From NCBI RefSeq assembly GCF_000334915.1, contig NZ_AMSF01000060.1:1-45701 (forward strand): a stretch of DNA of 45,701 bases, written 5' to 3'. The position numbers and the translations under genes were made by a program. The notes under the pieces were generated by a model. That model saw nothing but the letters and a program-made list of their open reading frames with translations. It did no database searches and was not told the origin of the DNA. This DNA comes from Dyella ginsengisoli LA-4 (GTDB taxonomy: Bacteria > Pseudomonadota > Gammaproteobacteria > Xanthomonadales > Rhodanobacteraceae). Below are positions 1-45,701 of this stretch, piece after piece (positions within the stretch are counted from its first letter, which is position 1; each line of letters begins with the position of its first letter).

Positions 1-139
1 CCGGCTGGCGGCCGAAGCGGCCGCCAGCCGCCAGGAATCCGCAGACCGAGCCGTCCAGCTCGCTGGGCTCGGTCGCCAGCTTCAGGCGATGGGTCAGGTC
101 GTCCAGGTCGTCGAATTCGACGCGGGCGGGGGCCGTCAT
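1..139 (-). CDS. ygfB: YgfB/YecA-family (UPF0149) protein, N-terminal part only
   Basis: An open frame begins with ATG at 139 (minus strand) and runs off the left edge of the window, leaving about 46 codons. The visible residues include a PSELDGSVCGFLAAGG segment, which resembles the 'E-(L/M)-HG...G...GG' start of UPF0149 proteins. The neighbourhood supports this: in gammaproteobacteria ygfB is usually divergent from zapA, with 6S RNA and ygfA on the far side, exactly as seen here. YgfB-family proteins are small alpha-helical proteins of poorly defined role. The start is preceded by GGAGC. Because only the N-terminus is present, the assignment rests on weak sequence similarity plus conserved gene order. 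Confidence 0.65.
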   Translation of the reverse strand, partial: MTAPARVEFDDLDDLTHRLKLATEPSELDGSVCGFLAAGGRFGRQP

Positions 140-225
140 GGCGGGCTCCTTGGGGATTGAAGCGGCAGTCTAACGCCTCGTCGGCGGAGCGTGCCGCAGC
201 CGGCTGTTTTGGGCGAACGCACTGG

Positions 226-231
226 TATAGT
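226..231 (+). promoter_or_regulatory. Candidate extended -10 element for the zapA unit
   Basis: TATAGT preceded by TGG forms an extended -10-like element. A start site 6-8 bases downstream would fall at about 237-239, directly before the ATG at 240, and no Shine-Dalgarno sequence precedes that ATG. The transcript may therefore be leaderless or nearly so. No convincing -35 box is visible. This is inference from sequence only. Confidence 0.3.
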
Positions 232-239
232 CTGCCGGC

Positions 240-464
240 ATGAGCACGCCCTTCGACCTCCAGCAGGAACTCGATGCACTGAACCGCCAGGTCGATCAGC
301 TGGTCGACACCGTGCGGCGGCTCACCGAGGAAAACCGCAGCCTGCGCCACAGCCAGGAGCAGCTCGCTACCGAGCGCGCCGGGCTGATGGCCCGCAACGA
401 GCAGGCCCGCGGGCGGGTGGAAGCAATGATCCAGCGCCTGAAAGCCCTCGAGAACAACAGCTGA
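240..464 (+). CDS. Small coiled-coil protein, TIGR02449 family
   Basis: A 74-residue protein dominated by charged heptad-like repeats (leucines spaced through QELDALNRQVDQLVDTVRRL and onward), predicted to form one long coiled coil. There is no signal peptide or membrane segment. It lies one base upstream of zapA, where gammaproteobacteria often encode a short coiled-coil protein of the TIGR02449 type. Function is unknown; a role near the division machinery is suggested only by the neighbour. The ATG at 240 has no clear ribosome binding site, consistent with a near-leaderless transcript. Confidence 0.75.
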   Translation: MSTPFDLQQELDALNRQVDQLVDTVRRLTEENRSLRHSQEQLATERAGLMARNEQARGRVEAMIQRLKALENNS

Positions 465-465
465 C

Positions 466-780
466 ATGAATGCTCCAGCCAGCGAACCGGTCGCGCTGCG
501 ACTGATCGATCGCGAATTCCTGATTGCCTGTGCTCCGGAAGAGCGCGAAGGGCTGCTGGAGGCGGCCGGCTATCTCGACCGCAAGATGCGCGAGCTGCGC
601 GCCAACGCCAAGACGCCGGGGTTCGACCGCCTCGCCGTGCTGGCGGCGATCAGCGTGACCCACGAGTTTCTCGCGTTGCGCAAGCAGCACTCCGGCGCGG
701 ACCAGAGCGTGACCGACCGCATCGCCGCGCTGCGCCGCAAGCTCGAGGCGGCGCTCGAACCGGCCCCGCCGCGCGGCTGA
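466..780 (+). CDS. zapA: Cell division protein ZapA
   Basis: A 104-residue protein of the expected size for ZapA, which binds and bundles FtsZ filaments at mid-cell in the cytoplasm. The N-terminal FtsZ-binding head contains the family pattern 'V.LRLIDREFLIACAPEEREGLLEAAGYLD..M', followed by a C-terminal helix that forms the tetrameric coiled coil. It starts one base after the stop of the upstream coiled-coil gene, so the two are probably co-transcribed. The 6S RNA gene follows directly, the standard gammaproteobacterial arrangement. Nothing unusual is seen in the protein. Confidence 0.9.
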   Translation: MNAPASEPVALRLIDREFLIACAPEEREGLLEAAGYLDRKMRELRANAKTPGFDRLAVLAAISVTHEFLALRKQHSGADQSVTDRIAALRRKLEAALEPAPPRG

Positions 781-822
781 ATCCTGCGCACCGGCATGCA
801 CACAGCGATGACCGGTTGCTGG

Positions 823-828
823 TAAAAT
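823..828 (+). promoter_or_regulatory. -10 element of the 6S RNA promoter
   Basis: TAAAAT lies 7 bases upstream of the inferred 5' end of 6S RNA (about 836), the correct spacing for a sigma-70 -10 box. The -35 region (around 800-805) is a poor match to consensus. Confidence 0.5.
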
Positions 829-835
829 CGGTCCC

Positions 836-1026
836 GGCGTTTTCTGCGGTGTGCGCCAGCACACTCTTACATTTGCCTTGTTCCTAAATACGGCCCCGGG
901 TCGGTTTCTTTCTGGCTGTTGTGCATGTCCGCCGCGTGCGGAAAGCCTCGAGGCCCGATAAGCCCTCCCACCTGATCCATCGTGGATCAAGGTCGTTTGG
1001 TGGGCAGCGGCATCGCGGTTGACGCC
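836..1026 (+). ncRNA. ssrS: 6S RNA
   Basis: This stretch of the zapA-ygfA interval has no credible coding frame and sits where gammaproteobacteria encode 6S RNA, which binds and sequesters sigma-70 RNA polymerase in stationary phase. A closing stem can be drawn: GGCGT (836-840) pairs with ACGCC (1022-1026), and after small internal loops GCGGTG (846-851) pairs with CATCGC (1011-1016). The roughly 191-nt length fits the usual 180-200 nt. The ends are set by this stem and by the TAAAAT box upstream and could shift by several bases. The central open bubble was not modelled. Position and closing stem are strong; exact ends are inferred. Confidence 0.8.
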
Positions 1027-1039
1027 ACCTTTTCCTGCA

Positions 1040-1064
1040 CCGGCCGACGTTCTGCGTCGGCCGG
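1040..1064 (+). terminator. GC-rich hairpin downstream of 6S RNA
   Basis: A perfect 10-bp stem (1040-1049 pairing with 1055-1064) around a TTCTG loop follows the 6S RNA. No T-tract follows, so it is either a weak terminator/processing barrier for 6S RNA or a leader hairpin of ygfA. E. coli processes ygfA from a 6S co-transcript, so read-through here would be expected. Confidence 0.4.
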
Positions 1065-1115
1065 CGTGCTATCGGCGCGCCGAACCTGGCGCGCCCTACC
1101 GGGAGACGCGCGACC

Positions 1116-1733
1116 GTGGATGCCACCGCCCAGCGACGCGAGCTTCGCCATCGCCTGACCGAGCAGCGCAAGGCACTCACCCCGCAACAGCGGATCGCCG
1201 CAGCCCAGGGGCTGCGGCGCAGCCTGGAACAGCTGCCCGAGTACCACACCGACGCGCGCGTGGCCGGCTACTGGGCCGTCAACGGCGAGCTGGCACTGAA
1301 CCTGGTGATCCCGCCCCTGCTGGCACGCGGCCAGCAGTTCCTGCTGCCCCTGCTCGAAAGCGGACACCAGCTGCGGTTTGCGCCGTGGCAGGCGGGCGAA
1401 GCGGTGGAACCGAACCGTCACGGCATTCCCGAGCCGGTTCGGGTGGAGCGCCCGCTGGCCCCGTTCCAGCTCGACCTGGTGCTGGTGCCGCTGGTGGCGT
1501 TCGACCGGCGCGGCCAGCGCCTGGGCTATGGCGGCGGCTACTACGACCGCAGCTTCGCCTTTCTCAACGAACAGGCTCGCCCGACCGAGCCGCTGCTGGT
1601 CGGCATCGCCTATGACTTCCAGGAGGTGCCGGCGATCGAACCCGCGCGCTGGGACGTGCCACTGGACTTCGTCGCCACCGACCGCGAGCTGATCGACTGC
1701 CACGCCGAACGCGAGAACGAGACCCACGCATGA
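1116..1733 (+). CDS. ygfA: 5-formyltetrahydrofolate cyclo-ligase
   Basis: A 205-residue protein that converts 5-formyl-THF to 5,10-methenyl-THF using ATP in the cytoplasm. The family signature is clear: an N-terminal basic R-x-x-LR....R segment for ATP, and the C-terminal loop LVPLVAFDRRGQRLGYGGGYYDR that binds nucleotide and metal. Translation is assigned to the GTG at 1116; the nearby ATG at 1120 is out of frame. It lies downstream of 6S RNA as in E. coli, where persister formation has been linked to this gene pair. Its stop overlaps the start of the next gene by four bases (ATGA), implying translational coupling. Confidence 0.92.
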   Translation: MDATAQRRELRHRLTEQRKALTPQQRIAAAQGLRRSLEQLPEYHTDARVAGYWAVNGELALNLVIPPLLARGQQFLLPLLESGHQLRFAPWQAGEAVEPNRHGIPEPVRVERPLAPFQLDLVLVPLVAFDRRGQRLGYGGGYYDRSFAFLNEQARPTEPLLVGIAYDFQEVPAIEPARWDVPLDFVATDRELIDCHAERENETHA

Positions 1734-2197
1734 GCCCTGCCCGCATCGCCCACTGGCTGATGAAGTCCGAGCCGGACACCTTCTCCATCGACGACCTGGC
1801 CAGGCGCGGCCGCGAGCCCTGGGACGGCGTGCGCAACTACCAGGCGCGGAACTTCATGCGCGACGGCATGCGGGTGGGCGATGGCGTGTTCTTCTACCAC
1901 TCCAACTGCGCCGAACCGGGCATCGTCGGACTGGCCGAAGTGGTTTCCGACGCCTATCCGGACCCCAGCCAGTTCGATCCGAAGAGCGATTATTTCGACC
2001 CGGGCGCCAGCCGCGACAATCCGCGCTGGATGCTGGTCGACGTGGGCTTCGTGCGCAAGCTGAAGCGCACCATCACGCTCAGGGAGCTGCAGGCCCTGCC
2101 CGCGCTGGCGGAGATGCCGCTGGTGCGCAAGGGCAACCGGCTCTCGGTGATGCCGGTGAAGGCCAGCGAGTGGAAGACCATCCTCGGCCTGGAATGA
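1730..2197 (+). CDS. EVE domain protein (Thy28/YtfP-like)
   Basis: A 155-residue single-domain protein of the EVE family, a PUA-related fold thought to bind modified bases in nucleic acid. Family hallmarks are the N-terminal [16 protein letters not shown], then W-(D/E)[13 protein letters not shown], FFYHS and the GIVGLAEVV strand. The aromatic cage residues W and Y are kept in these motifs. It overlaps ygfA by four bases and is followed 40 bases later by rpiA. EVE proteins occur both as housekeeping genes, as here, and in phage-defence contexts; nothing suggests defence at this locus. The substrate is unknown. Confidence 0.88.
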
Positions 2198-2237
2198 CCC
2201 GGCCCCGCCTTTCCCTACCGTTCCGGAACCCCCAACC

Positions 2238-2873
2238 ATGAGCAACGAAAAGAAACTCGCCGGCGAAGCCGCCCTCCGCTTCGTCGAGGACGGCGCCATC
2301 GTCGGCGTCGGCACCGGCTCGACGGTGGCCTACTTCATCGACGCACTGGGCACGATCCGCGACCGCATCAAGGGCGCCGTCTCCAGCTCGGAGCAGTCCA
2401 CCGCCCTGCTGAAGAAGCACGGCATCGAGGTGCTCGATCTCAATGCCACCGGGGAGCTCACCCTGTACGTGGACGGCGCCGACGAGTGCGATCCGCACAA
2501 GCGGCTGATCAAGGGTGGCGGTGCCGCGCTGACCCGCGAGAAGATCATCGCCGAGGCCAGCGGCAAGTTCATCTGCATCATCGACTCGAGCAAACAGGTG
2601 GACGTGCTGGGCAAGTTTCCGCTGCCGATCGAGGTGATTCCGATGGCGCGCAGCCTGGTCGGTCGCGAGATCGCCCGCCGCGGCGGTCATCCGGTGTGGC
2701 GGGACGGCGTGGTCACCGACAACGGCAACTGGGTGATCGACGTGCACGGCTGGCAGATCACCGACCCGGTGGCGCTGGAGGCCGACCTGAACCAGATTCC
2801 CGGCATCGTCACCGTGGGGCTGTTTGCCCGCCGTGGCGCGGACGTGGTGCTGGTCGGCGACCGCGAGGTCTGA
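2238..2873 (+). CDS. rpiA: Ribose-5-phosphate isomerase A
   Basis: A 211-residue cytoplasmic enzyme of the non-oxidative pentose phosphate pathway that interconverts ribose-5-phosphate and ribulose-5-phosphate. Visible motifs are the phosphate loop [15 protein letters not shown], the SSEQ segment, the catalytic VDGADE (Asp and Glu) and [12 protein letters not shown] with the catalytic lysine. Length is close to the usual 215-220. The ATG at 2238 follows an A/C-rich leader without a strong ribosome binding site. It appears to be last in a short run with ygfA and the EVE gene, and a bidirectional hairpin terminator lies 82 bases downstream. Confidence 0.95.
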
Positions 2874-2954
2874 ATCGGCGACCCGGGCACCGGGCGGCTT
2901 CGCCCGGTGCCCCACCCGAGGCTCCCCCCATTGCGGCGCGCGGCCAACAAAAAA

Positions 2955-2970
2955 CCCGCCGGAAGGCGGG
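2955..2970. terminator. Bidirectional intrinsic terminator between rpiA and tRNA-Gln
   Basis: A 6-bp stem CCCGCC/GGCGGG with a GGAA loop. On the minus strand it is followed by a run of six T, making it a strong terminator for the tRNA-Gln/rpsI side. On the plus strand it is followed by TTTCTT and can also stop transcripts from rpiA. Confidence 0.75.
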
Positions 2971-3009
2971 TTTCTTGTACCGGTCGGTCGTGCTGACCGG
3001 TGTCTTGTT

Positions 3010-3084
3010 TGGCAGCCCCGGATGGATTCGAACCACCGAATGCCTGAGTCAGAGTCAGGTGCCTTACCGCTTGGCGACGGGGCT
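3010..3084 (-). tRNA. tRNA-Gln (anticodon CTG)
   Basis: Read on the minus strand, this is a complete 75-nt tRNA with an encoded CCA tail. The acceptor stem AGCCCCG pairs perfectly with CGGGGCT, followed by discriminator G and CCA (3012-3010). The anticodon arm is CCTGA-CTCTGAC-TCAGG, placing CTG at positions 34-36, which reads CAG (glutamine). The D-arm GCCAAGCGGTAAGGC and T-arm GGTTCGAATCC are canonical and close to E. coli tRNA-Gln. It lies just downstream of rpsI on the same strand and may be co-transcribed with it. Confidence 0.95.
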
Positions 3085-3096
3085 ATGAAACGTAGT

Positions 3097-3489
3097 TTAG
3101 CGCTTCGAGAACTGCGTGGCACGACGTGCCTTGTGCAGACCGATCTTCTTGCGCTCGACCTCACGGGCGTCGCGGGTCACGAAACCGGCCTTGCGCAGCG
3201 GCTGCTTCAGGGCCTCGTCGTATTCCACCAGCGCGCGGGCGATGCCGAGACGGATCGCACCGGCCTGACCGGTGATACCGCCGCCAGCGACGGTGACGGT
3301 AATGTCGAACTTGTCGGAGTTCTGGGTCAGTTCGAGCGGCTGACGCACGATCATGCGCGAGGTCTCGCGACCGAAGAACTGGTCGAGGGTCTTGCCATTC
3401 ACCGTGATCGCGCCACTGCCCTTGCGCAGGAACACGCGGGCGGCGGAGGTCTTGCGGCGGCCGGTGCCGTAATTCTGCTGAATCGCCAT
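3097..3489 (-). CDS. rpsI: 30S ribosomal protein S9
   Basis: A 130-residue protein, the standard length for bacterial S9, a structural component of the small subunit head whose C-terminal tail reaches the P-site tRNA. The start [17 protein letters not shown], the central [19 protein letters not shown] signature and the basic C-terminus ending in KR are all present. It follows rplM by 9 bases in the conserved rplM-rpsI operon. Nothing unusual. Confidence 0.98.
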
Positions 3490-3498
3490 GATGGTTCC

Positions 3499-3927
3499 TT
3501 AGATTTCCAGCGCCTGCGGCTGCTGTGCGGTGTGCGGGTGCTCGGCGCCGCCGTACACCTTGAGCTTGCGGTACATCGCGCGGCCCAGCGGGTTCTTCGG
3601 CAGCATGCCCTTGACCGCGATCTCGATCACGCGCTCCGGGTGGGTGGCCAGAAGATCACGCAGGTTGGTGGTCTTCAGGTTGCCGACGTAGCCGGTGAAG
3701 CGGTGATACATCTTGTCGTCCAGCTTCGCGCCGGTGACCGCCACCTTCTGCGCATTGACCACGACGATGTAGTCGCCGGTATCGACGTGCGGGGTGAACT
3801 CCGGCTTGTGCTTGCCGCGCAGGCGGCGCGCAATCTCGGTGGACAGACGACCGAGCGTCTTGTCCGTGGCGTCGATCACGAACCAGTCGCGCTTGACGCT
3901 TTCCGGCTTGGCGCTGAACGTTTTCAT
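3499..3927 (-). CDS. rplM: 50S ribosomal protein L13
   Basis: A 142-residue protein, the usual size for L13, an early-assembling large-subunit protein. The start was placed at ATG 3927 ([15 protein letters not shown]), the conserved N-terminus; an in-frame extension upstream adds eight residues not found in the family. Key segments are [20 protein letters not shown], the [11 protein letters not shown] stretch and the [22 protein letters not shown] signature. It is the first gene of rplM-rpsI. In E. coli L13 represses its own operon; the small hairpin just upstream of this start could play a similar role, but that is not shown. Confidence 0.97.
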
Positions 3928-3944
3928 TTCGGGATACCTGTAGG

Positions 3945-3959
3945 CCGCCAAGGAGGCGG
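3945..3959 (-). promoter_or_regulatory. Small hairpin in the rplM leader
   Basis: CCGCC and GGCGG pair around a five-base loop about 18 bases before the rplM start. It could be part of an autoregulatory leader for L13, but I see no further conserved structure to prove it. Confidence 0.25.
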
Positions 3960-3989
3960 TGAGGGAATCGGGTCAAACAAAGGTGCGGG

Positions 3990-4019
3990 ATGATAGCCGA
4001 GCTTTCACCCTCTGCACAA
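3990..4019 (-). promoter_or_regulatory. Candidate rplM promoter
   Basis: On the minus strand a TTGTGC -35 (4019-4014) and TATCAT -10 (3995-3990) are separated by 18 bases. The predicted start leaves a leader of about 55 bases before rplM. The GGCTATCATCC context of the -10 recurs upstream of trpG and recC. Confidence 0.45.
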
Positions 4020-4186
4020 GCCCACCCTTGGTGAGCTGCGGGCCGGAAAGGATAGCACGGGTCACCGAAAATTTGAAAACCCCCCGGAATATCCGGGCGC
4101 GCCCCGCCGGCGGCGACATGCCGCTTGGCCGGAGCACGGGCATGTCGTCCAATAACGGGACTGCGCAGCACCTCTGGAGGATCCCC

Positions 4187-4828
4187 ATGCCGGTACGCCA
4201 CCTCTCGCCCCTGGACCGCCTGATCGCCGGCTTCGAGCGCGCCCTGGAGACGGTCGCCGGCGCGCCGCAGGCGGTCCGCCCCACACCCGCGCTGGACATC
4301 GGCGAAAGCGGGATGGACCCGGCCGAGCGACGCCATGCCGCGGGGCTGATGCGCATCAACCACACCGGTGAGGTCTGCGCCCAGGCGCTGTACGACGGCC
4401 AGGCTGCACTCGCGCGATCGGAGGAGACCCGTCGTCACCTGCTGCACGCCGCGTCCGAAGAGACCGACCACCTGGCCTGGTGCGCCGAGCGCCTGCGCGA
4501 GCTGGACAGCCGGCCCAGCCTGCTCAATCCGCTGTGGTACGCGGGGAGCTACGCGATGGGCGCGGCAGCTGCGCTGGCAGGGGATCCGGTAAGCCTGGGC
4601 TTCGTGGTGGAAACCGAGCGCCAGGTCGAAGCGCACCTGGCCGAACATCTCGAGACGCTGCCGGAGCAGGATCAGCGCTCGCGCGCGGTGCTGCGCCAGA
4701 TGCAGGCCGACGAGGTTCGTCATGCCGACGAGGCCGAGGCGCGCGGCGGCGTGGAGCTGCCTTTCCCGATCCCGCCGCTGATGCAGCTGACCTCGCTGCT
4801 GATGAAGAAGGTCGCCTACCGCATCTGA
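4187..4828 (+). CDS. coq7: 2-nonaprenyl-3-methyl-6-methoxy-1,4-benzoquinol hydroxylase (Coq7 type)
   Basis: A 213-residue di-iron monooxygenase that hydroxylates demethoxyubiquinol late in ubiquinone synthesis, at the inner membrane surface. The carboxylate-bridged di-iron ligands are visible as repeated E and ExxH motifs: [34 protein letters not shown] and [11 protein letters not shown]. The start at ATG 4187 follows CTGGAGG with six bases of spacing. Xanthomonadales and some other proteobacteria use Coq7 in place of UbiF. It is a single-gene unit bounded by a bidirectional terminator shared with speD. Confidence 0.95.
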
Positions 4829-4856
4829 CCGCACGCCGCGCCGACCCCGGAAACGA

Positions 4857-4880
4857 AAGACCCGCCTCGCGGCGGGTCTT
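4857..4880. terminator. Bidirectional terminator between coq7 and speD
   Basis: A 10-bp perfect stem (AAGACCCGCC / GGCGGGTCTT) with a TCGC loop, followed by T on the plus strand and preceded by A on the plus strand. It serves both convergent genes, and the speD stop codon lies four bases beyond it. Confidence 0.85.
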
Positions 4881-4883
4881 TTT

Positions 4884-5669
4884 TCACATCAGGTTGCGGC
4901 CGTGGAACAACTCCTCGATCTCCCGCCGCAGCAGCGACTCGATGCGCTGGCGCTCCTTGAACGAGAGGTCGTCGGCATGCGCCTCGAACAGGTAGGTATC
5001 CAGGTCGAAGTCCTTGATGTGCATCTTCGTGTGGAACATGTTTTCCTGATACACGTTGACGTCGAACATCTCGTACTTCTGGCGGATGTGGCGCGCCAGG
5101 TAGTCCTGCACCGAGTTGATCTTGTGGTCGATGAAGTGCTTCTTGCCCTTCACGTCGCGGGTGAAGCCGCGCACGCGGTAGTCGGCGATCACGATGTCCG
5201 ACTCGAAGCTGTCGATCAGGTAGTTCAGCGCCTTCAGCGGCGAGATCACGCCGCAGGTGGCCACGTCGATGTCCGCGCGGAAGGTGGCGATGCCGTTGTG
5301 CGGATGCGTTTCCGGATAGGTGTGGACGGTGATGTGGCTCTTGTCCATGTGCGCCACCACCGCGCCGGCGATCGAGTCGCGACCGAGCTTCTCCACCACC
5401 GGCTCCTCGGAGATGAGGATGGTGACCGAGGCACCCTGCGGGTCGTAGTCCTGGCGCGCGATGTTGAGGATGTTCGCGCCGATGATCTCCGCCACGTCGG
5501 TGAGGATCTGGGTCAGGCGATCGGCGTCGTACTGCTCGTCGATGTATTCGATGTAGCGCTGGCGCTGCTCTTCGGACACTGCGTAGCAGATGTCGTAGAT
5601 GTTGAAGCTCAGGGCCTTGGTCAGGTTGTTGAAGCCCTGCAGACGCAGGCGCGGGAGTGGTTTCACCAC
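4884..5669 (-). CDS. speD: S-adenosylmethionine decarboxylase proenzyme
   Basis: A 261-residue pyruvoyl enzyme that makes decarboxylated AdoMet, the aminopropyl donor for spermidine. It belongs to the longer (about 264 aa) E. coli-type class. The self-cleavage site is at [13 protein letters not shown], where the serine becomes the pyruvoyl group. Other conserved parts are [15 protein letters not shown], the [11 protein letters not shown] strand and [16 protein letters not shown]. Two consecutive GTG codons are possible starts; the first (5669) is chosen because it gives the family N-terminus MVKPLPRL and lies five bases from GGAGAG. No speE neighbour is present. It is divergent from clp. Confidence 0.93.
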
Positions 5670-5843
5670 GACAACTCTCCATGGCCGCACGGCGGCCAGC
5701 AAAAGAGGCGGGTTAGCGACAAGGGTCCCCGCTGGATGGTACGGCACGAAAGGCAAGCTTCCGCGACCCTTGTGACCGACGCGAGACACGTCGCCGGTGC
5801 TGGAAGACCGCCAAGTATGAGGTAAAACGGCGCAAAACTGAAA

Positions 5844-5872
5844 GTGGCGTTCCCGCCACGGTTTGCCATAAT
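5844..5872 (+). promoter_or_regulatory. Inverted repeat and -10-like box upstream of clp
   Basis: In the 294-base speD-clp interval, GTGGCG-TTCC-CGCCAC (5844-5859) forms a perfect 6-bp hairpin, followed by CATAAT (5867-5872), a plausible -10. The -35 is not convincing. The repeat may overlap the clp promoter and bind a regulator; this is inference. The rest of the interval shows no coding frame. Confidence 0.3.
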
Positions 5873-5963
5873 GCGACGTCACAGGGGATAAACGCGTACG
5901 CTCACGTCGGGCCGGCCCGCTCATCGGGAGCAGCCCTAGGCATTTCAGACAGCGGGAAACACC

Positions 5964-6659
5964 GTGGCGCAACTCAAATATCAACTGCAGCAAGCATTCG
6001 AGCGGTCCCAGGCCCCCCTGGGCTTCGCCCCGGACCCGGCTTCCATGGAGCGCTTCCTCGCGCTCTGCCATCGCCGCCGATACCCGGGCAAGACCGCGAT
6101 CATCCGCCCCGGCGACCCGGCCAACACGCTCTATTACGTGATCGAGGGTTCGCTGGCCGTCTGCACCGAGGACGAACAGGGGCGCGAGCTGATCCTGGCC
6201 TACATCAGCCGCGGCCAGTTCATCGGCGAGATGGGGCTGTTCGTGGAGCAGGCCCAGCGCGAATCGATGGTGCGAACCCGCACGCCGTGCGAGATGGCCG
6301 AAATCAGCTACGAACGCCTGTTCCAGCTGATGGAAGGCCAGCTGCGCGAGGAGTGCCCGAAGATCCTCTTCGCCATCGGCGCGCAGCTCACCAACCGCCT
6401 GCTGCGCACCTCGCGCCAGGTCAGCCGCATGGCGTTCATGGACGTCACCAACCGGATCTCGCGTACCCTGCTCGACCTGTGCCAGGAGCCGGACGCGATG
6501 ACCCACCCGGACGGCACCCAGATCCGCATCTCCCGCCAGGAGGTCAGCCGCATCGTGGGTTGCTCGCGCGAGATGGTCGGCCGCGTGCTCAAGCAGCTCG
6601 AGGAGCAGGGCATGATCACCGTATCGGGCAAGACCATCGTGGTGCTCGGCACCCGCTGA
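5964..6659 (+). CDS. clp: CRP/FNR-family regulator Clp
   Basis: A 231-residue transcription factor matching Xanthomonas Clp, which activates extracellular enzyme and virulence genes and is inhibited by cyclic di-GMP rather than activated by cAMP. Residues 30-125 form the cyclic-nucleotide-binding beta-roll ([23 protein letters not shown]) and 165-230 the winged helix ([21 protein letters not shown]). At the place of E. coli CRP Arg82-Ser83, this protein has Arg99-Glu100; the glutamate is the Clp-type substitution associated with loss of cAMP dependence. The start is GTG 5964. It is a monocistronic gene with its own terminator, divergent from speD. Confidence 0.92.
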
Positions 6660-6684
6660 GCCGATCCCGCGATCGCACCAGGAG

Positions 6685-6707
6685 AAAGCGGCGCCCGGCG
6701 CCGCTTT
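6685..6707 (+). terminator. Intrinsic terminator of clp and the trp-side unit
   Basis: A perfect 10-bp stem AAAGCGGCGC / GCGCCGCTTT with a CCG loop, followed by TTCTTT. It sits between two convergent genes (clp and the HAD gene) and can work in both directions. Confidence 0.85.
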
Positions 6708-6716
6708 TTCTTTGGC

Positions 6717-7418
6717 TCAGTACCAGGCCACCCGCTCGACGCTGCGTCCGAGCGCCCGCTCGACCTGCTTGCACAGCTTGGGCGAGCCGTTCACCAGCAC
6801 CGGCTCGGCCGCCTCCTTGAGCATCGGGATATCCAGCGCCGAGTCGCCGTAGGCCCGATCCCAGCGGGCCACGCCAGCCTCGGCCAGCGACTGCAGCTTG
6901 CGCTGCCCGATGTTGTGCCGCCTGACGCGCATGCCCAGCCAGCCCGGCGCCAGCTCCGAGGCCACCAGCTCCACCTCGGGCAGCCCCAGCTCGTCGAGCA
7001 GCCCGCGTGCGAGGATCCGCTCGCACCCCGTGACGACGATGACCCGGGCACCCTCGGCCTGGTGGCAGCGCAGGGCCTGCAGCGCATCGCGCTGGAACTG
7101 TTTCGGGCGCCGCACCAGCCGACCGGCAAAGTCCTGGGCCCGTGCACGGTAGCGGTGCTCGTCCAGCCCCAGCAGGCCGACGTGGACCACCGTGCGCACC
7201 GCCGCCCGCCAGGAAAACGGCCGCACCAGCAGCAGCCACGGCAGGGCCGGCAGCAACAGCAGCTTGCGCCCGACGCCGGCATAGCGCTCGCGCATGAACA
7301 GCCCGAACGAGTCGGCCACGGTGATCACGCCGTCGAAATCGAACAGCACCACGCGCGGCCCGCCGGCCGTCGTCGTCGGCACCGCGTCGTCCGGCAACGC
7401 CACTCCCGGGTCTTCCAT
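6717..7418 (-). CDS. HAD-superfamily phosphatase (SerB-like, HAD-IB)
   Basis: A 233-residue hydrolase with all HAD motifs: motif I FDFDGVI with the nucleophile and acid/base Asp pair near residue 26, motif II VVTGCE, a lysine in the RKLQ segment and motif III GDSALDIPM. A cap with a hydrophobic stretch (KLLLLPALPWLLLVRPF) follows motif I, as in HAD-IB proteins that act on phospholipid-like or phosphoserine substrates. It starts five bases after trpC, so it is the promoter-distal gene of the trpG-trpD-trpC unit. A link to tryptophan synthesis is not obvious; the same clustering near clp is seen in xanthomonads as far as I recall. The substrate is unknown. Confidence 0.8.
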   Translation of the reverse strand: MEDPGVALPDDAVPTTTAGGPRVVLFDFDGVITVADSFGLFMRERYAGVGRKLLLLPALPWLLLVRPFSWRAAVRTVVHVGLLGLDEHRYRARAQDFAGRLVRRPKQFQRDALQALRCHQAEGARVIVVTGCERILARGLLDELGLPEVELVASELAPGWLGMRVRRHNIGQRKLQSLAEAGVARWDRAYGDSALDIPMLKEAAEPVLVNGSPKLCKQVERALGRSVERVAWY

Positions 7419-7423
7419 CGCGT

Positions 7424-8218
7424 TCAGTCCGCTTCGAACAACCGCTTCAGTTCGGTCCCCGGGTCGACCGCCCGCATGAACGCCTCGCCGACCAGGAACG
7501 CGTGCACGCCGGCGTCGCGCAACTGGCGTACATGCTCGGGCGTGTGGATGCCGGACTCGGCCACCAGGATCCGGTCGTACTCGACCAGCGGCTGCAGCTC
7601 CAGCGTGGTCTCCAGCGTGGTCTCGAAGGTGCGCAGGTTGCGGTTGTTCACGCCGATCATCGGCACCGGCAGCGCCTGGGCGCGCTCGAGCTCCTCGGCG
7701 TCGTGCACTTCGCACAGCACGTCCAGGTCCAGCTCGGCCGCCAGCAGCGAGAGGTTCATCAGCTCCGCGTCGCCGAGCGCGGCCACGATCAGCAGGATGC
7801 AGTCCGCGCCGATCGCCCGCGCCTCGTACACCTGGTAGGGATCGATCACGAAATCCTTGCGCAGGATCGGCAGCGAGCACGCCTCGCGCGCCTGGCGCAG
7901 GAACTCCTCGCTGCCCTGGAAGAAATCCTTGTCGGTCAGCACCGACAGGCAGGCCGCGCCGGCGGCCTCGTAGCTGCGTGCGATCGCACCGGGGTCGAAA
8001 TCGGCGCGGATCACGCCCTTGCTCGGGCTGGCCTTCTTCACTTCGGCGATCACCGCCGGCAGGCCGGCATCGATCTTCGCCTCCAGTGCGGCGGCAAAGC
8101 CACGGGTGCCCGGCATGCCGGCCACGCGCGCGGCCAGCTCGTCCAGGGACAGCATGGCGCTGCGCTCGGCGATTTCTTCCGTCTTGCGGGCGAGGATGCG
8201 TTGCAGGATGTCGGCCAT
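7424..8218 (-). CDS. trpC: Indole-3-glycerol phosphate synthase
   Basis: A 264-residue TIM-barrel enzyme that closes the indole ring in tryptophan synthesis. Signature segments are the N-terminal [12 protein letters not shown], the catalytic [13 protein letters not shown] (Glu and Lys), [28 protein letters not shown] and [11 protein letters not shown]. It is monofunctional, without the TrpF fusion of enterics. The start is ATG 8218; an in-frame upstream extension lacks family similarity. It lies 66 bases downstream of trpD and 5 upstream of the HAD gene. Confidence 0.97.
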
Positions 8219-8284
8219 GGTCGTGGTGTCGTTGGGCGCCGCCGCAGCGGCTGTCAAACAGGGCACCGCGCCCGGGTCGGGGCG

Positions 8285-9334
8285 TCAGGTACCGGCGAGG
8301 CGTCGGGTGGTGGCGACGAACTGCTGTATTTTCGCACGGGCAGCGCCGCTGGCGATGGTCTGGCGCGCCAGGGCAATACCATCGTCGATGCTGTCGACCA
8401 CGTCGGCCGTGTACAGCGCCGCGCCGGCGTTCAGGCAGACGATATCGTGCGCCACCCCATGCACGCCGTTCAGCGCATCCTCCAGCATGGCGCGCGACTC
8501 GGCCACGCTGTCCACCCTGAGGTTGCGGCTGGAGGCCATGGCCAGGCCGAAATCCTCCGGCTCGATCTCGTATTCGCGCACCTGGCCGTGGCGCAGCTCG
8601 CCGACCAGGGTAGCGGCGCCCAGCGAGATCTCGTCCATGCCGTCGCGGCCCCATACGACCATCGCGTGCTTCGCGCCCAGCTGCTGCAGCACGCGGATCT
8701 GGATACCGACCAGGTCGGGATGGAACACGCCCATCAGGATGTTCGGCGCGCCGGCCGGGTTGGTCAGCGGCCCAAGGATGTTGAACAGGGTGCGCACGCC
8801 CATTTCCTTGCGCACCGGCGCCACCACCTTCATCGCCGGGTGATGGTTCGGCGCGAACATGAAGCCGATCTCGGTCTCGGCCATGCAGGCGGCGACCTGA
8901 TCGGGCTTGAGGTCGATCGAGGCGCCCAGCGCCTCCAGCACGTCGGCGCTGCCGGACTTGGACGACACGCTGCGCCCGCCGTGCTTGGCCACGCGCGCGC
9001 CGGCCGCCGCGGCGACGAACATCGAGGCGGTGGAGATGTTGAAGCTCGACGCGCCGTCGCCGCCGGTGCCGACGATGTCGACGAAATGGTCGTGCGGCGG
9101 CGCCTCCACCCTGGCCGACAGCTCGCGCATCACGCGCGCCGCGCCAGTGATCTCGCCGATGGTCTCCTTCTTCACGCGCAGGCCGGTGATGATCGCCGCG
9201 GTCATCAGCGGACTGACCTCGCCGCGCATGATCTGGCGCATCAGCGCGATCATCTCGTCGTGGAAGATCTCGCGGTGTTCGATCGTGCGCTGCAGGGCTT
9301 CCTGCGGCGTGATGGTGATTTCGCGCAGGGTCAT
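8285..9334 (-). CDS. trpD: Anthranilate phosphoribosyltransferase
   Basis: A 349-residue enzyme joining anthranilate and PRPP. The PRPP-binding [21 protein letters not shown] and the [22 protein letters not shown] segments are typical, as is the N-terminal helical domain with [11 protein letters not shown]. The start ATG 9334 overlaps the trpG stop in an ATGA tetranucleotide, so translation is probably coupled. It is a separate protein from TrpG, as in xanthomonads and pseudomonads. Confidence 0.97.
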
Positions 9335-9930
9335 GCGGCGAGCTTCCGTGCCGGCAGGCCGAGGAAGTTGGCCAGCATGGCGTGACCGTGCTGGGTCAGG
9401 ATCGACTCGGGGTGGAACTGCACGCCCTCGATCGGCAGGGTCCGGTGACGCAGGCCCATGATCTCGTCGATCGAGCCGTCGGCGTTCTCGGTCCAGGCGG
9501 TCACTTCCAGGCAGTCCGGCAACGAGCCCTGCTCGACCACCAGCGAGTGGTAGCGGGTCGCCTCGAACGGATCGGGCAGCCCGGCGAACACGCCCTGGCC
9601 GCGATGACGCACCGGCGAGGTCTTGCCGTGCATGATCTGCTTGGCGCGGATCACCTTGCCGCCGAACGCCTGGCCGATCGCCTGGTGGCCCAGGCAGACG
9701 CCGAAGATCGGCAGCTCGCCGGCCATCTCGCGCAGGATCGCCAGCGACACGCCGGCGTCGTCGGGGGTGCCCGGCCCGGGCGAGATCATGATGTGCGACG
9801 GCTTCAGCGCGCGGACTGCCGACACGTCCAGCGCATCGTTGCGCACCACCTTCACCTCCTGCCCCAGCTCGCCCAGGTACTGCACGAGGTTGAAGGTGAA
9901 GCTGTCGTAGTTGTCGATCATCAAGAGCAT
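9331..9930 (-). CDS. trpG: Anthranilate/aminodeoxychorismate synthase glutamine amidotransferase subunit
   Basis: A 199-residue class I glutamine amidotransferase that supplies ammonia to TrpE, and in many bacteria also to PabB. The start is [20 protein letters not shown]. The oxyanion loop [11 protein letters not shown], the nucleophile Cys in [15 protein letters not shown] and the His/Glu of [11 protein letters not shown] complete the catalytic triad. It is the first gene of trpG-trpD-trpC-HAD. Its usual partner trpE is about 30 kb away in this window on the same strand. Confidence 0.95.
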
Positions 9931-9965
9931 GGGGAACGCCGCATGGCCGGAAGCGTGGAGCGGCC

Positions 9966-9995
9966 ATGATAGCCAGCCGGCGCCGGCTCGTGCAG
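9966..9995 (-). promoter_or_regulatory. Candidate trpG promoter
   Basis: On the minus strand CTGCAC (9995-9990) and TATCAT (9971-9966) are 18 bases apart, leaving a leader of about 30 bases before the trpG ATG. The leader is too short for a peptide-based attenuator, and no Trp-rich leader peptide is visible. Confidence 0.35.
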
Positions 9996-10072
9996 GCGCG
10001 GTACCGCGCACTTTGCGCCGGAGCCCCCGATCGCGTCATGCTCCGGCGTCATCAGGCACAAGGATCCGTGAG

Positions 10073-10273
10073 ATGGACTACGTGGAAATCGCCCTGCTGC
10101 TCGCCGGCTTCGTGCTGCTCGTGCTCGGCTACCGGCGCAACCGGCGTGGCTGGCTGGTCGCTGCGGCACTGCTGCTGTTCCTGTCGGGGAATCTCGGGCC
10201 GTTTGCCCGGGGAGTCGCCGAAGGCTGGGCGTCCGTGGGCAGCGCCCCCTCAGTGGCCAGCGGTCATCACTGA
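10073..10273 (+). CDS. Small two-helix membrane protein
   Basis: A 66-residue open frame starting with ATG 10073 after AAGGATCC. It has two hydrophobic segments, one around residues 5-20 (VEIALLLAGFVLLVLGY) and one around 27-40 (LVAAALLLFLSGN), separated by a basic RRNRRG turn, so it probably inserts as a hairpin in the inner membrane. No family is recognised. It lies alone between divergent trpG and convergent dauA-like gene. The membrane pattern makes it more likely real than a chance frame, but the ribosome binding site is only moderate. Confidence 0.5.
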   Translation: MDYVEIALLLAGFVLLVLGYRRNRRGWLVAAALLLFLSGNLGPFARGVAEGWASVGSAPSVASGHH

Positions 10274-10282
10274 CCGTCGCAC

Positions 10283-11422
10283 CTAGCGGGTCAGACCAGG
10301 CCGGTCGGGTGCCAGCATCGCCGCGGTGAGCCCCGCATCCTGCAGGTGCGCCGGCAGCGGACGGCCCAGTGCCAGGTTCGCGCAGGCCTCGCCCATCGCC
10401 GCCGAGGTCTGGATGCCGTAGCCGCCCTGCGCGGCGACCCAGAAGAACCCGGGCGCATCCGCCGCGAAGCCGCCGACCAGGTCGCCGTCGGCGACGAAGG
10501 AACGCAGTCCGGCCCAGGTCCGCGTCGGGCGGCGGATCGTCATCGTGGTGGCCTCCTCGATGTGATGGATGCCCAGCGCGATGTCGAACTCCTCCGGCTG
10601 CACGTCGTGCGGATGGGTCGGGTCGGCATTCGCCGCCGAACCCAGCAGCTGACCGGCATCGGGCTTGAAGTAGAAGGTCTCGTCGAGGTCACAGACGAAC
10701 GGCCAGCCAGCGGCGGCCAGCCCGGTCGGTGGCTCGAACACGAACGCCGAGCGCCGCTTGGGCATCAGTCCCAGCGTCGTCACGCCGGCCATCGCGGCCA
10801 CCTGATCGGCCCAGGCGCCGGCGGCATCCAGCAGCAATGGCGCATGGAAGCGTCGATCACCCACGCTCACCGCCCAGCCGCTGCCATCGCGCTCGATCGC
10901 CGTGATCGCCTGGTCCACGTGCAGCACCCCGCCACGCGCCTTCATACCGCGCAGGAAGCCCTGGTGCAGTTCGTTGACGTCGATGTCGGCGGCGCCCGGT
11001 TCGTGCAGGCCGATCGCCGCCGCTTCCGCGCGCAGCACCGGCACGTCGTCGCGGACGCGCGAGCCGTCGTGCAGCTCCAGATCGGGCGTGTCGCGGCGCA
11101 TGGTCTCGAACATCGCGCGCACCTGCTCCACCTGGTCTGCGCGGCCGATCACCGTGGCACCGCGCGAGGTGAGGATCGGCTGCGCAGCGAAACCCTCCGG
11201 CGGACCGGCCAGGAACGGCCGGGTGGCGCGGGTCAGCGCGCGCACCTGCTCCGTGCCGTAGGTCTCGCAGAACAGCGCCGCCGAGCGACCGGTGGAATGC
11301 ATGCCGGCATACGGCTCACGTTCGAGCACGATCACCCGCGCATGCGGCGCGAGGAAATACGCCACCGACGCGCCGGCCATGCCGGCGCCGATCACGATGG
11401 CATCGGCCTGCTCGACGCTCAT
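10283..11422 (-). CDS. DauA-like FAD-dependent D-amino-acid dehydrogenase
   Basis: A 379-residue flavoenzyme of the DAO fold. The dinucleotide-binding loop is IVIGAGMAGASVAYFL near the N-terminus. It matches Pseudomonas D-arginine dehydrogenase closely in HSTGRSAA, the PKRRSAF strand with the substrate-carboxylate arginine, the DETFYFKPDAG tyrosine, TWAGLRSFVADGD and GYGIQTSAAMGEA. By alignment from memory, His48 of the active-site lid is Leu here and Glu87, which holds the cationic side chain of D-Arg, is Ala, while Tyr53 is kept. The substrate is therefore more likely a neutral D-amino acid than D-Arg. It has no signal peptide and overlaps the upstream symporter gene by ATGA. It is last in its operon. 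Confidence 0.85.
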   Translation of the reverse strand: MSVEQADAIVIGAGMAGASVAYFLAPHARVIVLEREPYAGMHSTGRSAALFCETYGTEQVRALTRATRPFLAGPPEGFAAQPILTSRGATVIGRADQVEQVRAMFETMRRDTPDLELHDGSRVRDDVPVLRAEAAAIGLHEPGAADIDVNELHQGFLRGMKARGGVLHVDQAITAIERDGSGWAVSVGDRRFHAPLLLDAAGAWADQVAAMAGVTTLGLMPKRRSAFVFEPPTGLAAAGWPFVCDLDETFYFKPDAGQLLGSAANADPTHPHDVQPEEFDIALGIHHIEEATTMTIRRPTRTWAGLRSFVADGDLVGGFAADAPGFFWVAAQGGYGIQTSAAMGEACANLALGRPLPAHLQDAGLTAAMLAPDRPGLTR

Positions 11423-12657
11423 GCATCTTCTCCGGCGGACTGGCGGGCGACCACGCTGGTCGCGGTGAGATCGCAGGTGACGTTGCCCAGCGTGGCCAGC
11501 GTGTCCGGCAAGGTGTCCACCGCCAGCATCAGGCCCAGTGGCCCGACCGGCACGCCCATCGCCTGCGCCACCGGCAGGTTGGTGGCGATGAAGGTGACCT
11601 GCCCCGGCAGACCGACCGAACCCAGGCTGATCACCACCGCCAGCGCGGCACCGGCGCACAGCGCGGCGGGCGACAGGTCGATGCCGTAGGCCCAGGCGAT
11701 GAACGACGCCGACACCACGTACTGCACCGGACTGGTCAGCCGGCACAGCGACACCGCCATCGGCAGCACCAGCGCGGTGACGCGTTCGGGGTAACCCAGC
11801 CGGCCGTTGGCGCTTTCCAGCATTGCCGGCAGCGAGGCCAGCGACGACTGCGTGCTCAGCGCCACCGCCTGCGCCGGCACGAGCGCGGCGGCAAAGCGGC
11901 GCAGCTTCTCGCCGCCCCAGGTCACTGCCACCGCAAGCATCGCCAGCGTCACCGCGACGTACAGCAGGCATTCGACCAGCACGTAGATGCCCAGCGCGCC
12001 GAGCATGCTGGCGCCGGCGCGGGCGCACACCGCCAGGATCAGCGCGAACACGCCCAGCGGCGCCACCCACAGCACCCAGCGCACGATCACGATCATCGCG
12101 TCGGCGATCGACTGGAAGAATTCCACCAGCATCGCGCGCCGCTCCGGCTGGATCTGGGTGAGCGCGAAACCGAAGAACAGCGCGAACACCACCAGCGGCA
12201 GCATCGCGCTCTGTGCCGCGGCGGCGATCGCGTTGGTCGGCACGATCGAGGTGACCGCCTCCACCCAGCCGGTCGGCGCGGTGCGCGCGGACAGCGGAAC
12301 CGTGGCGTGGCTCAGCGCTTCGCTCAGCGCCGGGTTGTGCGGGAACAGCCGGAACAGCCACGGCGCCAGCAGCGCTGCAAGAAAGGCACCGCCGGTGAGC
12401 AGTACCAGGAACACCACGATCGCCCGCCGCGCCACGCGGCCGGAGGCCGCCGCATCGCTGGCGGTATTCACGCCCACCACCACCAGCGACAGCACCAGCG
12501 GCACCACGGTCATCTGCAGCGCCGCCAGCCACAGCTTGCCGGCCGGCTGCACCACCGATGCCACGGTCTGCGCCATCGACGGATCGAGCGCCGCCAGCGC
12601 CAGGCCGATCGCGGCACCCAGCGCCAGGCCCAGCAACACGCGTGCGGTAGGACTCAT
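11419..12657 (-). CDS. Dicarboxylate/amino acid:cation symporter (SLC1/DAACS family)
   Basis: A 412-residue inner-membrane transporter of the GltP/DctA fold. The first re-entrant hairpin carries the serine-rich ALSTQSSLASLPAMLE motif, and the substrate-binding TM8 carries DTLPDTLATLGNVTCDL, the family pattern with Asp and Asn that bind sodium and the amino group. The seventh helix MAVSLCRLTSPVQ departs from the usual NMDGT motif, so ion coupling may differ. Typical substrates are glutamate, aspartate, neutral amino acids or C4-dicarboxylates. It is coupled by ATGA overlaps to the L,D-transpeptidase gene upstream and the D-amino-acid dehydrogenase downstream, which suggests an amino acid substrate, possibly D-Ala or D-Glu. 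Confidence 0.85.
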   Translation of the reverse strand: MSPTARVLLGLALGAAIGLALAALDPSMAQTVASVVQPAGKLWLAALQMTVVPLVLSLVVVGVNTASDAAASGRVARRAIVVFLVLLTGGAFLAALLAPWLFRLFPHNPALSEALSHATVPLSARTAPTGWVEAVTSIVPTNAIAAAAQSAMLPLVVFALFFGFALTQIQPERRAMLVEFFQSIADAMIVIVRWVLWVAPLGVFALILAVCARAGASMLGALGIYVLVECLLYVAVTLAMLAVAVTWGGEKLRRFAAALVPAQAVALSTQSSLASLPAMLESANGRLGYPERVTALVLPMAVSLCRLTSPVQYVVSASFIAWAYGIDLSPAALCAGAALAVVISLGSVGLPGQVTFIATNLPVAQAMGVPVGPLGLMLAVDTLPDTLATLGNVTCDLTATSVVARQSAGEDA

Positions 12658-13430
12658 CGACCGCCCTCCAGCACCGGCAACTGCCAGTCGTCGCGCACGG
12701 CGGCATAAGCCTTGCGCGGCAACAGCACGAACACCGGATGATCCTCGGGCTTGAGCCAGCCGAGCAGGTTGCGCATCGACTCCGGCGTCATCGCGGTGCA
12801 GCCGGCGGTGCCGGTGGTCGGCGAGGCCCACAGGTGGCCGAAGATGCAGCTGCCGGCGCCGGGCTTCGCGTCCGGGTTGCTGTCGATGACGAAGCCCATG
12901 CGGTAGCGCTGGTCGCCGTGCACGTGGATGTCCCGGCGCATCGGCTCGGACGAGCCTTTCACCGCGGCGGCGCCGACCTGCTTCGCGTCGACGATGCGGT
13001 TGTAGTAGGGCGACTCGACCACGTCCATGCACCAGTCGGTGGCGCTGAGCGCGCGGTATGGCATCGCCGTGGCGATCTGCGGCGCATAGCCGAACGTGGT
13101 GCCGATGCGGAACACGCCGGCCGGGCTGCGGTTGTCGCCTTCGCGCTTGACCGGGCCGTCCTCGCTTGGCGGCTGCAGGCCGAGGCCCCAGGCTGCGCCG
13201 GCCTTGCCGATCACCACCGGCCACGGGGCGCCGACCGCGATCCAGCGGTCGTCCTCGCGCACGAAGCGGCGCAGCGTGCCCTGATCGGTGTTCCAGCCGT
13301 CGATGGTCACCAGCACCAGCTGCCGCGCGCCCTGCCACGGGAGCGCGGCCGGCGCGGCGAAGGCCTGGGCGGAAAGCGTGAGCGCGGCGAGCACGGCGGC
13401 GCGCCGCAGGAATGTGAGCGTGGAGGTCAT
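12654..13430 (-). CDS. Exported L,D-transpeptidase-family (YkuD) protein
   Basis: A 258-residue periplasmic protein with signal peptide (basic n-region, hydrophobic LRRAAVLAALTLSAQAFA, cleavage after AFA). The catalytic domain contains FGHLW with His199 and the T-G-T-A-G-C-T-A-M segment with nucleophile Cys211, resembling the COG3786-type YkuD proteins rather than ErfK/YbiS. Such enzymes form or cut L,D bonds at the diaminopimelate of murein stems, releasing D-Ala. Here it lies between an RpiR regulator and an amino acid symporter, so a carboxypeptidase-like role in scavenging is plausible but not shown. Its stop overlaps the symporter start. Confidence 0.82.
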   Translation of the reverse strand: MTSTLTFLRRAAVLAALTLSAQAFAAPAALPWQGARQLVLVTIDGWNTDQGTLRRFVREDDRWIAVGAPWPVVIGKAGAAWGLGLQPPSEDGPVKREGDNRSPAGVFRIGTTFGYAPQIATAMPYRALSATDWCMDVVESPYYNRIVDAKQVGAAAVKGSSEPMRRDIHVHGDQRYRMGFVIDSNPDAKPGAGSCIFGHLWASPTTGTAGCTAMTPESMRNLLGWLKPEDHPVFVLLPRKAYAAVRDDWQLPVLEGGR

Positions 13431-13454
13431 CGGGAGCCCTGCCTGCCGAAGCGG

Positions 13455-14309
13455 TTACGGTTCGAGGATGTGCTGGATGCGTTCCAGGTTGCCCAGCAGC
13501 TGCGTGCGGCGGTCGTCGTGGCCCTCGCACAGGCGCACGAAGATGCCATCGAGCAGGTGCTGCATCGCCGACTGGTAGAGCAGCGGCTGGATGTAAGGCT
13601 GCTCGTCGTGCGCGGACACCACCAGCGCGAGGTCGGCCAGCGTGCGCAGCGGGTTGGCGGTGTGCCGGGTCAGCGTGACCAGCTGGCCGCGCCGCTCGCG
13701 GAACTGCCGGGCAATCTTGCCCAGCGCGGCGTGCTGGCCGAACTCGGAGATCACCACCAGCACGTCGCCGGCCTGCGCTGCCGCCACGTTGGAGGTCATC
13801 CGCACCATGTCGAAGCTGTGCACGCTGAGGATGCCCAGCGTGGCCAGGCGCAGCGCGAAGGCGCGCACCAGCACGTCGTCGTCGCCCATGCCGAGCAGGA
13901 ACACGCGGCCGCTGCGGCCGGCGCGGTCGATCGCTTCGACCACCGCCTGGATCGTCTCCGGCGCATTGATCACCCGGGTCTCCTCCTCCGCCGCGCACTT
14001 GCGTCGCCACAGCCGGTCGGCCAGCCCCGAACTGGCGGCCTCCTGGGTCGGCGACACCGTGGCGGTCTCGCCCGGTGCGGCGCGGGCGATCGCCTCGCCG
14101 ATCGAGTACTTGAGGTCGGGGTACCCCTTGAAACCCAGCTTCTGGGTGAACTTCACCACGCTGGACTGGCTGATCCCCAGCGCATTGGCCAGCTGCTGCG
14201 AGGAGTAGTCGCGCAGCAGCTGCGCGTTCTCGACGATGAAGTCGGCGATGCGGCGCTCCACCGCCGACATCTGGTCGCGCTCGGAACGGATCTTCACCAG
14301 TGGTGACAT
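13455..14309 (-). CDS. RpiR-family transcriptional regulator
   Basis: A 284-residue regulator with an N-terminal RpiR-type helix-turn-helix (residues 5-75: MSAVERRIADFIVEN, YSSQQLANALGISQSSVVKFTQKLGFKGYPDLK) and a C-terminal SIS domain (from about residue 115) that normally binds a phosphosugar or amino sugar. The SIS domain keeps the LGMGDDD and VVISEFGQ segments in place of the usual G-x-G-x-S and ISxSG loops. RpiR proteins such as E. coli MurR respond to MurNAc-6-phosphate, so a murein-derived effector would suit this locus. It is encoded within the operon it probably controls. A candidate operator is at 18082-18096. Confidence 0.88.
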   Translation of the reverse strand: MSPLVKIRSERDQMSAVERRIADFIVENAQLLRDYSSQQLANALGISQSSVVKFTQKLGFKGYPDLKYSIGEAIARAAPGETATVSPTQEAASSGLADRLWRRKCAAEEETRVINAPETIQAVVEAIDRAGRSGRVFLLGMGDDDVLVRAFALRLATLGILSVHSFDMVRMTSNVAAAQAGDVLVVISEFGQHAALGKIARQFRERRGQLVTLTRHTANPLRTLADLALVVSAHDEQPYIQPLLYQSAMQHLLDGIFVRLCEGHDDRRTQLLGNLERIQHILEP

Positions 14310-14325
14310 GCTCGCGCTCACGCTC

Positions 14326-15423
14326 TCACTCCGACACCGGCTCCAGGCCACGGATCTCGCGGATGCCCAGCCCCGGGGCATCGGTCACGGAAATCTCCGA
14401 TTCGTTGAAGAGTACCCCGCCGTCGACCGGATTGAACGCGCACAGCGAAGGGCCGTCGAGGTCCACCTTGGTGATCACGTCGGCCTTGGCCACCGCCACG
14501 TGCACGGCGGCGGCGACGCTGATCGAGGTTTCCAGCATGCAGCCGATCATGCAGTCCACGCCGTGCATCGCCGCGATGTCGGCGATCTTCACCGCGTTGG
14601 AGATGCCACCGGTCTTCATCAGCTTGATGTTGATGATGTCCGCCGCGCGCAGGCGGATCAGCTCGATCACCTCCATCGGCCCGAACACGCTCTCGTCGGC
14701 CATCACCGGGGTGTGTACCCGCTCGGTGACGTAGCGCATGCCGGCCAGGTCGCGCGCCTTCACCGGCTGCTCGACCAGCTCCAGCTTGATGCCGGCATCC
14801 TCCAGCGTCTGCAGCGCGTACACCGCCTGCTTGGCGGTCCAGCCCTGGTTGGCGTCCAGCCTGAGCAGCGCGCGGCCCTCGACGGCGGCGTAGATCGCCT
14901 TGACCCGCTCGATGTCGACGCCGATGTCCTTGCCGACCTTGATCTTCAGCGACTCGAAACCGCGTTCCACCGCGGCGATCGAATCGGCCACCATCTTGTC
15001 GATGTAGTCCACGCTGATGGTGATGTCGGTGGTGATCACCGGATCGCCGCCGCCCAGCAGCTGGTACAGCGGCGCGTTGTAGAGCTGGCCCCACAGATCG
15101 TACAGGGCGATCTCCACCGCCGCCTTGGCCGAGGAGTTCTTCTCCATCGAGCCCTGGATCAATCCGGTGAGCCGGTTGAGGTCGGCCACCTCCTGGCCGA
15201 TCAGCCGCGGCGAGATGTAGTGGCGGATCGCGTCGACGATCGAGCCGTGGGTGTCGCCGGTGATCACTGCCGTGGCCGGTGCCTCGCCATAGCCGACATG
15301 GCCGGTGTCGGTGCGCATCATCACCACGATGTCCTCGACCTGGCTCACCGTGCGCAGCGCCGTCTTGAACGGCGTTTTCAGCGGCACCCGCAGCATGCCG
15401 AACTGGATGTCTGTGATCTTCAT
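14326..15423 (-). CDS. Dipeptide epimerase (L-Ala-D/L-Glu epimerase type)
   Basis: A 365-residue enolase-superfamily enzyme (MLE subgroup) without signal peptide, so cytoplasmic. Catalytic residues are in place: K160-I-K162, metal ligands D190, E218 and D243, and the second base K267 in NIKLMKTGG. The C-terminal barrel holds VDLDGPSL, that is the D321-L-D323 motif that binds the substrate amino group in known L-Ala-D/L-Glu epimerases and separates them from muconate enzymes. The reaction would turn L-Ala-D-Glu, a murein stem fragment, into L-Ala-L-Glu. Its upstream neighbour is an NlpC/P60 peptidase, the same pairing as ykfB-ykfC of Bacillus subtilis. Confidence 0.9.
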   Translation of the reverse strand: MKITDIQFGMLRVPLKTPFKTALRTVSQVEDIVVMMRTDTGHVGYGEAPATAVITGDTHGSIVDAIRHYISPRLIGQEVADLNRLTGLIQGSMEKNSSAKAAVEIALYDLWGQLYNAPLYQLLGGGDPVITTDITISVDYIDKMVADSIAAVERGFESLKIKVGKDIGVDIERVKAIYAAVEGRALLRLDANQGWTAKQAVYALQTLEDAGIKLELVEQPVKARDLAGMRYVTERVHTPVMADESVFGPMEVIELIRLRAADIINIKLMKTGGISNAVKIADIAAMHGVDCMIGCMLETSISVAAAVHVAVAKADVITKVDLDGPSLCAFNPVDGGVLFNESEISVTDAPGLGIREIRGLEPVSE

Positions 15424-15461
15424 GGGGGATCGTCGCTTCTTGTTCTTCGGGGTGGCCGTGC

Positions 15462-16868
15462 TCAGTGCCGGATGTGCACGATGCTGGTCATGTGGTCGAT
15501 GAAGGTGGAGCCGTCCTTGCCGTACAGCATCGGCAGCAGCGGCGTCACCGACACCGCGTTGAGCTTGACGTGGCGGGTGCCGCCGTCGGGCAGCCGGTAG
15601 CTCATGCCCAGCACGTCGTGGATCACCCACGGCTGGCCCTGCCACTGGCCGATCACCAGCATCACGTGGCCGGGGATGTAGACCAGGTCGCCGACTTTCA
15701 GCGCCATGGCCGCCTCGAGCCGTGCGGCGTGGCTGTCCCTGTCGGTGAAGGTGCGATGGTCCAGCGCCGGACTGATCGCCTGCCGGCTGGTGTTGCGCGG
15801 CATCTGCACGCCCATCGAGCGGTAGACGTCGGAGACGAAGCCGGAGCAGTCGCGGCCGTCGTAGGCATGACCCCAGCCATAGCGCTCGCCGAGGAACTTG
15901 AACGCCTGGCGGATGATGTTCGCCTCGGTCAGCGGCAGGTAGTCGGCGCGGGTGTCGGTGGTGATCGGCAGCAGTGCCGGCACGAAGGCCAGCGAGCCGT
16001 CGTCGCGGCGGATCGGCAGTTCCAGCACGTGCGAGGTGTACGGGGTCTGGCCGTTGACCGGCTGGTCCGGCGCCAATCCGCTGGCCAGCGGCACGCGGTC
16101 GCCCATGTCCAGCTGCAGCTGCGACACCGCCGGCTGCTCGCGGGTGTAGACGGTGTGCACGGTGCCGCCGGTGACCACGCGGCCGGACCGCCGGTCGGCG
16201 TAGCCGAACACCTGATCGGCGCTGCCGATGGCGATGTTGTCGCGGTGGGTCCAGGCGGCATAGCGCGGGCTGACCACGAACAGCCAGCGGCCGTCGCGGC
16301 TGGTGTGCGCCACCACCACCGGCGTGCCCGGAAACTCGGCGGTCTCCTGGAAGCGGTCGATGTCGGTATTGCCCGGATGGCTGAATACGCGCAGGTCGGT
16401 CGGGAAGCTGCGCAGCGCGGCGCGCTTCACCACCAGGCCGTAGCGCGTCGGCGCGCTGGCCGGCACCGCGTCGCGATCGGCGTTGGCGACGATCGCCCGC
16501 AACGTGGCGGCCGCCACCGGCTTGCCGTCGACGTCGTACAGCGGGCGGGTCGGCGGCGTGGAGACGCTGTCCAGCCAGGCATCGACGCGGGCGCGGTCCA
16601 GCGTGGCCGGCAGCGCGCGCAGGTCGTGCATCGACGGGTCGTCGGCCAGCAGCTTCGCGTTCTGCGCGGCGATCTGCGCCGGCGTCAGCAGCACCGCATC
16701 CGGGTGTGGGCGCAGGCCGATCCAGAAATCGGGTGTGAGCTGCGCCGCTTCCACACCGAGCACGCCCGACGGCGGCACCGGCAGGGGTCGGTCGACCGTC
16801 GCCCGGCCGAAGGCGGGCCCGGCCAGCAGCAGGCCGAGGAGCAGGGCGCGAAGGGAGGAGATAGGCAT
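15462..16868 (-). CDS. Exported NlpC/P60 peptidase with SH3b domains (YkfC-like)
   Basis: A 468-residue protein with a signal peptide (SLRALLLGLLLAGPAFG) and a region of SH3b type (about residues 130-270; TRYGLVVKRAALRSFPTD). The C-terminal NlpC/P60 domain has nucleophile Cys341 in RDCSGFV, His401 in PGHVMLVIG and His417 in VIHDV as the catalytic set. The architecture matches gamma-D-glutamyl-L-diamino-acid endopeptidases of the YkfC kind, which cut L-Ala-gamma-D-Glu from diaminopimelate in free stem peptides. The epimerase for the product follows 38 bases later. Because this enzyme is exported but the epimerase is not, a transporter must link them; the DUF819 gene just upstream is the candidate. 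Confidence 0.9.
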   Translation of the reverse strand: MPISSLRALLLGLLLAGPAFGRATVDRPLPVPPSGVLGVEAAQLTPDFWIGLRPHPDAVLLTPAQIAAQNAKLLADDPSMHDLRALPATLDRARVDAWLDSVSTPPTRPLYDVDGKPVAAATLRAIVANADRDAVPASAPTRYGLVVKRAALRSFPTDLRVFSHPGNTDIDRFQETAEFPGTPVVVAHTSRDGRWLFVVSPRYAAWTHRDNIAIGSADQVFGYADRRSGRVVTGGTVHTVYTREQPAVSQLQLDMGDRVPLASGLAPDQPVNGQTPYTSHVLELPIRRDDGSLAFVPALLPITTDTRADYLPLTEANIIRQAFKFLGERYGWGHAYDGRDCSGFVSDVYRSMGVQMPRNTSRQAISPALDHRTFTDRDSHAARLEAAMALKVGDLVYIPGHVMLVIGQWQGQPWVIHDVLGMSYRLPDGGTRHVKLNAVSVTPLLPMLYGKDGSTFIDHMTSIVHIRH

Positions 16869-16891
16869 GGTCGTGTTCCGTCGTCGAGAGC

Positions 16892-18043
16892 TCACGGCAG
16901 CGCCAGCGACGCCATCAGCGACGCCATCAGCAGACCGAAGCCGGTACCCAGGATGTAGCCCAGCAAGGCCAGCAGGATGCCCACCGGCACCAGCGCGCGC
17001 GAGTAGCTGGCCGCCAGTACCGGCGCGGCGGCGACGCCACCGATGTGCGCCAGCGAGGCGATGCCGCACAGGTACAGGTCGAAATGGAACAACCGCGCCA
17101 GCACCATCAGCACCAGCGCGTGCAGCACGATCACCGTGACGCCGCACAGCAGGTAAAGCGGTGCTTCGCCCAGGCCGTGGAAGTTGCTCTGCGAAGCCAG
17201 CACCGCCACCACGAAGATCAGCATCGCGCCGGAGATGCTGCCGGCGCCCGGAAACCGCGCCAGCGGCGTGTGCGCCACGACCAGGCCGGCGCCGGTGGCG
17301 AGCAGGATCGTCCAGGTGGTGGCGCTGACCATCGCCGACGCCGGCAGCATCCCGCCGAGCAGGCGCGCCAGCGCGGTCACCAGCAGCGCCACGCCCAGCC
17401 ACAGCAGCACGTTCTCCGGCGTGGTCGGGCCGGTGGCGGCGACCTCGGCCACTTGCAGGTCGCCGCTGGAACGGGCGCGGGTCCAGCGATTGAACGCCGG
17501 CGCCAGCCGCGCCACCGAGAACAGCACCACCACCCACATCGAGTAGCAGATCGCATCGGTCAGCAGCGACATCGCCAGGTGCGGGTCGGACATGCCGATC
17601 GCCTGCTTTACACCGATCATGTTGGCGGTCCCGCCGACCCAGCTGCCCGACAGCGCGGCCAGCGGATGCCAGTCGTCGCCGCGCAACCAGTGGCGATAGA
17701 TCATGAACGTGGCCAGGAAGGCCACGAACAGGCTGAGCGTGGTGCAGGCGAACACCGCCAGCACGCGCGGCCCGAGCCGGAAGATCGCGCGCAGGTCGCA
17801 GTTGATCATCAGCAGGAACAGCAGCGCCGGCACCAGATGGCCGACCAGCAGCGACTGCGCCGCCTTGATCGGCGCATTCACCTGCCACACCCCGGCGATC
17901 GCCAGCGTGGTGACCAGCAGATAGACCATCACGATCGGCGGCAGCACCTGGAAGATGCGCCAGCCGAAGCGGCGCTCCAGCGCCGGAAACATCCCCGCCA
18001 CCACCAGCATCAGGCCGACGAACGGCCACACCGTCTGGATCAC
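16892..18043 (-). CDS. DUF819-family membrane transporter
   Basis: A 383-residue integral membrane protein with about ten to eleven hydrophobic helices and the DUF819 (YjcL-like) hallmarks, for example LSGSWVGGTANMIGVKQAIG and a C-terminal HIGGVAAAPVLAASY. Members are uncharacterised but look like secondary transporters. The start is GTG 18043 after GGGGGCG. It is the first gene of the seven-gene minus-strand operon and lies 23 bases before the NlpC/P60 gene. This position, between an exported endopeptidase and a cytoplasmic epimerase, suggests it moves the dipeptide or another murein fragment; that is inference. Confidence 0.85.
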   Translation of the reverse strand: MIQTVWPFVGLMLVVAGMFPALERRFGWRIFQVLPPIVMVYLLVTTLAIAGVWQVNAPIKAAQSLLVGHLVPALLFLLMINCDLRAIFRLGPRVLAVFACTTLSLFVAFLATFMIYRHWLRGDDWHPLAALSGSWVGGTANMIGVKQAIGMSDPHLAMSLLTDAICYSMWVVVLFSVARLAPAFNRWTRARSSGDLQVAEVAATGPTTPENVLLWLGVALLVTALARLLGGMLPASAMVSATTWTILLATGAGLVVAHTPLARFPGAGSISGAMLIFVVAVLASQSNFHGLGEAPLYLLCGVTVIVLHALVLMVLARLFHFDLYLCGIASLAHIGGVAAAPVLAASYSRALVPVGILLALLGYILGTGFGLLMASLMASLALP

Positions 18044-18081
18044 TCGCGCCCCCGTCCGGCACCTGGTCCGCGTGCCGTTTT

Positions 18082-18096
18082 GGAATATGTCATTCC
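18082..18096. promoter_or_regulatory. Candidate RpiR operator in the divergent promoter region
   Basis: GGAAT-ATGTC-ATTCC is a perfect inverted repeat with 5-bp arms and a 5-bp spacer, in an AT-rich patch unlike the GC-rich surroundings. It lies 38 bases before the DUF819 start and about 90 before the transglutaminase gene, so one bound dimer could act on both operons. RpiR-family operators are often short palindromes of this kind. I did not find a second copy by eye at other promoters of the region. Confidence 0.45.
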
Positions 18097-18123
18097 TACA
18101 GAATTCAAAAGCAGCATAAATTA

Positions 18124-18152
18124 TTGACGCTGTTTTGCAAGCGTGCTACACA
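18124..18152 (+). promoter_or_regulatory. Candidate promoter for the plus-strand scavenging operon
   Basis: TTGACG (18124-18129) and TACACA (18147-18152) are spaced by 17 bases. The -35 is a good match and the -10 a weak one. The start site would fall near 18159, about 28 bases before the ATG at 18187. Confidence 0.4.
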
Positions 18153-18186
18153 ACGGTTTCGCAAGTTCATGTCGGGGGAAGCACGC

Positions 18187-19734
18187 ATGACGGGGAGCAG
18201 ATTGCCGCATCACCGGTCGACCGGCACGGGAAACCGCCGCGCGGCCATGGCCGGCCGGGCCGGTCGCACCCGCCCGCTACTGCTCGCCACCCTGCTTGTG
18301 CTCGCGCTGCCCGCCGCCTCGCCGGCCGCCACCCCCGGTCAGGATTCCCTGCCCGCCATCATCGCCCAGATCGACGCCGGACATTTCCATGACGCGGATG
18401 CGGCGATCACCGCGGCACTGAAGCAGCCGGGCCTGTCCGCCGCACAGCGCGAGGCGCTGGCCTTCCAGCGCGAGCGCATGCGGCGCATCCGGCTCGATTT
18501 CCGTCTCGATGCCGACCAGGTCGAGGCGCGCGTGCGCAAGGAGATTCCCGACCTGAGCCAGGCCGAGTTCGACCGCTGGAACCGCGCCGGCCTGTTCGAG
18601 CACCTGGTCATCGACGGGCACACCTTCTACTTCAACCGCTCGCCGGGCAACCTGTTCCGGCTGAGCGCCGAGGCCCGTGCCCGCCGTGCCGACCCCAGGC
18701 CGTTCGACGACACGCCCAACGGCGTACTCAACGACCACCATCGCAGCGTGGTGCGCGACGCGCTGGCCAGCGGCCGCAGCGGCGTCGACCCGCTGCGGGT
18801 GGAAGTGACCCAGACGCTGACGGTCGACGCCGATGCGGTGCCCGCCGGCCAGACCCTGCGCGCCTGGATTCCCTACCCACAGGCGATCCCGGGGCAGCAG
18901 GAGGCGATCCGCCTGGTCGGCAGCGTGCCCTCCGGCGCGCACATCGCACCACCGTCCACCGCACAGCGCACCGCCTACCTGGAAAAGAAGGCGGTGGCCG
19001 GCCAGCCCACCGTGTTCTCGATCACCTACGACGTGACCGTGCTGGCGCAGTACCACCGCATCGATCCGGACAAGGTCAGCGCCGAAACCATCCCCCCCGC
19101 GCTGGCGCCCTACGTGGCCGAGCGGCCGCCGCACATCGTGTTCACCGACGACCTGCGCGCGTTCTCGCGCAAGGTGGTCGGCGACGAGAAGAACCCCTAC
19201 CGCATCGCGCAGAAGCTGTTCGCCGCGGTCGACCGGATTCCCTGGGCCGGCGCGCGCGAGTACTCCACCATCAGCAACATCAGCGACTACACCCTGCACG
19301 CCGGCCACGGCGACTGCGGCGAGCAGACCCTGCTGCTGATGACCCTGCTGCGACTCAACGGCATCCCGAGCCGCTGGCAGTCCGGCTGGATGTTCTCCGA
19401 CGGCCACTACGACGACATCCACGACTGGGGCCAGCTGTACCTGCCGCCCTACGGCTGGGTGCCGGTGGACGTGACCTTCGGCCAGCTCGAGCCCGGACCC
19501 GGCGACGACCCGGCGCTGCGCTGGTTCTACCTCGGCGGGCTCGACGCCTACCGCATCGCCTTCAACAGCGACTTCAGCCGGCCGTTCGTGCCGGCCAAGA
19601 CCTTCCCGCGCTCGGAGACGGTCGACTCGCAGCGCGGCGAGATCGAGTGGAAGGGCGGGAATCTGTACTTCAACCAGTGGAATTACCACTTCGCCTGGAA
19701 GCGGCTGCCACTGCAGGGACGCTCCGACAACTAA
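18187..19734 (+). CDS. Exported transglutaminase-like cysteine peptidase
   Basis: A 515-residue protein with a long basic n-region and a signal sequence (RPLLLATLLVLALPAASPAA, residues 29-48). Residues 60-300 include a helical and beta-rich part without a clear family. The C-terminal half is a transglutaminase-like domain with the triad Cys377 (GHGDCGEQTLLLMTLLR), His412 (IHDWGQLYL) and Asp428 (PVDVTF). Bacterial proteins of this type are usually peptidases rather than cross-linkers. The start ATG 18187 was chosen because GGGGGAAG precedes it by five bases; ATG 18169 and 18247 are alternatives. It leads the plus-strand operon, 49 bases before the receptor. The substrate is unknown, possibly a peptide passed to or from the receptor. 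Confidence 0.82.
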   Translation: MTGSRLPHHRSTGTGNRRAAMAGRAGRTRPLLLATLLVLALPAASPAATPGQDSLPAIIAQIDAGHFHDADAAITAALKQPGLSAAQREALAFQRERMRRIRLDFRLDADQVEARVRKEIPDLSQAEFDRWNRAGLFEHLVIDGHTFYFNRSPGNLFRLSAEARARRADPRPFDDTPNGVLNDHHRSVVRDALASGRSGVDPLRVEVTQTLTVDADAVPAGQTLRAWIPYPQAIPGQQEAIRLVGSVPSGAHIAPPSTAQRTAYLEKKAVAGQPTVFSITYDVTVLAQYHRIDPDKVSAETIPPALAPYVAERPPHIVFTDDLRAFSRKVVGDEKNPYRIAQKLFAAVDRIPWAGAREYSTISNISDYTLHAGHGDCGEQTLLLMTLLRLNGIPSRWQSGWMFSDGHYDDIHDWGQLYLPPYGWVPVDVTFGQLEPGPGDDPALRWFYLGGLDAYRIAFNSDFSRPFVPAKTFPRSETVDSQRGEIEWKGGNLYFNQWNYHFAWKRLPLQGRSDN

Positions 19735-19783
19735 CCGGCCGCGACCACACGCGGCCCGACAAAGCGAGAGGGGAGATGGGGCA

Positions 19784-22777
19784 ATGAGCAGCAGTCGGCA
19801 TGTGCGCAAGACCGCATTGAGCATCGCGCTGGGCCTGGGCCTGGCGGTGGCGTTCCCGGCCGCCCACGCGGCCAACAACGACGGCTCGGTATCCGGCCAC
19901 ACCAAGGCCGGCGCGGTGGTCACCGTGACCAACCCGGAGACCGGCCTGACCCGCACGGTGACCGCCGACGCCAACGGCAACTACCGCTTCCCGTTCCTGC
20001 CGGTGGGCCAGTACACCGTCTCCGCCACGGCGGACGGCCAGCCGGTGGCGCCGAGCCGCAACGTCACCGTCGCACTGGGCACCACCACCTCGGTGGACAT
20101 CGGCTCGGTGCGCGCGACCAACCTCTCGGCGATCAGCGTCACCAGTTCGGTGCTGCCGGTGATTGACGTCAGCTCCACCGAGTCGGCCACCATCGTCTCC
20201 CGCGCCGAGCTGAGCCGCCTGCCGGTGGACCAGAACGTCACCTCGGTCGCGCTGCTGGCGCCCGGCGTGGTGAAGGGCAACTCGAACTTCGGCGGCATCT
20301 CCTTCGGCGGATCATCGGTGGCCGAGAACGCGTTCTACGTGAACGGCCTCAACGTCACCGACTTCTACAACCGCAACGGCTTCTCCGAGGCACCGTTCGC
20401 CTTCTACGACCAGTTCCAGGTCAAGACCGGCGGCTATTCGGTGGAGTTCGGCCGCACCACCGGCGGCGTGGTCAACGCGGTGGCGCGCTCGGGCACCAAT
20501 GAGTTCCATGCCGGCACCGAGATCACCATGGAACCGTCGAGCTGGCACTCCTCGGCCGACGACCACTACACCCCCGACGGCCGCCGCTACATCACCGCCA
20601 GTCGCGACACCGAATCGCTGATCAAGACCAACGTCTGGGCCTCTGGCCCGATCGTGAAGGACAAGCTGTTCTTCTTCGCCATGTACGAGGCGCGCGGCAA
20701 CAGCCCCAGCAATACCAACAACGCCGGCACGGTGATGACCGACAACCAGGCCGACACCGGTTTCTGGGGTACCACCATCGACTGGAACGTCACCGACAAC
20801 AACACGCTGTCGCTGATGGCCTTCTCCGACAAGAACCACAACGTCGGCGAGGTCTACGCCTACGACTTCGACACCGACACCCGCGGCAAGAAGACCAACC
20901 GCATCTTCACCGACACCGGTGGCCGCAACTGGGCGCTGACCTGGACCAGCTACCTCACCAACGACCTGTCGATGAAGCTGATGGTCGGCCGCAACGAGCG
21001 CGAGTCATTTACCCGCTCGCAGCTCGACCTGGCGTGCAACGTGGTGGCGGCCAGCAGCGCGCTGCTGGACATCACCGACCCGGGCGTGCCGCTGGGCTGC
21101 ACCACCAGCTCCACCGTCTACAAGCGCAACGACGTGCGCAAGCAGGGGCGCGCGGACTTCGAATGGACGCTGGGCGACCACCTGTTGCGCTTCGGCTACG
21201 ACCACGAGAACAACACGTCCGACTACGCCCGCCACTACGCCGGCCCGGGCGCCTACTACTACAACGTGTATGCCGCCACCGCCGGCGCCACGATTCCCAA
21301 CGGCGCCACCCTTCCGGCTGGCTACGACGGCTACGTGCGCGCCCGCCGCTACGAGATCGCCGGCACCTTCACCACGGTGGACTCGGCCTACTACCTCGAG
21401 GACAACTGGCAGATCACGCCGAACCTGGTACTCAACGCCGGCCTGCGCAACGACAGCTTCGACAACCAGGACGCTGCGGGCCACAGCTACATCAAGATGG
21501 ACAAGCAGATCGCCCCGCGCCTGGGCTTCTCCTGGGACATGAAGGGCGACGGCAGCACCAAGCTGTTCGGCAACCTGGGCCGCTACTACCTGCCCGTGGC
21601 CAACGTGATCAACATCAAGCAGGCCGGCGGCCTGCTCGACGAGCGCACCTACTACGCATTCGACGGCTGGGAGATCAAGACCCTCGACGGAACCCAGTAC
21701 GCGGTACCCAAGCTGGGCCCGCAACTGGGCAACGTGGACACCTCGCAGGGTGACGGCACAGTCGGCGACCTGCGCTCGGAGGTCGACCGGAACATGGACC
21801 CGGTCTACCAGGACGAGGCGATCCTCGGCTTCCAGCAGATGTTGAATGCCCAGTGGTCGTGGGGCGTCAGCGGCACCTACCGCCGCCTGCACAACGCCAT
21901 CGACGACATGGAGATCAGCGCCACCCCGCAGTGCGGTGGCGACGGCTACGTCGGCTGGGTGATGGCCAACCCGGGCAAGAACGTCACCGTCTGGGGCGAC
22001 ACCAATTGCGATGGCACCGCCGATGGCTACATCACCATCGACACCTCCAAGCAGGGCTGGGCGATGTACGACGCCGACGGCAACTACCTCGGCCAGCGCG
22101 GCTGGGTGAAGCCCAAGCGCACCTACGCGGCGCTGGAATTCCAGCTCAACCGCGCCTGGGACGAGAAATGGGCGCTCAACGCGTCCTACGTGATGTCGTG
22201 GAACCGTGGCAATGCCGAGGGTCCGGTGAACTCGGACACCAACTTCGACGACACCGGCCGCACCGAGAACTTCGACGATCCGTGGGTGAACCTCGGCGGC
22301 AACGGCTACCTGCCGAACGACCGCCGCCACCAGCTCAAGCTGCGCGGCACCTACGCGCTCACCCCACACTGGCAGGTCGGCGGCGACCTGGACGTGCATT
22401 CCGGCGGCCCGATCACCGGTTTCGGCGTCGGCAATCCGTATGACGCAACCAATTACCACAGCTACTTCATCTGCGTGCAGAACTGCGAGTCGCCAGTGTC
22501 GGAGGACCGCGTCTACGAGCGTTCGCCGCGCGGCAAGTACGGTCGCCTGCCGTGGACCTACACGCTGGGCGCCAGCCTGAGCTACCTGCGTCCGTTCAAC
22601 GGCGGCAACCTGCGGGTGAAGCTGTCGGTCTACAACCTGCTCAACCAGCAACGCACGGTGCAGGTGGACCAGGACCTGCAGACCGACATCTCCAGCTCCA
22701 CCAACCCCACCTTCCTGCGACCGCTCGGCTTCCAGAGCCCGCGCTTCACCCAGCTCACCGTCGCAGTGGACTTCTGA
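19784..22777 (+). CDS. Oar-like TonB-dependent outer-membrane receptor
   Basis: A 997-residue receptor with signal peptide (cleavage near AHA-ANN), an N-terminal carboxypeptidase-regulatory-like beta domain (residues 32-110; VTVTNPETGLTRTVTADANGNYRFPFLPVGQYTV, split by prolines), a plug domain (about 115-240, with VYVNGLNVTDFY and YSVEFGRTTGGVVNAVARSG) and a beta-barrel ending in the BAM signal ...TVAVDF. This is the Oar/CarboxypepD_reg class abundant in Xanthomonadales, whose ligands are mostly unknown and often peptides. Start ATG 19784 follows GAGGGGAGA. Its place in front of murein-peptide enzymes suggests uptake of peptidoglycan fragments or peptides. A strong terminator follows, so downstream genes may be expressed at a lower level. 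Confidence 0.92.
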   Translation: MSSSRHVRKTALSIALGLGLAVAFPAAHAANNDGSVSGHTKAGAVVTVTNPETGLTRTVTADANGNYRFPFLPVGQYTVSATADGQPVAPSRNVTVALGTTTSVDIGSVRATNLSAISVTSSVLPVIDVSSTESATIVSRAELSRLPVDQNVTSVALLAPGVVKGNSNFGGISFGGSSVAENAFYVNGLNVTDFYNRNGFSEAPFAFYDQFQVKTGGYSVEFGRTTGGVVNAVARSGTNEFHAGTEITMEPSSWHSSADDHYTPDGRRYITASRDTESLIKTNVWASGPIVKDKLFFFAMYEARGNSPSNTNNAGTVMTDNQADTGFWGTTIDWNVTDNNTLSLMAFSDKNHNVGEVYAYDFDTDTRGKKTNRIFTDTGGRNWALTWTSYLTNDLSMKLMVGRNERESFTRSQLDLACNVVAASSALLDITDPGVPLGCTTSSTVYKRNDVRKQGRADFEWTLGDHLLRFGYDHENNTSDYARHYAGPGAYYYNVYAATAGATIPNGATLPAGYDGYVRARRYEIAGTFTTVDSAYYLEDNWQITPNLVLNAGLRNDSFDNQDAAGHSYIKMDKQIAPRLGFSWDMKGDGSTKLFGNLGRYYLPVANVINIKQAGGLLDERTYYAFDGWEIKTLDGTQYAVPKLGPQLGNVDTSQGDGTVGDLRSEVDRNMDPVYQDEAILGFQQMLNAQWSWGVSGTYRRLHNAIDDMEISATPQCGGDGYVGWVMANPGKNVTVWGDTNCDGTADGYITIDTSKQGWAMYDADGNYLGQRGWVKPKRTYAALEFQLNRAWDEKWALNASYVMSWNRGNAEGPVNSDTNFDDTGRTENFDDPWVNLGGNGYLPNDRRHQLKLRGTYALTPHWQVGGDLDVHSGGPITGFGVGNPYDATNYHSYFICVQNCESPVSEDRVYERSPRGKYGRLPWTYTLGASLSYLRPFNGGNLRVKLSVYNLLNQQRTVQVDQDLQTDISSSTNPTFLRPLGFQSPRFTQLTVAVDF

Positions 22778-22794
22778 GGCACACCCTCCCCGCC

Positions 22795-22819
22795 CGGCCC
22801 GCACCGCGTGTGCGGGCCG
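22795..22819 (+). terminator. Strong intrinsic terminator after the receptor gene
   Basis: A 10-bp perfect stem (22795-22804 with 22810-22819) with a five-base loop, followed by C and eight T. It lies inside the plus-strand cluster, 18 bases after the receptor stop and 28 before the lysA start, so the cluster is probably polar with high receptor and lower enzyme expression. Confidence 0.9.
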
Positions 22820-22846
22820 CTTTTTTTTCAACCCTGCCCGCCGACG

Positions 22847-24157
22847 ATGGACGCCCGCTTGCTGACGCACGACACGCACCGTTCCTCCACTCCCGACATC
22901 ACCTCCCGGGCCGGATCCGTCCCCCTGTTCGACGGTGTCGACATGGTCGCCCTGGCCTCCCGCGTCGGCACGCCGACTTACGCCTATTCGGCCAACGCGA
23001 TCCGTGCACGGATCGACGAGCTGCTGTCCGCGCTCACCGGCACGGATGCGCAGGTCTGCTACGCCGCGAAAGCCAACAGCAACGTGGCGATCCTGCAGCT
23101 GATGGCCGAACGCGGACTGGGCGCGGACATCGTGTCCGCCGGTGAACTGTGGCGCTGCCTGCAGGCAGGCATCCGGCCAGAGCGCATCGTGTTCTCCGGC
23201 GTCGGCAAGACGGCCGGCGAGATCGCCGAGGCGCTGGAGGCAGGCATCGGCCGCTTCAACCTGGAGTCGCGCGACGAGCTGGAGACGCTGCAGGCGGTCG
23301 CCGCATCGATGAACACCGTCGCCCGCGCCGCGGTACGCATCAACCCCGACGTGGATGCCCGCACCCACGCCAAGATTTCCACCGGACGCGCCGAAAACAA
23401 GTTCGGTGTGGGCTTGGACGAGGCGCGCGACTGGTTCGACCAGGCCGCGGGCTTCCCGAACGTGCGGCTGGACGGCCTGCACGCCCACATCGGTTCGCAG
23501 CTGCTGGAACTGGCCCCGATCCGCCAGGCGCTGCAGCGGGTCGCCGCCTTCTGGCACGAGCTGCGCGACAGCGGGCATGCGATCACCAGCATCGACGTCG
23601 GCGGCGGGCTCGGCGTGCGCTACCGCGAAGGGGAACGACCGATCGCCGCAGTCGACTACGTGGCGGCGATCCGCGAGGCGCTGGCCGGTTTCGACGGGCG
23701 GCTGATGCTGGAGCCGGGGCGCTGGCTGGTGGCCGAGGCCGGCGTGCTGCTGACCCGCGTGATCCGCATCAAGCCGGGCGCGAATCATCCGTTCCTGGTG
23801 CTGGATGCGGCGATGAACGACCTGCTGCGCCCCAGCCTGTACGAGGCCTGGCACGACATCGAGCCGGTAGGCGCGGAACCGCGCCCGCCCGCGACCTACG
23901 ACGTGGTCGGCCCGGTGTGCGAAACCGGCGACACCTTCGCCCGCGCCCGCACGTTGCCGCGCTGCACCGCCGGCGACCTGCTGATGATCCGCACCGCCGG
24001 CGCCTACGGCGCATCCATGGCCTCCACCTACAACTCGCGCCCGCTGGCCGCCGAAGTGCTGCTGGACTCCGGACGCTACGCCGAGGTCCGGCGCCGCCAG
24101 AGCTGGCGCGAGATGACCGCCGGCGAGCAAGCTGCGCGACACTGGCTTACGACCTGA
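22847..24157 (+). CDS. lysA: Diaminopimelate decarboxylase
   Basis: A 436-residue PLP enzyme of fold type III converting meso-diaminopimelate to L-lysine. Lys75 in CYAAKANSN is the Schiff-base lysine; GADIVSAGEL, the HAHIGSQ strand, GGGLGVRY, CETGD with the catalytic Cys and AGAYGASMASTYNSRP are all family hallmarks. The start ATG 22847 was chosen because the GTG at 22808 lies inside the terminator hairpin. Xanthomonads also carry a LysA fused to aspartate kinase, so this free-standing copy may serve catabolism of diaminopimelate released from murein. It lies 19 bases before the M19 dipeptidase. Substrate could alternatively be another D-centred amino acid. Confidence 0.88.
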   Translation: MDARLLTHDTHRSSTPDITSRAGSVPLFDGVDMVALASRVGTPTYAYSANAIRARIDELLSALTGTDAQVCYAAKANSNVAILQLMAERGLGADIVSAGELWRCLQAGIRPERIVFSGVGKTAGEIAEALEAGIGRFNLESRDELETLQAVAASMNTVARAAVRINPDVDARTHAKISTGRAENKFGVGLDEARDWFDQAAGFPNVRLDGLHAHIGSQLLELAPIRQALQRVAAFWHELRDSGHAITSIDVGGGLGVRYREGERPIAAVDYVAAIREALAGFDGRLMLEPGRWLVAEAGVLLTRVIRIKPGANHPFLVLDAAMNDLLRPSLYEAWHDIEPVGAEPRPPATYDVVGPVCETGDTFARARTLPRCTAGDLLMIRTAGAYGASMASTYNSRPLAAEVLLDSGRYAEVRRRQSWREMTAGEQAARHWLTT

Positions 24158-24176
24158 CCCAGAGGGAACCCGAACC

Positions 24177-25391
24177 ATGCTCCGACGCCTGGCCTGCCTC
24201 ACCGCCCTCGCCTTCGCCGGCAACGTGCTGGCCGGCGCCGCGCCGGCCCAGGACGATCCGCCGATCACCCTGGACACCCACGTCGATATCCCGTTCACCT
24301 ACATGCACGAGGATCGCTTCGACGTCGGCAGGGACACGCCGCTGCGGGTCGACCTGGGCAAGATGGAGCGCGGCGGCCTGAACGCGGCGTTCTTCATCGT
24401 CTGGGTGCCGCAGCATCGGCTCGATGCCGCCGGTTACGCCGAGGCGATGCGCCAGGCCGAGCAGAAGTACGACGCCATCGGCGACATGCTGATGAAGTAC
24501 CCCGACCGCATCCGCCTGGCCACCACGCCGGCGCAGGTGATGGCCAACCACAAGGCCGGACTGCTGTCGGCGATGATCGGGATCGAGAACGCCTACTCGC
24601 TCGGCCACGACCTGCACCGGCTCGATGCCGCCTACGACCGCGGCGCGCGCTACGTCGGCCTGGTGCACGTGGGCGACAACGACCTTTGCACCAGCTCGCT
24701 GCCCGATACCGAACACGGCGAGAGCGCGATGAACGGCCCCGGCGACCACGGCATGACCGACTTCGGCCGCGCGGTGGTCAAGCGCGCCAACCGGCTCGGC
24801 ATCATGGTCGACATCTCGCACGCGTCGGACCGCTGCGTGCGCGACGTGCTCGCCGTCTCCACCGCGCCGCTCATCGCCTCGCACTCCGGCGCCCGCGCCG
24901 TGCTCGACCACCCGCGCAATCTCCCCGACGACCTGCTGCGCGCCATCGCGGCGAAAGGCGGAGTGGTCCAGGCAGTGGCGTACAAGGAATTCCTGAAGAA
25001 AGACCCCGGCCGCGAGGCGGCGGAGAAGAAACTTCAGGCGCAGGTCGCCCGCGCAGCCGGCGACAAGGAATACGACTCGGACAAGCACGACTACCTGCCG
25101 GCCATGGCCGAAGGCATGGCCGAGATCGAGAAGACCTACCCGCTGCCCACGGTGGACGACTACGTGAAGCAGATCCGCCACATGGTGGAGGTCGCCGGCA
25201 TCGACCATGTCGGCATCGCCTCGGACTTCGACGGCGGCGGCGGTATCACCGGCTGGGCCGACGCCAGCCAGACCCGCAACCTCACCGCCGCGCTGCGGCG
25301 CGCCGGCTTCAGCGAGCAGGACATCGCCAAGATCTGGGGCGGCAATCTGCTGCGGGTGTGGGGCGAGGTGGAACGTGATGCGGAGCGGTGA
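24177..25391 (+). CDS. Exported membrane dipeptidase (peptidase family M19)
   Basis: A 404-residue zinc dipeptidase of the renal dipeptidase family, which hydrolyses L,L- and L,D-dipeptides and accepts D residues at the C-terminal position. A signal peptide (LACLTALAFAGNVLAGAA) sends it to the periplasm. Metal ligands are visible as His35-x-Asp37 in DTHVDIP, Glu in GIENAYS, His in VDISHAS and in ASHSGAR, and the late Asp in GIASDFDG. It begins 19 bases after lysA. A role in cutting L-Ala-D-Glu-like or D-Ala-containing dipeptides is inferred from the context. Its last codons overlap the next gene. Confidence 0.92.
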   Translation: MLRRLACLTALAFAGNVLAGAAPAQDDPPITLDTHVDIPFTYMHEDRFDVGRDTPLRVDLGKMERGGLNAAFFIVWVPQHRLDAAGYAEAMRQAEQKYDAIGDMLMKYPDRIRLATTPAQVMANHKAGLLSAMIGIENAYSLGHDLHRLDAAYDRGARYVGLVHVGDNDLCTSSLPDTEHGESAMNGPGDHGMTDFGRAVVKRANRLGIMVDISHASDRCVRDVLAVSTAPLIASHSGARAVLDHPRNLPDDLLRAIAAKGGVVQAVAYKEFLKKDPGREAAEKKLQAQVARAAGDKEYDSDKHDYLPAMAEGMAEIEKTYPLPTVDDYVKQIRHMVEVAGIDHVGIASDFDGGGGITGWADASQTRNLTAALRRAGFSEQDIAKIWGGNLLRVWGEVERDAER

Positions 25392-27066
25392 GGTGAAGCT
25401 CCATCAAGAGCGCCCCCTCACCGCAACCCTCTCCCCCCTCGGGGCGGGGGGAGAGGGAGTCAGAGCGCGCTCCGCCTGTGCTCCCTCTCCCCCTGCAATG
25501 CAGGGGGAGAGGGCCGGGGTGAGGGGGCGCTTTTGCCTTGCCCTGCTCCTCACTCTGGCCACATCCACCGCGACAGCCTCTTCTCGCCAGGAAACCTACG
25601 ACCACATCCTCGACAGCGTGGTCGCCCGCTACCACCTCCCCGGCATCGCCGTCGGCGTGATCGACCACGGCAAGGTCGTCTACACCGCCACCCGCGGCGA
25701 GACGGTCGCCGGATCCGGCCAGAAGATCGACGCCCGCACGCTGTTCAAGATCGCCTCCAACAGCAAGGCGATGACCACCGCCCTGCTCGGCCGCCTGGTC
25801 GACCAGGGCAAGCTGCACTGGGACGACCCGGTGACGAAGTACCTGCCCGACTTCGCCATGCACGATCCGTGGGTGACGAAGAACATGCGCGTGGCCGATC
25901 TGCTCACCCACTCCAGCGGCCTGCCCGAAGGCGGCGGCGACCTGATGCTGTGGCCGGAGCCGAACGCCTACACGCGGCAGGACATCATCCACGGCCTGCG
26001 CTACATCGCGCCGGGCTACAGCTTTCGCTCCAAATACCAGTACGACAACCTGCTCTACGTGGTGGCCGGCGAAGTCGCCGCCGCGGCGGGCGGTGCGCCG
26101 TACGAGACGCTGATGCATCGCGAGGTGTTCCAGCCGCTCGGCCTCGGCCGCTGCCAGGTCGGCACGTGGAACCGCGACGCGGTGGGCGACGTGGCGCAGC
26201 CGCATCGCCAGGTCGACGGCCGCAACGAGCCGATCCGCGAGGATGGCGCGACGATCCCGGCGATCACCTCGGCACCGGCCGGCGGTATCCGCTGCGATCT
26301 CACCGACATGCTCACCTGGGCCAGGAGCTGGTTGGCGCCGACGCCGGCGCAGCTGGCCTGGCTGTCAGAAGAGCAGCGCCGCGTGCTGCAGTCGCCGCAC
26401 ATGCTGATCCCGGTGTCGAAGCAGCGCCGCGTGTGGGACCACAGCCACGTGATGGCCTACGGCTACGGCTGGCGCATGGCCGACGTCGACGGCCACTGGA
26501 CCGTGTGGCACACCGGCACGCTGTCGGGCATGTACTCGGAGCTGATGCTGCTGCCGGACCAGCGCAGCGGCTTCGTGTTCCTGATCAACGGCGAGGCCGA
26601 GGACGCGCGCACCGTGCTGGGCGAACTGCTGCTCAAGCACTTCACCGCGCCGCACGACACGCGCGATGCCGCCTGGTACGCCGCTGCGCTGGACCGCGCC
26701 AACCAGGCCGACAGTCACCGCACCCCGGCGCCGGACACCTCGCACGCCGTGCCGGTGGTACCCGCGGACGCGACGGCATGGACCGGCCGTTACCGCGATC
26801 CCTGGCTGGGCGAGATGACGCTGTGCACTGCCGGCGATCGCGTGCGCTTCGCGGTGGAGAAGTCGCCCAAGCTCGCCGGCGAGATGCGTCGCCTCGACGG
26901 TCGCCTGCTGGTGCACTGGGACGACGCCACCGTCTACCCCGACGCCTGGCTCGACGTGCATCCCGGCACGCCGGTGACCCTGACGATGGCCAAGGTCGAC
27001 GCGCTCGCCGATTTCAGCTCCGACTACGAGGACCTGCACTTCACGCGCAGCGGAGACTGCCCGTGA
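25378..27066 (+). CDS. Exported serine hydrolase, class C beta-lactamase / D,D-peptidase fold
   Basis: A 562-residue protein from ATG 25378, which overlaps the dipeptidase stop by 14 bases and has GAGGTG seven bases upstream. Residues 9-51 come from a palindromic repeat; the true signal sequence (FCLALLLTLATSTATA) starts only at about residue 52. ATG 25498, at the tip of a repeat hairpin, is the alternative start and would give a normal signal peptide but has no ribosome binding site. The catalytic domain has Ser127-x-x-Lys130 (ASNSK), Tyr222-x-Asn224 and HTG (VWHTGTLSG). The last 100 residues look like a DUF3471-type beta domain. Known relatives are D,D-carboxypeptidases, D-aminopeptidases and esterases. 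Confidence 0.82.
   Translation: MRSGEVKLHQERPLTATLSPLGAGGEGVRARSACAPSPPAMQGERAGVRGRFCLALLLTLATSTATASSRQETYDHILDSVVARYHLPGIAVGVIDHGKVVYTATRGETVAGSGQKIDARTLFKIASNSKAMTTALLGRLVDQGKLHWDDPVTKYLPDFAMHDPWVTKNMRVADLLTHSSGLPEGGGDLMLWPEPNAYTRQDIIHGLRYIAPGYSFRSKYQYDNLLYVVAGEVAAAAGGAPYETLMHREVFQPLGLGRCQVGTWNRDAVGDVAQPHRQVDGRNEPIREDGATIPAITSAPAGGIRCDLTDMLTWARSWLAPTPAQLAWLSEEQRRVLQSPHMLIPVSKQRRVWDHSHVMAYGYGWRMADVDGHWTVWHTGTLSGMYSELMLLPDQRSGFVFLINGEAEDARTVLGELLLKHFTAPHDTRDAAWYAAALDRANQADSHRTPAPDTSHAVPVVPADATAWTGRYRDPWLGEMTLCTAGDRVRFAVEKSPKLAGEMRRLDGRLLVHWDDATVYPDAWLDVHPGTPVTLTMAKVDALADFSSDYEDLHFTRSGDCP
25406..25534. repeat. Compound palindromic repeat (REP/MITE-like)
   Basis: About 129 bases with nested inverted repeats. 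The 17-base outer arms (25406-25422 and 25518-25534) match with one mismatch. Inside are two hairpins: 25427-25438 with 25446-25457 (12 bp), and 25483-25497 with 25499-25513 (15 bp, one-base loop). CCCTCTCCC/GGGAGAGGG arms of this sort are a known dispersed intergenic repeat type in gammaproteobacteria. Here the element lies inside, or at the start of, a coding sequence and its length is a multiple of three. Confidence 0.8.
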
Positions 27067-27782
27067 ACCTTCGACATGCCCGCGTGATCGCGTGGGTTCT
27101 GCTGGCGATTGCCATCCCAGCCCCCGCCGACCAGCCCGTCACGCGCTCACCCGCCAGAACCGCTGCCGAAGCGCACCTGGTCGACGTCCGCAGCCTGGTG
27201 CCGGACATCCATGAGGACATCAAGTACGCCGGTCACGACAACTTCGTCGGCCGCCCGGTGGACGGTTACCTCGCGCCGAAATGCCTGCTGCTGAGACCCG
27301 TAGCCGAAGCGCTGGCGCGCGTCGAACACGACCTGCGCCGCGAGCACGCGCGTCTGCGTCTGTGGGACTGCTATCGCCCGGCCCGCGCGGTCGCCGACTT
27401 CGTGCGCTGGGCGCACGACCTGTCCGACCAGAAGACCAAGGCCGCGCACTATCCCAACCTGGACAAGTCGCAGCTGCTCGGCGACTACATCGCCCCGGTC
27501 TCCGGCCACAGCCGCGGCGCCACCACCGACCTGACCCTGGAGCAGTGCGACGCGCACGATCGCCATTGCAAACCGCTGGACATGGGTACCGGCTTCGACT
27601 GGTTCGGCCTGCGCGCCAACACCGACAACCAGCAAGTGACCGCCGCACAGCGCGCCAACCGCCAGCGCCTGCTGCACGCCATGGCGCGCGAAGGCTTCAA
27701 GAACTACCCGATGGAGTGGTGGCACTACACCTTCCAGCCCGAGCCCACGCCGCACACGATGTACGACGTGCCGATCCGGTGA
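27063..27782 (+). CDS. ddpX: D-Ala-D-Ala dipeptidase (VanX/DdpX family, M15)
   Basis: A 239-residue zinc dipeptidase with a signal peptide (ARVIAWVLLAIAIPAPA), so periplasmic. The metal site S-G-H-S-R-G-(A)-T-T-D and the catalytic/metal EWWHYTF motif are intact, and the LRLWDCYRP arginine that binds substrate carboxylate is present. The start is GTG 27063, overlapping the previous stop as GTGA. DdpX in E. coli releases D-alanine from D-Ala-D-Ala for use as a nutrient; vancomycin resistance is not implied here because vanH and vanA are absent. It fits a scavenging pathway with the D-amino-acid dehydrogenase. Confidence 0.9.
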   Translation: MNLRHARVIAWVLLAIAIPAPADQPVTRSPARTAAEAHLVDVRSLVPDIHEDIKYAGHDNFVGRPVDGYLAPKCLLLRPVAEALARVEHDLRREHARLRLWDCYRPARAVADFVRWAHDLSDQKTKAAHYPNLDKSQLLGDYIAPVSGHSRGATTDLTLEQCDAHDRHCKPLDMGTGFDWFGLRANTDNQQVTAAQRANRQRLLHAMAREGFKNYPMEWWHYTFQPEPTPHTMYDVPIR

Positions 27783-27807
27783 TGGATGCTGTTCACAAAG
27801 GCGCCGG

Positions 27808-27827
27808 GTCCCAGTGTTCGCTGGGAC
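27808..27827. repeat. Palindromic intergenic repeat, unit 1
   Basis: GTCCCAG / CTGGGAC with a six-base loop, followed by GACGA, resembles one end of the widespread '..GGGATGACG' palindromic repeats found between genes of xanthomonads and pseudomonads. It lies in the 169-base gap after ddpX. Confidence 0.5.
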
Positions 27828-27865
27828 GACGAGCGGGAGGCTTGCCGATCACCCCGATCCCCGTC

Positions 27866-27909
27866 ATGCCAGCGGCTCCGAACAGCCGAATGGCTGGTCA
27901 AGCTGGCAT
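27866..27909. repeat. Palindromic intergenic repeat, unit 2
   Basis: ATGCCAGC (27866-27873) and GCTGGCAT (27902-27909) are perfect 8-bp inverted arms about 28 bases apart, preceded by CCGTC and followed by CCAGCG. With unit 1 it makes a two-part repeat cluster in opposite orientations, similar to BIME arrangements. No coding frame is credible in this gap. Confidence 0.5.
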
Positions 27910-27951
27910 CCAGCGCCTTCCGCAGCGCCACGCACATGAGGTGAAACAAGC

Positions 27952-29004
27952 ATGCGCCTCGCACTGATCCTGCTCGCCGCCCTCGCCCTCATCGCGCCCT
28001 GCCGCGCCGACGAGCTGCCGGCCTCCGTCGCAAAGCTCATGCAGCCCTACACCGGCGACGTCCCCGGCGCCTCGCTGCTGATCCTCAAGGACGGCAAGCC
28101 GGTGATCCGCCGCGGCTTCGGCTACGCCGATCTCGAGCACCACGTGCCCGCCACGCCGACCACCGACTACCGGCTCGCCTCGGTAAGCAAGCAGTTCACC
28201 GCCGCGGCGATCCTGCTGCTGGCCGAGGACCACAGGCTGTCGCTGGACGACTCCGTCCGCCACTGGCTGCCGACGCTGCCGCCGTTCGCCGACCGCATCA
28301 CCCTGCGCCAGCTGCTCGACCACACCGGCGGCCTGCTCGATTACGAGGACCTGATCCCGGCCACGCAGACCGAACAGGTCAGCGACGCCGAGGTGCTGCG
28401 GCTGATCGCACGCACCGACCACGGCTACTTCCCGCCCGGCTCGGCCTACCGCTACAGCAACACCGGCTACGTGCTGCTCGGCCTGGTGATCGAGAAGGCG
28501 TCGGGCATGACCCTGCCGGCGTTCCTGAAAGCGCGCATCTTCGCGCCGCTGCACATGGACCACACCCTGCTCTACGAACACCAACGCGGCCCGGCCGTGC
28601 CGAACCGCGCCTACGGCTACAGCCTGGTCGACGGCCACTGGCAGCGCACCGACCAGAGCGTCACCTCGGCCACCCGCGGCGACGGCGGCATCTACGCGTC
28701 GATCGACGACCTCGCCAGGTGGGATGCCGCGCTGTACGACGACCGCCTGCTCAGCGCCGCTTCGCGCCAGCTCGCTTTCAGCCCGCACGTGAAGGTCACC
28801 GGCGAGCCGTACGAAGCGCAGTACGGTTTCGGCTGGCGCATCACCGGCGACACGCTGTGGCACTCCGGCGAGAGCATGGGCTTCCGCAACGTGATCGTGC
28901 GATGGCCGAAGCGGCACCTCACCGTGATCCTGCTGAGCAACCGCAACGACCCCGAGCCCTACCAGACCGTGCTGAAGATCGCCCGGCCCTGGCTGGTCGA
29001 CTGA
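27952..29004 (+). CDS. Exported serine hydrolase, class C beta-lactamase fold (second copy)
   Basis: A 350-residue protein with a signal peptide (LALILLAALALIAPCRA). Catalytic motifs are Ser77-x-x-Lys80 (LASVSKQFT), YSN (YRYSNTGYVLLG) and HSG (LWHSGESMG). It is shorter than the gene at 25378, lacks its C-terminal beta domain and is not closely similar, so it is a separate subfamily rather than a recent duplication. It may be a D,D-carboxypeptidase or a D-amino-acid peptidase. It stands after a repeat cluster, 169 bases from ddpX, and could have its own promoter. Confidence 0.82.
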   Translation: MRLALILLAALALIAPCRADELPASVAKLMQPYTGDVPGASLLILKDGKPVIRRGFGYADLEHHVPATPTTDYRLASVSKQFTAAAILLLAEDHRLSLDDSVRHWLPTLPPFADRITLRQLLDHTGGLLDYEDLIPATQTEQVSDAEVLRLIARTDHGYFPPGSAYRYSNTGYVLLGLVIEKASGMTLPAFLKARIFAPLHMDHTLLYEHQRGPAVPNRAYGYSLVDGHWQRTDQSVTSATRGDGGIYASIDDLARWDAALYDDRLLSAASRQLAFSPHVKVTGEPYEAQYGFGWRITGDTLWHSGESMGFRNVIVRWPKRHLTVILLSNRNDPEPYQTVLKIARPWLVD

Positions 29005-29051
29005 CGCTGCGCTTCACGCACCTGATGCACACCCGAAGGAACGCTGCACCG

Positions 29052-29873
29052 ATGTCCCGTCCGTCCCCGCCCCGCACGATCCGCCACCTCGGCCTGCTGG
29101 CCGCCATCGCCCTGCTCGCCGCCTGCGCGCACGCACCGCCGCGCAATCCGCTGGCGACCTGGGTGCCCTCGCCCAACCACGACATCCGCCGGCCGGTGCT
29201 GATCGTGGTGCACTTCACCGACGAGGACTCGGCGCAGCAGGCGCTGGAGACCCTGCGCACGCGCAACAGCGGCGGCCCGGTCAGCGCGCACTACCTGATC
29301 GGCAGGGACGGTCGCATCTACCAGCTGGTCAGCGACCAGCTGCGCGCCTGGCATGCCGGCGGCGGCCGCTGGGGCACCATCACCGACCTCAACTCCGCAT
29401 CCATCGGCATCGAGCTGGACAACAACGGCCACGAGCCCTTCAGCCAGCCGCTGATCGACAGCCTGCTGCGCCTGCTCGGCGACCTCACCACGCGCTTGCA
29501 CATCCCGCCCACGCAGATCATCGGCCACGAAGACCTGGCGCCCACGCGCAAGGACGACCCGGGCCCATACTTCCCGTGGAGCACGCTGGCCCAGGCCGGC
29601 TTCGGCCTGTGGCCGAAGGGGCCGCTGTGCGACCCGCCCGCCGGCTTCGACCCGTGGATGGCGCTGGCCGTGGTCGGCTACCCGCTGGATGACCGCCCGG
29701 GCGCGGTGCGCTCGTTCCACCACCACTTCCGCGCAATGCAGGGCGAGACGCTGGACGCGGAGGATGCGCGGATCCTCTACAACCTCGCGCAGCAGATCGA
29801 CGGCGGCGGCAATGCCTGTGCCGCACCGGCGCTGCCGATCAGCACCGACGCCGCGACCGGACCCGCGCGCTGA
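29052..29873 (+). CDS. AmpD/AmiD-like N-acetylmuramoyl-L-alanine amidase lipoprotein
   Basis: A 273-residue protein with a lipoprotein signal (LAAC, Cys25), so membrane-anchored at the periplasmic face, probably of the outer membrane as AmiD is. The amidase-2 zinc domain shows IVVHFT (first His), GPVSAHYLI, IGIELDNNG with the catalytic Glu and GHEDLAPTRKDDPGPYFPW with the last His and Asp ligands. It would cut the MurNAc-L-Ala bond and release stem peptides. The C-terminal 70 residues (FDPWMALAVVGYPLDDRPGA) look like a peptidoglycan-binding helical module. The start ATG 29052 follows GAAGGA. It ends the plus-strand cluster, eight bases from the recD stop. Confidence 0.9.
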   Translation: MSRPSPPRTIRHLGLLAAIALLAACAHAPPRNPLATWVPSPNHDIRRPVLIVVHFTDEDSAQQALETLRTRNSGGPVSAHYLIGRDGRIYQLVSDQLRAWHAGGGRWGTITDLNSASIGIELDNNGHEPFSQPLIDSLLRLLGDLTTRLHIPPTQIIGHEDLAPTRKDDPGPYFPWSTLAQAGFGLWPKGPLCDPPAGFDPWMALAVVGYPLDDRPGAVRSFHHHFRAMQGETLDAEDARILYNLAQQIDGGGNACAAPALPISTDAATGPAR

Positions 29874-29880
29874 GCCCGAC

Positions 29881-31674
29881 TCAGCGGCCGGCCAGCAGCC
29901 GCGCAGCCAGCCCGCCGGCGCGCTGCACCGGCCGATCCAGCGCGGCCGCGATGGCCTCCGCCGTACCCCACAGCTCGACCTGCCGCTTGGCGCGCGACAG
30001 GCCGGTGTAGAGCAGCTGCCGTGACAGCAGGCGGTGTTCGGAATCGGGAGGCAGCAGCACGGCGGCAAGGTCGTACTCGGAGCCCTGGCTCTTGTGCACG
30101 GTGATGACGAAGCCGCCCTCGTGCGGCGACAGCGTGCCGGGCGCGAAGCTGCGCGCGCTGGCGCGGCCGTGCTCGTCCACCGTCTCGAACCACACCCGCA
30201 GCGAGCCGTCCGGCTCGGCCAGGCACAGGCCGACGTCGCCGTTGTACAGGCGCGCGGCGTAGTCGTTGCGGGTCACCAGCACGGCGCGGCCGGCGTACCA
30301 GAGGCGGTCCGGCGGCACGCCCCAGAGCTGTTTCAGGCGCTGCTCGATCCAGCCGTTGAGCGCAAGCGCGCCGAACGCGTCCTCGCGCAGCGCCGACAGC
30401 AGCTGCCGCTGCGCCAGCGCGCGCAGCGCCTGCACGGCCACCGCGGCCCGTGCCTCGGTGTGGTCCTCCTCGCGCGGCGCCAGCGCGGGACGGATCGGCA
30501 GGGCCGCCAGCGCGTCGCACCAACCGGCCAGCGCCCGGCGCAGCGCCGCGGCATCGGCCACCTCGCGCCAGCGCGCGTCGTCGCCGGCGGCCTCCATCGC
30601 CGCGTGCATGGCGCGCCCGTCGCCGGCCCGCACCGCCCGGTTGATCGGCACCAGCTGACGCTCGGCGCGGAAGCTGTGCTCCAGCCGCACCAGGTCGCCG
30701 CGCGGATCGGCCTCTAACGCGGTCACCAGATCCATCAGCACCGAGCCGGCGGCGACCGAGGTGAGCTGGTCGGCATCGCCCACCAGCACCAGGGTGGCCT
30801 GCGGCCGCACCGCGTCGAGCAGGGCGCGGAGCATCGCCAGGTCGACCATCGACGCCTCGTCCACCACCACCACGTCGGCGGCCAGCGGATGCGCCGCGTC
30901 GCGGGTGAAGCGGTTCCGGCGCGGGTCGTAGCCGAGCAGGCGATGCAGGGTCAGGGCTTCGCCATCGGGGATCGCCGCCAGCGCGGTGCTCCAGCTGTCG
31001 TCGAGCCGTGCGGCCAGCGCCTGCTTGCCCTGCCGCAGCGACTGCACCAGCCGCTGTGCCGCCTTGCCGGTGGGCGCGGCCACCTGGATCGCCAGCGTCG
31101 CGCCGGCCGCCTGGCGCTGCAGCGCCAGCAGCATGCGCAGCACGGTGGTGGTCTTGCCGGTGCCGGGGCCGCCGGTGAGCACGAACAACCGGCGGCCGGC
31201 GACCGCCGCCACCGCCTCGCGCTGGCGCTGCACGGCGTCCGAGCGGTCGCCGTGGAACAGGGTGTCGAGCAGCGCTTCGTCGATCGTCGCGGGCTCGGCC
31301 GCCGCGCGACGCGCGCGCACCGCGTTCGCCACCGCCACCTCGTGCGCGTGGTTGCGCCACAGGTAGAAGCGATCGTCAGCATCGATCACGTACGGCGTCG
31401 GCACGCGGCCGTCGCCGACCATCGGCTCGGCGCGCAGCGCAGCCAGCGCCTCGGCGTCCGGCCGCGGCATGCCGTGGCGACCCGGGCCGTCGCCGGAGAG
31501 CGGCAGGGCGGTGTCGCCCTCGCCGTCGGCGTAGCTGGCCCAGGCCGCCATCTTCGCCAGCAGCGGCGAGCCGCCGTGGCCGAGCGTCCAGCGCAGCAGG
31601 GCGCGGTCGAGCGGGCGCCACGGCGCGTCGGCCGTCAGCTCCAGCGGCGAGGGCACGAAGCGGTAGGCGCTCAT
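29881..31674 (-). CDS. recD: Exodeoxyribonuclease V subunit alpha
   Basis: A 597-residue 5'-3' helicase subunit of the RecBCD nuclease that processes double-strand breaks. The Walker A motif LTGGPGTGKTTT (about 166-177) and Walker B VVVDEASMVD (about 269-278) are present, along with the VTVHKSQGSE motif and the C-terminal YTGLSRAKRQVEL motif VI. Start ATG 31674 overlaps the recB stop (ATGA). Its end is convergent with the amidase, with seven bases between and no visible terminator. Confidence 0.95.
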   Translation of the reverse strand: MSAYRFVPSPLELTADAPWRPLDRALLRWTLGHGGSPLLAKMAAWASYADGEGDTALPLSGDGPGRHGMPRPDAEALAALRAEPMVGDGRVPTPYVIDADDRFYLWRNHAHEVAVANAVRARRAAAEPATIDEALLDTLFHGDRSDAVQRQREAVAAVAGRRLFVLTGGPGTGKTTTVLRMLLALQRQAAGATLAIQVAAPTGKAAQRLVQSLRQGKQALAARLDDSWSTALAAIPDGEALTLHRLLGYDPRRNRFTRDAAHPLAADVVVVDEASMVDLAMLRALLDAVRPQATLVLVGDADQLTSVAAGSVLMDLVTALEADPRGDLVRLEHSFRAERQLVPINRAVRAGDGRAMHAAMEAAGDDARWREVADAAALRRALAGWCDALAALPIRPALAPREEDHTEARAAVAVQALRALAQRQLLSALREDAFGALALNGWIEQRLKQLWGVPPDRLWYAGRAVLVTRNDYAARLYNGDVGLCLAEPDGSLRVWFETVDEHGRASARSFAPGTLSPHEGGFVITVHKSQGSEYDLAAVLLPPDSEHRLLSRQLLYTGLSRAKRQVELWGTAEAIAAALDRPVQRAGGLAARLLAGR

Positions 31675-34600
31675 GCGGCGGCTCCTTCGAGGCGCCCGGC
31701 CAGCGCCGCGTCGGCGGCCTCGACCAGCGCATCGTCGAAGCGGTGGCGCCAGATGCCGGAGCGCGGCGCCAGCCCCACCGCGCGCACGAACAGGTAGATC
31801 GCCTCGCCCAGGTGCTGCTCGCGGCGGTAGCCGGGCAGGCGCTGGCGCAGCATGCGGTCCACCGCCACGGTGTAGAGCAGCGCCTGGAAGCGGTACTGGT
31901 GGTCGTCCATCGCCACGCGCAGCGCGTCGGGCGTATAGCCGTCCAGATGGTCGCCGAGGTAGTTGCTCTTGTAGTCGAGCACGTGGAAGCGTCCGTCGTG
32001 TTCGAGGATCAGGTCGATCTTGCCGGTCATCCGCCCGCGCAGCTGGTTGACCGCGGTGAACGGCACCAGCGTCGGATCGCCGTGGCGCGCGCAGGCCTCG
32101 CGCAGCGCGGCGATGGTGGCGCCGTCGAGCTGGTAGTGGAACTCCATCTCGGCCAGCTGGCGCTGCGGCGGCACGTCGCCGAGCTGCAGGCCGGGCAGCA
32201 GCTCGGCCTCCAGGTTCGCCTGCAGCCGCCGCGCGATCCGCTCGATCAACGCCGGGCGCTCGCGCTCGTCCAGCGGCACGCCGGCGTCGCCGAGCTCGCG
32301 ATCGATCAGGCCGAGCTGGCGGGTCATCGGCTCGCCGATGGTGCGGTGCTCGAACATCGCGTGCAGCGCGTTGCCGATGTCCGCGCCGCGGATCGCCGCC
32401 AGCGCCTGCAGCTCCGGATGCGGCGGCGCCGGTTCGGCGGCGGGCAGCGCCGCGTCGAGCGCCTCGGCAGCCGCATCGGTGGCCGGCGCCTCGTCGCTGG
32501 CGGCCGCGTCTTCCAGCGTGCCCTCGTGGGCGCCGCGGACCAGGTTGGAGAAGCTGTAGACGCGCGCGTCCGGATGCGGCGGCGGTTCCTTGCGCGGCAC
32601 GCGCTCGCGCTCTTCCATCACGTCCGGCACGAGGCGTTCGCCGCGCCACGGCCAGCCGTCGTCGGACCAGCCGAGCTGTGGCGCCGCCGTCGCCAGATCG
32701 AGTCCGGCGGCCCGCGCGGCGAGCAGGCGCTCGATCGACACATCCAGCGGCGCGCGTTCCGGGTCGCTGGCCGGCTTGTCGCTATTGGCCCGCGCCGGAC
32801 GATCCGGCGGCAGCACGTAGACGTGGCAGGCATAGACGGCGCGGGTCAGCGCCACATAGAGCACGCGAAAGCGCTCGTCCTGGCCCTCGTGGTCGTACTG
32901 CGCCTTGGCCGCCTTGCCGAAGCCGATCACGCGCTGGCCGCACAGCGGCTCGTCGATCACCGGCAAGGTGTCGTTGGCGTTGCGCGTGTGGTCCCACATC
33001 AGCGGCAGGAACACCAGGTTGAACTCCAGGCCCTTGCTGGCGTGCAAAGTCATCAGGCGCACGCGCTGCGCGTCGGACTCGATGCGCAGCTGTTGCTCGT
33101 CCGCCGCGTCGCCACCGGCGGCCTCGCCCTCGCGCTGACGGGCGAACCAGGCCAGCAGCTGCTCGCTGCCGTGCAGCTGATCCGCCTGCGCCTGCAGCAG
33201 CTCGCCGAGGTGGCGCAGGTCGGTAAGCATGCGTTCGCCGTCATCGCCGGCGAGCAACGCGGGCGCCGCATGCTCGATCAACTCGCGCACCACCGCCAGC
33301 ACGCCCTCGCGCTGCCAGCGCAGCCGCCACTGCTGGAACTGCTGCTCGTAGTCGAGCCACGCCTCCGGCTGCTCGCGCAGCGCCCTCAGCGTGTGGAAGC
33401 CGAGCCCGTACAGCCGCGTCGCCAGCGCCGCGCGCACCGCGCCCTCATCGCTGGCGTGGTCGATGCCGTAGAGCAGGATCTGCAGCTCGCGCGCCACGTC
33501 GAGCGCGAACACGCTGGAGCGCCCGGCACCGACGCAGGGCACGCCCAGGCGCTGCAAGCGTGCGCGCAGCTCGGTGATGTCCTGGTTGCCGGGCAGCAGC
33601 ACGGCGATGTCGCCCGGCTGCACGGCGCGATCGTCGATGCGATGGCGGCCGGAGGCCAGCAGCTCGGCGATCTGCCGCGCGCAGGCGTCCAGCGCTTCGC
33701 GCGCGCGTGCGGGCACCGACGCGGGATAGTTCGGCTGCCAGTGGAGCTGCAGCGGCTGCGCCAGCGGCACACCGTCGATCGTGTACGGCGCGTCGTCGCG
33801 GCGACCGCTGGCCTTGACCGGCTCGACGCGGATGCGGCCTTCCGGATCCGCGCTCAGCACCTCGCCGGCGGCCTGGTAGAACTGGTTCAGCGCCGCGACC
33901 AGCGGGCGCGAGGAGCGGTGGTTGGTGTCCAGCCGCAGCACCTGGTCGGCGCCGTCGGCGGCGCGCAGGTAGGTGTGGATGTCGCCGCCGCGGAAGCGGT
34001 AGATCGCCTGCTTGGGGTCGCCGATCATCACCATGTGCCCGCGCGGCACGCCGGCCGCGTCGCTGTAGATCGCGCGCAGGATGTCGTACTGCTGGCCGTC
34101 GGTATCCTGGAACTCGTCCACCAGCGCCACCGGCCAGGCCGCGAACAGCCGGTCGGCCAGCGCGCGGTCCTCGCGCTTCAGCGCGCTGCCAACGCGGGCG
34201 ATCAACTCGTCAAAGCTGAGCTGGCCGCGCGCGGCGAGGCGCTCCTCGCGCCAGGCCTGCACCTGCGCCAGCCAGCCCTGCCAGGCGCGCACCTCGTCGG
34301 CCTTGGCGGCGTACTCGAACAGACGGCCGGCGCGGGTGGCGAAGGCGAGCAGTGCCTGTGTCTCGGATGCGCCCAGCGCCTCGACGGCGAGTTGCTCCGT
34401 GGCATCGGCTTCGGCGGCGAGCAGGTTGCCGATCACCGAGGCCTTGGGCGGCTCGCCGCGTTCGCGCAGCCACTGCGCCAGCACCAGCAGCGCGTTCTTC
34501 AGGGCGGTCTTGCGCGGCAGGAAGTTCGCCTTGTCGGCAGCGAACGCTTCGAGTGCATCGGCGCGCGCGGGCGGCAGTTCGGCCTCCAGGCACGCGGCGT

Positions 34601-35237
34601 CTGGCGCCCACAACGCCACGCCGGGCTGCAGGTAGGCCTTGAGCTGACGGCGCAGCGCGGCCAGCGACGCGGGCGCCTCCGGCACCGCGACCTCGCCCTG
34701 CTGCAGCCGCCGCCACAGGTCGGCCGACCATTCGTCCAGCAGCGCCTCGGACGACACCATCTCGCCCAGCTGGAAGCCGGCGCCGCTCTCGAAGGGGAAG
34801 TCGCCGAGGATGCGCCGGCACAGGCCGTGGAGGGTGCCGACCGGGGCCAGGTCCAGCTCGGCCTGGGCGAGGCGCAGGCGCAGGCGGTCGCGTTCGGCCC
34901 GGGCGGGATCGTCCTGCCAGCGCGCCTGCAGCCAGGCGAGGTCGGCGCCGACGTTCGCTGCGGCGATGCCGGCTTGCCAGTCCGCCGCGGCCATCTCGCC
35001 CCACACCAGCTTGGCGCGCAGGCGTTCGCGCAGCTCCTGCGCGGCGGCGTCGGTGAAGGTGGTGACCACCACCGCGCGTGGACTGAGGCCCTGCTCCAGC
35101 AGCAGGCGCAGGTAGAGCACGGCGATGGTCCAGGTCTTGCCCGTGCCGGCGCTGGCCTCGATCAGGGTGCGACCATCGCCGGCCAGCTGCAGCTGGGACC
35201 AGTCCAGCGCGGCGGCGTGTTCGGCGGTGCCGGTCAT
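31671..35237 (-). CDS. recB: Exodeoxyribonuclease V subunit beta
   Basis: An 1188-residue protein (E. coli RecB is 1180) with the 3'-5' SF1 helicase and nuclease domains. The Walker A is EASAGTGKTWT (about 27-37), DEFQDTD is motif II, and MTLHASKGLEFNLVFLPLMW is the motif V region. The nuclease domain has GKIDLILEHDGRFHVLDYKSNYLGD with the catalytic Asp and D1088-Y-K, and QLALLYT-like contacts near the end. It overlaps recC upstream and recD downstream by four bases each, giving a tightly coupled operon. Confidence 0.96.
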   Translation of the reverse strand: MTGTAEHAAALDWSQLQLAGDGRTLIEASAGTGKTWTIAVLYLRLLLEQGLSPRAVVVTTFTDAAAQELRERLRAKLVWGEMAAADWQAGIAAANVGADLAWLQARWQDDPARAERDRLRLRLAQAELDLAPVGTLHGLCRRILGDFPFESGAGFQLGEMVSSEALLDEWSADLWRRLQQGEVAVPEAPASLAALRRQLKAYLQPGVALWAPDAACLEAELPPARADALEAFAADKANFLPRKTALKNALLVLAQWLRERGEPPKASVIGNLLAAEADATEQLAVEALGASETQALLAFATRAGRLFEYAAKADEVRAWQGWLAQVQAWREERLAARGQLSFDELIARVGSALKREDRALADRLFAAWPVALVDEFQDTDGQQYDILRAIYSDAAGVPRGHMVMIGDPKQAIYRFRGGDIHTYLRAADGADQVLRLDTNHRSSRPLVAALNQFYQAAGEVLSADPEGRIRVEPVKASGRRDDAPYTIDGVPLAQPLQLHWQPNYPASVPARAREALDACARQIAELLASGRHRIDDRAVQPGDIAVLLPGNQDITELRARLQRLGVPCVGAGRSSVFALDVARELQILLYGIDHASDEGAVRAALATRLYGLGFHTLRALREQPEAWLDYEQQFQQWRLRWQREGVLAVVRELIEHAAPALLAGDDGERMLTDLRHLGELLQAQADQLHGSEQLLAWFARQREGEAAGGDAADEQQLRIESDAQRVRLMTLHASKGLEFNLVFLPLMWDHTRNANDTLPVIDEPLCGQRVIGFGKAAKAQYDHEGQDERFRVLYVALTRAVYACHVYVLPPDRPARANSDKPASDPERAPLDVSIERLLAARAAGLDLATAAPQLGWSDDGWPWRGERLVPDVMEERERVPRKEPPPHPDARVYSFSNLVRGAHEGTLEDAAASDEAPATDAAAEALDAALPAAEPAPPHPELQALAAIRGADIGNALHAMFEHRTIGEPMTRQLGLIDRELGDAGVPLDERERPALIERIARRLQANLEAELLPGLQLGDVPPQRQLAEMEFHYQLDGATIAALREACARHGDPTLVPFTAVNQLRGRMTGKIDLILEHDGRFHVLDYKSNYLGDHLDGYTPDALRVAMDDHQYRFQALLYTVAVDRMLRQRLPGYRREQHLGEAIYLFVRAVGLAPRSGIWRHRFDDALVEAADAALAGRLEGAAA

Positions 35238-38200
35238 GCGTTCACCTCGCCCAGCGTGGCGGGGTCGATCAGGCGCGCCAGGCGCAGCGCCAGCGCCAGC
35301 AATTCCGCGTGCGGCGGCTGGCCGTCGGCGAAGCTCGTCTCACCGGCGAGCAGGCGCGCGTAGCCGGGCGCGTAGTCGCGCTCGCCGGTATTGAAGCCGC
35401 CCTCCCAGGCCTGGCGCGCGGCGTCGGCCTTCTCGTCCAGCGCGGCCCAGCTGGTGCGCGGGAAGTACGGCAGCGGCTGCTGCTGCGCCCGCCGCCAGAT
35501 GGTCAACAGCGCGGCGACGCGCGCGGCGAGCGCCTCGCGCATCGCGCGCGCCGTCTCCGGCGCCGCGGCGAGCATCGCCTCGTCCCAGGCATTGAACGGG
35601 GCACCCACATCGGTCTTTTCGTCCGCGGTGAACACCGCCACCCGCACCGGCGTGGCGGCGTCGGCGGCGAGGCGCAGCAGCGTCCAGTCGAGGAACAGCG
35701 GCACGCGCTGGGCGAACGTCAGCGACTCAGCCTTCTTGCCAGGCCAGGCCTCGAACAACCATAACGCCCCGTCGGTGTCGAACACGCGCTCCAGCGAACC
35801 TTCTACCGTGTGTTCGCCCACCGAGAGAGCCAGCGCGCGCGGCTGGCGCTGCGGCAGCGTACCGGCGAACAAGGGATGCGCTTCGGCAACCTTGAGCAGC
35901 GCGTTCACCGCGTCGCGCTCGGCCATCCAGGCGGCCAGGCCAAGCCGGCCGCCCGGCAGCAGGCCGCTCAGCCGCAGCCAGGCCGGGGCCTGTTCCGGCA
36001 GATCGAAGCGGCCTTCGCCCAGCGCCTCGAAAAACAGCCGTCGCCCGACCTGGTCCACCGCACTGAAGCCCGGCTGCAGCGGCTCGTCGGCCTGCAGGCG
36101 GTCGTCCTCCAGCGCGTCGAGGCGGATATGCAGCCGCTGCGCCAGCAACTGCCGCGCGGGATCGCGGAAATAGGCCTGCACCTCGCGCAGCGCGATCACG
36201 CCAGCGTCGTCGCCGGCCGCTGAAGGGGCCACTTCGGCCGGCTCGAGGAATGGCCTGACCGGCGCGCCACGCACCATGCCGGCGCTGCCGCCGTCGAAGG
36301 TGAACAGGCGCGGGTCGCTGCCATCGAAGTAGCGACGGTCGAACGGCTGCAGCGGGTGCTTGATCCGCCACGGCCGATGGATCGTGCGCGGCCGGCCCGA
36401 CGCAGGCGGACGGTCGTCCTCGTCGGCCGCGACGTCGCGCAGGTTGGCCCGGTCGTCCAGGCACTGCAGCAGCTCGGCCAGCGGCGCGGCCGGGTTGCGC
36501 GGCTTGCCGTCGCGCACGCCCTCGCCGAGGTAGGAGAGATGCAGCACCTCGCGCGCGGCCATCACCGTCTCCAGGAACAGGTAGCGGTCGTCGCTGCGCA
36601 CGTCGCGGTCGCCAAGACGGCGATGGCGCTGCATCAGGTCGAGCCCGGCGTCGCCCGGGCTGCGCGGGAACTCGCCGTCGTTGAGACCGAGCACGGCGAC
36701 CACCCGGAACGGGATCGCGCGCTGCGGGACCATGCCGCAGAAGGTGACGCCGCCGAGCAGGAAGCGCTGGCGCTCCGGCGCGGCGGCGAGCCGCTCGCGC
36801 AGCACCTCGCGCACCACGGAAAATTCCAGCAGCGGGTCGAGCCCGCAGTCGGCGGTCTCCAGCTTGGTCGCCTGCAGGAAGCGGCGCAGCAGCGACAGTG
36901 CTTCCACCGCGTCGCGGTCGCGCGGATCAATGCGGAACAGCGTGTCGAGCAGGCGCTCCAGCCGCGTGGCCCAGGCCGAGGCGGTGCGCGGCTCGGACGC
37001 GTCGCGATGCAGCTCGGCCAGCGCCAGCAGCAGGCGGTCCAGCGCGCCGAGGATCGCCGCCTGCGGACCGTGCACGCCTTCGGCCGGCCAGAGCTCGCCG
37101 TCCGGCAACGCCCAGCCGGTGTCGCCGGTGTCGGCGTCGCCCAGCACGTAGCCGGCGAGCAGGCGGTCCATGCCCCAGGCGAAGGTGTGTTCGTCGATGC
37201 CGGGCACGCCGAAGCCTTCGCGGAACGCGCCGTCCAGCGCCCAGGCCACGCGCGCCTGGCGCAGCCATCCGGCCAGCGTGTCGAGGTCGCCCTCGCCCAA
37301 ACCCAGCGCGCGGGCCACTTCCGGCACCTGCATCAGGTCGAGCAGTTCCGGCGCGGTGAGCCGCGATTCGGGCATCGCCAGCAGGCGGCTGAAGGCGTCG
37401 AGCAGCGGGTGCGTGCGCGCCACCGCCACGTCGGCCAGGTGATACGGCAGCGGCCCCTGGTGACGGCCGGCCTCGCCGAACACCGCCGGCAGCAGCGGCA
37501 CGTAGGCGGCGATGTCCGGCGCCATCACCACGATGTCCGAGGGTTTCAGGTCCGGCCGTGCGGCCAGCTCGGCGAGCAGCGCGTCGCGCAGCACCTCCAG
37601 CTCGCGCAGGCGGGTGTGGCACAGGTGCACGCGCAGCGAGCGGTCGGCCAGCGTCGCCTTGGTGCCGCCGCGCAGCGGATCGATCAGCGCCGGATCGAGC
37701 TGGCGCAGGCTTTCCTGCAGTCGCTGCAGCAGGCCCGGCAAAGGCTCCGGCGGCGGCGCCTCGTCCTGCCAGTGGCGTATGTCCATCGCCACGGCGTCGT
37801 CGAAGCGCTGCAGGTTCAGCATGAAGTGCTGGCCCATGCGCCCCCAGGCGGCAAGCAGCGGATGCCCCATCTGCAGGAAATGCTGCTCGGACGCCGCGCT
37901 GAAATCGGTGGCGCGGGCCAGCTCGCGCAGCTGCTCGCGCTCGCCGCGCAGGCCGGCCCAGAACTCGCGGCAGGGATCGGGCACGTACAGCACCACCGGA
38001 CGCAGCTGGCTCACCGCGCCCAGCAGGGCCAGCTCGGCCGGGGCGAGATGGCTGATGCCGAACAGGTGCAGCGGCTCGTCGCTGGCGTGGCGGGCGGGAT
38101 CGCGCGCCAGCTCGCGCACCAGCGCCTGCACGCGCTCGCCGCGGTGCGGCAGGCCGATCTCCGCGCGCAGCTGGCGCCACAGCGGCGCCATGAAGGTGGG

Positions 38201-38707
38201 TTCCGGCACGTCGTCGCGGCCGTGCTCCCAGCCGTCGAGCCAGTCCGGCCGGTACACCAGGTACTGCGTGTACAGCCGCGCCAGCCGGTCGGCCAGCTGG
38301 TAGCGGCGGCGCGCCGCGTCGCCGCCGGCGAGGTAGCCCTGCACGCGGGTGTCGTCGATCGCCGGCAGGTGTTCGTGGATGCGCCAGCGCAGGCGGTCGC
38401 GCCGGTACGGCGTGAGCGCCACCGCGCCGCTGCCGAGCACGCTGAGCGCCAGCTCGTCGAGCCAGCTGCTGGGCAGCGAGATGCGCAGGTTGGCGACGAT
38501 GCCGCCGGGGCCGCGCCGGCGCGCCAGCGCGCCAGCCAGCCAGTGCCGCATGCCCGGGTGCGCGGCGATCACCGTCTGCGGCGCCAGCACGTGGGCCGGC
38601 GGCGCGCTGTCGAGCAGCTGCAGCAGCGGGTCGAGCAGGGCCTCGAGCCGGCTGGCCCGGTAGATCACCAGGCCGCGGTGGAATTCGTCCGTGGGGGCAG
38701 GTCGCAT
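35234..38707 (-). CDS. recC: Exodeoxyribonuclease V subunit gamma
   Basis: A 1157-residue RecC, slightly longer than E. coli (1122), the subunit that splits DNA and reads Chi. The fold resembles SF1 helicase and nuclease but is catalytically inactive, so no Walker motif is expected. Family segments seen are the early ASRLEALLDPL start, VLAPQTVIAAHPGMRHWL, LHLFGISHLAPAELALL and the GVTFCGMVPQRAIPFRVVAVLGLNDGEFPR region. It is first of recC-recB-recD. A TATCAT box 38720-38715 would start transcription almost at the ATG. Confidence 0.95.
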   Translation of the reverse strand: MRPAPTDEFHRGLVIYRASRLEALLDPLLQLLDSAPPAHVLAPQTVIAAHPGMRHWLAGALARRRGPGGIVANLRISLPSSWLDELALSVLGSGAVALTPYRRDRLRWRIHEHLPAIDDTRVQGYLAGGDAARRRYQLADRLARLYTQYLVYRPDWLDGWEHGRDDVPEPTFMAPLWRQLRAEIGLPHRGERVQALVRELARDPARHASDEPLHLFGISHLAPAELALLGAVSQLRPVVLYVPDPCREFWAGLRGEREQLRELARATDFSAASEQHFLQMGHPLLAAWGRMGQHFMLNLQRFDDAVAMDIRHWQDEAPPPEPLPGLLQRLQESLRQLDPALIDPLRGGTKATLADRSLRVHLCHTRLRELEVLRDALLAELAARPDLKPSDIVVMAPDIAAYVPLLPAVFGEAGRHQGPLPYHLADVAVARTHPLLDAFSRLLAMPESRLTAPELLDLMQVPEVARALGLGEGDLDTLAGWLRQARVAWALDGAFREGFGVPGIDEHTFAWGMDRLLAGYVLGDADTGDTGWALPDGELWPAEGVHGPQAAILGALDRLLLALAELHRDASEPRTASAWATRLERLLDTLFRIDPRDRDAVEALSLLRRFLQATKLETADCGLDPLLEFSVVREVLRERLAAAPERQRFLLGGVTFCGMVPQRAIPFRVVAVLGLNDGEFPRSPGDAGLDLMQRHRRLGDRDVRSDDRYLFLETVMAAREVLHLSYLGEGVRDGKPRNPAAPLAELLQCLDDRANLRDVAADEDDRPPASGRPRTIHRPWRIKHPLQPFDRRYFDGSDPRLFTFDGGSAGMVRGAPVRPFLEPAEVAPSAAGDDAGVIALREVQAYFRDPARQLLAQRLHIRLDALEDDRLQADEPLQPGFSAVDQVGRRLFFEALGEGRFDLPEQAPAWLRLSGLLPGGRLGLAAWMAERDAVNALLKVAEAHPLFAGTLPQRQPRALALSVGEHTVEGSLERVFDTDGALWLFEAWPGKKAESLTFAQRVPLFLDWTLLRLAADAATPVRVAVFTADEKTDVGAPFNAWDEAMLAAAPETARAMREALAARVAALLTIWRRAQQQPLPYFPRTSWAALDEKADAARQAWEGGFNTGERDYAPGYARLLAGETSFADGQPPHAELLALALRLARLIDPATLGEVNA

Positions 38708-38714
38708 CGTCGGG

Positions 38715-38720
38715 ATGATA
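38715..38720 (-). promoter_or_regulatory. -10-like TATCAT before recC
   Basis: GGCTATCATCCCG on the minus strand ends eight bases before the recC ATG, so a start there would make a leaderless or near-leaderless message. The -35 region is weak. The same GGCTATCAT box occurs before rplM and trpG. Confidence 0.3.
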
Positions 38721-38784
38721 GCCGGCGGCAGGAGGCCGCCATCACATCACCGGGGCATCGCAGTGGCTGCGACGGTGGCGGGAT

Positions 38785-39156
38785 TCACCACTCCAGCGGC
38801 AGATCCCGGGCGGGCGGGTCGCCGTCAAGGGCGGCCGAGTCGGCCACGGCGCGCCGCAGGCCACGCTCGGTGTGTTCGCGGGCCTGGCGCAGGGCGATCA
38901 GCGCACGCATGTTGCGCTCGAGTTCGGCCAGGGTGATCGGAAAGAAGCCCGGGTCCCGATCGCCGACCGTCCAGCTGCGCGCGCGATGCGCATCGACCGG
39001 CACCACCGCCGCGTGCAGGGCTTCGACCACTTCGTCCGGCTGCACCTCGCCCAGTTCGCAGATCAGGCGCCACAGCCAGTTCAACCGCTGCGGATCGATC
39101 CCGCGGTTCATCGGTGGGCGACGATAGGGCAGACGGGCGAGTTCGTGATCGTACAT
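38785..39156 (-). CDS. Hypothetical protein
   Basis: A 123-residue cytoplasmic protein, mainly helical (RLNWLWRLICELGEVQPDEVVEAL, spread over residues 24-47), with an acidic-basic mix and no membrane segment. I do not recognise its family. ATG 39156 gives the full frame; ATG 39111 gives 108 residues and is also possible because neither has a strong ribosome binding site. It lies between the exported chorismate-lyase-like gene and recC on the same strand, 77 bases before recC, and may be co-transcribed with both. Confidence 0.6.
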   Translation of the reverse strand: MYDHELARLPYRRPPMNRGIDPQRLNWLWRLICELGEVQPDEVVEALHAAVVPVDAHRARSWTVGDRDPGFFPITLAELERNMRALIALRQAREHTERGLRRAVADSAALDGDPPARDLPLEW

Positions 39157-39221
39157 GGCGGTCTCGGACGGGCCTTGCGGTTCGACGCCTGGGCAGCGCC
39201 GATCAGCATGTTAACCCGCTT

Positions 39222-39908
39222 TCACGGGTGCGCGGAGGGGGGCTCGAACGCCAGCACCTGGTCGGTATAGGTCTCGATCAGCGCGCTGAAGGGATGCCCT
39301 TCCCCATCGAACAACAGCGCACGGTGCTGCAGCAGGCGCGGCGGTATCGGCAGCAGGCCGGCATGATCGGCCGGCAGTTCGGCGGCCTGCTCCCAGCCGG
39401 ATGGCAGCGGCGACCAGAGCAGCTCGGCGGACAACGTGCGGCGGCGGAAATGCAGCGGTCGGACGACCTTGCCGAAGGGCGTGTCGGTGGTTTCCAGGGT
39501 GTGGTTCATGGCAGCGGTCAGGCGCGACGGCACGTACCAGTTCTCCGCTTCGGACAATGTGCGCCCGCCGCAGCGCAGCGCGACCCGGCGGTAGGCCACC
39601 GGCTCGTCGGCGGCGATGCCGAGCTGCGCGCGCAGATCGTCCGGCAAGGGTCGGGCCGGGCCGTGCACGTGCTCGGCGGTGACCCGGGCGGGCGAGGCCA
39701 TGCCGTGCGCCGCGCACCAGCGTTCCAGCGTCAGCGTGGCGCTGTCGTGGCTGAGCAGGTCCGCATTGAGGGTCTGCAGCAGGGCCAGCGCCTCGGTGCG
39801 CGCCAGCGCGGTGTCGGGCCAGGCCGGTGCCCGCGGCACCCCGTCGGCGTGCACGCCCGCAGCCAGCACGCCAGCCAGCAGCACGCCGGCGCCTCCGTGA
39901 CGGACCAT
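39222..39908 (-). CDS. Exported protein with chorismate-lyase/UTRA-like fold pattern
   Basis: A 228-residue protein with a signal peptide (GAGVLLAGVLAAGVHA then DG). The body shows the pattern 'YRRVAL....LSEAENWYVPSRLT..M...L..TDTPFGKVVRPLHFRR' (about residues 99-155), reminiscent of the chorismate lyase (UbiC)/UTRA superfamily, where this strand-helix layout forms the ligand pocket. It starts five bases after trpE on the same strand, so it is co-transcribed with a chorismate-using enzyme, yet it is predicted to be periplasmic. The usual UbiC active-site residues cannot be checked with confidence by eye. The family call is tentative; function unknown. Confidence 0.65.
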   Translation of the reverse strand: MVRHGGAGVLLAGVLAAGVHADGVPRAPAWPDTALARTEALALLQTLNADLLSHDSATLTLERWCAAHGMASPARVTAEHVHGPARPLPDDLRAQLGIAADEPVAYRRVALRCGGRTLSEAENWYVPSRLTAAMNHTLETTDTPFGKVVRPLHFRRRTLSAELLWSPLPSGWEQAAELPADHAGLLPIPPRLLQHRALLFDGEGHPFSALIETYTDQVLAFEPPSAHP

Positions 39909-39913
39909 GCGAC

Positions 39914-41389
39914 TCACAGCCCCTTCGCCGCCTGGGCCACCGCGCGGAACAGCGCGCGGCCCTTGTTCATCGTCTCCTCCCACTCCGACGCCGGGTCGGA
40001 GTCGTAGACGATGCCGGCGCCGGCCTGCACGTGCAGGCGGCCGTCCTGGATCACCGCGGTGCGGATCGCGATGGCGGTGTCGGCGTCGCCCCACCAGCCG
40101 ATCCAGCCGATCGCGCCGGCGTAGATGTTGCGCTTGACCGGCTCCAGCTCCTGGATGATCTCCAGCGCACGGATCTTCGGTGCGCCGCTGACCGTGCCGG
40201 CCGGGAAGGTGGCCTTGAGCACGTCCATGTAGGACAGCCCGTCGCGCAGCTCGCCCTCGACCTGGCTGACGATGTGCATGACGTGCGAATAGCGCTCGAC
40301 CACGAAGGACTCGGTGACCGCCACGCTGCCGGTATCGGTGATGCGGCCGACGTCGTTGCGACCCAGGTCGATCAGCATCACGTGCTCGGCACGTTCCTTC
40401 GGATCGGCCAGCAGCTCGGCCTCGAGCGCGACATCCTCGGCCTCGCTGGCGCCACGCTTGCGCGTGCCGGCGATCGGGCGCACGACCACCTTGCCGTCCT
40501 TCAGCCGCGCCAGGATCTCCGGCGAGGAGCCGACGATCTGCGTGGTGCCGAGGTCGACGAAATACATGTACGGCGACGGGTTCAATGCGCGCAGCGCGCG
40601 GTAGACGTCCACCGGCCGCGCGTTGAAGCCCACGCTGAGGCGCTGCGACGGCACCACCTGGAAGATGTCGCCGGCGCGGATGTATTCCTTCGCCTTTTCC
40701 ACCATCGCCTCGAACTCGGCCTTGGTGAAGGAGGATTTGAAGTCGCTCTCGTCCAGCGCCACCGACTGGGTGAGCTGCGGATAGGAGGCACCGCCCTGGC
40801 GCAGCCGGTAGACCAGCGCATCGAGCCGGCGCTGCGCCTGTGCGTAGGCGTGCGGCTGCGACGGGTCGGCGTGCACGATCAGGTACAGCCGGCCCTTGAG
40901 GTTGTCGAACACCGCGACTTCCTCGGCCAGCATCAGCAGCACGTCGGGCGTGCCCAGCTCGTCGGGGCGGTCCCACTTCGCCAGCCGCGGCTCGATGTAG
41001 CCGATCGTCTCGAAGCCGAAGTAGCCGACCAGGCCTCCGCTGAAAGCCGGCAGCTGCGGCAGCCGCGGCACGTCGTACTGCTGGCGCAGCTTCTCGATCT
41101 CGGCCAGTGGATCGTCGAGGTGGCGGCGCTCGGTGACTTCGCCGGCATCCTCCACCTCCAGCTCGTGCCCGCGCAGGCGATACACGCGGCGCGCCGGCAG
41201 GCCGATGATCGAATAGCGACCCCAGGTCGCCCCGCCCTCGACCGACTCGAACAGGAAGGTGTACGGGCCGTCGGCCAGCTTCAGGTACACCGACAGCGGC
41301 GTGTCGAGGTCGGAGAACACCTCGCGCACCAGGGGGATGCGCGTGTGGCCCTGGGCCACCAGCGCGTCGAATTCGTCGCGGGAAATCAC
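39914..41389 (-). CDS. trpE: Anthranilate synthase component I
   Basis: A 491-residue chorismate-utilising enzyme that makes anthranilate with TrpG. The N-terminal domain with the LFES feedback-site motif (YTFLFESVEGG) and the C-terminal catalytic domain with RPIAGTRKRG, DLGRNDVGRI, VEGELRDGLSYMDVLKA, FPAGTVSGAPK and AGAGIVYDSDP are all intact. The start is GTG 41389; no ATG is near and this gives a normal TrpE N-terminus. It is about 30 kb from trpGDC. A TATCTT box near 41430-41425 may be its -10. Confidence 0.95.
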   Translation of the reverse strand: MISRDEFDALVAQGHTRIPLVREVFSDLDTPLSVYLKLADGPYTFLFESVEGGATWGRYSIIGLPARRVYRLRGHELEVEDAGEVTERRHLDDPLAEIEKLRQQYDVPRLPQLPAFSGGLVGYFGFETIGYIEPRLAKWDRPDELGTPDVLLMLAEEVAVFDNLKGRLYLIVHADPSQPHAYAQAQRRLDALVYRLRQGGASYPQLTQSVALDESDFKSSFTKAEFEAMVEKAKEYIRAGDIFQVVPSQRLSVGFNARPVDVYRALRALNPSPYMYFVDLGTTQIVGSSPEILARLKDGKVVVRPIAGTRKRGASEAEDVALEAELLADPKERAEHVMLIDLGRNDVGRITDTGSVAVTESFVVERYSHVMHIVSQVEGELRDGLSYMDVLKATFPAGTVSGAPKIRALEIIQELEPVKRNIYAGAIGWIGWWGDADTAIAIRTAVIQDGRLHVQAGAGIVYDSDPASEWEETMNKGRALFRAVAQAAKGL

Positions 41390-41672
41390 GGGGGAGCGAT
41401 CCAGACAGGAAAGACAGCCGCGCCAAGATACCAGCCCGTCGGGCCCGGGGCACGGCGCGCCGGTGTTGCGGCGGCAGGGCGGGGCTCCTAGGCTGCGTGA
41501 GGGGGAACTCAGGGGGGTCATCGATCCATCGCCCTTGGTCCAGGCGGCACCTGTCGGGTGTCGCCGCGGCGGCGCGCATGTGCCCGAAGACGGACATCCC
41601 GGAGAACTTCGCATACCCGACCGCCGAACCGGTGGAGCGGGCCTGTCGATCACCATGGAAAGGAGTGCTGCA

Positions 41673-42812
41673 GTGGGTAGCGAGGCCAGATACTGGATCG
41701 GCCGGAACGGCCAGAAGTTCGGACCCTATAGCGAGGCGAACGTCCGCCAGTGGATCGGCGAGGGCCGGTTCGACCTGGAGACGCTGGCCTGGCGTGAGGG
41801 CATGGCCACCTGGCAGCCGCTGGCGCAGGTGTTCCCCGACCTGACGCCGGCCGCGCCGCCGCCGTTCAGCGCTCCGGCCGCACCGCCCGGAGACTTCTTC
41901 AGCGGCGACCCGTCCGATGCGTCCGGCCAGCGGCGCGCGGACCTGCCCGCACCACCCTCGATGCACTGGGGCGTACTGCTGCTGCTGGTGATGGTGACCT
42001 TTGGCCTGTTCGGCCTGGTCTGGCCATTCATCCAGTCCAGCTGGGTGCGCAAGGTCGACCCGCGCAGCCGCGCCACGCTGATGCTCGGGCTGGCTTTCGG
42101 CAGTTTTGTTCTCGGCTACGTCATGGTCATCGCCGGCGCGGTCCCGCGTGGGGAATCGGCGGGCGGCACCGCGATGCTCGGGTCGCTGCTCATGCTGGCG
42201 TATTTCGTGTTGTTCATCGCCGCCTACTTCTCGATGGCCGGCTCGCTGGAGCGGCACTTCAGCCGCGGGAACCCCGCGGTGAGGATCGGCGGGATCACCC
42301 TGTTCTTCTTCAACGTGTACTACCTGCAGGGCCAGCTGCGCTGGCTGGCCCGCTGGAAGGAGACCGGCCGCACCACCCCGCCACCGCCGAAGGGCGTGTT
42401 CTATCTGCTGTGGGCGTTTCCCTTCGGGCTGGCCATTCTCGCCGCGATCGCCATTCCGTCCTACCAGGGTTACCTGGTGCGGGCACAGGTATCGGAAGCG
42501 TTCTCGGTCGCTCGCAGCGCCGAGTCGGCCGTGGCCGGGTACTACGCCCAGCATGGCGACCTGCCGAAGGACAACGCCGACGCGGGTATCGGCGCGGCGG
42601 ACTCGCTGACGGGCCGCTACGTGTCCGCCGTCGACGTGGACGCGGGCAAGCTGGTGATCCACTTCGACTCGCCGCAGGCGACTGCGACGCTGCGCGGCAG
42701 GGTTCTGGTGCTGGAACCGCATCGCGATGGCCAGGGACAACTGCAATGGAGCTGCAACAGCCCCGAGACCACGATCCGGCCGCAGTACCTGCCGGTCCGC
42801 TGTCGCCCCTGA
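41673..42812 (+). CDS. GYF_2-domain membrane protein with type IV pilin-like C-terminus
   Basis: A 379-residue protein. Residues 5-55 form a GYF_2 (DUF4339) module (YWIGRNGQKFGPYSEANVRQW...W), followed by a Pro-rich linker, four or so membrane helices (98-125, 136-160, 168-190, 205-222) with WxxxLKW-like cytoplasmic loops, then a PPPPKG linker and a pilin-like segment from 241: a hydrophobic helix ending LAILAAIAIPSYQGYLVRAQ and a globular pilin-type tail with two Cys (361, 377). The Glu5 of true prepilins is missing. GTG 41673 follows AAGGAG with seven bases of spacing; ATG 41655 is an alternative. Such proteins are seen in xanthomonads but their role is unknown. Confidence 0.8.
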   Translation: MGSEARYWIGRNGQKFGPYSEANVRQWIGEGRFDLETLAWREGMATWQPLAQVFPDLTPAAPPPFSAPAAPPGDFFSGDPSDASGQRRADLPAPPSMHWGVLLLLVMVTFGLFGLVWPFIQSSWVRKVDPRSRATLMLGLAFGSFVLGYVMVIAGAVPRGESAGGTAMLGSLLMLAYFVLFIAAYFSMAGSLERHFSRGNPAVRIGGITLFFFNVYYLQGQLRWLARWKETGRTTPPPPKGVFYLLWAFPFGLAILAAIAIPSYQGYLVRAQVSEAFSVARSAESAVAGYYAQHGDLPKDNADAGIGAADSLTGRYVSAVDVDAGKLVIHFDSPQATATLRGRVLVLEPHRDGQGQLQWSCNSPETTIRPQYLPVRCRP

Positions 42813-42909
42813 GGCGACGGCAGCGGTGCCGCGTCGGGTCGCAGGCCGGCGCGGTCCACCCGCGGTCTTGGGTAAGCTTGCGGACAGACCTCCGAGGAAT
42901 GCGTGGCGC

Positions 42910-44175
42910 ATGGACACGTACTGCCTGATCCTCACCGGCGAATTCACCGATCCGGACCCCGCGGCCGCCCGGGCCCGGCTGGCCGCGGCATTCGGCATGA
43001 CTCCCGAGGCGTTCGAGCAGAAGGTGTGGCAGCGGGCGCCGCTGATCATTCGCCAGGGCCTCGATGCCGATACCGCGACGCGCCAGCGCGGGCAGCTCGG
43101 CGAGCTGGGCGCGCAGGCCGAGACCCTGCCCGGCGGACAGCCGCTGATCTGGCTGCTGCGTGGCGAGCGCGTGCTGGGACCGCTGCCCGACAGCGTGCTG
43201 GGCCGTTTCGGCAAACCGGCCGACCGCTGGTGCCATGACGGTGACGACAGCTGGCAGGATCTGCCCCCGCCCATCATGCCCCCACCGCTGCCGACCGCTG
43301 GCGAACCACCACCGCTGCCGGCGCGGCCGCAACCGCCGAAGGGGTTGCTGCGTCGCCATGGACGCTGGCTGGCGGCTGCGGCGGTGGTGGTTGCGCTGGC
43401 CGGCATCTGGCTGCACCTGCGCACGCCTGCCCCGCCCGCCACGCCTCCGGTGCACTACGTGCCACGCCCGCTGCAGCCGATGGCGGCCGCCGCACCGGCC
43501 ACGCATTGCCCGGACGCGGCCGGCGCCGCGGCAACTGGCGACGAGGACCGCTTCCTGCTGGCCGGAGGCGAGCGCTCGCTCACCGGTCGCGCCCAGCGCC
43601 AGGGAGACAACTATGTGGCCGAGGCGGTGGTCGGGCGCGATGACCGCTGCCGTCCGGACGCGGTGCAGCTGTATGTGTTCCACGACGGCGTCTTCGTCGG
43701 CACGCCGCTGGACCCGCCGGTCGACCCTCGCCATACCCGGCTCGATTTCTCTCTCGATGCGCAGGGTCAGATCGATTACACGGTGCAGCGCTGCGAGAGC
43801 CCCGGCACCTCGTGCAATCCGGCGGAGCACTTCCGCGTGCGCCTGCAGCCGAGCGACGGCGGCTGGGCGCTCACCTACGGCGGTGCGCCCGGCGCGGCGA
43901 GGGTGGAGATCGTCAGCCGTACCGCGCCGAAGTACCCGGCCGAAGCCGTGCGCCAACGCCACGAGGGTACGGTGCTGCTGGCTTTCACGATCGGTTCGGA
44001 CGGCAGCCCGCTGGACATCCGGGTCGCGCAATCCAGCGGCTTCGCGGAACTGGATGCCGCCGCACTGGACGCGGCCCGGCAGTGGCGCTTTCGCGCACTG
44101 GGACCGGACGGTCATGCCACCACGGCGAGCACCCGCGTGCCGGTGCGCTTCCACCTGGACAAGCCCGCGCTATAG
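42910..44175 (+). CDS. TonB-family protein with N-terminal GYF-like module
   Basis: A 421-residue protein. Residues 1-75 show an all-alpha/beta domain of unknown type, and 78-118 (LIWLLRGERVLGPLPDSVL...WQDL) look GYF_2-like. A Pro-rich linker, one membrane helix (152-170) and a periplasmic region follow. The last 85 residues are a clear TonB C-terminal domain: APKYPAEAVRQRHEGTVLLAFTI, SSGFAELDAAALDAARQWRFRAL. It is not a canonical TonB (no exbBD nearby) but could energise a receptor or work in a periplasmic complex. It lies 97 bases after the GYF/pilin gene with which it shares a module type. Its stop overlaps the convergent kinase gene by six bases. Confidence 0.8.
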   Translation: MDTYCLILTGEFTDPDPAAARARLAAAFGMTPEAFEQKVWQRAPLIIRQGLDADTATRQRGQLGELGAQAETLPGGQPLIWLLRGERVLGPLPDSVLGRFGKPADRWCHDGDDSWQDLPPPIMPPPLPTAGEPPPLPARPQPPKGLLRRHGRWLAAAAVVVALAGIWLHLRTPAPPATPPVHYVPRPLQPMAAAAPATHCPDAAGAAATGDEDRFLLAGGERSLTGRAQRQGDNYVAEAVVGRDDRCRPDAVQLYVFHDGVFVGTPLDPPVDPRHTRLDFSLDAQGQIDYTVQRCESPGTSCNPAEHFRVRLQPSDGGWALTYGGAPGAARVEIVSRTAPKYPAEAVRQRHEGTVLLAFTIGSDGSPLDIRVAQSSGFAELDAAALDAARQWRFRALGPDGHATTASTRVPVRFHLDKPAL

Positions 44176-45701
44176 CCGCGCGCGCGGCATCCCGTGCAGT
44201 TGCAGGGTGAAGGCGACGCCCTGCCCGTCGTCGATGTTGCGGGCCAGCGCCTGCCCGCCGTGTCGTTCGGCTACCAGCCGCACCACGTAGAGGCCCAGGC
44301 CCAGATGCGGCGCGTCGCCCGGCGTGGCCTTGTCGCGCAGGCTGACCAGCGAATCGAACAGCCGTCCCTGCATGGCCTCCGGTAGCGGCGGCCCCTGGTT
44401 GGCGAGGGTGATCTCCGCGCCGCGTTCGAGCGGACGCAGCTCCAGCCGCAGCCAGCCGTCCGCCGGGGTGAACGAGAGCGCGTTGTCGAACAGCTTGTCC
44501 AGCGCCTGCGCGACCAGCTCGGGCGCGCCGTGGAACGGCAGCGGCGCCGGCGGCAGCACGCATTCGAAGCGGCGCGTGCCGGCGAGTGCCCGGTACGACT
44601 CGGCGCAGCCGCGCACCACCTCGCGCAGGTCCACGTCCTCCGGCTCGGCGGCGGCGATCGCGCGCTCCATCCGGCTGGCCTCGCTCATCGCCCGCACCAG
44701 CATGCCGAGCCGGGCGGTACCGTCGCGGGCGCGAGCCAGATAGGAAGCAGCATCCGCGGGCACGCCCCCCTCGGCCTCGAGCGCATGCTCCAGGTTGTCC
44801 AGCGAGGATTTGACGATCGCGATCGGCGTGTTCAGTTCGTGCGAGAGCTTGGATGCCAGCGTCCGCAGGTAGTCGGTGTAGCCACCCACCGCCTCGAACA
44901 GCTTTTCGAAGCTGCGTGCGAGGTCGCCGACCTCGTCCGGGGCATCGCTCATCGGAAAGCGACCGCGCTGGAACAGTCCGTCCAGACGGCCGTCGGCCGC
45001 CTGTGCCCGCTCGGCCGCATCGCGCAGCTTGCCCAGGCGCAGGCTGAGCCGGGTAGCGAACGCGAGCAGGATGCCGCCGGCCACGAGCAACACGGCAAAG
45101 CTGGTCAGCAGCAGGCCGAACAATGCCCGGTTCGCCAGCAACGGCACGGCCCGGCTGGTCTGTTCCAGCAAGAGCACCCCGTGCACCTTGCCGCCGCGCT
45201 CGATCGGCACGGCCGCGTCGAGCACCACCGAAGCGCGCGTCTCGCCCTCGCGCCAGACCGCCGCCGTTTGCCCGCGTTGCGCCTGGGCGACCTCGGGCGA
45301 CTCCAGCCGCGGCGTATCCTGCATCCACGGCTCGGCCGCCTGTACCCGGTCGGCCAGCAGCGAGCGGTAGATCAGGGCGGCGAACCAACCGGGCTGCTTG
45401 CCGCCGCCCTCCGGTCGCAGTCGCCCGCTGCGTGCCATCAACCAGCCCTGGGGCGAGAGCACGCGGGCGTAGACATCGTCTGGCGCGAGTCGTGCGAGCT
45501 CGGCCGACAGCGCATCCGAATAGGCCAGCAACGGGCGCTGCTCGACCGCCATCGGATCGCCGCCATCGGAAGGATCGAACACACCTACGCCAAGCCCGGT
45601 GATGCCGGCGGCAGCGGACAGGCGCAGCTCGATGCGGTAGCCGCTGCCGTCCTCCTGCCACTGCGCGCCGAGCGAATCCGGCAGTCCCGCCACCGGCGGG
45701 G
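44170..45701 (-). CDS. Sensor histidine kinase, C-terminal part (window truncates the N-terminus)
   Basis: The frame stays open to the window edge, and a GTG at 45693 reads as internal sequence, so the start is outside. About 510 residues are visible: a ligand-binding-like periplasmic domain, a membrane helix (ALFGLLLTSFAVLLVAGGILLAF), HAMP, HisKA with the phospho-accepting His in SHELNTPIAIVK, and HATPase with DKLFDNALSF (N box), LGLGLYVVRLVAERHGG (G boxes). It resembles the kinases of proteobacterial dedicated sortase systems in overall layout, but no sortase or response regulator lies inside the window, so this is only a possibility. It is convergent with the TonB-family gene. Confidence 0.85.
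   Translation of the reverse strand, partial: PPVAGLPDSLGAQWQEDGSGYRIELRLSAAAGITGLGVGVFDPSDGGDPMAVEQRPLLAYSDALSAELARLAPDDVYARVLSPQGWLMARSGRLRPEGGGKQPGWFAALIYRSLLADRVQAAEPWMQDTPRLESPEVAQAQRGQTAAVWREGETRASVVLDAAVPIERGGKVHGVLLLEQTSRAVPLLANRALFGLLLTSFAVLLVAGGILLAFATRLSLRLGKLRDAAERAQAADGRLDGLFQRGRFPMSDAPDEVGDLARSFEKLFEAVGGYTDYLRTLASKLSHELNTPIAIVKSSLDNLEHALEAEGGVPADAASYLARARDGTARLGMLVRAMSEASRMERAIAAAEPEDVDLREVVRGCAESYRALAGTRRFECVLPPAPLPFHGAPELVAQALDKLFDNALSFTPADGWLRLELRPLERGAEITLANQGPPLPEAMQGRLFDSLVSLRDKATPGDAPHLGLGLYVVRLVAERHGGQALARNIDDGQGVAFTLQLHGMPRARL

Follow-up and report, generated by a model that had tools for sequence, protein, structure and literature searches.

Several described systems break down or take up peptidoglycan pieces. 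In the ykfABCD genes of Bacillus, a YkfB-like epimerase adjoins an SH3-NlpC/P60 endopeptidase. Adjacent ykfB and ykfC genes are reported from a number of bacteria, Acidobacterium and Bacteroides among them; BcYkfC carries a signal peptide, and Asp256 is described as essential for YkfC specificity (PMC2954226). In the MpaA-YcjG-PepD route of E. coli, an epimerase converts L-Ala-D-Glu to L-Ala-L-Glu (PMC2954226). MurNAc catabolism through NamZ-MurK-MurQ/MurR is governed by a regulator of the RpiR family. Tannerella forsythia, a Gram-negative bacterium with the AmpG/GppX system, is reported to use environmental muropeptides by means of an AmpG permease together with a two-component regulator of the hybrid type (PMC5388701). 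SusC/SusD polysaccharide utilisation loci combine a TonB-dependent receptor, secreted hydrolases, a transporter and a regulator, and TonB-dependent uptake of GlcNAc is reported in Caulobacter (PMC13046382). Finally, in bacteria with MurD2 and MurL the stereochemistry of Glu is set at the dipeptide level, with MurL using ATP to act on UDP-MurNAc-dipeptide in the L to D direction (PMC8788868).

We analysed a 45,701-nucleotide stretch of the Dyella ginsengisoli LA-4 genome (the window) and identified, from open reading frames and Pfam matches, a 20-kb locus at 10283-29873 made of two divergent gene sets separated by a gap at 18044-18168. Start codons were picked by codon-position GC and spacing, and the starts given are thus choices. 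The first-pass annotation had named 14 genes in two sets diverging near 18.1 kb, and all of these were located. It overlooked the transglutaminase-fold gene at the head of the rightward set, even though it counted 15 genes. The genes are as follows.

16892-18043, minus strand: DUF819 inner-membrane transporter (PF05684, E 2.1e-76)
15462-16868, minus strand: NlpC/P60 endopeptidase with SH3_6 domain, gamma-D-Glu-DAP type (PF12913, PF00877), secreted by inspection
14326-15423, minus strand: YkfB-like L-Ala-D/L-Glu dipeptide epimerase (1jpm/1tkk match), cytoplasmic by inspection
13455-14309, minus strand: RpiR-family regulator with altered SIS domain (PF01418, PF01380)
12654-13430, minus strand: YkuD-fold enzyme, proposed L,D-carboxypeptidase (PF03734, E 1.8e-5), secreted by inspection
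11419-12657, minus strand: SDF-family symporter, GltP-like, Na+:dicarboxylate type (PF00375, E 1.6e-75)
10283-11422, minus strand: DauA-like D-amino-acid dehydrogenase (oxidoreductase; 3nyc match, 427.7 bits)
18169-19734, plus strand: transglutaminase-fold cysteine hydrolase, first rightward gene (PF01841, E 2.6e-16), secreted by inspection
19784-22777, plus strand: Oar-like TonB-dependent receptor (PF25183, PF13620, PF07715)
22847-24157, plus strand: diaminopimelate decarboxylase LysA, extra copy (TIGR01048)
24177-25391, plus strand: M19 dipeptidase (PF01244, E 1.6e-95), secreted by inspection
about 25498-27066, plus strand: class C-fold serine hydrolase BlaC1, AmpH-like (PF00144, weak DUF3471)
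27084-27782, plus strand: M15 D-Ala-D-Ala dipeptidase, VanX type (PF01427), secreted by inspection
27952-29004, plus strand: class C-fold serine hydrolase BlaC2, D-aminopeptidase-like (PF00144)
29025-29873, plus strand: AmiD/AmpDh2-type amidase (PF01510), lipoprotein by inspection

Given the enzyme assignments, the key residues of the epimerase, NlpC/P60 and transglutaminase-fold proteins, the synteny, the linkage to MurNAc-type genes in two other genomes, the fixed-spacing dyads and promoter, and the second LysA copy, we propose that the locus is a divergon for the catabolism of peptidoglycan stem peptides, with a probability of about 0.74. From these features we infer every reaction, direction of transport and regulatory step that follows. 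The periplasm would receive peptidoglycan pieces released by turnover in the cell itself, taken in from outside via the Oar-like receptor, or both, and AmiD and the class C hydrolases would release stem peptides and trim them. The YkuD enzyme would take off D-Ala, the fourth residue, the transglutaminase-fold protein would make an additional cut, NlpC/P60 would cut gamma-D-Glu-DAP to give L-Ala-D-Glu and DAP, and the VanX and M19 enzymes would cleave dipeptides. DUF819, for which we propose L-Ala-D-Glu or DAP as inferred substrate, and the SDF symporter would bring the products inward. In the cytoplasm, the epimerase would convert L-Ala-D-Glu to L-Ala-L-Glu, LysA would turn DAP into lysine and DauA would oxidise D-alanine. 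RpiR may govern both operons via two dyads in the gap, its ligand probably being an amino acid or peptide. The set contains no dedicated cytoplasmic L-Ala-L-Glu peptidase, which counts against the catabolic reading.

Most of these parts are known; the combination, the transglutaminase-fold protein and the conserved inter-operon switch look new. Relative to the Bacillus ykf genes, the locus has Asn in place of Asp256, DUF819 and SDF transporters in place of the neighbouring dpp/oppA-type transport, and in addition the receptor, transglutaminase-fold, YkuD, LysA, DauA and RpiR proteins and the dyads. Unlike the E. coli route, it uses NlpC/P60 rather than MpaA, cleavage appears by inspection to be mostly periplasmic, and the genes are clustered. 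With MurNAc catabolism it shares the regulator family; however, its gene set holds no sugar genes and its RpiR lacks the sugar-phosphate loop. Import of intact muropeptides by this set is putative, in contrast to the T. forsythia permease. The layout resembles a polysaccharide utilisation locus, but the receptor is Oar-like and none of the 15 locus proteins has a SusD-type Pfam match at E <= 0.001, so no SusC/SusD pairing was found. To present the receptor as a proven importer is an overstatement. The locus occurs in several of the genera with MurD2/MurL, and its epimerase would act in the opposite direction to MurL, converting the D form to the L form in the free dipeptide. In open-licence literature, the titles and abstract openings among the matches listed do not describe the full gene set.

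The set is syntenic in Dyella, Rhodanobacter, Frateuria, Luteibacter, Lysobacter, Pseudoxanthomonas, Dokdonella and one Steroidobacter. The genes are therefore kept together in relatives, the test on which the earlier proposal had staked itself, and the recurrence of the same two-sided order indicates that the arrangement is more than chance. In the family sample, however, an epimerase at least 58% identical is carried by only 53 of 116 other genomes, which counts against the catabolic reading. RpiR is present in 48 of these 53 loci, as is the transglutaminase-fold gene. Counting any match of at least 40% identity within a 20-kb piece, the 48 RpiR-bearing loci all contain RpiR, the epimerase and the transglutaminase-fold gene; NlpC and BlaC1 are each found in 47, YkuD in 45, SDF in 44, DUF819 in 43, M19 in 37, LysA in 36 and the DauA-like gene in 35. 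VanX (42/48), BlaC2 (41/48) and AmiD (5/48) are undercounted because the 20-kb pieces cut off the right end; AmiD is variable also in pieces extended rightward (6/19). The variable AmiD, the missing sugar module and the Asn at the Asp256 position make the label 'complete', given to the system at first pass, too strong.

The Oar-like receptor is retained in 41 of the 48 loci and is jointly missing with DUF819 and M19 in five, and is therefore not indispensable. This bears on a less likely alternative, in which the set would face inward and recover peptides from turnover of the cell's own wall, the receptor being accessory or serving another ligand. Five loci hold most of the enzymes without Oar, and receptor identity falls to 45-46% in three others (L107, L111 and L120), as if the gene had been exchanged. 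The genome also encodes AmpG and a Peptidase_S66 protein (LdcA family), so a turnover route exists. Against such recycling stand the retention of Oar in most loci, the Oar-like gene that also flanks a related locus in another family, and the extra LysA and the DauA-like enzyme, which fit catabolism better than reuse.

Two genomes of another family (loci L225 and L226) have related peptide genes with NamZ, kinase and etherase-like genes as neighbours. L225 carries an Oar-like receptor (24% identity), RpiR, epimerase (64%), NlpC (39%) and VanX (46%) together with NamZ and a kinase-SIS fusion, and has two further fusions, AmiD-PG_binding-class C hydrolase and TGase-YkuD. In L226, a DUF819 copy 40% identical to that of the window leads the run DUF819-NlpC-Epi-YkuD, which is followed by SSF, a BadF-type kinase, a SIS protein, NamZ and an RpiR. 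Together with the synteny in relatives, this linkage backs the suggestion that the locus is a conserved one for murein stem-peptide breakdown. It also counts against a different substrate, a gamma-glutamyl or D-amino-acid peptide such as poly-gamma-glutamate or non-ribosomal peptides, which we consider very improbable. Enzymes of the M19, D-aminopeptidase-like and DauA kinds act broadly, and the transglutaminase-fold protein is without an assigned substrate, as such a reading would have it, yet the epimerase is YkfB-like with R24 and the amidase belongs to the MurNAc-L-Ala family.

The NlpC/P60 protein, whose nearest solved structure is 3m1u, has catalytic C341 and H401 in 130/130 and H417 in 129/130 alignment rows; rows here and below contain near-duplicate genomes. 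Asn359 sits where YkfC has Asp256 in the alignment to 3h41 (Asn in 124/130 rows, Asp in 6), which counts against the catabolic reading. Tyr203 of its SH3b domain is invariant in alignment A2; it lies outside the YkfC alignment and is a candidate equivalent of Tyr118. A 2015 mBio paper reportedly deals with the specificity of SH3-NlpC/P60 enzymes. The Asn, shared with 3m1u rather than the YkfC Asp, would suit envelope remodelling or a response to cell-wall stress, in which the YkuD, class C, amidase and transglutaminase-fold proteins would modify the living sacculus while the products of the catabolic genes clear up after them; nine locus proteins appear secreted or outer-membrane by inspection. 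We consider this improbable, as the cytoplasmic epimerase, LysA and DauA fit it poorly and linkage to NamZ and kinase/etherase-like genes indicates catabolism.

For the other secreted and membrane proteins, assignments differ in depth. The transglutaminase-fold protein has C383 and D434 in 124/124 rows and H418 invariant in 58, an AF2 model with pLDDT 86.6 and a fold match to 3isr, with no solved sequence relative at E <= 0.1. The YkuD enzyme (AF2 pLDDT 91.6) has no Foldseek match at E <= 0.001, its top match being the weak one to Campylobacter Pgp2 (E 2.2e-3, TM 0.36), and a sequence search for solved relatives gave nothing meaningful; L,D-carboxypeptidase activity is thus a proposal. VanX matches 1r44 in full length (E 1.9e-39, 139 bits, residues 38-232) and the amidase matches AmpDh2 4bpa at 121 bits. 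Scores fall under the model cut-offs for the SDF symporter (GltP, 146 bits against 638), BlaC1 (AmpH, 93 against 266) and BlaC2 (PRK13128, 127 against 443).

The epimerase matches B. subtilis 1jpm/1tkk (E 7.9e-102) but falls short of the cut-offs set for the NCBIfam models NF041118 and PRK15129. It has R24 in 134/134 rows and the DxD motif inside a conserved stretch, which we take to be substrate residues of YkfB-type epimerases. The DauA-like enzyme matches DauA in full length (3nyc, E 4.6e-127, residues 5-374), and LysA exceeds the TIGR01048 cut-off (457 bits); the other copy over the cut-off (319 bits) forms the last part of a 903-aa frame at another place in the genome. With locus sets that vary by gene, the epimerase has 89% protein identity against 57-75% for its neighbours, and a median four-fold-site identity of 70% against 58-69%. 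Horizontal transfer is not favoured as a cause, because at four-fold sites the epimerase resembles its neighbours.

No MurI match over cut-off was found in the genome and MurL is present, leaving the epimerase as the only nameable exit from D-Glu to L-Glu. Within the phylum sample, the eight genomes of this order that carry the full-type locus likewise all have MurL and lack MurI. A strict tie between locus and MurL was not borne out: two of ten sampled MurL-positive genomes of the order lack NlpC and transglutaminase-fold matches, which also counts against the catabolic reading, and among five NlpC-positive genomes outside the order four have MurI and none has MurL.

The divergent gap holds three further features on the plus strand.

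18082-18096, plus strand: operator-like dyad 1, GGAATATGTCATTCC
18113-18129, plus strand: operator-like dyad 2, AGCATAAATTATTGACG, overlapping the -35 box
18124-18152, plus strand: sigma70-like promoter TTGACG-N17-TACACA of the rightward set, read from sequence

The dyad 1 pattern GAAT-N5-ATTC occurs in 66/88 gaps (shuffles: mean 0.16, maximum 2), a relaxed dyad 2 pattern in 93/94 and TATTGAC-N18-TACACA in 85/94. The two dyads are spaced 33 bp apart in 62/62 loci with both exact patterns. Within 250 bp upstream of the five RpiR-less loci, neither exact pattern was found; the eight ORFs scanned beside these small loci, out of ten scanned in total, include no regulator. Locus L228 has a dyad-1-like site upstream of NlpC and no RpiR found in its 20-kb stretch, so the dyad need not belong to RpiR alone. 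A genome search with GGAATANNTNATTC returned one further exact match, within a 517-aa ORF, and five one-mismatch sites, and a wider RpiR regulon was rejected.

The first-pass comparison of the regulator with MurR did not survive. The SxSGx[TS] loop, corresponding to the phosphosugar loop (SxSGxT) of the MurNAc-6P sensor MurR, is found in 0/128 RpiR rows, in contrast to the L226 RpiR, which retains it, and MurQ has no match over cut-off in the genome. MurNAc-6P regulation is thus rejected as a close analogy. The two fixed-spacing dyads, the sigma70-like promoter and the loop-less RpiR are new here, as is the epimerase's place in a genome that has MurL and no MurI match over cut-off.

We also consider, tentatively and as rather unlikely in its entirety, a joint reading: an outward-facing locus of the Lysobacterales and some neighbours, in which Oar would import muropeptides of lysed neighbours, TGase-YkuD (fused in L225) would form a new two-step unit, RpiR would have lost its sugar genes and then been re-tuned from MurNAc-6P to another ligand, a peptide or a diamino acid, and the epimerase would be the only return from D-Glu to L-Glu in bacteria lacking MurI and using MurL. 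This last role, if true, would explain why the epimerase is far more conserved than its neighbours.

Lysobacter is known for lysing other bacteria. If the catabolic reading is true, the locus would be a compact genetic example of peptidoglycan peptides as food in a group that contains this genus. It gives a likely context for DUF819 transporters, the transglutaminase-fold protein and Oar-like receptors, and raises the testable question of how D-Glu may return to L-Glu in bacteria that build D-Glu only on the peptide, through MurD2/MurL.

The window is bases 1-45701 of contig C60 in a 4.55-Mb genome of 99 contigs (GC 70%). On the evidence of predicted ORFs, Pfam domains and GC by codon position, all genes named in the first-pass annotation, which had proposed a divergent locus for scavenging murein stem peptides, lie where that annotation had located them. 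Seven genes run leftward from 18043 (DUF819, NlpC/P60, dipeptide epimerase, RpiR, YkuD, SDF symporter and DauA-like oxidoreductase) and eight rightward from 18169, the first of them previously overlooked. Pfam scans identified this gene and both flanks:

18169-19734, + strand: transglutaminase-core protein (TGase), first rightward gene
8285-10039: thymidine-phosphorylase-type gene (Glycos_transf_3), one flank
29881 onward: recD-, recB- and recC-like genes, other flank

Judged by their first residues, nine products look secreted (NlpC, YkuD, TGase, the Oar-like receptor, M19, the two class C hydrolases, VanX and AmiD), and the epimerase, LysA, DauA and RpiR do not. Outside the locus, 42727-44175 encodes a protein with a TonB C-terminal domain.

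The locus is real and conserved. The epimerase query (E <= 0.001) matched 88 of 117 family genomes: the window's own, 53 others with at least 58% identity, and 34 with distant matches only. We cut 20-kb stretches around all 53 family loci (a few shorter at contig ends) and added 80 named loci, the best 80 of 418 matches, among which the nearest named relative is Dyella lutea (Lysobacterales, Rhodanobacteraceae; epimerase 99% identical). Thirty-five locus pairs with an identical epimerase stretch are probably the same genome sampled twice. Relatives do keep the genes together, as had been predicted: the same two-sided order, with common gene losses, can be seen in Dyella, Rhodanobacter, Frateuria, Fulvimonas, Luteibacter, Pinirhizobacter, Lysobacter, Luteimonas, Pseudoxanthomonas, Dokdonella and Tahibacter, as well as in Steroidobacter gossypii (L169), a member of Steroidobacterales rather than Lysobacterales according to NCBI. 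DUF819, Oar and M19 are jointly absent from L039, L044, L049, L051 and L068. The Oar-position receptor of L107 and L111 is just 45-46% identical, versus 70-82% in most other Rhodanobacter loci, and was possibly swapped by exchange.

Of the 53 family loci, RpiR and TGase each occur in 48, and these are the same loci. The remaining five (L085-L089) are a smaller type that always carries the epimerase (58-78%), NlpC and YkuD, with DUF819 and VanX in 3/5 each, M19 in 2/5, and SDF and the DauA-like gene in 1/5 each; RpiR, TGase, Oar and class C genes were found in none of these five. AmiD was present in 5/48 of the 20-kb pieces and in 6/19 pieces extended rightward, and was not found in four of those 19 in which recD was.

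Key residues were counted in alignments whose rows, like those of the RpiR family below, include near-duplicate genomes. R24 of the epimerase is kept in 134/134 rows. In NlpC, C341 and H401 are invariant, H417 occurs in 129/130 rows, and Asn359 stands in 124/130 for a YkfC aspartate that PMC2954226 describes as essential for recognizing a free N-terminus; the window's NlpC may therefore cut peptides still attached to sugar. TGase retains C383 and D434 in 124/124 rows, with H418 invariant in 58, and its predicted model (pLDDT 86.6) has a fold like 3isr, a putative cysteine protease. The YkuD model (pLDDT 91.6) weakly matches, as its best hit, Campylobacter Pgp2, an L,D-carboxypeptidase.

The two gene sets are probably co-regulated. 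We compared 88 divergent gaps, including the window's and with 35 duplicate loci removed; the loci are related, so the counts are not independent. The first dyad, GAAT-N5-ATTC, occurs in 66/88 gaps (mononucleotide-shuffle mean 0.16) and the second, ATAAATTA, in 74/88 (mean 0.1). Their start-to-start spacing is 33 bp in all 62 gaps with both, and most columns separating them hold little information. By eye, gaps without the exact first dyad mostly carry GGAATA-N2-TATTCC or a decayed version. With six loci from the order's second family added (94 gaps), a relaxed second dyad was found in 93 and a sigma70-like box pair, TATTGAC-N18-TACACA, in 85. Because some of the loci show GAATA/TATT-like halves at the two dyads alike, a single regulator could bind both, and we infer it to be RpiR. 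The exact patterns were not found within 250 bp upstream of any of the five RpiR-less loci. The window's genome has one further exact dyad-1 match, within an ORF.

Searching 398 genomes of the phylum (E <= 1e-20) gave TGase profile matches in 9 and NlpC in 13. Both occur in eight genomes of the order and in G434, from another family; G242, G325, G432 and G462 have NlpC without TGase. Two loci outside the order, L225 (from G434) and L226 (from G462), carry sugar genes beside the peptide genes (percentages are identities; a site in L228 is listed last):

L225: Oar-like receptor gene, 24%, no Plug match
L225:3056-5515: one ORF joining Amidase_2, PG_binding_1 and class C hydrolase domains
L225: RpiR, 59% across the first 87 residues, no SIS match
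L225:6573-8699: one 708-aa ORF fusing TGase (48%) to YkuD (42%)
L225: epimerase 64%, NlpC 39%, VanX 46%
L225: Na+/H+ antiporter-family protein in the slot where DUF819 might be expected
L225: class IV aminotransferase, NamZ, kinase-SIS fusion, SSF symporter
L225, 19147: dyad-1-like site at the SSF ORF start
L226: DUF819-NlpC-epimerase-YkuD, then SSF, BadF-type kinase, GKRP-type SIS protein, NamZ, RpiR
L226, 13609: dyad-1-like site in the gap preceding the SSF-kinase-SIS-NamZ run
L228, 10765: dyad-1-like site in the gap upstream of NlpC

From their Pfam domains, we read the kinase and SIS genes of L225 and L226 as MurK- and MurQ-like. Since NamZ and such kinase/etherase-like genes, by family, act on MurNAc, these loci link the peptide genes to peptidoglycan. 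NlpC and YkuD also occur together in L227, L228 (with an epimerase, 51%) and L229 (with VanX), and none of the ORFs scanned there is a sugar gene. In L227:10571-13805, two tandem alkaline phosphatase genes adjoin the NlpC homologue.

Dyad-1-like sites recur in three of the five stretches from outside the order (shuffles give 0.02-0.06 per stretch), which suggests that dyad 1 is an old operator common to the sugar and peptide modules. L228 has such a site and no RpiR match within its 20-kb stretch, which speaks against RpiR as the sole reader of dyad 1. The likeness to MurR drawn in the first-pass annotation did not hold: the classical SIS loop, retained in the L226 RpiR as SESGVT, occurs in 0/128 rows of the window's RpiR family, which mostly have SEHG at that position, and MurQ has no match above cut-off in the window's genome. 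MurNAc-6P is therefore an unlikely signal here.

The epimerase stands out among its neighbours, with a median protein identity of 89% versus 57-75%, at similar four-fold-site identity. The window's genome has no MurI above cut-off (24 bits vs 146.65) and does encode MurL (786 bits vs cut-off 700; L236:821-2206, contig C63), flanked by a MurD-like ORF and a 903-aa aspartokinase/LysA-like frame. By eye, the start of this frame resembles an aspartokinase, and its end is a LysA-type domain; the one TGA counted there is its own stop. All ten genomes of the order in the phylum sample have MurL over cut-off and no MurI match at E <= 1e-20. MurL acts only from L to D, according to PMC8788868, and so we hypothesize that the locus epimerase would be the only D-to-L glutamate route nameable here. 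TGase and NlpC genes occur in 8 of these 10 MurL-positive genomes, a tie confounded by ancestry; clusters outside the order lie mostly in MurI-positive genomes.

Overall, peptidoglycan stem peptides are well supported by comparison as the substrate class. The peptides may come from the cell's own turnover or from foreign walls. The arrangement of the locus is new; its chemistry is known.
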